Source: an uncultured Woeseiaceae bacterium | GTDB taxonomy: Bacteria > Pseudomonadota > Gammaproteobacteria > Steroidobacterales > Woeseiaceae | Reading direction: 5' to 3' | DNA: 37,860 nt | NCBI GenBank assembly: GCA_947259145.1 | Contig: CAMYLB010000309.1 | Span: 1-37,860 of the forward strand | In this document: one piece after another, positions 1-37,860 of the stretch | How the letters are laid out: each line of letters starts with the position of its first letter | Numbering within the stretch: position 1 is the stretch's first letter | The notes under the pieces: model-generated | Seen by the model: the letters and a program-made list of their open reading frames with translations, nothing else | What the model was told of the DNA's origin: nothing | Databases searched by the model: none | Program-made: the position numbers and the translations under genes

Positions 1-290
1 CTGCAATTCGTTTCCATTTGCCGGATCTGTTTGGCGGCGCTCTCGCCGACCACGGCGAGGTCCCGGAAACTGGTGACCGGGGTCGTCGGGGTCGAGTGAT
101 CCATGGTTGGCAGCGTGAGGTCCGGCCGTCGCACGGTCAGTCCATTTTCCCGCAGCACGGTAAATGCCTGCGGAGTGGTTACCTCATGGATGATGTGCAG
201 GGCGATGTAGAGCACTGCCGGTGTCTCGGGTGTTTCCTCGACGACGACGTGGTCCGACCACACTTTTTCGAACAGAGTTGTTTTGCTCAC
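1..290 (-). CDS. leuC: 3-isopropylmalate dehydratase large subunit, N-terminal part (truncated by window edge)
   Basis: The gene runs off the left edge, so only about 96 N-terminal residues are visible. LeuC with LeuD isomerises 2-isopropylmalate to 3-isopropylmalate in leucine synthesis, using a 4Fe-4S cluster in the cytoplasm. The reading frame starts at a GTG ([16 protein letters not shown]) 12 bp after the leuA stop. It continues with [17 protein letters not shown] and TMDHSTPT, which match the LeuC amino-terminal signature (LYI..H..HEVT.PQAF, MDH..PT). The cluster-binding cysteines lie beyond the window. The ORF track misses it because of the GTG start and open end. Tight spacing to leuA implies one transcript ilvC-leuA-leuC. 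Confidence 0.9.
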
Positions 291-302
291 CCTGTTGTCA
301 GC

Positions 303-1868
303 CTAGATTGTTGCTTGTTCAGGCGTCGGCCTGCCGGGTCCGGAACTTCCGTATTGCTTGCGTCGAAGAATGCGGTTCATTACCTCGAGGCAGGCGCGGC
401 AGCCGGCTTCGACGATATCGACGCTGGTGCCGCGACCACGATAGCTCTCGCCGTCATATTCGACGGTCACCGTGACCTCGCCCTGGGCGTCCTCGCCAAT
501 CGATGCGCTGTGCAACTCAAAGTTCTTCAGCGTTATTTGCACGCCTGTGGCTTGCTCAAGTGCGAGAAACGCAGCGGCAACGGGACCATCACCGTGCGCG
601 CTCTCCGTCTTGTCATCGCCATCCTCGCCAATAAGCGTGATGGCAGCCGTTGCAGGTTGGTCGGTGTGTGTCTGAACTTCAAGGGACTTCAGCGTCCACG
701 GCCCCGACGACGCACTGTCGGCATTCATGATGATTGCTTCGATATCGCCGTCGTAGACGTCTTTTTTCTTGTCGGCGAGCTTTTTGAATTCCTGAAAAGC
801 TCGATTGGTCTCGAACTCATCGAGTTCAAACCCCAGCTCCGCTACACGATTGCGAAATGCGTGCCGACCGCTGTGCTTGCCCATGACCAGATTGGAGCGG
901 CTCAGGCCGACATCTTCGGGCCGCATGATCTCGTAGGTCGACGCGTGCTGCAGCATGCCATGCTGGTGTATGCCGGCTTCATGCGCGAACGCGTTTTCGC
1001 CAACGATGGCCTTGTTTCGCGGGGTGTGCATGCCGGTGATATTCGAAACCAGGCGCGAGGTCGGGTAAAGCCGAGTCGTATCGATGCCGGTTTCGAGGCC
1101 GAAGAACTCAGCCCGGGTCTTGATCGCCATCACCGCTTCTTCGAGGCTGCAGTTTCCGGCACGTTCGCCAATACCGTTAATCGTGCACTCGATTTGGCGG
1201 GCCCCGGCATTGACAGCCGCCAGGCTGTTGGCCACAGCCATGCCAAGATCGTCATGGCAGTGCACGCTTAGAATAATGTCATCGATATTGGCGACATGCT
1301 CTCCAAGGTAGCGGAACAAGCGATCGAACTCGGCGGGAACCGTGTAGCCGACCGTATCCGGAATGTTGACGGTCGTGGCCCCGGCCTCGATCGCAGCGGA
1401 AACCACTTCAGCGAGATAGGAAAGCTCAGTTCGCGAGGCATCCTCTGGCGAAAACTCCACGTCATCGACGAGCTCTCGAGCCATCTTGATCGCACCAACG
1501 GCGCTCTTGATGATTTCCTCTTTAGCCATCTTGAGCTTGTGCTCGCGATGAATCGCGCTGGTTGCGACAAACACGTGAATGCGGTGACGATCCGCACTTT
1601 TGACCGCTTCGTAAACTTTTTCGATGTCGCCTGCAGTGCAGCGCGCAAGCCCGCAGATTATGGGACCGAAGTTCCTCTCAGCGATCGCTTTGACAGACTC
1701 GAAATCCCCGGGGGAGGCCGCCGGGAACCCCGCTTCGATGACATCGACCTTGAGTTCTGACAGCGCCTTCGCAACACGGAGTTTTTCGCTGAGCGTCATG
1801 CTGCAACCCGGGGCTTGTTCCCCGTCACGCAAGGTCGTGTCGAAAATGCGGATCTGCTTGTCGGACAT
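303..1868 (-). CDS. leuA: 2-isopropylmalate synthase
   Basis: LeuA condenses acetyl-CoA with 2-oxoisovalerate, the first committed step of leucine synthesis, in the cytoplasm. The product is 521 residues, the usual length of the long LeuA form. The catalytic TIM barrel begins with IRIFDTTLRDGEQAPGC. It includes the metal ligands in SVHCHDDLGMAV and the NGIGERAGN motif. HEAGIHQHG and a C-terminal leucine-binding regulatory domain follow (about residues 390-510). I chose the ATG at 1868 because GGAGGAT lies just upstream and because homologues start here; the longer ORF overlaps ilvC in another frame. The gene lies 49 bp downstream of ilvC and is probably co-transcribed. End-product inhibition by leucine is known for the family. 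Confidence 0.97.
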   Translation of the reverse strand: MSDKQIRIFDTTLRDGEQAPGCSMTLSEKLRVAKALSELKVDVIEAGFPAASPGDFESVKAIAERNFGPIICGLARCTAGDIEKVYEAVKSADRHRIHVFVATSAIHREHKLKMAKEEIIKSAVGAIKMARELVDDVEFSPEDASRTELSYLAEVVSAAIEAGATTVNIPDTVGYTVPAEFDRLFRYLGEHVANIDDIILSVHCHDDLGMAVANSLAAVNAGARQIECTINGIGERAGNCSLEEAVMAIKTRAEFFGLETGIDTTRLYPTSRLVSNITGMHTPRNKAIVGENAFAHEAGIHQHGMLQHASTYEIMRPEDVGLSRSNLVMGKHSGRHAFRNRVAELGFELDEFETNRAFQEFKKLADKKKDVYDGDIEAIIMNADSASSGPWTLKSLEVQTHTDQPATAAITLIGEDGDDKTESAHGDGPVAAAFLALEQATGVQITLKNFELHSASIGEDAQGEVTVTVEYDGESYRGRGTSVDIVEAGCRACLEVMNRILRRKQYGSSGPGRPTPEQATI

Positions 1869-1917
1869 CGGATTGATCCTCCGGTTTTTCCTCGGTTTCG
1901 TTAAATGGCGACGCTGG

Positions 1918-2847
1918 CTAGTCTTCGAGCCAGTCCATGCGGCTGCGCAGGTCCGCGCCGACTTTCTCGATCGGATGGTCGAGATCGGCCTGCATCCTGC
2001 GTTTGAACTCGGGCATGCCATTTTGGCTCTCGGCGATCCAGTTCTTGGCAAAAGTGCCGTCCTGGATTTCGTTGAGGATATCTTTCATCGCTGCACGTGA
2101 TGACTCGTCAACGACTCGAGGCCCGCTGACCATGTCCCCCCAGGCCGCCGTGTCGCTGATGAACTTGTGCATCTTCCTGAGGCCGCCTTCATGCAGTAAA
2201 TCGACGATCAGCTTGAGCTCGTGCATGACCTCATAGAACTCGGTGGCGCCGCCACAAAGTACAGCCTGTTCGCCGAACAGGTCCGTTTCGGTTTCCTCGG
2301 CAAAGGTCGTCTCGATCACGCCGGCTCTTGCGCCGCCAATACCGGCCGAATAGGCCAGGGCGATTTTGAGTGCGTCGCCGCTTGCATCCTGGTGTACGGC
2401 GACAAGGCAGGGAACGCCGTGGCCTTCTTCATATTGCCGACGCACCAAACCGCCAGGCCCCTTGGGGGCAATCAACGCAACATTCAGGTCGCTGCGCGCT
2501 TCGATCTGTTTGTAGTGAATGGCAAACCCGTGCGCGAACATCAATGTGGCGCCATTGTCGATGTCGTCCACAACGGACTCATAAAGTGACTTCTGAACCA
2601 TATCCGGCGTGAGGAACATGACGATCTTTGCATTCTTGACCGCATCGTTCGGCTCCATGACCACCAGTCCGTCAGCCTCCGCCTTGGCCCAGCTTGCGCC
2701 GCTCTTGCGCAGGCCCACGACGACATTGAAGCCGCTGTCCTTGAGATTCAGGGCGTGCGCGCGACCCTGGCTGCCGAAGCCCAGTAGGGTGATCTGGCTT
2801 TCTGCCAGGCAGGAAATATCGACGTCTGATTCCGAGTACATTTGCAT
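1918..2847 (-). CDS. ilvC: Ketol-acid reductoisomerase (class I) with an internal in-frame deletion
   Basis: IlvC converts 2-acetolactate or 2-aceto-2-hydroxybutyrate to the dihydroxy acids of valine, leucine and isoleucine synthesis, using NADPH and Mg2+. The NADPH fold ([17 protein letters not shown]), the [16 protein letters not shown] segment, and the Mg ligands in [12 protein letters not shown] and [15 protein letters not shown] are all visible. The protein is 309 residues against about 330-340 in class I enzymes. Between GGATE and FYEVMHELK about 19 residues are missing, corresponding to the family stretch that reads roughly LVKAGFETLVEAGY.PEMAY. Both carboxylates of E..xHE survive, but a core helix of the knotted domain is lost. 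Start ATG at 2847 has GAGGA upstream. Identity is certain; activity of the product as written is doubtful. Confidence 0.93.
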
Positions 2848-2877
2848 GGGTGTTCCTCAGCCTGATGCAATTTTCAT

Positions 2878-2913
2878 AAAAAAAACCCCACTATCCATTT
2901 GGATGCGGGGTTT
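2878..2913 (-). terminator. Attenuator-like rho-independent terminator in the ilvC leader
   Basis: Read on the minus strand, AAACCCC pairs with GGGGTTT and an inner ATCC pairs with GGAT around a short AT-rich loop. Eight consecutive U residues follow. The hairpin ends about 30 nt before the ilvC start and lies downstream of a promoter and a short ORF. This is the arrangement of transcription attenuators of amino acid operons. A second GC-rich hairpin-forming segment (GCCCTCC..GGGAGGC) lies just upstream and could serve as an alternative pairing partner. Confidence 0.75.
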
Positions 2914-2937
2914 ACGTGTCCGTACGCTGGATACGCG

Positions 2938-3018
2938 CTACCCGCTGTGCCTCCCAAGGAGGGCAAGTCGCGATACGCGCAGACTAAAAGCCTGTGAGTT
3001 GTGTTGCGATCCAGTCAT
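2938..3018 (-). CDS. Candidate 26-residue leader peptide of the ilvC-leuA-leuC operon
   Basis: A minus-strand ORF of 26 codons lies between the promoter and the attenuator hairpin. Its distal part reads SLRVSRLALLGRHSG, enriched in leucine (four) with one valine; these are the amino acids made by the operon. The predicted transcription start (about 3020) lies only a couple of bases before the ATG at 3018, so translation would be leaderless or nearly so. This is too short for the ORF track. Position and composition support an attenuation leader, but there is no long run of regulatory codons, so I hold it as a candidate only. Confidence 0.45.
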   Translation of the reverse strand: MTGSQHNSQAFSLRVSRLALLGRHSG

Positions 3019-3026
3019 AGCGCCGA

Positions 3027-3055
3027 ATCATGTTGTAACGCAGGAATGATGTCAA
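3027..3055 (-). promoter_or_regulatory. Sigma70-type promoter for ilvC-leuA-leuC
   Basis: On the minus strand there is a perfect -35 box TTGACA (3055-3050), a 17-nt spacer and a -10 box CATGAT (3032-3027, five of six to TATAAT apart from the first base). The predicted start is near 3020, giving a leader of about 170 nt before ilvC, which includes the short ORF and the terminator-like hairpin. Confidence 0.7.
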
Positions 3056-3602
3056 CCACTGCATAACCAGTTACGGCTGTTACTAAACAAATCCGATTAA
3101 CAAATATTCCTAAGCTCATAATTAAAAAGGGCAAACTTGTACTTACGTTACGGCCTCATCCGACCTTATATATGGAGCTCAAAAACACCTTCGCCCGAAC
3201 GCGCCGGTGCAGCCGGCCATTGGCATCGTCGTGATCGTGTCGTTGCATGTTAATCACGAATAACGAAAGTAGCGTTATGTTGTTAAGAGTTATGTAGTTC
3301 ATGGGCTGGCGATCTGGCAAGCATGTGTTATTCTTGGCTCCGAAGTACAGGGGACATCACAAAAGTATAGGAACACTTGGCGGGGAAGCCTCGGCAATGC
3401 CGCGGCGGCCAAAAACTAATTAGTAGAGAAAAAATCAAGTTCCAGGAAAGTTTGTCGCCGCGCGGCGTAAGTGGAGAGGAGCGCGTGCACAAATCGCTAC
3501 ATGATCTGCTTTATCAGTTTTCAGCTATGCATGTATTCAGTGGATACGTTGCATGTCTCTCCGTAACTATTAACAACAACATACGACTTTTAAGGAGCGT
3601 TC
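3056..3602. other. 547-bp intergenic region between divergent ilvC and TonB-type operons
   Basis: I see no convincing gene here. The 80-codon plus-strand ORF at 3377-3619 overlaps the next start and has no recognisable domain. The region is AT-rich around 3060-3300 and holds several small repeats. These are ATAACG-N7-CGTTAT at 3260-3278, two direct copies of GTTATGT 15 bp apart (3274 and 3289), CGGCA-A-TGCCG at 3392-3402, and the palindrome CGCCGCGCGGCG at 3456-3467. It must contain the promoter of the downstream operon, but I cannot assign a convincing -35/-10 pair or a Fur box. Confidence 0.6.
3260..3278. promoter_or_regulatory. Candidate operator: inverted repeat ATAACG-N7-CGTTAT
   Basis: A perfect six-base inverted repeat with a 7-base centre, overlapped on its right by the first of two GTTATGT direct repeats. 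It lies 325 bp upstream of the DUF3450/TonB operon and about 205 bp upstream of the ilvC promoter. The symmetry fits a dimeric regulator, but no known consensus is recognised. The assignment rests on symmetry alone. Confidence 0.25.
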
Positions 3603-4382
3603 ATGAATCGGTGCATTAGCAGCAGTCGGCGCATTACCGCAGCGTTATTCGCTACAGCGGTGATCTTGCTTTCCGGCAGCGTATTCGCCCAGTCCGTCAA
3701 TCAGGTATTGCAGGCTGATCAACGCAGATTGAACCTTGCGCAACAATCGCAGGAGCGTATCAACAAAATTGTTCAAGGTACTCGTTCCCTCGAGGACCAG
3801 TACAGGTCCATTAACAAGGAAATCGACGGACTCAAGGTCTACAACCGGCTGATGCGGGCCCAGGTTGAAGGGCAGTCGGCCGTTCTGGAAGACATCGGAT
3901 TGTCGATGGACCAGGTTGACGTCATTAACCGCCAGATCTTTCCCCTGATGGAACGCATGATCGACGGACTCGACCAGTCCGTGAAGCTCGACATTCCGTT
4001 CCTGATGGACGAGCGCAACAAGCGCATTGCGGGTCTGCAAGGCATCATGGAGCGCTCCGACGTCAGCGTCGCCGAGAAATTCCGCAAGGTGATGGAGGCG
4101 TACCAGATCGAAAATGACTATGGCACGACCATTGAGAATTACACCCAGTCTTTGACCATCGACGATGCCACGCGCTCGTTCAACATGCTTCGCGTCGGTC
4201 GCATCGGGCTCTACTTCCAGTCTGACGACACCAAGATTACGGGTCGTTGGGACAATGAAGCGCGTAGCTGGGTCGTAGATGACTCCGCGCGAAACGAAGT
4301 GCGCAAAGGTCTGCGGGTGGCCAGACAATTAATTGCACCGGAACTCATCATTGTTCCCGTTCCAGCTGCGGAGGCTAATTAA
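3603..4382 (+). CDS. DUF3450 family periplasmic protein of the TonB2/TtpC locus
   Basis: This 259-residue protein has a signal peptide ending near GSVFA|Q (about residue 29). A long helical coiled-coil region (about 35-105) is rich in Q, R, E and L. The mixed C-terminal half contains the conserved RVGRIGLYFQSDD..GRWD type segment of the DUF3450 family. It is the first gene of an operon that continues with TtpC-like, ExbB, ExbD, ExbD, TonB and TPR genes. The same family stands first in the tonB2 clusters of Vibrio. Its molecular role is not established; location and coiled coil suggest it interacts with the energising complex in the periplasm. AAGGAG sits 5-6 bases before the ATG. Its stop codon directly abuts the next ATG. 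Confidence 0.85.
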   Translation: MNRCISSSRRITAALFATAVILLSGSVFAQSVNQVLQADQRRLNLAQQSQERINKIVQGTRSLEDQYRSINKEIDGLKVYNRLMRAQVEGQSAVLEDIGLSMDQVDVINRQIFPLMERMIDGLDQSVKLDIPFLMDERNKRIAGLQGIMERSDVSVAEKFRKVMEAYQIENDYGTTIENYTQSLTIDDATRSFNMLRVGRIGLYFQSDDTKITGRWDNEARSWVVDDSARNEVRKGLRVARQLIAPELIIVPVPAAEAN

Positions 4383-5750
4383 ATGAAACGTATTACACTC
4401 ATTATTGCCGTCGGACTGCTGAGTCTGGGTTTTGTTGGCACGGCCAACGCACAGGACGACAGTGCTCGCAGCATGGCTGAGCTCTTGCGTCTGATCGAGC
4501 AGGGACAGGCACGCGACTCGCAGGAAGCGCGCAAACGTGAAGCTGCCTTCGCACAGAACAAGAACCAGCAGCAGTCGCTGCTGAACCAGGCACGTGCGGA
4601 GCGAACTCGTGAAGAACAAACGAGCGCCAGCCTTGAAGCGAGTTTCGAGAAGAATCAGCAGCAGATAATCACGGCTAGACAGGCCCTCGACGAGCGCCTG
4701 GGCGCCCTGAAAGAGCTGTTTGGCGTGTTGCAGACCGTGTCTGGTGATGCGCAGGGTCGATTCAGCGCTTCCCTGACCAACATTGAATTCCCGGATCGTT
4801 CGGCGTTTCTCTTTGAGCTCGGCGCCAAGATGGCCGGGGCCAGCAGCCTGGCCTCGATTGCGGACATCGAGACTTTGTGGGGAATGCTGCAGAAGGAAAT
4901 TGTCGAGACCGGCAAGGTTACTCGCTTCAATCACCTCGTCACGAAAGCCGATGGCCAGCAGGAAGAAATGGAAGTCGTTCGAGTTGGCGCCTTCAATATT
5001 GTTTCTGAGAACGGCTACCTGGAATATGACTCGGGCGAGAAGTCGATCGCCGAGCTGCTGCGTCAGCCTGAAGGTCGTTATGCCTCTACGGCGGGTGACC
5101 TGATGGATGCCGATGGCGGCGCTGTCGATTTCGGTATCGATGTCACCAAGGGTGGCATCCTCGGATTGCTCGTGGAATCGCCGACCGTTAAGGATCGCAT
5201 CGAGCAGGGCGGCATTGTCGGTTACTGCATTATTGCGCTCGGTATCATCGGGTTGATTATCGCAATACTGCGCTTTTTGGCACTGTCCAACGCCAGCCGC
5301 AAGGTTACTGCGCAGCTGAAGCGGGACACGGCAAGCGCCGACAACCCGCTGGGTCGCGTACTGGCTGCTTACGAAAGTAACAGGGGTGCCGATACCGAAA
5401 CCGTCGAGCTGAAACTTAGCGAGGCGGCTTTGAAGGAGATGCCGGACCTCACCAAGGGGCTGCTCTTCATCAAGGTGGTTGCGGCTGTCGCACCGCTCAT
5501 GGGTCTGCTGGGTACGGTTACCGGTATGATCAAGACCTTCCAGGTGATCACACTTTACGGTGCTGGTGATCCGAAGATGATGGCCGGCGGTATCTCACAG
5601 GCATTGATGACAACGGTACTCGGACTTGTCGTAGCAATTCCCATGGTCTTGCTGCACACGGTCGTCAGTGGTCAGAGCCGCAAGATTGTCAACATTCTTC
5701 AGTCTCAGAGCGCTGGCCTCGTGGCACAGCACTCCGAACGGAATGGCTAG
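4383..5750 (+). CDS. TtpC-like long MotA/TolQ/ExbB family proton channel protein
   Basis: At 455 residues this is twice the size of ordinary ExbB. A signal peptide (to TANA|Q, about residue 23) is followed by a periplasmic coiled coil (about 30-105) and a mixed domain to about 265. The ExbB-like channel module then has three membrane helices: IVGYCIIALGIIGLIIAIL (about 273-295), the hallmark APLMGLLGTVTGMIKTFQ (about 365-382), and GISQALMTTVLGLVVAIPMV (about 405-424). This architecture is that of TtpC, the extra subunit needed by Vibrio TonB2 systems, inferred to link the proton channel to the periplasm. The gene starts at the base following the DUF3450 stop and has GGAGG upstream. It probably works with the smaller ExbB encoded next. 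Confidence 0.88.
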   Translation: MKRITLIIAVGLLSLGFVGTANAQDDSARSMAELLRLIEQGQARDSQEARKREAAFAQNKNQQQSLLNQARAERTREEQTSASLEASFEKNQQQIITARQALDERLGALKELFGVLQTVSGDAQGRFSASLTNIEFPDRSAFLFELGAKMAGASSLASIADIETLWGMLQKEIVETGKVTRFNHLVTKADGQQEEMEVVRVGAFNIVSENGYLEYDSGEKSIAELLRQPEGRYASTAGDLMDADGGAVDFGIDVTKGGILGLLVESPTVKDRIEQGGIVGYCIIALGIIGLIIAILRFLALSNASRKVTAQLKRDTASADNPLGRVLAAYESNRGADTETVELKLSEAALKEMPDLTKGLLFIKVVAAVAPLMGLLGTVTGMIKTFQVITLYGAGDPKMMAGGISQALMTTVLGLVVAIPMVLLHTVVSGQSRKIVNILQSQSAGLVAQHSERNG

Positions 5751-5767
5751 AGCCGAAAGGAGTCGCC

Positions 5768-6295
5768 ATGCTTTGGCTTGCTGACAGTTTCGAAGCCATA
5801 CGAGATTTCATGAGTCTGGGTGGCCCCGTACTCCGGGTCATCGCAGTGACCATCTTCCTGATGTGGGTCGTCATCGTCGAGCGGATCATGTTCTTTCGCA
5901 CATCGATGGGCAAAATGTCACGCGAGATTTATGACAATTGGGAATCGCGGCCGGAACGTAAGTCCTGGAATGCGAAACAGATCCGGGAGTTGATGATCTC
6001 GCGATTCAGCGAAGCAACGAATCAGGGTATCAACCTGATTCAGACGCTCGTCGCACTTTGTCCCTTGCTCGGCCTTCTCGGCACGGTAACGGGCATGATC
6101 AGTGTGTTCCAGGTCATGGCGGTCTCCGGCTCGGGTAACGTCCGTGCGATGGCGGCCGGCGTATCTCAGGCCACGGTACCGACCATGGCAGGGATGGTCG
6201 GGGCGCTTTCGGGCGTCCTCCTGGTCACTCTTTTATCCCGCCGCGCCGCCCGTGAAGTCGAATTCCTTGAGGATTCGCTCACGATGGATCACTAG
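5768..6295 (+). CDS. exbB: ExbB-type proton channel subunit of TonB system
   Basis: The 175-residue size is that of ExbB2-type proteins. There are three membrane helices: VLRVIAVTIFLMWVVIVERI (about 18-37), the signature CPLLGLLGTVTGMISVFQVM (about 97-116), and QATVPTMAGMVGALSGVLLV (about 135-154). ExbB pentamers with ExbD convert the inner-membrane proton gradient into movement of TonB, powering outer-membrane receptors. AAGGAG lies upstream with ideal spacing, 17 bp after the TtpC-like gene. The short cytoplasmic N-terminus separates it from the long paralogue encoded just before. TolQ is the main alternative, but the neighbours (TonB, not TolA/TolB) decide for ExbB. Confidence 0.92.
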   Translation: MLWLADSFEAIRDFMSLGGPVLRVIAVTIFLMWVVIVERIMFFRTSMGKMSREIYDNWESRPERKSWNAKQIRELMISRFSEATNQGINLIQTLVALCPLLGLLGTVTGMISVFQVMAVSGSGNVRAMAAGVSQATVPTMAGMVGALSGVLLVTLLSRRAAREVEFLEDSLTMDH

Positions 6296-6307
6296 GGGAC
6301 AGTCGCC

Positions 6308-6718
6308 ATGCGAAAACATCTGGATGATATCCATGTCGACGAGGATGAGAATGAAATCAACCTGACGCCGATGCTGGACGTCGTATTTATTATGCTCATT
6401 TTCTTCATTGTTACGGCGTCATTCATTAAGGAATCAGGAATCGATGTCAACCGGCCTGATGCTCCAGTAACTGAGTCCACGCCGGAAGAAGCGAACATCC
6501 TTGTAGTGATCAGTTCCAACGATGAAATTTTTATCGACAGGCGCCTGATCGATCCGCGTGCAGTCCGTGCGAACATTGAAAGGCTGCATGCAGAGAACCC
6601 GAAAGGATCGGTGGTGATCCAAGCTGATAACAAGTCATCGAATAAAGTACTTGTGGAGGTAATGGATTCCTCCCGAAGCGCCGGGGTTTACAACATTTCG
6701 ATCGCCGACAAACGATAG
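6308..6718 (+). CDS. exbD: ExbD-type stator subunit, first copy
   Basis: The 136-residue ExbD/TolR family protein has a short charged cytoplasmic N-terminus, one membrane helix (about 21-41) and a periplasmic domain. The helix holds the proton-carrying aspartate in LTPMLDVVFIMLIFFIV. The periplasmic domain includes ANILVVISSNDEIFIDRR and AENPKGSVVIQAD, which match the ExbD fold. It lies 12 bp after exbB. A close relative follows directly, so the operon encodes two ExbD proteins. Both keep the key aspartate. With ExbB it transmits proton flow to TonB. Confidence 0.93.
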   Translation: MRKHLDDIHVDEDENEINLTPMLDVVFIMLIFFIVTASFIKESGIDVNRPDAPVTESTPEEANILVVISSNDEIFIDRRLIDPRAVRANIERLHAENPKGSVVIQADNKSSNKVLVEVMDSSRSAGVYNISIADKR

Positions 6719-6743
6719 CCCTGCACTCACCAGGACAATAGCA

Positions 6744-7154
6744 ATGCGAAAAAGACAAGGTTCGATTGGTGTCGACGAGGAAGAAAATGAGATAAACCTG
6801 ACGCCGATGCTGGACGTCGTGTTCATCATGCTCATTTTCTTCATTGTGACGGCGACATTTATCAAGGAAGCCGGCATCCAGGTCGAGCGTCCCGACACGA
6901 TAACCGCCGATTCCCAGGACGACGCATCCATACTGATCGCGATCAGTGCGAATGACGAAATCTGGATTGATCGCCAGAAGCGAGACCCGCGCGCGGTTCG
7001 CTCAATCCTCGAGCGTTTGCACGCTGAAAACCCGAAAGGTTCAATCGTCATACAGGCTGATGAAAAATCAACCCACGAGACGCTGGTTATCGTCATGGAA
7101 GCGGCGAAGGGTGCGGGCGTGACTAACGTAGCCATCGCATCCGATGACGGCTAG
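6744..7154 (+). CDS. exbD: ExbD-type stator subunit, second tandem copy
   Basis: This is also 136 residues and clearly a tandem duplicate of the preceding gene. The block INLTPMLDVVFIMLIFFIVT is identical, and RLHAENPKGS is shared. The periplasmic halves have diverged (for example NDEIWIDRQKRDPRAVRS against NDEIFIDRRLIDPRAVRA in the first copy). The membrane aspartate is kept. It lies 25 bp downstream of copy one and 84 bp upstream of tonB. Known ExbB/ExbD complexes contain two ExbD chains in one ExbB pentamer, so a heterodimer of the two copies is a natural inference, though not proven. Confidence 0.93.
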   Translation: MRKRQGSIGVDEEENEINLTPMLDVVFIMLIFFIVTATFIKEAGIQVERPDTITADSQDDASILIAISANDEIWIDRQKRDPRAVRSILERLHAENPKGSIVIQADEKSTHETLVIVMEAAKGAGVTNVAIASDDG

Positions 7155-7238
7155 GAACAACGGCGCAGGAAGTTTGTCGAATTACAGTGGAGTTGTCGGC
7201 GACATACACCGGCAATTCCCGTTGAGGAGAACCGGACC

Positions 7239-7844
7239 ATGATAGGTCGTTATGTATTTTCAATAGTGATCGGCACGATCGTTACGCTGAGCCTGCTGTT
7301 CGTCATGCAGTTACTCATCGTTACGGGTAAGACCGCGCTGACAGATCCTCGCGAACGCCACAAACTTGAGTTCGTCCGCGTAAAGCGCAATGAGAACCTG
7401 AATATCGCGGACCTGACTCCGGAAAAGCCGCCGAAACCACCCGAGACGCCGCCTGAGACCCCACCTCAGGAGCTGGACAACATCAATCCGGACGCACCGA
7501 CCATCAATGTTGCAGCGCCCACAGTTTCGGCGGACACGAGTATCGGTGGCCCCGGCGGCATGAATATCGCTGAAGGCGACTATCTGCCGATCGTACGCGT
7601 AGCACCGGTTTATCCGGCGCGCGCCCTGTCGAGGGGTCTCGAGGGATTCGTCGACTTGTCATTTACTGTCACAACCGCGGGGACAGTCAGAGACCCGATT
7701 GTTCTTCAATCGTCCAGCAGCCTGTTTGAGCGTGCGGCGATTCGTGCCGTGCTCAAGTTCAAATACAAGCCACGCGTAGTCGACGGCGTTCCGGTTGATG
7801 TGCCGGGCGTAAAGACACGAATTTCATTCCAGCTTGAGGAATAA
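7239..7844 (+). CDS. tonB: TonB family energy transducer (TonB2 type)
   Basis: The 201-residue protein has one N-terminal membrane helix (about 5-28, FSIVIGTIVTLSLLFVMQLL). A short proline-rich spacer PEKPPKPPETPPETPPQ lies at about 63-80, and a C-terminal TonB domain at about 110-201. The domain contains VAPVYPARALSRGLEGFVDL and RAAIRAVLKFKYKPR, typical of the receptor-contacting fold. The spacer is much shorter than in E. coli TonB, as in TonB2 proteins, which may be why such systems carry extra periplasmic partners (DUF3450, TtpC, TPR). GAGGAGA precedes the ATG. No TonB-dependent receptor gene is in the window, so the substrate cannot be named. Confidence 0.93.
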   Translation: MIGRYVFSIVIGTIVTLSLLFVMQLLIVTGKTALTDPRERHKLEFVRVKRNENLNIADLTPEKPPKPPETPPETPPQELDNINPDAPTINVAAPTVSADTSIGGPGGMNIAEGDYLPIVRVAPVYPARALSRGLEGFVDLSFTVTTAGTVRDPIVLQSSSSLFERAAIRAVLKFKYKPRVVDGVPVDVPGVKTRISFQLEE

Positions 7845-7896
7845 CGCCTGCTACTTGCCAGGGCGGAAAAAGTTATTCAAGAGGATCTTTTTTGAC

Positions 7897-9249
7897 ATGA
7901 ATATGAATCGCGAAATTTCTCTGAAGCTATGCCTTGCGTTAGTCGTCGGCGTACTTGCTTTCGGTAGTGCCGGGGCGCAAAAAGCTACCGACGAAGACAG
8001 AGATAAAACCAAGACCAAGCAGGCGCAGGCCGTTAGCAAGGAAGTGTATGAGCGTATCCAGAAAGCTCAGGAAATGGTTGATGCGAAGAACTACAACGGG
8101 GCGCTAAAATCCCTGAACAACCTATACAATCCTGACAAGCTTACCGAGTATGAACAGGCCAATGTGCTGAACTACATTGGCTTTGTTTATTACAACATGG
8201 ACGACACCAAAAACGCGATTCGTACTTATGAAAAGATGCTCGCGATCCCGACATTAGAGCCGCAGCAAGCAAAACAAACAACGTTTACGATGGCGCAGTT
8301 GTTGACGATGGAAGAGCAGTATGGAAAGGCGCTCACTACGCTGGATAAATGGTTCGTGCTTGAGACGAACCCGGCGCCGGAGCCATTCATTCTGCGGGCA
8401 CAGATCCTCTATAACCTCGAGCGTTACAAAGAAATGGTATCGCCGATAGAAAACGCGATGCGTGTCGCGAAGGAACGTGACAAGCCGCCGAAGGAGAATT
8501 GGTACGGCTTGCTGAACTTTGCGTATTTCCAGCAGGAAAATTACGAGAAGGTCCGCGATATACAAATTATTTTGTTGGAAAACTGGCCAAAAGCGCGCTA
8601 CTGGAAGTCACTTGCCGGTGCGTTTACGGAACTCGGCCAGGATGAGAAGCTGATTTACGCCTACGATGCAGCGCACACGCAGGGCATGCTGGAAAAGGAC
8701 ACCGAATTCGTGACCATGGCGCAGCTTTATCTGCAAGCGGAAGTACCCTACAAAGCGGCAACGCTGCTGGAAGAGAAGATGAACGCCGGCATCGTCCCGA
8801 AAAGCGAGAAGAACTATCGTCTCCTGTCACAGTCATGGATGTTGGCCCAGGAAGATAAAAAGGCCATTCCGGCGCTGCAGGCGGCCGCAAAACTTGCGAC
8901 GCACGGCGAACTTAATCAAAGGCTCGCCAACACGTACCTGAATATCGGTAACTACTCGGAGTGTACTAAATCCGCAAACGATGCAATTCGAAAAGGCGGC
9001 CTCAAGAACCCCGACAATATGCAGATTTCACTGGGCATGTGCCTGTACAACCTGCGTCGCTATTCGGACGCCAAAGCGGCGTTTAGAAAAGCGTCTGAGA
9101 CGCCACGCTCTGTACGCACAGCAGATCAGTGGATAAGGGTTATCGATGCGGACGTAGAGCGAAATCGACAGATCAAGCTCGCCGAAGAAGCTGCCCGCAA
9201 GAAACGCCAGGAACTGGACGCGAAGAAAGCCAAAGCCCTGCGCGTCTGA
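7897..9249 (+). CDS. Periplasmic tetratricopeptide-repeat protein of the TonB2 locus
   Basis: I start at the ATG at 7897, after AAGAGGA. This gives a signal peptide ending around GSAGA|Q and a protein of 450 residues. The earlier ORF start overlaps tonB and adds a charged non-signal stretch. The mature part is built of helical repeats with TPR character, such as ALKSLNNLYNPDKL, NVLNYIGFVYYNMDDTKNAI and NLRRYSDAKAAFRKA. It has a lysine/alanine-rich end (AARKKRQELDAKKAKALRV). A TPR protein ends the tonB2 cluster of Vibrio in the same position. Role inferred: a periplasmic scaffold for the energising complex. The ORF is followed by a strong hairpin, so it is the last gene of the operon. Confidence 0.87.
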   Translation: MNMNREISLKLCLALVVGVLAFGSAGAQKATDEDRDKTKTKQAQAVSKEVYERIQKAQEMVDAKNYNGALKSLNNLYNPDKLTEYEQANVLNYIGFVYYNMDDTKNAIRTYEKMLAIPTLEPQQAKQTTFTMAQLLTMEEQYGKALTTLDKWFVLETNPAPEPFILRAQILYNLERYKEMVSPIENAMRVAKERDKPPKENWYGLLNFAYFQQENYEKVRDIQIILLENWPKARYWKSLAGAFTELGQDEKLIYAYDAAHTQGMLEKDTEFVTMAQLYLQAEVPYKAATLLEEKMNAGIVPKSEKNYRLLSQSWMLAQEDKKAIPALQAAAKLATHGELNQRLANTYLNIGNYSECTKSANDAIRKGGLKNPDNMQISLGMCLYNLRRYSDAKAAFRKASETPRSVRTADQWIRVIDADVERNRQIKLAEEAARKKRQELDAKKAKALRV

Positions 9250-9292
9250 GAAGACTAGCCAGCAGCAACCGCGCTTTTTCATTGATTTATTG

Positions 9293-9322
9293 GGGCGTTG
9301 ACCGGAAACGGTCAACGCCCTT
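9293..9322 (+). terminator. Strong hairpin ending the TonB-type operon
   Basis: GGGCGTTGACCG pairs perfectly over 12 bp with CGGTCAACGCCC around a GAAA tetraloop (9293-9320). The following TTAAAATT is only weakly U-rich, so it may act as a leaky terminator or 3-prime stabilising element between the TPR gene and the ferredoxin gene. It is symmetrical enough to act on either strand. Confidence 0.6.
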
Positions 9323-9355
9323 AAAATTGCGCGTTGATTATTACGGGATACACAA

Positions 9356-9676
9356 ATGCCAAATATTACTTATGTCGCCACCGATGGAAGCCGCCACGAA
9401 GTTGAGGTGGAAAGCGGCTATTCGGTTATGGAGGGTGCCATAAACAATGAAATAGACGGCATTGTCGCCGAATGTGGTGGTGCCTGCGCCTGTGCGACTT
9501 GCCACAGCTATGTCGACGAGGCCTGGCTCGACAAACTTCCTGAAATGGATGATATGGAAGACAGCATGCTCGATGCGGCGTTCGAACGTAAGCCAAACAG
9601 TCGACTAACCTGTCAGATCGAGGTCTCTGACAAGCTGGATGGGCTGGTTATTCACGTGGCCGACAACGACTACTGA
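9356..9676 (+). CDS. 2Fe-2S ferredoxin (putidaredoxin/adrenodoxin type)
   Basis: The 106-residue protein carries the vertebrate/putidaredoxin-type cluster motif CGGACACATCHSYV (C-x5-C-x2-C), a fourth cysteine in RLTCQIEV, and the acidic partner-docking helix DKLPEMDDMEDSML. Such ferredoxins pass single electrons from an NAD(P)H reductase to cytochromes P450, Rieske oxygenases or assembly proteins in the cytoplasm. No reductase or oxygenase lies nearby, so the partner is unknown. It stands alone behind the TonB operon hairpin; the ribosome site is weak (GGGATAC). IscFdx is less likely because the isc genes are absent here. Confidence 0.93.
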   Translation: MPNITYVATDGSRHEVEVESGYSVMEGAINNEIDGIVAECGGACACATCHSYVDEAWLDKLPEMDDMEDSMLDAAFERKPNSRLTCQIEVSDKLDGLVIHVADNDY

Positions 9677-9778
9677 GGAGCGACAAACAGCCTCCATTAT
9701 CGTGCGCCGGCAATGCTCCTTATGCAGACAACATTGTCCCCTCTATGAGCAGCGCGCTCTTACGATGCTTCAGCACGG

Positions 9779-10945
9779 TCACCGCAGGCCGGTTTCGGTC
9801 CGGCCAATCACCATGCGTTGAATCTCACTCGTGCCCTCGTAGATTTCGGTGATTTTCGCGTCGCGAAAATATCTTTCTAGCGGCAATTCCTTGCTATAGC
9901 CCATGCCGCCGTGAATCTGCAACGCCTGGTGGGTCACGAACATCGCGGTTTCCGAGGCATAGAGCTTCGCAATGCTCGAATTCAGCGTGTTTCTCGCGCC
10001 GGTTTTCTTTGCATGCTGCTTTGACCATGCCGCTCGTAGTACCAGAAGTTGTGATGCGTCGATCCGCATCTTCATATCAGCGATCTTGTCCTGAATCGCC
10101 TGAAAACTGCCGATCGGGGCGCCGAATGCCTTGCGTTCCCTCGAGTACTCTACGGCTGCGGCGTAAGCGGCTTGCGCGATTCCTACGGCTTGTGCCGCAA
10201 CGCCAACACGTCCCGCATCAAGAACGGTAAGCGCGATCTTGAATCCTTTCCCTTCGTCGCCGATTCGATTCCCGACGGGGCACACATAGTCTTCAAGTTC
10301 TATTTCGCAGGTCGCTGAAGCGCGGATGCCAAGTTTCGGCTCCGTCTTGCCAACCCGAAATCCAGGTTTTTCGGTATCGATCACAAAAGCGCTGATACCC
10401 ACGGATTCGCCACTGCTATCGAGCGTCTGCGTGAACACGATCATGTATTTCGCAACTGGTCCCGACGTGATCCATGCTTTCTTGCCATTTAGCGTGTAGT
10501 GCGAACCGTCTGCAGAACGTTCTGCACGCGAGCGCATGGTTGCAGCATCGGATCCGGATTGTGGTTCGGTGAGCGCGTAGGCGCCGTTGACCTCACCTGA
10601 CGCGACCGGACGAAGGTACTTTTGCTTCTGCTCTTCGCTACCGAACTCGTGTAGCGGCACGCCGAACAGTGAATTATTTACGGATACAATCGTGCCATGG
10701 GCGGCGTCAGCCGCAGAAATTTCTTCCATAACAAGCACATAGCTAATCGAGTCCAGCCCCGATCCACCGTATTCCTCAGGTATCTCGATGCCCATGAATC
10801 CCAGTTCACCGGCCTGTCGAATGGTCTCCAATGGAAACTCGCCGCTTGCATCGAACTGTGCGGCGATGGGGGCAATTTCATTTTGGGCAAATTCGCGAGC
10901 CGCATCTTGTATAAGTTGTTGTTCTTCAGTTAGCGCAAAGTCCAT
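9779..10945 (-). CDS. Acyl-CoA dehydrogenase (short/branched-chain type)
   Basis: The 388-residue flavoenzyme oxidises acyl-CoA to trans-2-enoyl-CoA and passes electrons to ETF. The N-terminal helical domain starts MDFALTEEQQLI. YALTEPQSGSDAATM and KKAWITSG bind FAD and substrate. The catalytic base lies in the C-terminal IYEGTSEIQRMVIGR, the position used by short- and medium-chain enzymes. I chose the ATG at 10945 with GGAAGAG upstream; the ORF track's longer start runs into the divergent peroxiredoxin promoter. The etfAB genes encoding its electron acceptor lie 600 bp away on the same strand. Substrate length cannot be read from sequence; butyryl-CoA or isovaleryl-like substrates are plausible. 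Confidence 0.93.
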   Translation of the reverse strand: MDFALTEEQQLIQDAAREFAQNEIAPIAAQFDASGEFPLETIRQAGELGFMGIEIPEEYGGSGLDSISYVLVMEEISAADAAHGTIVSVNNSLFGVPLHEFGSEEQKQKYLRPVASGEVNGAYALTEPQSGSDAATMRSRAERSADGSHYTLNGKKAWITSGPVAKYMIVFTQTLDSSGESVGISAFVIDTEKPGFRVGKTEPKLGIRASATCEIELEDYVCPVGNRIGDEGKGFKIALTVLDAGRVGVAAQAVGIAQAAYAAAVEYSRERKAFGAPIGSFQAIQDKIADMKMRIDASQLLVLRAAWSKQHAKKTGARNTLNSSIAKLYASETAMFVTHQALQIHGGMGYSKELPLERYFRDAKITEIYEGTSEIQRMVIGRTETGLR

Positions 10946-11039
10946 AGTGCTTCTCTTCCTGCTAGAATTGATAAAAGCCGGGCAAAAAGCATTGCCGATC
11001 ATGCCCACAATCTCAATACCGAAACAGGAGTAATTATCG

Positions 11040-11522
11040 ATGACAATTTCAGCTGGCCAGAAGATGCCATCTGGCGTATTTGGCGTGATGACAGACAAGG
11101 GCCCCGGCGCCATTTCCAGCGAGGACTTGTTCGCAGGGAAAAAAGTTGTGCTCGTTTCCGTGCCGGGCGCTTTTACGCCGACATGCTCGATGAATCATCT
11201 GCCAGGATTCGTCGATGAAGCGGCAAAGTTGCAGGCCAAGGGTGTCGACACGATTGCCTGCATGGCAGTCAATGATGTCTTCGTCATGGACGCCTGGGGC
11301 AAGGATCGAAGTGTCGGCGACAATGTCATGATGCTTGCAGATGGCAATGGTGAATACGCCAGAGCATTGGGACTTGAGATGGATGCTACCGGCTTCGGAA
11401 TGGGCATGCGCGGCCAGCGCTTCGCGATTGTCGTCGACGATGGCGTCGCCGCTCATGTCGCCGTCGAGGCGCCAGGGCAGTTTGAAGTCAGCAAGGCGGA
11501 GGCCATCCTCGGCGCCTTATAG
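11040..11522 (+). CDS. Peroxiredoxin (Prx5/hybrid type, AhpC-TSA superfamily)
   Basis: The 160-residue thioredoxin-fold peroxidase reduces hydrogen peroxide and alkyl hydroperoxides using an active-site cysteine. The peroxidatic motif PGAFTPTCSMNHLPGF is typical of the Prx5 subgroup. Other conserved parts are KGVDTIACMAVNDVFVMDAW and GMGMRGQRFAIVVDDG. A further cysteine in TIACMAV exists, but no C-terminal glutaredoxin domain is fused, so glutathione/glutaredoxin or thioredoxin must act in trans. AGGAG lies 9-10 bases before the ATG. It is transcribed divergently from the acyl-CoA dehydrogenase, whose flavin is a possible peroxide source. Confidence 0.94.
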   Translation: MTISAGQKMPSGVFGVMTDKGPGAISSEDLFAGKKVVLVSVPGAFTPTCSMNHLPGFVDEAAKLQAKGVDTIACMAVNDVFVMDAWGKDRSVGDNVMMLADGNGEYARALGLEMDATGFGMGMRGQRFAIVVDDGVAAHVAVEAPGQFEVSKAEAILGAL

Positions 11523-11541
11523 GCGCCGGGAAGGACCAGTC

Positions 11542-12483
11542 CTAGTCCAGCGCGTCCGTCAATTCCGGGACGATGCTGAACAGGTCACCGACGAGTCCGA
11601 TATCCGACACTTCAAAGATGGGAGCTTCCTCGTCTTTGTTGATCGCGACGATCGTGCCCGCATCCTTGATACCGGTAATGTGCTGAATTGCCCCTGAGAT
11701 ACCGATAGCGATGTACAGGTCCGGCGCAATGATCTGACCGGTTTGTCCAACCTGGGTTTCCGGCGGCACATAACCGGCATCGACAGCGGCCCGGGACGAG
11801 CCGATCGCCGCGCCGAGTTTGTCGGCTAACTTGTAAATCAGCGCAAACTTCTCTTCGCTGCCTAGCGCGCGACCGCCGGAGACTACCTTGGCGGCGGCCT
11901 GCAGGTCCGGACGATCGGACTGGCCGGTCTGCACCTCGATAAACCGGGTGTGCGTCGGCAACTCGGCGTCAATATTTGTGTTTTCGATCGTGGCGCTGTT
12001 GCCGCCGTCAGCAGCCGGGTACGAAGCGGTTCGAACCGTCGCCACCACCACGCTATCTGCCGGCGCCTCGACCGTCACAATCGCATTACCGGCGTAGATC
12101 GGGCGTTTGAAGCGTTGCGGCCCTTCGACACTCATAATGTCGCTGATCTGGTTGACGCCGAGCAAGGCAGCGACCCGTGGCATGACGTCTTTCCCGAAGG
12201 CCGTCGACGGACCGAATACATGGCTGTAGGAAGACGCCAACGCGGCTATTTGCGGTGCAAGAAGCGCCGCAATAGCAGGATCATTCTCTTCGCGTTCGAC
12301 TGTAAGAACGCGACCGACACCGCTTATTTGCGCCGCTTCAGCTGCCACGGCAGAAGCTGAGGCTGCAAAAACGACAACATCGATCTCTGCGCCTTCAACC
12401 TGTTTCGCACAGGCGACGCACTTGGCCGTGCTTGGATTCAGTGCTGCGCCATTATGCTCAGCAATTACGAGTACTTTCGACAT
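11542..12483 (-). CDS. etfA: Electron transfer flavoprotein alpha subunit
   Basis: EtfA carries the redox-active FAD of the ETF heterodimer, which collects electrons from acyl-CoA dehydrogenases for the membrane ETF:quinone oxidoreductase. Length is about 313 residues, normal. The C-terminal FAD domain shows KVVSGGRALGSEEKF, SSRAAVDAGYVPPETQVGQT and ISGAIQHITGIKD. The N-terminus MSKVLVIAEHNG is family-typical. I start at the ATG 12483, which overlaps the etfB stop (TGATG); a GTG three bases upstream is also possible. Gene order etfB-etfA is the usual operon. It converges on the peroxiredoxin gene with a 19-bp gap. Confidence 0.96.
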   Translation of the reverse strand: MSKVLVIAEHNGAALNPSTAKCVACAKQVEGAEIDVVVFAASASAVAAEAAQISGVGRVLTVEREENDPAIAALLAPQIAALASSYSHVFGPSTAFGKDVMPRVAALLGVNQISDIMSVEGPQRFKRPIYAGNAIVTVEAPADSVVVATVRTASYPAADGGNSATIENTNIDAELPTHTRFIEVQTGQSDRPDLQAAAKVVSGGRALGSEEKFALIYKLADKLGAAIGSSRAAVDAGYVPPETQVGQTGQIIAPDLYIAIGISGAIQHITGIKDAGTIVAINKDEEAPIFEVSDIGLVGDLFSIVPELTDALD

Positions 12484-13232
12484 CACACGAGTCCTTTGTC
12501 TTTAAGGGCCGTCACCAGGCCGGCTACATCCTCCACCATGATGCCGCGCTGCCTGCTTTCGGGAGGCTCGAATTTGATTTCCTTTGTTCGCGGCGCAGCT
12601 TCGACGCCAAGATCAGCGAACGGGATTTGATCGAGAGGTTTCTTTTTGGCCTTCATGATGTCCGGCAACTTGACGTAGCGGGGCTCGTTCAACCGCAAAT
12701 CAACGGTGATGACGGCGGGCAGGTCAATCTCAATTGTCTCAAGCCCGATGTCCACCTCGCGCGTCACACGCGCGGTATTGCCATCAAAACTGACGGCCGA
12801 TGCAAAGGTCGCCTGCGGACGTCCCCAGACTGCCGCCAGCATCTGGCCGGTTTGGCTGTTGTCATCGTCGATCGCCTGTTTACCGAGGATGACGAGGTCC
12901 ACATTCTCGCGCTCAATAATTGCTTTGAAAATCCGCGCCGCTGTCAGCGGATCAGCCGATTCGTCGGTCTGAACCAGGATCGCGCGATCCGCGCCCATAG
13001 CCAGTCCGGTACGCAGCTGCTGCTGGGAATCTGCGGTCCCGATGGACAAGACGATAACCTCGGACGCTTCACCTCGTTCCTTGATGCGTAGGGCTTCTTC
13101 AAGCGCGATTTCATCAAATGGATTGATGCTCATCTTTACGCCATCCGTTTCGACACCGCTGCCGTCACTCTTGACCTGAACCCTGACGTTGTAGTCAACA
13201 ACACGTTTCAAGCCGACTAAAATCTTTTCCAC
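12483..13232 (-). CDS. etfB: Electron transfer flavoprotein beta subunit
   Basis: The 249-residue EtfB holds the structural AMP and the loop that docks with dehydrogenases. Visible features are MSINPFDEIALEEALRIKE, the family signature around DLVILGKQAIDDDNSQTGQM and the dehydrogenase-recognition region DLRLNEPRYVKLPDIMKAKKK. The start codon is GTG, preceded by AGGGAGT. It is translationally coupled to etfA by overlapping stop and start codons. It is divergent from the sulfurtransferase gene; the 115-bp gap must hold both promoters. Confidence 0.96.
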   Translation of the reverse strand: MEKILVGLKRVVDYNVRVQVKSDGSGVETDGVKMSINPFDEIALEEALRIKERGEASEVIVLSIGTADSQQQLRTGLAMGADRAILVQTDESADPLTAARIFKAIIERENVDLVILGKQAIDDDNSQTGQMLAAVWGRPQATFASAVSFDGNTARVTREVDIGLETIEIDLPAVITVDLRLNEPRYVKLPDIMKAKKKPLDQIPFADLGVEAAPRTKEIKFEPPESRQRGIMVEDVAGLVTALKDKGLV

Positions 13233-13347
13233 TTATCTGACTCCCTGTTTGCCCGCAGATCGACTGCAGGCTTCTCTGGCGGCACGCTATTGTCTACGAC
13301 GTACCCGCCGTGTACAAGATCAAAAGCGCCTAAAAGCAGAGGTAAGG

Positions 13348-14238
13348 ATGGGACAAGACAGCAACCTGATTGATACACATGAGCTGCAATCGCGAATTGA
13401 CGATTCGGATTTGCGAATTATCGACAGTCGCTTTGACCTTGCCGATCCGGGCGCCGGCCGGCGCGCCTACCTGCAGGGGCATATTCCCGGAGCCGTGTTC
13501 GCCGACCTCGATCGGGACCTTGCCGCACCGATCAGCCCGCAGAGTGGCCGCCATCCGCTTCCTGATGTGGCTGAGTTTGCGGCGACGCTCGGCAGGCTGG
13601 GAGTGACTAACGCTTCAAATGTCGTTGTCTACGACGCAGGCAACGGCGCATTGGCAGCACGTGCATGGTGGCTGCTGCGCTGGCTTGGTCATGAGCGCGT
13701 TCGACTGTTGGACGGAGGACTTGCTCACTGGATTGCATCTGCCGGACCTGTAGTCAGCGGAGCCGAACAGGTTTCGGAGACGCAGTTCCTGCCTGAGCCG
13801 CGTGACGACATGGTCGTGACGACTGCGGAACTCGAGAGCGACGTGGACGCCATCGCAAGCATGCGGCTGTATGACGCTCGTGATGCCGCTCGCTTTCGCG
13901 GTGAAATCGAGCCCATAGACCCGGTCGCAGGGCATGTTCCGGGCTCTTTGAGCCTGCCGTTTCCCGTGAGCCTGGATGCCGACGGCCGCTGGAAATCGCA
14001 GGAGGCTCTCGAGCAACTGTGGCTCTCCGTTCTTGGTGAGGACAGGAACGCACCCTGGGCCGTCATGTGTGGCTCCGGCGTGACGGCCTGCCACCTGGCC
14101 ATTTCAGGCGTGCAGGCCGGCTACAGGGAACCAAGACTCTATGTGGGCTCCTGGAGTGAGTGGATTCGGGATCCAGAGCGTCCGGTCGGCCTCGGAAATG
14201 GCTGGAATCCGGACCCGGGGGCTGCGGATTTGGCTTAA
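13348..14238 (+). CDS. sseA: Thiosulfate/3-mercaptopyruvate sulfurtransferase (two-domain rhodanese)
   Basis: The 296-residue tandem rhodanese starts at the ATG 13348 after AGAGGTAAGG; the ORF track start 99 bp earlier has no support. The first, inactive rhodanese repeat includes DSRFDLADPGAGRRAYLQGH and VVYDAGNG. The second carries YDARDAARFRGEIEPIDPVAG and the active-site loop MCGSGVTACHLA. The CGSGVTA loop is that of mercaptopyruvate sulfurtransferases such as E. coli SseA. It transfers sulfane sulfur to thiols or cyanide. The symbol is by similarity; a thiosulfate-preferring enzyme is the alternative. Confidence 0.9.
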   Translation: MGQDSNLIDTHELQSRIDDSDLRIIDSRFDLADPGAGRRAYLQGHIPGAVFADLDRDLAAPISPQSGRHPLPDVAEFAATLGRLGVTNASNVVVYDAGNGALAARAWWLLRWLGHERVRLLDGGLAHWIASAGPVVSGAEQVSETQFLPEPRDDMVVTTAELESDVDAIASMRLYDARDAARFRGEIEPIDPVAGHVPGSLSLPFPVSLDADGRWKSQEALEQLWLSVLGEDRNAPWAVMCGSGVTACHLAISGVQAGYREPRLYVGSWSEWIRDPERPVGLGNGWNPDPGAADLA

Positions 14239-14304
14239 ACTAAACGCGGATTCGGGGTCTAATTCCGATGTAAAGGGTCCGATTGGTCGATGATGGAGGT
14301 GGCT

Positions 14305-14805
14305 ATGCTCAGACGATCGGAAAAACACAACGTGTATATTAAACAAATGCTTATCGGGTTTTGTTTAAGCAGTTTATTAGCTTGTGCCGGCACAAATAGC
14401 GACGACGACAGGTCGGGTTCACGGGGCTTGGATTGCATCTACGAGCCAAGTATCCGAGGATATACCGTCCTTGATGAGTCGAATTTGATTGTTTCGGCTG
14501 CGGGACGCAGCAAGTACCATGTCAGGTTGCAGCGAAGGGCCTTCGGACTCCAGTCCAGCTGGGGAATCGCCTTCAGGTCGCAGACAAGCACTATTTGCTC
14601 AGCGTTCAGCGAAGTCATTTTTGACGGCAGTTTCGACAACCAATCGATAAGGATCGCGAACATCAGGCGGCTGAACGCGGAAGAGGAGGACGACCTTCTG
14701 ATCCGGTACGGCAAGAAAAAGCCGACAATTGAACACACACCGGCACCACAGGAAATGAAAGGTGCCGAGGTGGAAGAGCTGGACCCGGACGCAGACGACG
14801 AATAG
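14305..14805 (+). CDS. Small lipoprotein, DUF6491-like
   Basis: I choose the ATG at 14305 because GGAGG lies 5 bases upstream. The 166-residue product has a lipoprotein signal peptide with lipobox LLAC (cysteine 27). A globular part follows that contains LDCIYEPSIRGYTVLDESN, a segment near FRSQTSTICSAFSE, and IANIRRLNAEEED. This pattern (one cysteine near the start, one in a T.IC motif, then R-R-L) resembles the DUF6491 family of small proteobacterial lipoproteins. The tail is acidic (VEELDPDADDE). Function unknown. It ends at a strong terminator and appears monocistronic. Confidence 0.75.
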   Translation: MLRRSEKHNVYIKQMLIGFCLSSLLACAGTNSDDDRSGSRGLDCIYEPSIRGYTVLDESNLIVSAAGRSKYHVRLQRRAFGLQSSWGIAFRSQTSTICSAFSEVIFDGSFDNQSIRIANIRRLNAEEEDDLLIRYGKKKPTIEHTPAPQEMKGAEVEELDPDADDE

Positions 14806-14834
14806 TCGGGATCCGCAATCTCCGTGCGGACCCG

Positions 14835-14867
14835 CCCGGCCAACCGCAAGGTTGGCCGGGTTTTTTT
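14835..14867 (+). terminator. Rho-independent terminator after the lipoprotein gene
   Basis: CCCGGCCAACC pairs over 11 bp with GGTTGGCCGGG around a GCAA tetraloop, followed by seven T. It lies 30 bp after the lipoprotein stop and 32 bp before the start of the CoA-transferase gene, separating the two transcription units. Confidence 0.93.
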
Positions 14868-14898
14868 GACGCGTGCAGAGCGGGAGTTTTGGCAGTCC

Positions 14899-16110
14899 AT
14901 GGCAGCGCCACTTTCGAACATCCGGATACTCGATATGAGTCGGATTCTCGCCGGTCCCTGGGCGGGCCAGTTGCTCGGTGACTACGGCGCCGATGTCGTC
15001 AAGATCGAGCGACCTGGTGTCGGTGACGACACCCGCCAGTGGGGCCCGCCCTGGCTGGACGGTCTGGCCGGGGGTGAATCGGCCTATTTCTTATCGGCGA
15101 ATCGCAACAAGCGTTCTGTCACTGTCGACATAAGCAATGCAAAGGGGCAGCAGGTCATACGCGATCTCGCCGCTACCGCCGATGTGCTACTCGAAAACTA
15201 CAAGGTTGGCACGCTGAAACGCTATGGGTTGAGCCCCGTCGAACTCTGCGCGCTTAACCCGCGACTCATCTACTGTTCGATCTCTGCTTTCGGCCAAAGC
15301 GGCTCGCGAGCTTCCGAACCGGGTTACGACGCCATGATACAGGCGTCCGCTGGTCTCATGAGTATCACTGGCCCAGCGGGTGAAGACACGGACGGACCAC
15401 AAAAGGTGGGAGTTGCGATTGCCGACATCATGGCGGGCATGTACGCGACGACCGCGGTACTGGCGGCACTGAACGCGCGCGCAGTGACCGGGCATGGACA
15501 GCATATCGATGTGCCTCTTTACGATAGCCAGGTCGCCTGGCTGGCAAATCAGAACATGAACTACCTGGTTGGCGGGGCAGTGCCGCAGCGAATGGGCACG
15601 GCGCATCCTAATCTCGTACCGTATCAGGCGTTTGCGACGCGTGATGGCAGCCTCATGCTGGCGGTCGGCAACGACCGTCAGTTTGCCGTATTTGCGGATT
15701 GTATTGCCCAGCCCGGACTCGCGACGGATGTGAGATTCCAGCGCAACAGTGATCGCATCGCGAATCGTGCCGAACTCATCAGCATCCTCGAAGCCGTGCT
15801 AAAAACGCAGACCACCGCGCATTGGCTGGGGGCGCTGGGCGACAGGGGCGTGCCGGCGGGGCCGATCAATTCGATCGACAAGGTGCTCACGGATTCCTTC
15901 GCGCAAGAACGCGGGCTGGTTCGACAACTTGCAAACACCCTCGGACAGGACGTACCCATCGTATCGAATCCTGTCGACTTCTCAGAGACACCCGTCAGCT
16001 ATAAGAAGGCGCCGCCATTGTTGGGCGAGCACACGGAAGAGGTTTTGCGCGAATGGTTGGGTTACCCTCAGGAATTGATCGCCGAGCTGCACGAGCATTC
16101 GGCAATATAG
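14899..16110 (+). CDS. CaiB/BaiF family (class III) CoA-transferase
   Basis: The 403-residue protein is the standard size of the family. Typical segments are IRILDMSRILAGPWAGQLLG, GADVVKIERPG, ANRNKRSVTVDI and LLENYKVGTLKRYGLS. EPGYDAMIQASAGLMSITG includes the catalytic aspartate that forms a mixed anhydride with the acyl group. The C-terminus has the usual PVSYKKAPPLLGEHTEEVL ending. The enzyme moves CoA between carboxylic acids. Donor and acceptor cannot be inferred; succinyl-CoA dependent transfer to a dicarboxylic or branched acid is common. ATG at 14899 follows GGGAG at a slightly long spacing. The preceding terminator shows it needs its own promoter or read-through. Confidence 0.93.
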   Translation: MAAPLSNIRILDMSRILAGPWAGQLLGDYGADVVKIERPGVGDDTRQWGPPWLDGLAGGESAYFLSANRNKRSVTVDISNAKGQQVIRDLAATADVLLENYKVGTLKRYGLSPVELCALNPRLIYCSISAFGQSGSRASEPGYDAMIQASAGLMSITGPAGEDTDGPQKVGVAIADIMAGMYATTAVLAALNARAVTGHGQHIDVPLYDSQVAWLANQNMNYLVGGAVPQRMGTAHPNLVPYQAFATRDGSLMLAVGNDRQFAVFADCIAQPGLATDVRFQRNSDRIANRAELISILEAVLKTQTTAHWLGALGDRGVPAGPINSIDKVLTDSFAQERGLVRQLANTLGQDVPIVSNPVDFSETPVSYKKAPPLLGEHTEEVLREWLGYPQELIAELHEHSAI

Positions 16111-16137
16111 GATCACACGGCCAGATTGACTGCATTT

Positions 16138-17338
16138 ATGGAACAGCAAATCCCCACCAGCGAGACCCTGAAAGGCGTACGTTACGAGATTCGCGGCCAG
16201 CTCGCGCATCAGGCGCTCGAACTGGAGAAACGTGGTTACGAAATTATCTCTCTTAACATTGGCAACCCCGGCCTGTTTGGTTTTCGCACACCGGAAACCA
16301 TGCGTCTCGCGATGATCGAAAACCTCGGCCAGGCCGAACCCTACTGCCATCAAGGCACGCGAAGCCGTTGTCATGCAGCAGCAGAATCGCGGAATCAGCG
16401 GGGTCACCGCAGACGAGGTTTTCATCGGCAATGGCGTCAGCGAACTCATCGATCTGTCCTTGCGTGCTTTGCTTAACCCGGGCGACGAAGTCCTGGTACC
16501 CAGCCCGGACTACCCCTTGTGGAGTGCGGCAGTGGCGTTGAACGGCGGCGTGGTTCGGCACTACTCCTGCAGCACGGACAAGGGATTCCTGCCCGACGTC
16601 GCCGATATCGAAAGTCTAATAAATGGCAAAACCAAGGCAATTGTTGTTATCAATCCGAACAATCCCAGCGGTGCGGTTTACGATGAAAAGACCCTCACTG
16701 GCATAGTCGAGTTGGCGGAACGGCACAAGCTGGTCCTGATGGCCGACGAAATCTACGACCAGATGGTCTATGACGATGCCGAGTTCATCCCGATGGCAAC
16801 GCTGGCAAGCAACGCCGTTTGCCTGACATTTTCAGGTTTGTCGAAGGTTTATCGCGCCTGCGGCTACCGTGTCGGTTGGTGTGTCTTCAGCGGCGAGCTC
16901 GATCGGGCCGAAGAATATATTCACAGCATGGAGTTGCTTTCGGCGCTGCGCCTGTGCAGCAATGTGCCGGGACAGTGGGCCGTGCAGACAGCGCTCGGGG
17001 GCTTCCAGAGCATCCGCGAGCTGGTAGCGCCGGGCGGCCGCTTGTATCAGTCAAGGCAGGCGGTTATTGACCGGGTTGGGGAAAGTCGATTCCTGACCGC
17101 GCAGCGGCCAATGGGTGCCATGTATGCCTTTATTCGGCTTGACCCCCGGTTTAGCGGGCGCTTCGATGATCAGGCCTTTGCGCTCGAACTGCTGGAAAGC
17201 CATCACGTACTCGTTGCGCCGGGAAGCAGTTTCAATACGCCATACACCGATCACTTCCGCATCACGACACTGCCCGATACCGAGACGATCAACATCGTTT
17301 TCGATCGCATCGAGACCTGTCTGGAGCAGCACACCTGA
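16138..17338 (+). pseudogene. AlaA-like pyridoxal-phosphate aminotransferase, frameshifted by a small deletion
   Basis: Two ORF pieces in different frames together make one class I/II aminotransferase closest to alanine aminotransferase AlaA. The first piece starts at ATG 16138 and runs through ISLNIGNPGLFGFRTPETM to AEPYCHQ. The second resumes with AREAVVMQQQNRGISGV, then GNGVSELIDLSLRALL, NPNNPSGAVYD, ADEIYDQMVYDDAEF and the PLP lysine in FSGLSKVYRACGYRVGW. At the join (about 16347-16358) homologues read CHQKGI.. then AREA; about 14 bp are missing, which fits the observed frame change. All catalytic elements remain. Such enzymes make alanine from pyruvate and glutamate. A sequencing or assembly error is as likely as true loss. 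Confidence 0.85.
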
Positions 17339-17341
17339 CCG

Positions 17342-19930
17342 ATGTATCAGTGGCTAACGGATGCGCTGCGCGGCCCCTCGACCGTAATTACGGCAAATCG
17401 CCGACTGGCAAAAGTGTTGCGGGATGTGTTCGCAGAGCAGCAATTTTCCGCCGGAAAAGTCGCCTGGCAAAGCCCTGCGATTCATTCCTGGCAGGACTGG
17501 CTCGACAGCCGGTTGCTGGAAGCACCGGATCCCGCGTCTCTGCCTACGAGGATCAACGAGCACCATAGTCAGCTCTTGTGGGAGCGCTGTCTGCGCAAAG
17601 AAATCGGTGCGGACACTGCGGGGCTTGCAGGTCTCGTTCGGCTGTCCCGCAACACCTGGCAACGCCTGGCCGATTGGCGTGTGTCCATCCGGGAGGTCGC
17701 GCGGTCGGCTACGAGCAGCGATCAGCGACTGTTTGCCGCCGCGGCCGGTCGCTATCTCGGCGTTCTCGAGCGCGAGCATTGGGTGGACGACGCCGGACTC
17801 GGTGCTTTGGTCGAAGGTTTGATCGGTACGGGCCGCGTAACGAGCACCGGCCGGGTTACTTTTGTGGGCTTCGACCGGGACAGGCCGCTCGTCAGCTCCA
17901 TCATGAAGGCGCTTGCCGATAATGACTGCGACATAAGCTCGGCACCGGTGCCCGAAATTGCCGGGTCGGTTACTCTGCGGTGCTTCGAAAGCCCCGACGC
18001 TGAAATGCGTGCCGCCGGCGGCTGGGCACGTCAGCAGCTCGAAAACGACCCGAATCAGACGATAGCCATTATTGCCGGCGACCTGGAGCAGCGGGCGCAA
18101 CACAAGACACACCTGGTTCGAGAGGGGCTGGTCCCGGGCTGGCAATATGCACCAGGTTCCGTGGCACATGCGGTCAACGTTTCGTACGGACGCAAGCTGG
18201 TCGATTATCCAGCCGTGTCGATCGCCTTGTTGTTGTTGCGGTGGCTCGTTCGCGATCTTCCGGCAGGTGACCTTGGTCAATTGCTTCGCACACCGCTAAT
18301 CGCTTCAGCATCGACAGGCGGGCGCAGCCTGCTGGAACTGCGACTGCGACAATTACCGGATCGAAACTGGTCGCCCGCGATGCTATCGGCCGCGCTTCGC
18401 GGCCGCGAGGATGACACGGACGTTGCCGACTGGCTTCGTGTCGTCGCCTCAATCACGAAACGCCGAAGAGAGTTACCGAAAAGCGCGTCGCCCGCTGACT
18501 GGGCGATTTATGTCGATGAGTTTCTGAAAGCATGCCAATGGCCGGGTGAAGACACCTTGTCGAGCTTTGATTTTCAGCTCGTCAATCGTTGGCGGGAATT
18601 ACTCAATGATCTCGCGCGACTGGACCTTGTCAGTCCCGCGATGAGCTACAAGGCCGCAATTCACCGTCTTGAATTGATGGCTGCCGGGACGGTTTTTCAA
18701 CCCGAGTCGGAAGGCAGGGCCGTGCAGCTCATGGGGCCGCTCGAGGCATCGGGGGCCGAGTTCGATGCTATCTGGATAAGTGGTCTTAGCGCCGCGAACT
18801 GGCCGCCGCCCGGGAACCCGTCGCCCCTGGTCGCGCGCAGCCTGCAGCGACAAAAAGGCATGCCGGATGCGGAGCCCTCTGACACGCTGGCTTATGCCCA
18901 GCGAATGCTGGTGCGCCTCGGGAGTGCGGCCGATAAAGTGGTTTGCAGCTATGCGCTGACCGAAGACGATGCAGAGCAGTCTGCCAGCGGCCTCTTGCTG
19001 GCGCTGGGCGCCAAAGACGAGGCAGCCCAACCAGATCCTGGCTGGCATGCAGCCACATTGTCAAAGCGTGGTGCCGCGGTTGTTGTCGAAGAATCGGTGC
19101 CGAAGATTACCCCTGAAGAGCGCGTTTCGGGTGGCGCCGGCACGATTCAACGGCAAATGACAGATCCGATCGCGGCGTTCATCGTCGGGCGCCTCGGCGT
19201 TAGAAATCTGCAAGCTCAGGCCGTCGGGCTTCCGGCACTCTTGCGCGGCAATATCATTCACGACGCGCTTCACAAGCTCTACATCGACGCGCCGTCGCGC
19301 GGCGATATATGCGGTTGGTCCGGCGACGACACGCGCGGACGTATTGCGGCGGCCCTGGATGCAGCGTTCGCCCGACACGAACGCAACAGCGATATCGTGC
19401 TCATGGAATTGCTCAAGCTGGAACGCGAGCGTGTCGACGAGCTTTTGCACAATTTCGTGGCGATCGATCTCGCGCGGGGCGAATTCTCTATTGCAGCGGT
19501 CGAGCACGAAGTCACGTTTGCCGAAGCCGGGGTCCGCCTGCAGCTTCGTGTTGATCGGATCGATCGTTTGCCTGACGACAGCCTGGTAGTCCTGGACTAC
19601 AAGACAGGCGCAAAGAAAAAATTCCTGCAGAGCGACGGGCAACCACGAGAAATACAGCTGATAGCCTACGCGTGCGCACTTGACGACCCTATAGCTGCAG
19701 TAGCACTCGTGAATATCGATAGTCGTGAAGTGAGTTTCGACGGCGCGGGTCGGGGCTACACCGATGAAGCGGGCTGGCATGACTCACTGGCCGACTGGCA
19801 GCGACAGGTGCGCACGGCCTGTAGAGATTTAAGCCTCGGCGACGTGCGCATGAACCGTTTGCAGGGCGTTAAAGATGCCCGCTATTTCAACCTGCTCAGC
19901 CGCTATACGGAATTGCGTCGCGATGGCTGA
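17342..19930 (+). CDS. AddB-like probable DNA repair protein (inactivated helicase fold plus PD-(D/E)XK nuclease)
   Basis: The 862-residue protein matches the 'probable DNA repair protein' relatives of AddB. The N-terminus TVITANRRLAKVL and IHSWQDWLDSRLLEAPDP are characteristic. The central part has helicase-like segments without a Walker A motif (RAVQLMGPLEASGAEFDAIW, GLSAANWPPPGNPSP). The C-terminal nuclease domain has RGNIIHDALHKLY, VDRID and VVLDYKTGAKKK, the expected metal-binding H, D and D-x-K residues. No C-terminal cysteine cluster for the iron-sulfur site of classical AddB is present. It starts 3 bp after the aminotransferase stop and overlaps the next gene by 8 bp, so both form a translationally coupled pair likely to process double-strand breaks. 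Confidence 0.87.
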   Translation: MYQWLTDALRGPSTVITANRRLAKVLRDVFAEQQFSAGKVAWQSPAIHSWQDWLDSRLLEAPDPASLPTRINEHHSQLLWERCLRKEIGADTAGLAGLVRLSRNTWQRLADWRVSIREVARSATSSDQRLFAAAAGRYLGVLEREHWVDDAGLGALVEGLIGTGRVTSTGRVTFVGFDRDRPLVSSIMKALADNDCDISSAPVPEIAGSVTLRCFESPDAEMRAAGGWARQQLENDPNQTIAIIAGDLEQRAQHKTHLVREGLVPGWQYAPGSVAHAVNVSYGRKLVDYPAVSIALLLLRWLVRDLPAGDLGQLLRTPLIASASTGGRSLLELRLRQLPDRNWSPAMLSAALRGREDDTDVADWLRVVASITKRRRELPKSASPADWAIYVDEFLKACQWPGEDTLSSFDFQLVNRWRELLNDLARLDLVSPAMSYKAAIHRLELMAAGTVFQPESEGRAVQLMGPLEASGAEFDAIWISGLSAANWPPPGNPSPLVARSLQRQKGMPDAEPSDTLAYAQRMLVRLGSAADKVVCSYALTEDDAEQSASGLLLALGAKDEAAQPDPGWHAATLSKRGAAVVVEESVPKITPEERVSGGAGTIQRQMTDPIAAFIVGRLGVRNLQAQAVGLPALLRGNIIHDALHKLYIDAPSRGDICGWSGDDTRGRIAAALDAAFARHERNSDIVLMELLKLERERVDELLHNFVAIDLARGEFSIAAVEHEVTFAEAGVRLQLRVDRIDRLPDDSLVVLDYKTGAKKKFLQSDGQPREIQLIAYACALDDPIAAVALVNIDSREVSFDGAGRGYTDEAGWHDSLADWQRQVRTACRDLSLGDVRMNRLQGVKDARYFNLLSRYTELRRDG

Positions 19931-22900
19931 CCCACACCTTCTAGAGGATGACCTGCGGGCGCGAACAGATGCGCTGGATATATCGCGTTCTTTCATCGTG
20001 CAGGCGCCCGCGGGGTCCGGCAAAACCGAACTCCTGATTCAGCGCTACTTGAAGCTACTTGCCGCCGTCGATAATCCCGAGGAAGTGCTGGCCATTACAT
20101 TTACGCGCAAGGCAGCCGCTGAAATGCAGTTTCGCGTTTTGGCTGCCCTGCAAGTTGCGCAGCTCGGCGAAGAACCAGCGGAGGACCATCAGAAGCTGAC
20201 CAAAGCGCTGGCGGTGGCGGCGTTGCAGCATGATCGCGAGCATGGGTGGCAGTTGCTCGTGAACCCGCGACGTATGCGGATTCAGACACTGGATTCACTC
20301 AATGCACTGATCGCGCGATTGCGGCCCATCAGTTCGCCTGAAGGTGCGAGCGGCGCGCGGATCGTTACCGACGCCGAACTCAGTTCCTTGTATCGTGCCG
20401 CCGCACTGGCGACGCTGGACTGGCTTGCGGAAAGCGGGCCGATGAACTCGGCAACGCGCGAAGTCCTGATACACGTCGACAACAATACGCAGGTTTATGT
20501 TTCCTACCTGGTGCAGATGCTGCGTACGAGGGACCAGTGGTTGCCTTTTATTGGCAGCGGGCTGCTCACAGGGCACGAAGCCGATGCGCTCAGGCAACGA
20601 TTTGAGCAAGACCTCGAAACATCCGTGACGGAACATCTGCAGCGTACGGCGTCGGCATTTGAAACTGCCGTCGGCACTGCACTGTCCGAGCTACAGGGCT
20701 ATGCCGCAGCGAACTTGCGGGACGGTGGCTCAATGGCGGATCCGATTTGTGCGCTGCACGAGCAGATAGGATCACCAGCAGCGCATTCGAGCAATATTCC
20801 AGAGTGGCAGGGTCTCGCCGAGTTGTTGCTGACGAGGACAGGCCAGTTTCGGAAAAAAGTTGATAAGCGCCAGGGCTTTCCACCCGGCGACGGTGGACAA
20901 AAGGCGGCGATGCATGCCTTGCTGGAAGAACTGGCGGAGCAGGAAGAATTCGCGGAGTTGCTTGATGGGGTCCGTGGGTTGCCACCGGTGCAGTACAGCG
21001 ATGAACAGTGGCAGGTACTTCTCGCGCTATTTCGTTTATTACCGCTGGCGGTTACCGAACTTAAGCGTTTATTCACGGAACTAGGTGTTGCCGATCACAC
21101 CGAGATCGCTTTGACAGCAGGGGTGGCGCTTGGCACCGCGGAAAACCCCGGGGATGTTGCGTTGCTGCTCGATTACCAGGTGCGTCATCTACTGGTCGAC
21201 GAAATGCAGGATACCTCGAGTGCGCAATATCAAATGCTCGAGGCCTTGACGGGCGGCTGGGAGCAGGGCGATGGCCGCACTTTGTATTGTGTCGGCGACC
21301 CCATGCAGTCTATCTATCGGTTCCGCAATGCCGAGGTTGGTCAGTTTCTGCTCGCGAAAAAATACGGCATCGGAAATGTGACACTCACATCGCTCCTGTT
21401 ACGCAGAAATTTTCGCTCCGGCCAATTCCTGGTCGACTGGTTCAACACGGTGTTCCCGGAAATTCTCGCGCCGCGAGACGACCCGTCAAGCGGAGCCGTA
21501 TCGTATTCCGAAGCAGTCAGCGTCCCGCATTTGGCGGGAGCAGGCCGTTGTTACGTCCATCCGGTGTTCGGCAGCAGCGTCGAGCAGGAAGCGAAACTCG
21601 GCTGCAAGGTGATTTCTGAGACGCTGACTCAACACGCCGAAGACGAGATAGTCGTTCTCGTGCGCGGGCGCACACAGCTACCAAACCTGCTGGCCCAACT
21701 TCGAAAAGAGGGTATCGGCTATCGCGCAATAGAAATCGATCGCCTTACCGACTTGCCGGAAGTCATCGAAGTGCTCGCGCTCACTCGCGCGGCAGTGCAT
21801 CAGGGGGACCGTCTTGCCTGGCTCGCGATCCTGCGTGCGCCGTGGATAGGCCTGGACTGGACCGATCTGCATGCCCTGCGTACCACGTGCTGGCCACTCT
21901 GGTGGCGCCAAGACGGCTGCAGGGACTCAGGCAGCTCATTGAGGTTGCCTGGATGACGCTCGGCGGGCCGGCGATCCTCGCCGACGACTATGCCGTCAGC
22001 AACGTCTATCGATATTTTGACGTTCTCGAAAAGCATGAACGCTGCGGGTCGCTGACGGACGTGGCAGAGCTCGAGTCGATGCTCGATCTCGAACGAGTGT
22101 CCAGTGACGTAAACGCACGGCTGCAGGTCATGACAATGCACCGGGCCAAAGGTCTCGAGTTTGAGCACGTATTGTTGTACGGACTTGGGCGTTTGCCGGG
22201 TAGTGGCAATCGCAGGGTGCTGTCGTGGTTTGATGTGCCGGGGGAGCACGGCGCCGCAAGAAAGGTGATCAGCCCGGTTGGTCCCCGCAACGAACTCAGC
22301 ACCGACCCGGTGCATCGCTTCATCGAACTGAGTGAGGCCGGGAAAGACCGACACGAGCAAGCGCGATTGCTGTACGTGGCCTGCACCCGCGCGCGCAAAT
22401 CATTACATCTGATCGGACACACAACGGTTACTCCAGACAGTTCGGCTTTCAAACCGCCCGCCAAGCGAAGTCTGTTGCACCTCTTGTGGCCTGCACTCGA
22501 GCCACAATATTCGAGCGCATTTGTCGACCATGTTCCTGAGGATTCCCTTGACGACGACGTCTGGATGAGTCCGGTATTACGCCGGTTCAAAACGAACTGG
22601 ACGCTGCCGCCTGTCGCATCATTGCCGGGGTCACCCGCTGGTGTCGATCTGAGTACCGTGGATGAAGAGGTCGAGTTCTACTGGGTGGGAACAGAAGCAC
22701 GCATTGCCGGTACGATTGTGCACCGTTGGCTGTATCTGTTCGCCGCAAACCGCGCGACACCGAATCCGGAGTTGCTATCCGACTACAGACCCGTAACGCG
22801 CCGATGGCTGAAAGAGATGGGTGTTGGTGAGGTCATGATCGAAACCATCACCGAGCGGGTTGAAGGCGCCTTGCGAAGCACGCTGACCGATGCGAAAGGC

Positions 22901-23203
22901 CAGTGGATCGCCAGCGGCGACGGGCATGCCGAAATGGCGTTAACGGGAGTGTATGAGGGCAAGATAGAGTCCATCGTTCTCGATCGCGTTCGGATCGACA
23001 GTGATGGCGTGCACTGGATTATTGACTACAAAACAAGCTCACATGAAGGCGGTAATCTGGCGGGTTTCCTTCGGGCAGAAACGGATCGCTACAGACCGCA
23101 GCTAAGAAAATACGCGGCGATTTACACAGCCTATGCAGGCACTGAGGCGCGCTGCGCATTGTATTTCCCGCTGCTGCAGACTTTCGTCGAGGTCGAGGTA
23201 TAG
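19923..23203 (+). pseudogene. AddA-like UvrD-family helicase/exonuclease, frameshifted by an internal deletion
   Basis: Two overlapping ORFs in different frames form one UvrD-type helicase with a C-terminal nuclease. Frame one (ATG 19923) has Walker A APAGSGKTELLIQRYLKLL, AITFTRKAAAEM, the Walker B-like LLVDEMQDTSSAQYQML and VGDPMQSIYRFRNAEV, and ends after GLDWTDLHALRTT. The second frame resumes near LQGLRQLIEVAWMTLGGPA. It then has motif V MTMHRAKGLEFEHV, motif VI ARLLYVACTRARKSLHL, and the nuclease elements GTIVHRWLYLF and WIIDYKTSSHEGG. The join lies at about 21880-21925, and tens of residues expected between these segments are missing. Partner of the AddB-like protein upstream. Every motif needed for activity is retained on one side or the other of the break. 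Confidence 0.85.
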
Positions 23204-23218
23204 CGGCGATGTGACTGG

Positions 23219-23959
23219 CTAGAGGCGACCCTCTATGCGCAATTCCTGCTGCCCGCGTTCGTCGGCAGGTCCGAGGTACTGCATTTGCTTTCGCAGAGCC
23301 GCCGGTGTTTCGGGTTTCGCAACCAACTGAGCGATAAACTGGTAGCTGCGATCGTCTTTGATCTGCAGGCTGCCGGCCAGATCCAAAACACCATCCGTGT
23401 CTTCAACGCTGGCCGCAACGCCGTTGTTCTGCGTGAAAAATTCCGCGCGGTATCCTCCAATGGGCTCGCGGCTGAGCGATGGTGCCAGCAGGTCGTTTAC
23501 CTGCACTGTTCCACTGGCCATGATCGGCAGGCCGTCACGAATTCGAATGCGATCGAACTGCAGGGTGGCGTCGCCGCTCAAACCACGAACTCGCAGAGTC
23601 TGGGCGAGCGCCAGCAGCGGGAACGACGCGGTCAGATCGGATACGGTCACCGTGCCGCCGAGGCCGATACCGACGTTACCTTCGACGAAACCGGATATGG
23701 GAGCACCTTTGACGCGGTAGACCAATTTGCCTGTGAACAAATGCAGGGGTCGTATCAGCCAGCTGACGTCGCTCAGGTATATGCCATCCATCGCAACGGC
23801 ATTGGCCCTACCGCTCCATACTGTTCCATGGATACCGCTTGCGGCGAGCTCGGGCGGGGCTGCCCACTGGTAGGCGATACGCGCAGGAAATAAGACTAGC
23901 AGAGCGAGTACAAGCGTTAGTGCTGCGACAAGCAGCAGGCCGCGTTTGGTGTGAATCAA
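23219..23959 (-). CDS. gspN: Type II secretion system protein N
   Basis: The 246-residue protein has one N-terminal membrane helix (LLLVAALTLVLALLVLFPARI) and a GspN-type periplasmic domain. Typical parts are IHGTVWSGRANAV, SDVSWLIRPLHLFTGKL and SGDATLQFDRIRI. GspN is an accessory inner-membrane component of the secretion apparatus and is missing in some T2SS. The TTG start at 23959 overlaps the gspM stop (TTGA). It is the last gene of the block and converges on the AddA-like gene with only 15 bp between stops, so no separate terminator is apparent. Confidence 0.87.
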   Translation of the reverse strand: MIHTKRGLLLVAALTLVLALLVLFPARIAYQWAAPPELAASGIHGTVWSGRANAVAMDGIYLSDVSWLIRPLHLFTGKLVYRVKGAPISGFVEGNVGIGLGGTVTVSDLTASFPLLALAQTLRVRGLSGDATLQFDRIRIRDGLPIMASGTVQVNDLLAPSLSREPIGGYRAEFFTQNNGVAASVEDTDGVLDLAGSLQIKDDRSYQFIAQLVAKPETPAALRKQMQYLGPADERGQQELRIEGRL

Positions 23960-24447
23960 AGAGCGCGCTCCAGCGTCAACGTCGCATTGACGCGGCCCGG
24001 CGCGGATTGGGTCCCCGTTGAGACGCTCCCTGCCTGAACATGCATGGCATGCTGAGCGCTAAGGTCTCCGAGCCACAGCACGAGGTCGTCGAACGCCACG
24101 TTTTCGAATTCAACCCGAATGCCATTGCTGCTTGTCGGCTGGCTGCGCCGACGAAATTGCTCAAGTTGGCGGCTGCGCAGCGTCTGGTCAACGACAATGA
24201 TCGGTGCTTGCTGACCGGCCTTCACAGTGGAACCGGAGGCTTGACTGCCGCTCTTTGCCAGGCTCTTCAGGGGCTGCAATTCTGCTAATGATCGCTGCCA
24301 GTCATCGACACTCGTGGCCATGGAATCGTGGTTCCTGTCCAGCGGGGCCCAGATGAACCCGTACATCAGGGCAACGACGACGATGACGGCGCCGAGGCCA
24401 ACGAAGAGTTGTTCGCGCGATTCCAGCGATTCGAACCAGTCCTTCAT
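23956..24447 (-). CDS. gspM: Type II secretion system protein M
   Basis: The 163-residue bitopic inner-membrane protein has a short cytoplasmic N-terminus MKDWFESLESREQLFVGLGA, one helix (about 18-35) and a periplasmic ferredoxin-like domain. The segment VEFENVAFDDLVLWLGDL, followed by VNATLTLER, is typical of GspM. It pairs with GspL on the assembly platform that links the cytoplasmic ATPase to the pseudopilus. ATG at 24447 overlaps the gspL stop (ATGA), so the two are translationally coupled. Confidence 0.87.
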   Translation of the reverse strand: MKDWFESLESREQLFVGLGAVIVVVALMYGFIWAPLDRNHDSMATSVDDWQRSLAELQPLKSLAKSGSQASGSTVKAGQQAPIIVVDQTLRSRQLEQFRRRSQPTSSNGIRVEFENVAFDDLVLWLGDLSAQHAMHVQAGSVSTGTQSAPGRVNATLTLERAL

Positions 24448-25709
24448 GATCCTGCCTCGCGTATTTGCAGGCGGCTGCTGATTTGGTCGGCAACCTGGTC
24501 GGTCGACTGGATCGAGGCCTGAAACACCCCGGACGCACTGACAGATTTTTGTATGTTGTCGAGCGTTGCAACATCCGGCGACGTTATGCGGACATCGATC
24601 ACGCCGGCTCGGTAGCTGATGGTCTCGATGCGTGCATTCGAATTTTGGGCCATCGCCTCGCTGAGTTGTCGCAAGGAAGGCAGGAATACCTGTGGGCCGG
24701 TTGCAGCACCCAGTCCCTGTTTGACAGACCGCACCGCGTTGAGAGGGTCCAACACCTCGCGCGTGTCGCCGGGTCGGATCTGCCGGTATTCATCCATGAA
24801 CTGCGCCTGCAGCGCCGCTTCCTCCTGTGTAAGCCGGTACAGGTCTACGCCCTTTGCGAACAGACCCACTATCACAAGGCCAAGTATCAGTACCGCCGCG
24901 TTCCGCCACGGGCGAAACTGTGTTCGGTAGTCGGTTTTTACACCGTATCGGCCTTGCAGCAGGTTGACGCCGTTGCCACTCGCCACGGTGACGGCGAGCC
25001 GGGGCAGCGCACCGTCGGGCAGGAGGTTGACGTCGACACTGTGCAATTCGTGCCTGAGAGCGATCCAGTCGTGCGACAGGCGTTCTTCATCGGCGGCTTC
25101 ACAATAAGCAACAAGATGGCCTGACGGCTCACCGTCCTCCTGTTCTTCGTCGCTGCGGTCGGACAACATCCCTGCGGCAACCAGCGTGTCGCTGGGCTGC
25201 ACACCCTGCATCACGAACTCCGAATCCGCGCCATCGTTAAACATGACGCAGTCGCCGTCGATCAGGATACTCATCGTCCCTGGAATGCGTGCAAGACCAT
25301 AATTCGCCGAGACCATGCGGTTTGCGGAAATGCCAGCGTCATCGAGCGCCCCGAGCCATTCGTCCATTCTGGCGCGCGCGACCACAGCAACCGGCAGCTT
25401 GCCGTTTTCACGGCGTACGCCCGACGCAAAATGCAATGTATCCACTTCATCGGCCAGGCTTTCTTCAAGCGCAAAGGGCAGTGCAGCACGGAGTCGGGGT
25501 CCGCTGCGAATAGGAATTTCTGCGGTAGTCGTTAACACCTCGGTGGCTGGCACGAGCACGATAACCGGCCGGCCGCGGACATCCCTGGCCGCGTCAGCCA
25601 GGGAACCTGAGACCGTTTGTCCGCGGCGGGTACCGCTGTCGTCAGCCACGATCCATTCGACCGCAAGGTCTGACGTATGTCCCAATCGGATGACGAGATA
25701 CTCGGACAC
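24444..25709 (-). CDS. gspL: Type II secretion system protein L
   Basis: The 421-residue protein has the GspL layout: a cytoplasmic actin-like domain (about 1-255), one membrane helix AAVLILGLVIVGLFAKGVDL (about 270-290) and a periplasmic domain. The cytoplasmic domain includes LRAALPFALEESLADEVDTL, which binds the GspE ATPase. The periplasmic domain contains RIETISYRAGVIDVRITSPD. It recruits GspE, whose gene is not in this window. GTG start at 25709, overlapping the gspK stop by one base. Confidence 0.92.
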   Translation of the reverse strand: MSEYLVIRLGHTSDLAVEWIVADDSGTRRGQTVSGSLADAARDVRGRPVIVLVPATEVLTTTAEIPIRSGPRLRAALPFALEESLADEVDTLHFASGVRRENGKLPVAVVARARMDEWLGALDDAGISANRMVSANYGLARIPGTMSILIDGDCVMFNDGADSEFVMQGVQPSDTLVAAGMLSDRSDEEQEDGEPSGHLVAYCEAADEERLSHDWIALRHELHSVDVNLLPDGALPRLAVTVASGNGVNLLQGRYGVKTDYRTQFRPWRNAAVLILGLVIVGLFAKGVDLYRLTQEEAALQAQFMDEYRQIRPGDTREVLDPLNAVRSVKQGLGAATGPQVFLPSLRQLSEAMAQNSNARIETISYRAGVIDVRITSPDVATLDNIQKSVSASGVFQASIQSTDQVADQISSRLQIREAGS

Positions 25710-26650
25710 TAGATGGTTCCCAGGCTGCGGCTTATCGGAATTACGTCAGGACTATTTGGGTCCCGATGTAACACAGTGAACAAAGTTATCCGAACCGTAT
25801 CAATCTGGACGACAGCCTTCAATTGAAAATAACTGGTCGTTTCCGAGATCCACTGTTGCATTCCCTCGGCGACCAGCGGCGCGAACACCCCGGCATAGTC
25901 TACGAAACCGCCATCCTCGCGCAAAGCAATAAGCCCCTCGGCGTCGGCTTCGCGGACATTCGGACCGAGTGATTGCAGCACAGCCAGCGATGCCGTATTT
26001 ACGTTGATCGGCGTTCGCTCTGGCAAGGCCGTCACGTGCGGCAGCAGAATCTCGTAGCTTTCGCGGTCCATGCCGTCGAGGGCTGCGAGTTCTGTGACGT
26101 TAGCAATGCGTTGATTGGCCGTGCGATAGGCCGGTGTTAACGCGGAATAAAGCGGATCCTCGGCTCCATCAGGAATGCCCTCGGTCTGATCTGCATCGAG
26201 CCAGTCGGCCGTTACGCCTGCCAGCCGCGGGTCGAGGCCCAGGGCAGCCAGCAATCGCTCGAACTGTTCGAAGGATGGCTTATCAATCTCACCATTACCA
26301 TCCAGCAGATTATTGATATTGAATCGGCCCTGCAGATCCTCGATCTTGCCATAGATTTCGCCCTGGACCGCCTGGGCTTCGATGGGCAGAGCCGGGATCT
26401 CCGTGGCCCAGATTTCTCCCAGGTGATCGGATGTGCTGCCGCTCGCCGTATCGTCCCGCAGGATGGTGCGCACCCAGCCTTCGGAACCAATGGCCACCTG
26501 GATCGCCTGGTCACGGTACAGCATTACCATGGTGCGTCTGACGTCGAGTGCGTTATTCCAGGACAATCCTGCAGCCACAGACCCCGCCAACGCCGTGATC
26601 AGTAGCGCGGTTATCAGCGCTACGCCGCGCCTCTGCAGGACGAGCTTCAC
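25709..26650 (-). CDS. gspK: Type II secretion system minor pseudopilin K
   Basis: The 313-residue protein is the largest minor pseudopilin, capping the pseudopilus tip with GspI and GspJ. Its N-terminus RRGVALITALLITALAGSVA is the GspK variant of the prepilin signal with no Glu at position 5. Later segments GKIEDLQGRFNINNLLD, DWLDADQTEGIPDGAEDPLY and RTPINVNTASLAVLQSLGP are diagnostic. GTG start at 26650 overlaps the gspJ stop (GTGA). It is intact, in contrast to gspJ next to it. Confidence 0.95.
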   Translation of the reverse strand: MKLVLQRRGVALITALLITALAGSVAAGLSWNNALDVRRTMVMLYRDQAIQVAIGSEGWVRTILRDDTASGSTSDHLGEIWATEIPALPIEAQAVQGEIYGKIEDLQGRFNINNLLDGNGEIDKPSFEQFERLLAALGLDPRLAGVTADWLDADQTEGIPDGAEDPLYSALTPAYRTANQRIANVTELAALDGMDRESYEILLPHVTALPERTPINVNTASLAVLQSLGPNVREADAEGLIALREDGGFVDYAGVFAPLVAEGMQQWISETTSYFQLKAVVQIDTVRITLFTVLHRDPNSPDVIPISRSLGTI

Positions 26651-27159
26651 TGTGATACCTCAACGAGCCTGTTGATCTCGCCTTCGTCGGCCAGGGTCAG
26701 GACGATTTCAACTGCGCGTGGCAAACTGGTGTTCGGCCCTCCCTGGCCCGACAGTGGCGGCCATTGGTCAGTCCATTCATCCGGCGGCTGCAGGAAACGG
26801 AATGTCAGGCTTTCGACATCCTCGAGCATGACCGTCGCCAATGGCGTGTTGTTCACCGTTCGGTCGAGGACGTTCCAGTGATAGCGAATCAACTCGCCAT
26901 CTTCGATTCGGTACGCCGTGCGCTGCATCGTGCTGCGCGGCACGCCCGCAGGATTCGGCCAACCGCCGTGGGTCAGTTGCAGGGCGAATTCCGACCCGAA
27001 ACTGGACTGTAGTGCCGGCACCGGTGCGTCGCCGAGTTCGACGCGAACCGGTCGAGGCACGCTTTGCATTAACTCAGTGCTGAGAGCCATCACTCCAAAA
27101 ACAGTGAGCGCGACAAACACTTCAATCAGTGTGAATCCCTTTTGCAGTAGCGGCCTCAA
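26647..27159 (-). CDS. gspJ: Type II secretion system minor pseudopilin J, with an internal in-frame deletion
   Basis: The protein reads QKGFTLIEVFVALTVFGVMAL, a proper prepilin signal, and then continues directly with STELMQSVPRPVRVELGD, GGWPNPAGVPRSTMQR and YHWNVLDRTVNNTPLATVML, all typical of GspJ. In homologues about 35 residues of N-terminal helix and coiled region (down to the ERDL-type segment) lie between these two parts. Here about 33 codons are missing in frame, leaving 170 residues against 195-237. Half the helix that packs in the pseudopilus core is lost. TTG start at 27159 overlaps the gspI stop (TTGA). Deletion real or artefact: see findings. Confidence 0.88.
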   Translation of the reverse strand: MRPLLQKGFTLIEVFVALTVFGVMALSTELMQSVPRPVRVELGDAPVPALQSSFGSEFALQLTHGGWPNPAGVPRSTMQRTAYRIEDGELIRYHWNVLDRTVNNTPLATVMLEDVESLTFRFLQPPDEWTDQWPPLSGQGGPNTSLPRAVEIVLTLADEGEINRLVEVSQ

Positions 27160-27587
27160 CTCGTAGCTCCACTCGAACGTAAGCCGCGGCTCCAGATCTG
27201 GTTGGCCCGGCCGACAGGCATGGGTTCGCCAATGAAACCCGTCACAGTTCGGATGTTGTACTCGCTTCCTGCATGCGATACCGAAACATCGAGGCGGTAA
27301 AACCCTTCGATACCTGTTTCGGAAATTACGGCGCGCCATGACCATTGACTATTGGCATAGTCGACTTCGCCACTGGTTGAACTGACCTCCGGTGTAACAT
27401 TTGCAAGACGCAGTTCTGCGATCTTGTTATGTGCTATCCAACCGGCGTAAGTGCGTTCCCGCATTGAGTTCGCGGCATCGATCATCTGATTCATGCTGGC
27501 CGCGATGGCGGTTAGCGAAAAGGCTACGATCGTGAGCGCTACCATGACCTCGACCAGCGTGAATCCGCGTTGTGTTCTGCAAATCAT
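27156..27587 (-). CDS. gspI: Type II secretion system minor pseudopilin I
   Basis: The 143-residue pseudopilin has prepilin cleavage and helix sequence QRGFTLVEVMVALTIVAFSL. The GspI signature follows: MRERTYAGWIAHNKIAELRL, with W-R and the FYRLDVSVS segment. GspI nucleates the pseudopilus tip with J and K. ATG at 27587 lies 6 bp after the gspH stop. Length is normal. Confidence 0.93.
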   Translation of the reverse strand: MICRTQRGFTLVEVMVALTIVAFSLTAIAASMNQMIDAANSMRERTYAGWIAHNKIAELRLANVTPEVSSTSGEVDYANSQWSWRAVISETGIEGFYRLDVSVSHAGSEYNIRTVTGFIGEPMPVGRANQIWSRGLRSSGATS

Positions 27588-27593
27588 CGCTGC

Positions 27594-28154
27594 TCAGTCG
27601 TCCTGATCCACGAATTCGATGGCACCAAGCACATTGCCGCGCATAACAAGTTGCTGATCGTTGCGTGGGCGTTTGAGGCGTATTTCGAAAGCCGTTGATT
27701 CACCGCTGGAAAAAACAAATAGATGCGGTGCGTAGGTTTCGACCGTGAGAGACATTCCTTCATCGTCCGGGTCCTCGATCAATTTCGGATCGTTCTCGAG
27801 AAGAATGAGTTTGTCTTCGACGTAGAGTTCGAATTCCATGCCCTCAGGTAGTTGCCGCATTCGAAACAGGTCATCGCCCTGTACTTCGCTCCATCGGGAG
27901 TCAAACGGATCAAACTCCACGAAACGGTAGGTCGACGACATCAGCTCAAGCCCGAATTCACGCCCCTGCATAACGGCCTCATCCTGTGCCAGTTCAATCA
28001 ACGTCGCGAGCCGTTTGCGCTCGGTGTCGAGTTCACGGTCATCACCGATAAGATTCATGGACATCAGCGCGACGCCCGAAATAATCGCGATGATGATCAC
28101 GACTACAAGGATCTCGATCAGCGTGAATCCGCGCTCTTTTCGAATCGTTGACAT
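27594..28154 (-). CDS. gspH: Type II secretion system minor pseudopilin H
   Basis: The 186-residue pseudopilin has the cleavage motif and helix ERGFTLIEILVVVIIIAIIS. The GspH segments are RLATLIELAQDEAVMQGREF and STYRFVEFDPFDSRW. GspH links the tip complex to the GspG shaft. ATG start at 28154; 32 bp after the gspG stop. Confidence 0.92.
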   Translation of the reverse strand: MSTIRKERGFTLIEILVVVIIIAIISGVALMSMNLIGDDRELDTERKRLATLIELAQDEAVMQGREFGLELMSSTYRFVEFDPFDSRWSEVQGDDLFRMRQLPEGMEFELYVEDKLILLENDPKLIEDPDDEGMSLTVETYAPHLFVFSSGESTAFEIRLKRPRNDQQLVMRGNVLGAIEFVDQDD

Positions 28155-28186
28155 CAGGGCAGCGGGCCCTTGCTGGCCCTGGAAAC

Positions 28187-28639
28187 CTACTCCGGATCCC
28201 AGTTGCCGATGTCGGCGTCAAGGCCGTCACCGCCGGGGCGGCCGTCGCGGCCAAGCGTATAAATATCAATTTCGCCGTTGTTGCCCGGATTCAGGTACTG
28301 GTAAGGATTCCCCCAAGGGTCTTTCGGCAGGCGATCCAGGTAGCCACCCTGTTTCCAGTTGCGGATACTCGGGTCAGTAGGCTTCGTGGTCAGGGCCTCG
28401 ATCCCCTGTTCCGTTGTCGGGTAGGCAAAATTGTCGAGACGGTAGAATTTCATCGCGTTCTCGATGTTCGATATCTCGGCATTGGCCTTGGTGATTTGCG
28501 CATCGTCGATTCGACCAATGACGTTCGGTGCGACAATAGCGGCAAGAATGCCGATGATGATCACGACGACCATAATCTCGATCAGTGTGAAACCCTGTTG
28601 CCGCGTAACGCGACGCTGTGCCCTGGAATTCTGACTCAA
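28187..28639 (-). CDS. gspG: Type II secretion system major pseudopilin G
   Basis: The major pseudopilin has cleavage site and helix RQQGFTLIEIMVVVIIIGIL. The conserved C-terminal part includes FYRLDNFAYPTTEQGIEALT, LPKDPWGNPYQYLNPG and the calcium-loop region YTLGRDGRPGGDGLDADIG. I prefer the TTG at 28639 (GGAG nine bases upstream) over the GTG at 28684, which lacks a ribosome site; the leader is then 16 residues. It is the first gene of this block. gspC, gspD, gspE and gspF, usually just upstream, are absent, so the T2SS genes are split across the genome. The promoter must lie in the short gap to the divergent rhombosortase. Confidence 0.93.
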   Translation of the reverse strand: MSQNSRAQRRVTRQQGFTLIEIMVVVIIIGILAAIVAPNVIGRIDDAQITKANAEISNIENAMKFYRLDNFAYPTTEQGIEALTTKPTDPSIRNWKQGGYLDRLPKDPWGNPYQYLNPGNNGEIDIYTLGRDGRPGGDGLDADIGNWDPE

Positions 28640-28725
28640 TTGTTGTTGCTCCGAAGCGGTCTCGCCAAGCTGCGGCGGGACCACCTGATTGACTCTTAAT
28701 TAACGTAAACGTCAGTATATCAAAC

Positions 28726-29343
28726 ATGGGGTTAGACAAACTCGATCGAAATCCGGAGGCAGCGCCTGGAGCAGGGCGATGGTTGCTGCCGGTCCTCGTC
28801 CTGCTTATTGCCGTTTTGCTTGCGCTGGGGGGCGAAATGACGCGGCAATGGCTGCGGTTCGACCGTGTGGAAATAGATGCGGGGGAGCTCTGGCGCCTGG
28901 TGACCGGTCATTTCGTGCACCTCGGCTGGTCGCATCTTGCGCTGAATGGCGCGGGGCTGGTCCTGGTCTGGTACCTGGTGGGCGACGCTTTTGACCGGCT
29001 TCGGTGGTTTCTGATTGGTGTCTTCACCGTGATCATAATGGACATCGGTCTCTGGATATTCGATCCGATGCTCATGTGGTACGTCGGTTTGTCGGGGCTG
29101 CTACACGGCATTCTCGCCGCAGGACTCATGGAAAAGCTCAGGAAACCCGACAGGGAGGCCCTCATCCTGATGCTGCTACTGCTCGCCAAACTGGCCTGGG
29201 AGCAGTTCAGCGGACCCCTGCCGGGATCCGAGAGCACGGCCGGCGGCACGGTCGTCGTCGATTCACACCTGTTTGGGGCGCTGGGGGGTGTTGTGGCGGC
29301 GATTTTGCTCCGGATTAGAGTCCGGCACACGGCATCTATATAA
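28726..29343 (+). CDS. rrtA: Rhombosortase-type rhomboid intramembrane protease
   Basis: The 205-residue protein is an almost entirely membrane rhomboid. Key motifs are LVTGHFVHLGWSHLALNGAG, the catalytic serine in YVGLSGLLHGIL and the catalytic histidine in DSHLFGALGG. Small size and these motifs match the rhombosortase branch, which recognises GlyGly-CTERM tails. In known organisms rhombosortase substrates are exported by type II secretion and then cleaved and lipid-modified. The gene is divergent from gspG, with about 40-85 bp between starts, which fits a joint role. Another small rhomboid is the alternative. No GlyGly-CTERM protein is encoded in the window. Confidence 0.82.
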   Translation: MGLDKLDRNPEAAPGAGRWLLPVLVLLIAVLLALGGEMTRQWLRFDRVEIDAGELWRLVTGHFVHLGWSHLALNGAGLVLVWYLVGDAFDRLRWFLIGVFTVIIMDIGLWIFDPMLMWYVGLSGLLHGILAAGLMEKLRKPDREALILMLLLLAKLAWEQFSGPLPGSESTAGGTVVVDSHLFGALGGVVAAILLRIRVRHTASI

Positions 29344-29344
29344 T
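29315..29344 (+). promoter_or_regulatory. Candidate promoter upstream of fabD
   Basis: A perfect -10 box TATAAT lies at 29339-29344, overlapping the rrtA stop codon. The -35 side is poor (TTAGAG at 29315 with 18-bp spacing). It would start transcription about 55 bp before the fabD TTG. Plausible as the promoter of the fab genes because plsX and fabH, normally upstream, are absent here. Confidence 0.4.
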
Positions 29345-29404
29345 CCGCGGCACTCGGCCGGAGTGGGCGGCGCGGGTATTAACGACCAGGCAATGGAGAC
29401 GGTT

Positions 29405-30246
29405 TTGACGATCGCAATGGTATTTCCCGGGCAAGGGTCCCAGTCGCTGGGCATGCAGGCCGATCTGGCAAGCGCGTTTCCGGTCGTCCAGGAGACCTAC
29501 GCTGAGGCGAGTGAGATTCTGGGCTACGACCTTTGGCAGCGGGTTCAGGAGGGTCCTGCCGAACGATTGGGCGAAACCGTCGTAACCCAGCCAGCAATGC
29601 TGGCTGCGGGCACGGCCGCCTACCGGGTCTGGCAGGCCGCAGGCGGCTCACGGCCGGCGCAAATGTCGGGGCACAGCCTGGGGGAGTACACGGCGCTCGT
29701 GTGCGCCGGCGCCGTAGGCTTCGCGGATGCAATGCGCGTGGTCAAACGCCGCTCCGAACTCATGCAGGCAGCCGTACCGGTCGGGATCGGTGCGATGGCC
29801 GCGGTACTCGTCAGGTGGTGATCGCTGGACACGCTACGGCGGTCAGCCAGGCCGTCGCCTACGCGAAGGAGCATGGTGCCCGGCGCGCAATCCTGCTCCC
29901 GGTCAGCGTGCCATCACATTCATCCCTGATGCGCGAGGCTGGCCTATCCCTTGCCGAGACCCTTGCCGCAACCGACTTCACGGCGCCCGAGATTACCGTC
30001 ATCAGTGCCGCGACCGCCGAACCTTACTCCGACGCTGCCGACATACGAAACAAGTTGTCTTTGCAGGTATACAGCCCCGTGCTTTGGGTTCGGACTGTCG
30101 AGGCGATGATAGCGGGCGGTGCAACGTCAATCATTGAATGTGGACCGGGCAAAGTCCTGGCGGGACTGGTTCGTCGCATAGACAAGAACACGCCGGTCAG
30201 CTTTATCGATAATAGTGACAGCCTGCAAAAAGCAATGCAGGGCTAA
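29405..30246 (+). pseudogene. fabD: Malonyl-CoA:ACP transacylase, frameshifted by an internal deletion
   Basis: FabD loads malonyl groups onto ACP for fatty acid synthesis. The first frame starts at TTG 29405 (GGAG seven bases upstream), giving MTIAMVFPGQGSQSLGMQ. It includes the active-site GHSLGEYTALVCAGAV and stops soon after GAMAAVLV. The second frame resumes exactly at QVVIAGHATAVSQAV and continues with VPSHSSLM (catalytic histidine) and ECGPGKVLAGLVRRID to 30246. Compared with E. coli FabD, 29 residues between AAVL and QVVIAG are replaced by 2 bases, an 85-bp loss, which matches the observed frame change. The gene is normally essential, so as written it should be lethal unless a second copy exists. 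This argues for an artefact. Confidence 0.92.
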
Positions 30247-30272
30247 AAACATTCCTAACCGAAGGACAATTC

Positions 30273-31028
30273 ATGAGCCAGCTCTTCAGTACGGACGCCC
30301 TTGACGGCGAAATCGCTTTGGTCACGGGCGCATCACGCGGTATCGGTGCGGCTATTGCCGGGTCGCTCGGCGCGGCAGGTGCCACGGTAATCGGCACAGC
30401 AACGAGTCAGGGCGGTGCCGAGGGAATTTCAAAAGCGCTGGGCGACCAGGGGCGCGGCATCGTCCTCAACGTTGCAGATGAGGAGTCAGTGCAAGCGGCA
30501 CTGAAGGAGCTGCAGGCCAACGAGGGGAACCCGACGATCCTGGTTAATAATGCGGGCATCACGCGCGACAACCTGCTCATGCGTATGAAGCAGGAGGAAT
30601 GGGACGAGGTCATTGCCACCAACCTGACCGGTCTGTACCGCATGAGCAAGGCGTGTCTTCGGGGAATGATGAAAGCGAAGAAAGGTCGCATCATAAGCAT
30701 CGCCTCCGTAATCGCTGTGATGGGTAACGCCGGGCAAGCGAACTACGCTGCGACGAAGTCCGGCATGATCGGCTTTTCGAAATCGTTGGCGCGAGAAATC
30801 GGATCCCGTGGTATTACAGTCAACGTCGTTGCGCCGGGTTTTATCGACACAGACATGACAAAAGTCCTGTCGGAAGAGCAGCGCAGTACGATGTTGGCGC
30901 AGGTGCCGCTGGGTCGACTGGGAGCGGGGGAAGACATAGCCAATGCCGTACTATTTCTGGCATCGGCGGGTGGCGCCTACATCACCGGGGAGACGTTGCA
31001 CGTCAACGGCGGCATGGTGATGGACTAG
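30273..31028 (+). CDS. fabG: 3-oxoacyl-ACP reductase
   Basis: The 251-residue short-chain dehydrogenase reduces 3-oxoacyl-ACP with NADPH in each elongation cycle. It has the cofactor motif TGASRGIGAAIA, NNAGITRDNLLMRMK, the catalytic Ser-Tyr-Lys in SIASVIAVMGNAGQANYAATK, and the C-terminal GGAYITGETLHVNGGMVMD. It lies 26 bp after fabD and before acpP, the normal order. Start ATG after GAAGGA. Intact. Confidence 0.97.
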   Translation: MSQLFSTDALDGEIALVTGASRGIGAAIAGSLGAAGATVIGTATSQGGAEGISKALGDQGRGIVLNVADEESVQAALKELQANEGNPTILVNNAGITRDNLLMRMKQEEWDEVIATNLTGLYRMSKACLRGMMKAKKGRIISIASVIAVMGNAGQANYAATKSGMIGFSKSLAREIGSRGITVNVVAPGFIDTDMTKVLSEEQRSTMLAQVPLGRLGAGEDIANAVLFLASAGGAYITGETLHVNGGMVMD

Positions 31029-31088
31029 GTGTTGCTATTCGGATTGCGGGCCGGGCCCGAATCAGCGTGAATTATCGTTCCGGGCGTG

Positions 31089-31117
31089 TAGATTGCCGTG
31101 AATGATTCACATACAAT
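31089..31117 (+). promoter_or_regulatory. acpP promoter with an embedded operator-like palindrome
   Basis: A -10 box TACAAT lies at 31112-31117 with a weak -35 (TAGATT, 31089-31094, 17-bp spacer). The spacer holds the perfect inverted repeat GTGAAT-G-ATTCAC at 31098-31110, the classic place for a repressor to block RNA polymerase. Predicted transcription would start near 31124, just where a stem-loop-rich leader begins. The palindrome is not one I can assign to FabR, FadR or another named lipid regulator. Confidence 0.5.
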
Positions 31118-31124
31118 AGCCCCC

Positions 31125-31258
31125 CACGACCGGCGCGCTCCTTGAAATATCAAGGGCTTACACTTAATTCGGTCGTGTAAACGGACCAATCAGAGCGCCG
31201 TAAGAGTGGCCTTGTAAGGCCATCCGGACGGAGATATAACGCGGTTTGGGTCCACCGC
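31125..31258 (+). ncRNA. Structured 5-prime leader of acpP (candidate cis-regulatory RNA)
   Basis: Several stem-loops follow one another in the fabG-acpP gap. CACGACCG (31125) pairs with CGGTCGTG (ends 31177) and encloses CCTTGA-AATA-TCAAGG (31140-31155). GTGGCCT-TGTA-AGGCCAT forms a 7-bp hairpin at 31206-31223. GCGGT pairs with ACCGC at 31241-31258. The first stem begins almost exactly at the predicted transcript start. Such 5-prime stems often stabilise abundant mRNAs, and acpP is highly expressed. No known RNA family is recognised, so this is a structure-based candidate. Confidence 0.4.
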
Positions 31259-31295
31259 AAAGGAATATTGAGTCTTCTTGGGAGAAGCAACCACT

Positions 31296-31538
31296 ATGAG
31301 CAGTATTGAAGAACAAGTTAAAGGCATCGTTGCTGAGCAACTCGGGGTTAAAGAAGACGAGGTAACGAACGACGCTTCCTTTGTCGATGATCTTGGCGCG
31401 GACTCGCTCGACACGGTCGAGTTGGTAATGGCCCTTGAAGAGGAATTCGAGACAGAAATTCCCGACGAGGACGCGGAGAAGATCACCACAGTCCAGCAGG
31501 CAATCGACTTCGTAACCGCTCGCCAAAGCAAGGATTAA
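31296..31538 (+). CDS. acpP: Acyl carrier protein
   Basis: The 80-residue, very acidic four-helix protein has the phosphopantetheine attachment serine in [20 protein letters not shown]. It carries growing acyl chains in the cytoplasm. It lies in the normal position between fabG and fabF but is separated from fabG by 267 bp holding its own promoter and leader. GGGAGAAGC precedes the ATG at 31296. Intact. Confidence 0.98.
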
Positions 31539-31620
31539 GCAAGCAGGCGCGGCGTCAATCGTCGCGTCCTCTCTCTTCAGTTCCGAACGACGCTCCTGTC
31601 GTTCAATATCGGACATATCA

Positions 31621-32862
31621 TTGAGCAAACGACGTGTCGTCATAACCGGTATGGGCATTATTTCGCCGGTCGGCAGTCGCCTGGATGACGCATGGAACAG
31701 CGTTTGCGCAGGGGTATCCGGTATTTCGCTGGTTGAGGACTTCGATACGAGCGCCTATCCAACCCGCATCGCGGGCCTGGTGAAAGACTTCAACGTAGAC
31801 GACTACCTTTCTCCGAAAGATCAGCGCAAGAACGATCCGTTTATTCACTACGGCGTGGCCGCAGCGATGAACGCCATTGATGATGCGGGTCTCGAGATCA
31901 GCGCAGAAAACGGCCATAAGATCGGCGTCGCGATGGGCTCTGGCATCGGCGGTATCAAGTTCATCGAAGACAATCACAACAAGATGCTGGCAGGCGGTCC
32001 GCGCAAGGTCTCGCCGTTCTTCATTCCGGGAAGCATCATCAACATGACGTCGGGGCAGGTCAGCATCCTGCAGCATATTACCGGGCCCAATATTTCGATC
32101 GTAACGGCGTGCGCGACATCAACACATTGCATCGGCCTCGCGGCCCGCAGCATCGAGCATGGCGATGCCGAGGTCATGCTCGCCGGCGGCTCTGAATTTG
32201 CAACTACGCCGTTGGCGATGGGCGGTTTTTGTTCTGCGCGGGCGATGTCTACCCGCAACGACGATCCGACCCATGCGAGTCGTCCCTTCGATAGCGGACG
32301 CGATGGCTTCGTGTTGAGTAACGGCGCCGGGTGTGTCGTTCTTGAAGAGCTTGAGTACGCGAAAGCGCGCGGCGCGCAGATCTATGCCGAGCTGATTGGT
32401 TTTGGCATGAGTGGTGACGCCTATCACATCACGCTGCCGCCGGCCGACGGGGAGGGCGCTCGCAAGTGCATGACCGCCGCGTTGCGTGATGCCGGTATCG
32501 ACCCGTCCGACGTTGATTATCTGAATGCCCACGGAACATCCACTCCTGCGGGCGACATCGGCGAAACCGTTGGCATCAAACGAGCATTCGGCGATGCCGC
32601 AAAAACACTGACTGTGAGTTCCACCAAGTCAACCACCGGCCATATGCTCGGCGCCGCCGGAGCGGCCGAAGCGATCTTTTGCGCATTGGCCATCAAGAAC
32701 CAGGTTGTGCCTCCTACAACCAACCTGGAAAATCAGGACCCGGAATGCGACCTCGACTATGTCCCGAATGAGGCACGAGACGCGAAAGTTAGAATCGCCG
32801 TATCGAATTCCTTCGGTTTCGGCGGCACAAACGGAAGCCTGGTACTTCGCGCACTTGATTGA
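31621..32862 (+). CDS. fabF: 3-oxoacyl-ACP synthase II
   Basis: The 413-residue condensing enzyme extends acyl-ACP chains. It has the nucleophile in SIVTACATSTHCIG, catalytic histidines in LNAHGTSTPAGD and TKSTTGHMLGAAGA, and the C-terminal NSFGFGGTNGSLVLR. Start is TTG at 31621, directly before SKRRVVITGMGIISPVG, with no strong ribosome site, so its output may be kept below that of acpP. The 3-prime end overlaps pabB. Intact and of normal length. Confidence 0.97.
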   Translation: MSKRRVVITGMGIISPVGSRLDDAWNSVCAGVSGISLVEDFDTSAYPTRIAGLVKDFNVDDYLSPKDQRKNDPFIHYGVAAAMNAIDDAGLEISAENGHKIGVAMGSGIGGIKFIEDNHNKMLAGGPRKVSPFFIPGSIINMTSGQVSILQHITGPNISIVTACATSTHCIGLAARSIEHGDAEVMLAGGSEFATTPLAMGGFCSARAMSTRNDDPTHASRPFDSGRDGFVLSNGAGCVVLEELEYAKARGAQIYAELIGFGMSGDAYHITLPPADGEGARKCMTAALRDAGIDPSDVDYLNAHGTSTPAGDIGETVGIKRAFGDAAKTLTVSSTKSTTGHMLGAAGAAEAIFCALAIKNQVVPPTTNLENQDPECDLDYVPNEARDAKVRIAVSNSFGFGGTNGSLVLRALD

Positions 32863-34201
32863 ATCTTTCAGTGCGATTGCCGGTCCTGGCCACCTGCGAC
32901 AACTTCATCGCGAACATCCGTCGCGCTATCCGTTCCTGTTACAAAGTACATCAAACAGTGGCTCGCTGGGTCGCTTCGATATCCTGTTTGCATTTCCTGG
33001 ACACACCCTCGAACTCGCACAATCGGGCGAACTGCGGGGTCCCGAAGCTCTACCTGGCCTTTCATTTCTCGATGCGCTTGATCGGTGGTGGTCGACCGAG
33101 CGAGCGCCATCCGAGAGGGCTCCACTGCCGTTTTGCGGCGGTTGGTTTGTCTATCTCGGCTACGAACTGGCTGGCGAAATTGAACCAGCCCTGCAGCTGC
33201 TGCCGGATCCGGTTCTGCCCAAAGCATTTGCGGTGCGATGTCCCACAGCACTGGTTTTCGATCACGAACAAGGCGCTTGCCATTTAGTTAGCGAGTCCCT
33301 TGAATACCAGGACCGCCTGCAGTTGCAGAAAGATGTTGAGGCAGTTCGCAAGCAGCGGCGCTTGCCGAACAAGATCATCAAATCCGTGCACGAGGAAGAA
33401 CCGCACTTATATACCGATGCTGTAATGAAAGCTCAGGACTATATCTCGGCCGGCGATATCTACCAGGCGAACTTGTCCCGGCAATGGTCGGCCACGGTGT
33501 CGAGGCAAGTGAGCGGCAGCGATATCTATGCGTCTCTCTGCCACACCAGCCCGGCACCGTTCGCCGGAATAGCCCGTTGGCAGGGCGTCGAAATCATTTC
33601 TTCATCGCCGGAGAGACTGTTAAGTATTCGAGATGGAATGGCTGCCACCCGACCCATTGCCGGCACGCGACCCCGTTCCGAGAACGATGCGCGTGACAGT
33701 ACACTGTCGGCTGAGCTGTTTTCTCATCCCAAAGAACTCGCAGAACATGTCATGCTCATTGATCTGGAACGTAACGACCTGGGGCGGGTTTGCGACGCTG
33801 GATCCGTCGAGGTGGACGAGATGATGGTGCTGGAAAGCTATTCGCACGTTCATCATATTGTCTCCAACGTCAAAGGCCGGTTGCGTGACGATGTAAAGCC
33901 CGGTCAGGCTATTGCTGCGGTCTTTCCGGGAGGAACTATCACAGGTTGTCCCAAGGTGCGCTGTATGCAGATTATTGCCGAACTTGAGCAGGGGCCGCGA
34001 GGCGCATACACAGGCTCATTCGGTTACCTCAATCGTGACGGTAGCCTGGACCTCAATATATTGATCCGCACAATAGTGAAGCAGGGTAATGAACTCACGA
34101 TTCGCGCGGGGGCCGGCATCGTTGCTGATTCGGATCCTGACGCTGAACTCGAGGAGACCCGTGCCAAAGCAAAGGGCATGTTGAAGGCGTTGGGTCGATG
34201 A
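32855..34201 (+). CDS. pabB: Aminodeoxychorismate synthase component I (PIAGT type)
   Basis: PabB converts chorismate, with ammonia from PabA, to 4-amino-4-deoxychorismate for folate. I place the start at TTG 32855, overlapping the fabF stop by 8 bp. This gives 448 residues, close to the 453 of E. coli PabB; the ORF track start would overlap fabF by 158 bp. Conserved blocks are AGDIYQANLSRQW, SSSPERLLS, HVMLIDLERNDLGRV, VFPGGTITGCPKVRCMQII and GIVADSDPDAELEETRAKA. The active-site motif reads RPIAGTRPR, not the PIKGT of E. coli PabB. The next gene, pabC, supports PabB rather than TrpE. Start codon uncertain. Confidence 0.9.
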   Translation: MIESFSAIAGPGHLRQLHREHPSRYPFLLQSTSNSGSLGRFDILFAFPGHTLELAQSGELRGPEALPGLSFLDALDRWWSTERAPSERAPLPFCGGWFVYLGYELAGEIEPALQLLPDPVLPKAFAVRCPTALVFDHEQGACHLVSESLEYQDRLQLQKDVEAVRKQRRLPNKIIKSVHEEEPHLYTDAVMKAQDYISAGDIYQANLSRQWSATVSRQVSGSDIYASLCHTSPAPFAGIARWQGVEIISSSPERLLSIRDGMAATRPIAGTRPRSENDARDSTLSAELFSHPKELAEHVMLIDLERNDLGRVCDAGSVEVDEMMVLESYSHVHHIVSNVKGRLRDDVKPGQAIAAVFPGGTITGCPKVRCMQIIAELEQGPRGAYTGSFGYLNRDGSLDLNILIRTIVKQGNELTIRAGAGIVADSDPDAELEETRAKAKGMLKALGR

Positions 34202-35043
34202 GTCACTGGTTTCATGACAGCGAGCCGGCTGACGTCGTTTCAATTGACGACCGGGCGTTCCAGTACGGTGACGGACTGTTCGAGACCGTTGCGATTCGCA
34301 GCGGTGAGCCGCGACTCTGGGATTACCACCTCGACCGCATGACCATGGGTTGCGAGCGGCTGCAGATCGCTCTGCCAGATGTTCGATCATTGCGGCGACA
34401 GCTGGACCACGCTGTTACACAAAGCGGTGACATTCCCGGGTACTGCGCCGCGAAAATTGTTGTTAGCTGCGGCGTTTCAGCGCGCGGTTACGGGCGCGAG
34501 ACTCCGACCTCTGCAAAAACGTACATTGGGGTTTTTGCGACCATGCCAGTCGCCAAAGAACTTTATCGCGATGGGGTTGAAACACTGGTCTGTGACACGC
34601 GACTGGCGTTGTATTCCGCAACCGCCGGCCTCAAGACGCTCAACCGCCTTGAGCAGGTCCTGGCGCGCTCGGAATGCATTGCCCGTTCGGCATTTGAGGG
34701 CATGACCCTGGATGCCAGCGAGCGGCTCATCTGCGGTACCATGAGCAACGTGTTTATCGTTTCAAACCAGACCATCATCACGCCGTCGCTGCATCGATGC
34801 GGTGTCGAGGGCGTCATGCGTCGCCACACGATTGAAACACTGCGCGCTAACGATATCGCTGTCGACATTCAGGACGTCAACGAGGACAAGCTTTATCGCA
34901 GCGATGAAGTCTTCCTGACGAACAGCCAGTTCGGCATCCTGCCCGTACGGCGCTGCGGAGAAAAAGTCTGGCAGCACCACCCGGTGACCAACAAGGTGAT
35001 GGCAATGGTGGCAAAGAACGGCGTTGCCGAGTGTGCGGTATGA
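34198..35043 (+). CDS. pabC: 4-amino-4-deoxychorismate lyase
   Basis: The 281-residue fold-type IV pyridoxal-phosphate enzyme removes pyruvate from aminodeoxychorismate to give p-aminobenzoate. Visible are DDRAFQYGDGLFETVAIRSG, the PLP lysine in GLKTLNRLEQVLARSE, GTMSNVFIVSNQTIITPSL and DEVFLTNSQFGILPVR. The ATG overlaps the pabB stop (ATGA), so the two folate enzymes are made together. A branched-chain or D-amino acid aminotransferase is excluded by context and motifs. Confidence 0.95.
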   Translation: MSHWFHDSEPADVVSIDDRAFQYGDGLFETVAIRSGEPRLWDYHLDRMTMGCERLQIALPDVRSLRRQLDHAVTQSGDIPGYCAAKIVVSCGVSARGYGRETPTSAKTYIGVFATMPVAKELYRDGVETLVCDTRLALYSATAGLKTLNRLEQVLARSECIARSAFEGMTLDASERLICGTMSNVFIVSNQTIITPSLHRCGVEGVMRRHTIETLRANDIAVDIQDVNEDKLYRSDEVFLTNSQFGILPVRRCGEKVWQHHPVTNKVMAMVAKNGVAECAV

Positions 35044-36074
35044 AGCGCATTGCTGTCGGGCTGTCGATAGTTGTCGCGCTGGCGGTGGCATCGCTCGGTG
35101 TCGGCGTTTGGCAGGTGCATCGATTCATGGAGACAGAGTTACCCGTGCCGGAAAACGGAATTCAATTTGAAATTGCCAACGGGAGTTCCTTCAGCGCCGT
35201 TAGCCGACAGCTGGTGGAGAAGGGCGTCATCCAAAGCGACCGCTTGCTGCGGCTGCATGCGCGTTGGAGCGGCGACGCGAGCAACGTGCAAGCCGGCGAC
35301 TACCTGATCATGCCGGGGGCGACGCCGTCATCCCTGTTGCAACAGTTCACGAGCGGCGCCGTGCGCCTGTATTCCTTCACGATCATCGAAGGATGGAATA
35401 ATCGAGACCTGCTTGCGGCTCTGCATGCGGCTGACGCAGTGAAGGCTTCCATGACCGACGAGGACTGGCCCGGACTCCTGTCGGATCTCGGCGCAAACGT
35501 CGTACATCCCGAGGGATTGTTTTTGCCTGAGACCTATCGTTTCCCGCGTAACACGACGGATCGTGAACTACTCGCGCAAGCGTACGCACTGATGCAAACC
35601 GTATTGGAGGAAGAATGGCGTGCTCGTGACGAGGCGGCGCCAGTGAAGACGCCTTACGATGCACTGATATTGGCGTCAATTGTCGAGAAAGAGACGGCGC
35701 GTGCCGATGAGAGACAGCGCATCGCCGGAGTTTTCGCGCGCCGATTGCAGAAGCGCATGCGCCTGCAGACGGACCCAACCGTAATTTATGGTTTGGGGCC
35801 GCAATTCAATGGCAACCTGACGCGGCGCGACCTGCGGACCGATACGCCCTACAACACGTATACGAGGGGAGGGTTGCCGCCCACACCGATCGCGATGCCG
35901 GGACGGGCAGCAATTTACGCGGCACTGAATCCGGCGCCCGGCAAAGCGCTTTTTTTCGTCGCCACGGGTCTGGGTGACGGCAGCCACGCCTTCTCCGCGA
36001 CCAAAGCCGAACACGACGCCGCGGTCGCGGCGTATTTGCGCCGCTTGCGTCAGCAGCGAAAGCAGGGTGGCTAA
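35040..36074 (+). CDS. mltG: Endolytic murein transglycosylase
   Basis: MltG cleaves nascent glycan strands and so sets their length, acting in the periplasm from the inner membrane. The 344-residue protein starts at ATG 35040, overlapping the pabC stop (ATGA). It has one N-terminal membrane helix (about 5-24), a LysM-like region (about 42-100, FEIANGSSFSAVSRQLVEKG) and the catalytic YceG domain. That domain has LFLPETYRFPR, the glutamate in LILASIVEKETA, RMRLQTDPTVIYGLG and YNTYTRGGLPPTPIAMPG. Position between pabC and tmk is canonical. Confidence 0.96.
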   Translation: MKRIAVGLSIVVALAVASLGVGVWQVHRFMETELPVPENGIQFEIANGSSFSAVSRQLVEKGVIQSDRLLRLHARWSGDASNVQAGDYLIMPGATPSSLLQQFTSGAVRLYSFTIIEGWNNRDLLAALHAADAVKASMTDEDWPGLLSDLGANVVHPEGLFLPETYRFPRNTTDRELLAQAYALMQTVLEEEWRARDEAAPVKTPYDALILASIVEKETARADERQRIAGVFARRLQKRMRLQTDPTVIYGLGPQFNGNLTRRDLRTDTPYNTYTRGGLPPTPIAMPGRAAIYAALNPAPGKALFFVATGLGDGSHAFSATKAEHDAAVAAYLRRLRQQRKQGG

Positions 36075-36075
36075 T

Positions 36076-36661
36076 ATGGATCGCGGCAAGTTCATCACGA
36101 TTGAAGGCATCGAAGGCGTCGGCAAGTCGACCAATATCGCAGTGCTGGTCGAGCGTATCGAGGCCGCCGGCAACAAGGTTCTGACGACGAGGGAGCCTGG
36201 TGGGACTCCGCTTGCCGAGGACATTCGTGACATCGTCCAACACCGCAGTGATGAGCCGATACCCGAGATCGCTGAGCTCCTTTTGATTTTTGCGGCGCGC
36301 CATCAGTGACCGATTTACGGACTCCAGCCGCGCCTACCAGGGGGGTGGCCGGGGCATCCCGATGGCAAGCATCGATCTGCTGGCAGACTGGGTGCATGGT
36401 GACGCGTGGCCGGATCTGACGATACTGCTGGATGCGCCGGTCGAAATCGGCATGCAGCGTGCCGGCCATCGCAGCGCGCCGGATCGTTTCGAACAGGAAC
36501 GCCATGATTTCTTTGAGCGGGTTCGCGAGTGCTATTTGCAGTTGGCCAGCCAGGAACCGTCCCGCTTCATCGTCATCGATACAGCGAGAAATCTCGATGC
36601 GGTCAGAGCGGACATCATCACCCTTGCCGACCAGCTCGTTTCTCATGTAATGCATGAATAA
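36076..36661 (+). pseudogene. tmk: Thymidylate kinase, frameshifted by an internal deletion
   Basis: Tmk phosphorylates dTMP to dTDP and is normally essential. Frame one starts at ATG 36076 right after the mltG stop. It shows FITIEGIEGVGKSTNI (P-loop) and TTREPGGTPLAEDIRD, and runs through LLLIFAARHQ to a stop. A second frame resumes at SDRFTDSSRAYQGGGRGIPM (DR motif and LID loop) and runs to 36661. In E. coli Tmk 21 residues lie between AAR and DR; here there are 7 bases, a loss of 56 bp, consistent with the frame change. An ATCAG could have flanked the deleted piece as a direct repeat. All catalytic motifs survive around the break; artefact or very recent mutation likely. Confidence 0.92.
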
Positions 36662-36682
36662 TTATCAATAAGATGTTGTTTT

Positions 36683-37669
36683 ATGGATATTAATTGGCAT
36701 ACGCAATTCGTCGTAGCCTGGCGCGACCGCATTGCGCACAAGCGTTTGCCCCACGCGATCCTGCTCGCGGGTCCGGTAGGTGTCGGTAAACGTTCGGCGG
36801 CCGGCTGGATTGCGCGTCAGCGGCTGCAGATTTTGCCTGAGTCCGCTTTGCCGGTGTATCCGCCGGAACCACTGCAACATCCCGACCTGCGTTGGATATC
36901 GCCGCCGGAGGACAAGCAGGCCATTGGTATCGAGCAAATCCGGGAGCTTGTCGCCGACCTGAGCCTGACCAGCTATGCGGGGGCCGGCAAAGTCGCTGTA
37001 ATAGATCCTGCCAATGCGATGACCAACAATGCGGCCAACAGTCTGCTCAAAACCCTGGAGGAACCGCCCGGCGATGCGCTGTTGATCCTTATAGCAGATC
37101 GCCTGGGGCGCCTGCCCGCGACAATATTCAGCCGCTGTCAGCGCATAGAATTCGCGCCACCCAGCGAGGCAGACGCACTTGCCTGGCTCGATCATTTGCG
37201 TCCCGGCGCAGCGTGGGCGGATGCCCTCAGGGTGGCCGGGGGTGCGCCGATATCGGCCATTGCGGCGCTTGAGAGCCTTGAAATGAGTGCGTCGATGACT
37301 GACGACCTCAACGCCCTTGGGCGCGGCAGCGCATCGCCGGTTGAGGTTGCGGCGCGCTGGGCAAAGCTGGATCCGGCATTTGTACTCAACGGGCTCGCGC
37401 AGCAGCTAAAACTGGCCGCTATCGCGGTTTCTGCGGGGCGGGACAGCGCGAAGGGACTGGCAATCGACCAATCTGTGCTGCAACGCATGGACAGGCGAAA
37501 TCTGTTCTGCTATTTAGACATAATCAACCGGCTTCGGGGCCAGCCCGGCGGTTCATACAACGTGCAACTGACCCTCGAAGGTCTGTTGATTGACTGGGCG
37601 GACGGCCTCAAGGACTGCGGCCTGGAACCACCCAATGATGGCATGACCTTCCTGCGCGCCAGCGGCTAG
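36683..37669 (+). CDS. holB: DNA polymerase III delta-prime subunit
   Basis: HolB is a clamp-loader subunit. The 328-residue protein starts with HKRLPHAILLAGPVGVGKRSAAGWIAR. It contains IGIEQIRELVADLSLTSYAGAGKVAVIDPANAM, NNAANSLLKTLEEPPGDALL and RLPATIFSRCQRIEFAPP, including the SRC motif of delta-prime. The usual zinc-binding C-x2-C-x2-C stretch before HPD is absent (the region reads LPVYPPEPLQHPDLRWI), as in some Xanthomonadales proteins. Gene order tmk-holB-pilZ is canonical. ATG at 36683; ribosome site weak. Confidence 0.93.
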   Translation: MDINWHTQFVVAWRDRIAHKRLPHAILLAGPVGVGKRSAAGWIARQRLQILPESALPVYPPEPLQHPDLRWISPPEDKQAIGIEQIRELVADLSLTSYAGAGKVAVIDPANAMTNNAANSLLKTLEEPPGDALLILIADRLGRLPATIFSRCQRIEFAPPSEADALAWLDHLRPGAAWADALRVAGGAPISAIAALESLEMSASMTDDLNALGRGSASPVEVAARWAKLDPAFVLNGLAQQLKLAAIAVSAGRDSAKGLAIDQSVLQRMDRRNLFCYLDIINRLRGQPGGSYNVQLTLEGLLIDWADGLKDCGLEPPNDGMTFLRASG

Positions 37670-37716
37670 ACCGGGGCGAACGAAGTGCAGAGAACTTTCG
37701 GACAAAAGGGCAAGAA

Positions 37717-37860
37717 ATGAGCAAACCAGGACTGCTGACGCTGACAATCAAAGACAAGAGTGCCCTGTACCTGGCGTACATGCCCTATGTCATCAATGGT
37801 GGTCTGTTTATTCCGACGAGTAGCTCATACAAACTCGGCGACGAGGTTTTCATGTTGCTC
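37717..37860 (+). CDS. pilZ: PilZ domain type IV pilus protein, N-terminal part (truncated by window edge)
   Basis: Forty-eight codons are visible before the window ends. The sequence GLLTLTIKDKSALYLAYMPY, then NGGLFIPTSSSYKLGDEVFM, matches the PilZ protein of Pseudomonas type, which lacks the c-di-GMP binding arginines and acts in type IV pilus assembly through PilB. Position directly after holB is the same as in Pseudomonas and Xanthomonas. ATG at 37717 has a weak upstream AAGGGCAAG ribosome site. Confidence 0.93.
   Translation, partial: MSKPGLLTLTIKDKSALYLAYMPYVINGGLFIPTSSSYKLGDEVFMLL

Follow-up and report, generated by a model that had tools for sequence, protein, structure and literature searches.

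Six conserved genes in this stretch of DNA appear to have lost short internal pieces. Judged from sequence comparison, these apparent deletions are very probably scaffold joins, at which gaps were closed without any N being written, and not mutations in the bacterium. In the living organism the genes are most likely intact.

Six losses in the window

The window, meaning the whole stretch of DNA that was analysed, is an entire contig (C309) of 37,860 bp with zero N. It belongs to a metagenome-derived bin of 3.08 Mb in 329 contigs, which is 76% complete and has a contamination of about 3.9% (3.85%). Within the genome collection, metagenome bins with a Woeseiaceae label come closest to the window. 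Two of these, G023 (~87% DNA identity) and G009 (~83%), are colinear with the window across nearly its full length; G024 and G016 are remoter relatives. Colinear gapped DNA alignments were made with JABDOQ010000099.1 and a second contig for G023, and with CAMYIS010000081.1 for G009.

Relative to these genomes the window shows six clean losses, of 57, 14, 97, 99, 85 and 53 bp. At each of the six sites, the absent piece is present in every relative aligned. The junctions are as follows.

2236..2237, minus strand: ilvC (ketol-acid reductoisomerase; open reading frame 1918-2847), 57 bp lost in frame, from alignment and NCBIfam; 0 bp of microhomology
16351..16357, plus strand: alanine/tyrosine-type aminotransferase (fragments from ~16126 and at 16373-17338), 14 bp lost at ~16353, frameshift
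21878..21879, plus strand: addA-like helicase-nuclease (open reading frames 19875-21956 and 21842-23203), 97 bp lost, frameshift
27084..27085, minus strand: gspJ (open reading frame 26647-27345), 99 bp lost in frame, from alignment and NCBIfam
29809..29810, plus strand: fabD (open reading frames 29273-29821 and 29533-30246), 85 bp lost, frameshift
36300..36301, plus strand: tmk (open reading frames 35974-36309 and 36290-36661), 53 bp lost, frameshift

The initial annotation had proposed internal losses in these same six genes, and all six are seen in the alignments to G023 and G009. Its size estimates were exact for the losses of 57, 14, 99 and 85 bp. For tmk it gave 56 bp, which is wrong but equal modulo 3 to the measured 53 bp, and the addA-like loss, for which it had offered no size, comes to 97 bp by alignment to the relatives. 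The alignments also bear out its split of two in-frame losses (ilvC and gspJ) to four frameshifting ones. With NCBIfam models, ilvC and gspJ score above the curated cut-off; fabD, tmk and the addA-like gene are each matched as two fragments below the curated cut-offs, and the aminotransferase matches also fall below theirs. The aminotransferase loss is the least certain among the six, since the alignment to G023 splits it into 3+11 bp, while that to G009 shows a single 14-bp gap. The annotation had noticed no matching insertions, and the sole insertion of at least 8 bp in the window relative to G023 is one of 40 bp at position 9711, between genes.

Some other features of the window were noted in passing. 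To the left of the tmk junction (window 36200-36300), identity to G023 is 67% over 100 bp and dS is ~1.1 upstream, so that this stretch is unusually divergent; it is possibly recombined or derived from another strain. At 14810 lies an intergenic repeat whose copy number differs among the relatives, the window being 15 bp shorter than G023 and 36 bp shorter than G009. Positions 3603-9249 hold a cluster that we take to resemble a duplicated ExbB/ExbD/TonB energising system, together with a DUF3450-like gene and a TPR protein.

Recurrence across the bin and in a second genome

Similar losses recur across the assembly, regardless of gene function or reading frame. When 552 kb of bin contigs, the window included, were compared with ~1.05 Mb of G023, 180 kb could be aligned. 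With 20 bp as the lower limit, that length holds 22 clean deletions, ranging from 29 to 99 bp with none above 99 bp; tmk is counted among them, although its flank does not pass the cleanliness filter. Clean insertions at or above the same limit number only three over the 180 kb, an imbalance far beyond chance. Eight of the 22 deletions are divisible by three, which is the chance expectation and agrees with the earlier suggestion that the frame is random, as from chance lengths.

Almost all of the deletions in the survey fall within G023 open reading frames. The initial annotation had called for a search for like deletions in other genes, and these were found in the same bin in chorismate synthase (aroC), in the glutamate synthase large subunit (gltB, with three separate deletions) and in its small subunit (gltD). 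PaaZ, PaaA and a PilT-family ATPase are affected as well, in addition to fabD and tmk. The density is ~0.12 per kb, or about one deletion per 8 kb, which by scaling would amount to several hundred in the genome.

A second metagenome bin has losses of its own. The G009 contig CAMYIS010000081.1 (L095/L096, G009:C81), which is named scaffold_1832, lacks 101, 146, 165 and 217 bp within the same 35 kb. These losses lie at positions different from those in the window; they are blunt, contain no N, and lie in part in gspG and tmk. Because the same method recovers them, the 99-bp ceiling in the survey is not a detection limit. G023, whose contigs have megahit-style names, has no comparable losses across the window region.

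Scaffolding errors in the same assembly

Short N runs interrupt other contigs of this bin, and the relatives allow some of them to be sized. In all four measurable cases the number of N is below the true gap: 17 against 50 bp, 52 against 76 bp, 72 against 94 bp, and 119 against ~339 bp. Gaps of 143, 241 and 41 N have flanks that are not colinear in the relatives and stand outside this comparison. In L120 (G000:C4), at 12177-12303, a gap of five N has the identical 61 bases, exactly, on both sides; it is an unmerged overlap. Contig C5 (L121) combines two N gaps with four unmarked deletions in 9.7 kb. At the 3' end of the window itself, the 79 bases at 37782..37860 recur without a mismatch at the beginning of another contig of the bin, C171. 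This is a non-unique contig end of the sort left by de Bruijn-type assemblers.

The mis-sized N gaps indicate that a scaffolder was at work in this bin. The proposed course of events is that, in assembling short metagenomic reads, the assembler failed to bridge small stretches within genes, and that neighbouring contigs were then linked through read pairs. Where the length of a gap was estimated at zero or less, the ends would have been abutted with no N written. With an estimator biased towards low values, some gaps would still be given N, and many of those shorter than 100 bp would come out at zero or less. The estimator's error must be assumed to be noisy, not a fixed offset, because the true sizes overlap: N-marked gaps measure 50-94 bp and unmarked ones 14-99 bp. 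The assembler was probably of the IDBA-UD type or similar.

Such errors in metagenome-assembled genomes are described in passages of Chen et al. 2020 (PMC7111523). There, IDBA-UD and CLC assemblies are reported to contain N between flanks that in fact overlap, local assembly errors are suspected to be especially prominent in IDBA-UD, and such assemblers are said to retain non-unique sequence at scaffold ends. Those cases and the present bin have in common N despite exact overlap and non-unique contig ends, and both concern scaffolded short-read bins with incomplete protein-coding genes at joins. The passages deal with N-marked gaps and unsupported consensus; the N-free joins in this bin would be products of the same process. 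The feature as such is very probably a known kind of assembly artefact and not a real biological one.

Another technical cause is improbable. Read pairs may have been concatenated minus their inner gap ahead of assembly, gaps may have been filled faultily, or N runs may have been removed in processing, and any of these would likewise give blunt joins, leave the frame random and cap the sizes near 100 bp. However, N runs persist in other contigs of the bin, so wholesale removal of N did not take place, and the mis-sized gaps are a sign of scaffolder activity. A mirror error, tandem duplication, was also considered, but none of the seven clean unmarked insertions duplicates its flank.

Junctions, selection and biological alternatives

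Joins of the proposed kind need no homology between the joined ends, and junction microhomology is at or below chance. It is absent at 17 of 24 junctions, where 13.2 are expected by chance, and its mean is 0.38 against an expected 0.71. A raised mismatch rate, as from low-coverage ends, was sought at the junctions relative to G023 and was not found; identity near them is slightly above background. Perhaps assembly breaks at stretches common to co-occurring strains, and the flank filter contributes to the higher identity.

The damaged genes remain under strong purifying selection both upstream and downstream of the junctions. Omega is 0.06-0.18 on both sides, including downstream of frameshifts (the gspJ upstream segment is unusable), although low omega alone is compatible with a very recent event.

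Real decay, in which a lineage sheds genes through many short deletions, is very improbable. In its favour, the contig literally reads as shortened, and the intact copies whose search the initial annotation had advised were not found, as no copy of the missing pieces occurs elsewhere in the bin. Pseudogenes of genome reduction likewise arise through short losses that frameshift still recognisable genes. Unlike them, the genes of this bin show no relaxed selection and no repeat-mediated junctions, and the excess of microhomology that slippage or end joining would leave is lacking. Essential genes are not spared: fabD, tmk and aroC are generally considered essential, and all three are hit. Several hundred genes would have to be broken, gltB three times over, and no longer coding insertions accompany the losses in the window.

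A mixed population or chimeric molecules, from which the assembler picked deletion variants or amplification chimeras, can be given hardly any credence, even in a metagenome bin with some contamination. Dozens of loci have deletions of independent origin that stay below 100 bp and lack junction repeats, and this does not fit segregating alleles. It also makes amplification or library chimeras less likely, as these normally join at short homologies. The annotation had favoured an artefact of assembly, amplification or library preparation. Its assembly reading is upheld by the survey, microhomology, frame, omega and N gaps, while neither decay nor a mixed population, its two alternatives, is supported by the survey, the junctions or omega.

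It is barely conceivable that a free-living Woeseiaceae population carries hundreds of very recent, repeat-independent deletions of 14-99 bp in core genes; if true, this would imply an unknown deletion-forming process. Read as scaffold joins, the losses are of low importance as biology and serve as a caution for public metagenome bins. Unmarked joins mimic frameshifts and domain losses, and can thereby distort counts of pseudogenes, models of protein families and claims of gene loss. Such bins can be screened without reads by looking for blunt joins, random frame, an upper size limit, low omega to either side of the joins, and mis-sized N gaps within the same bin.
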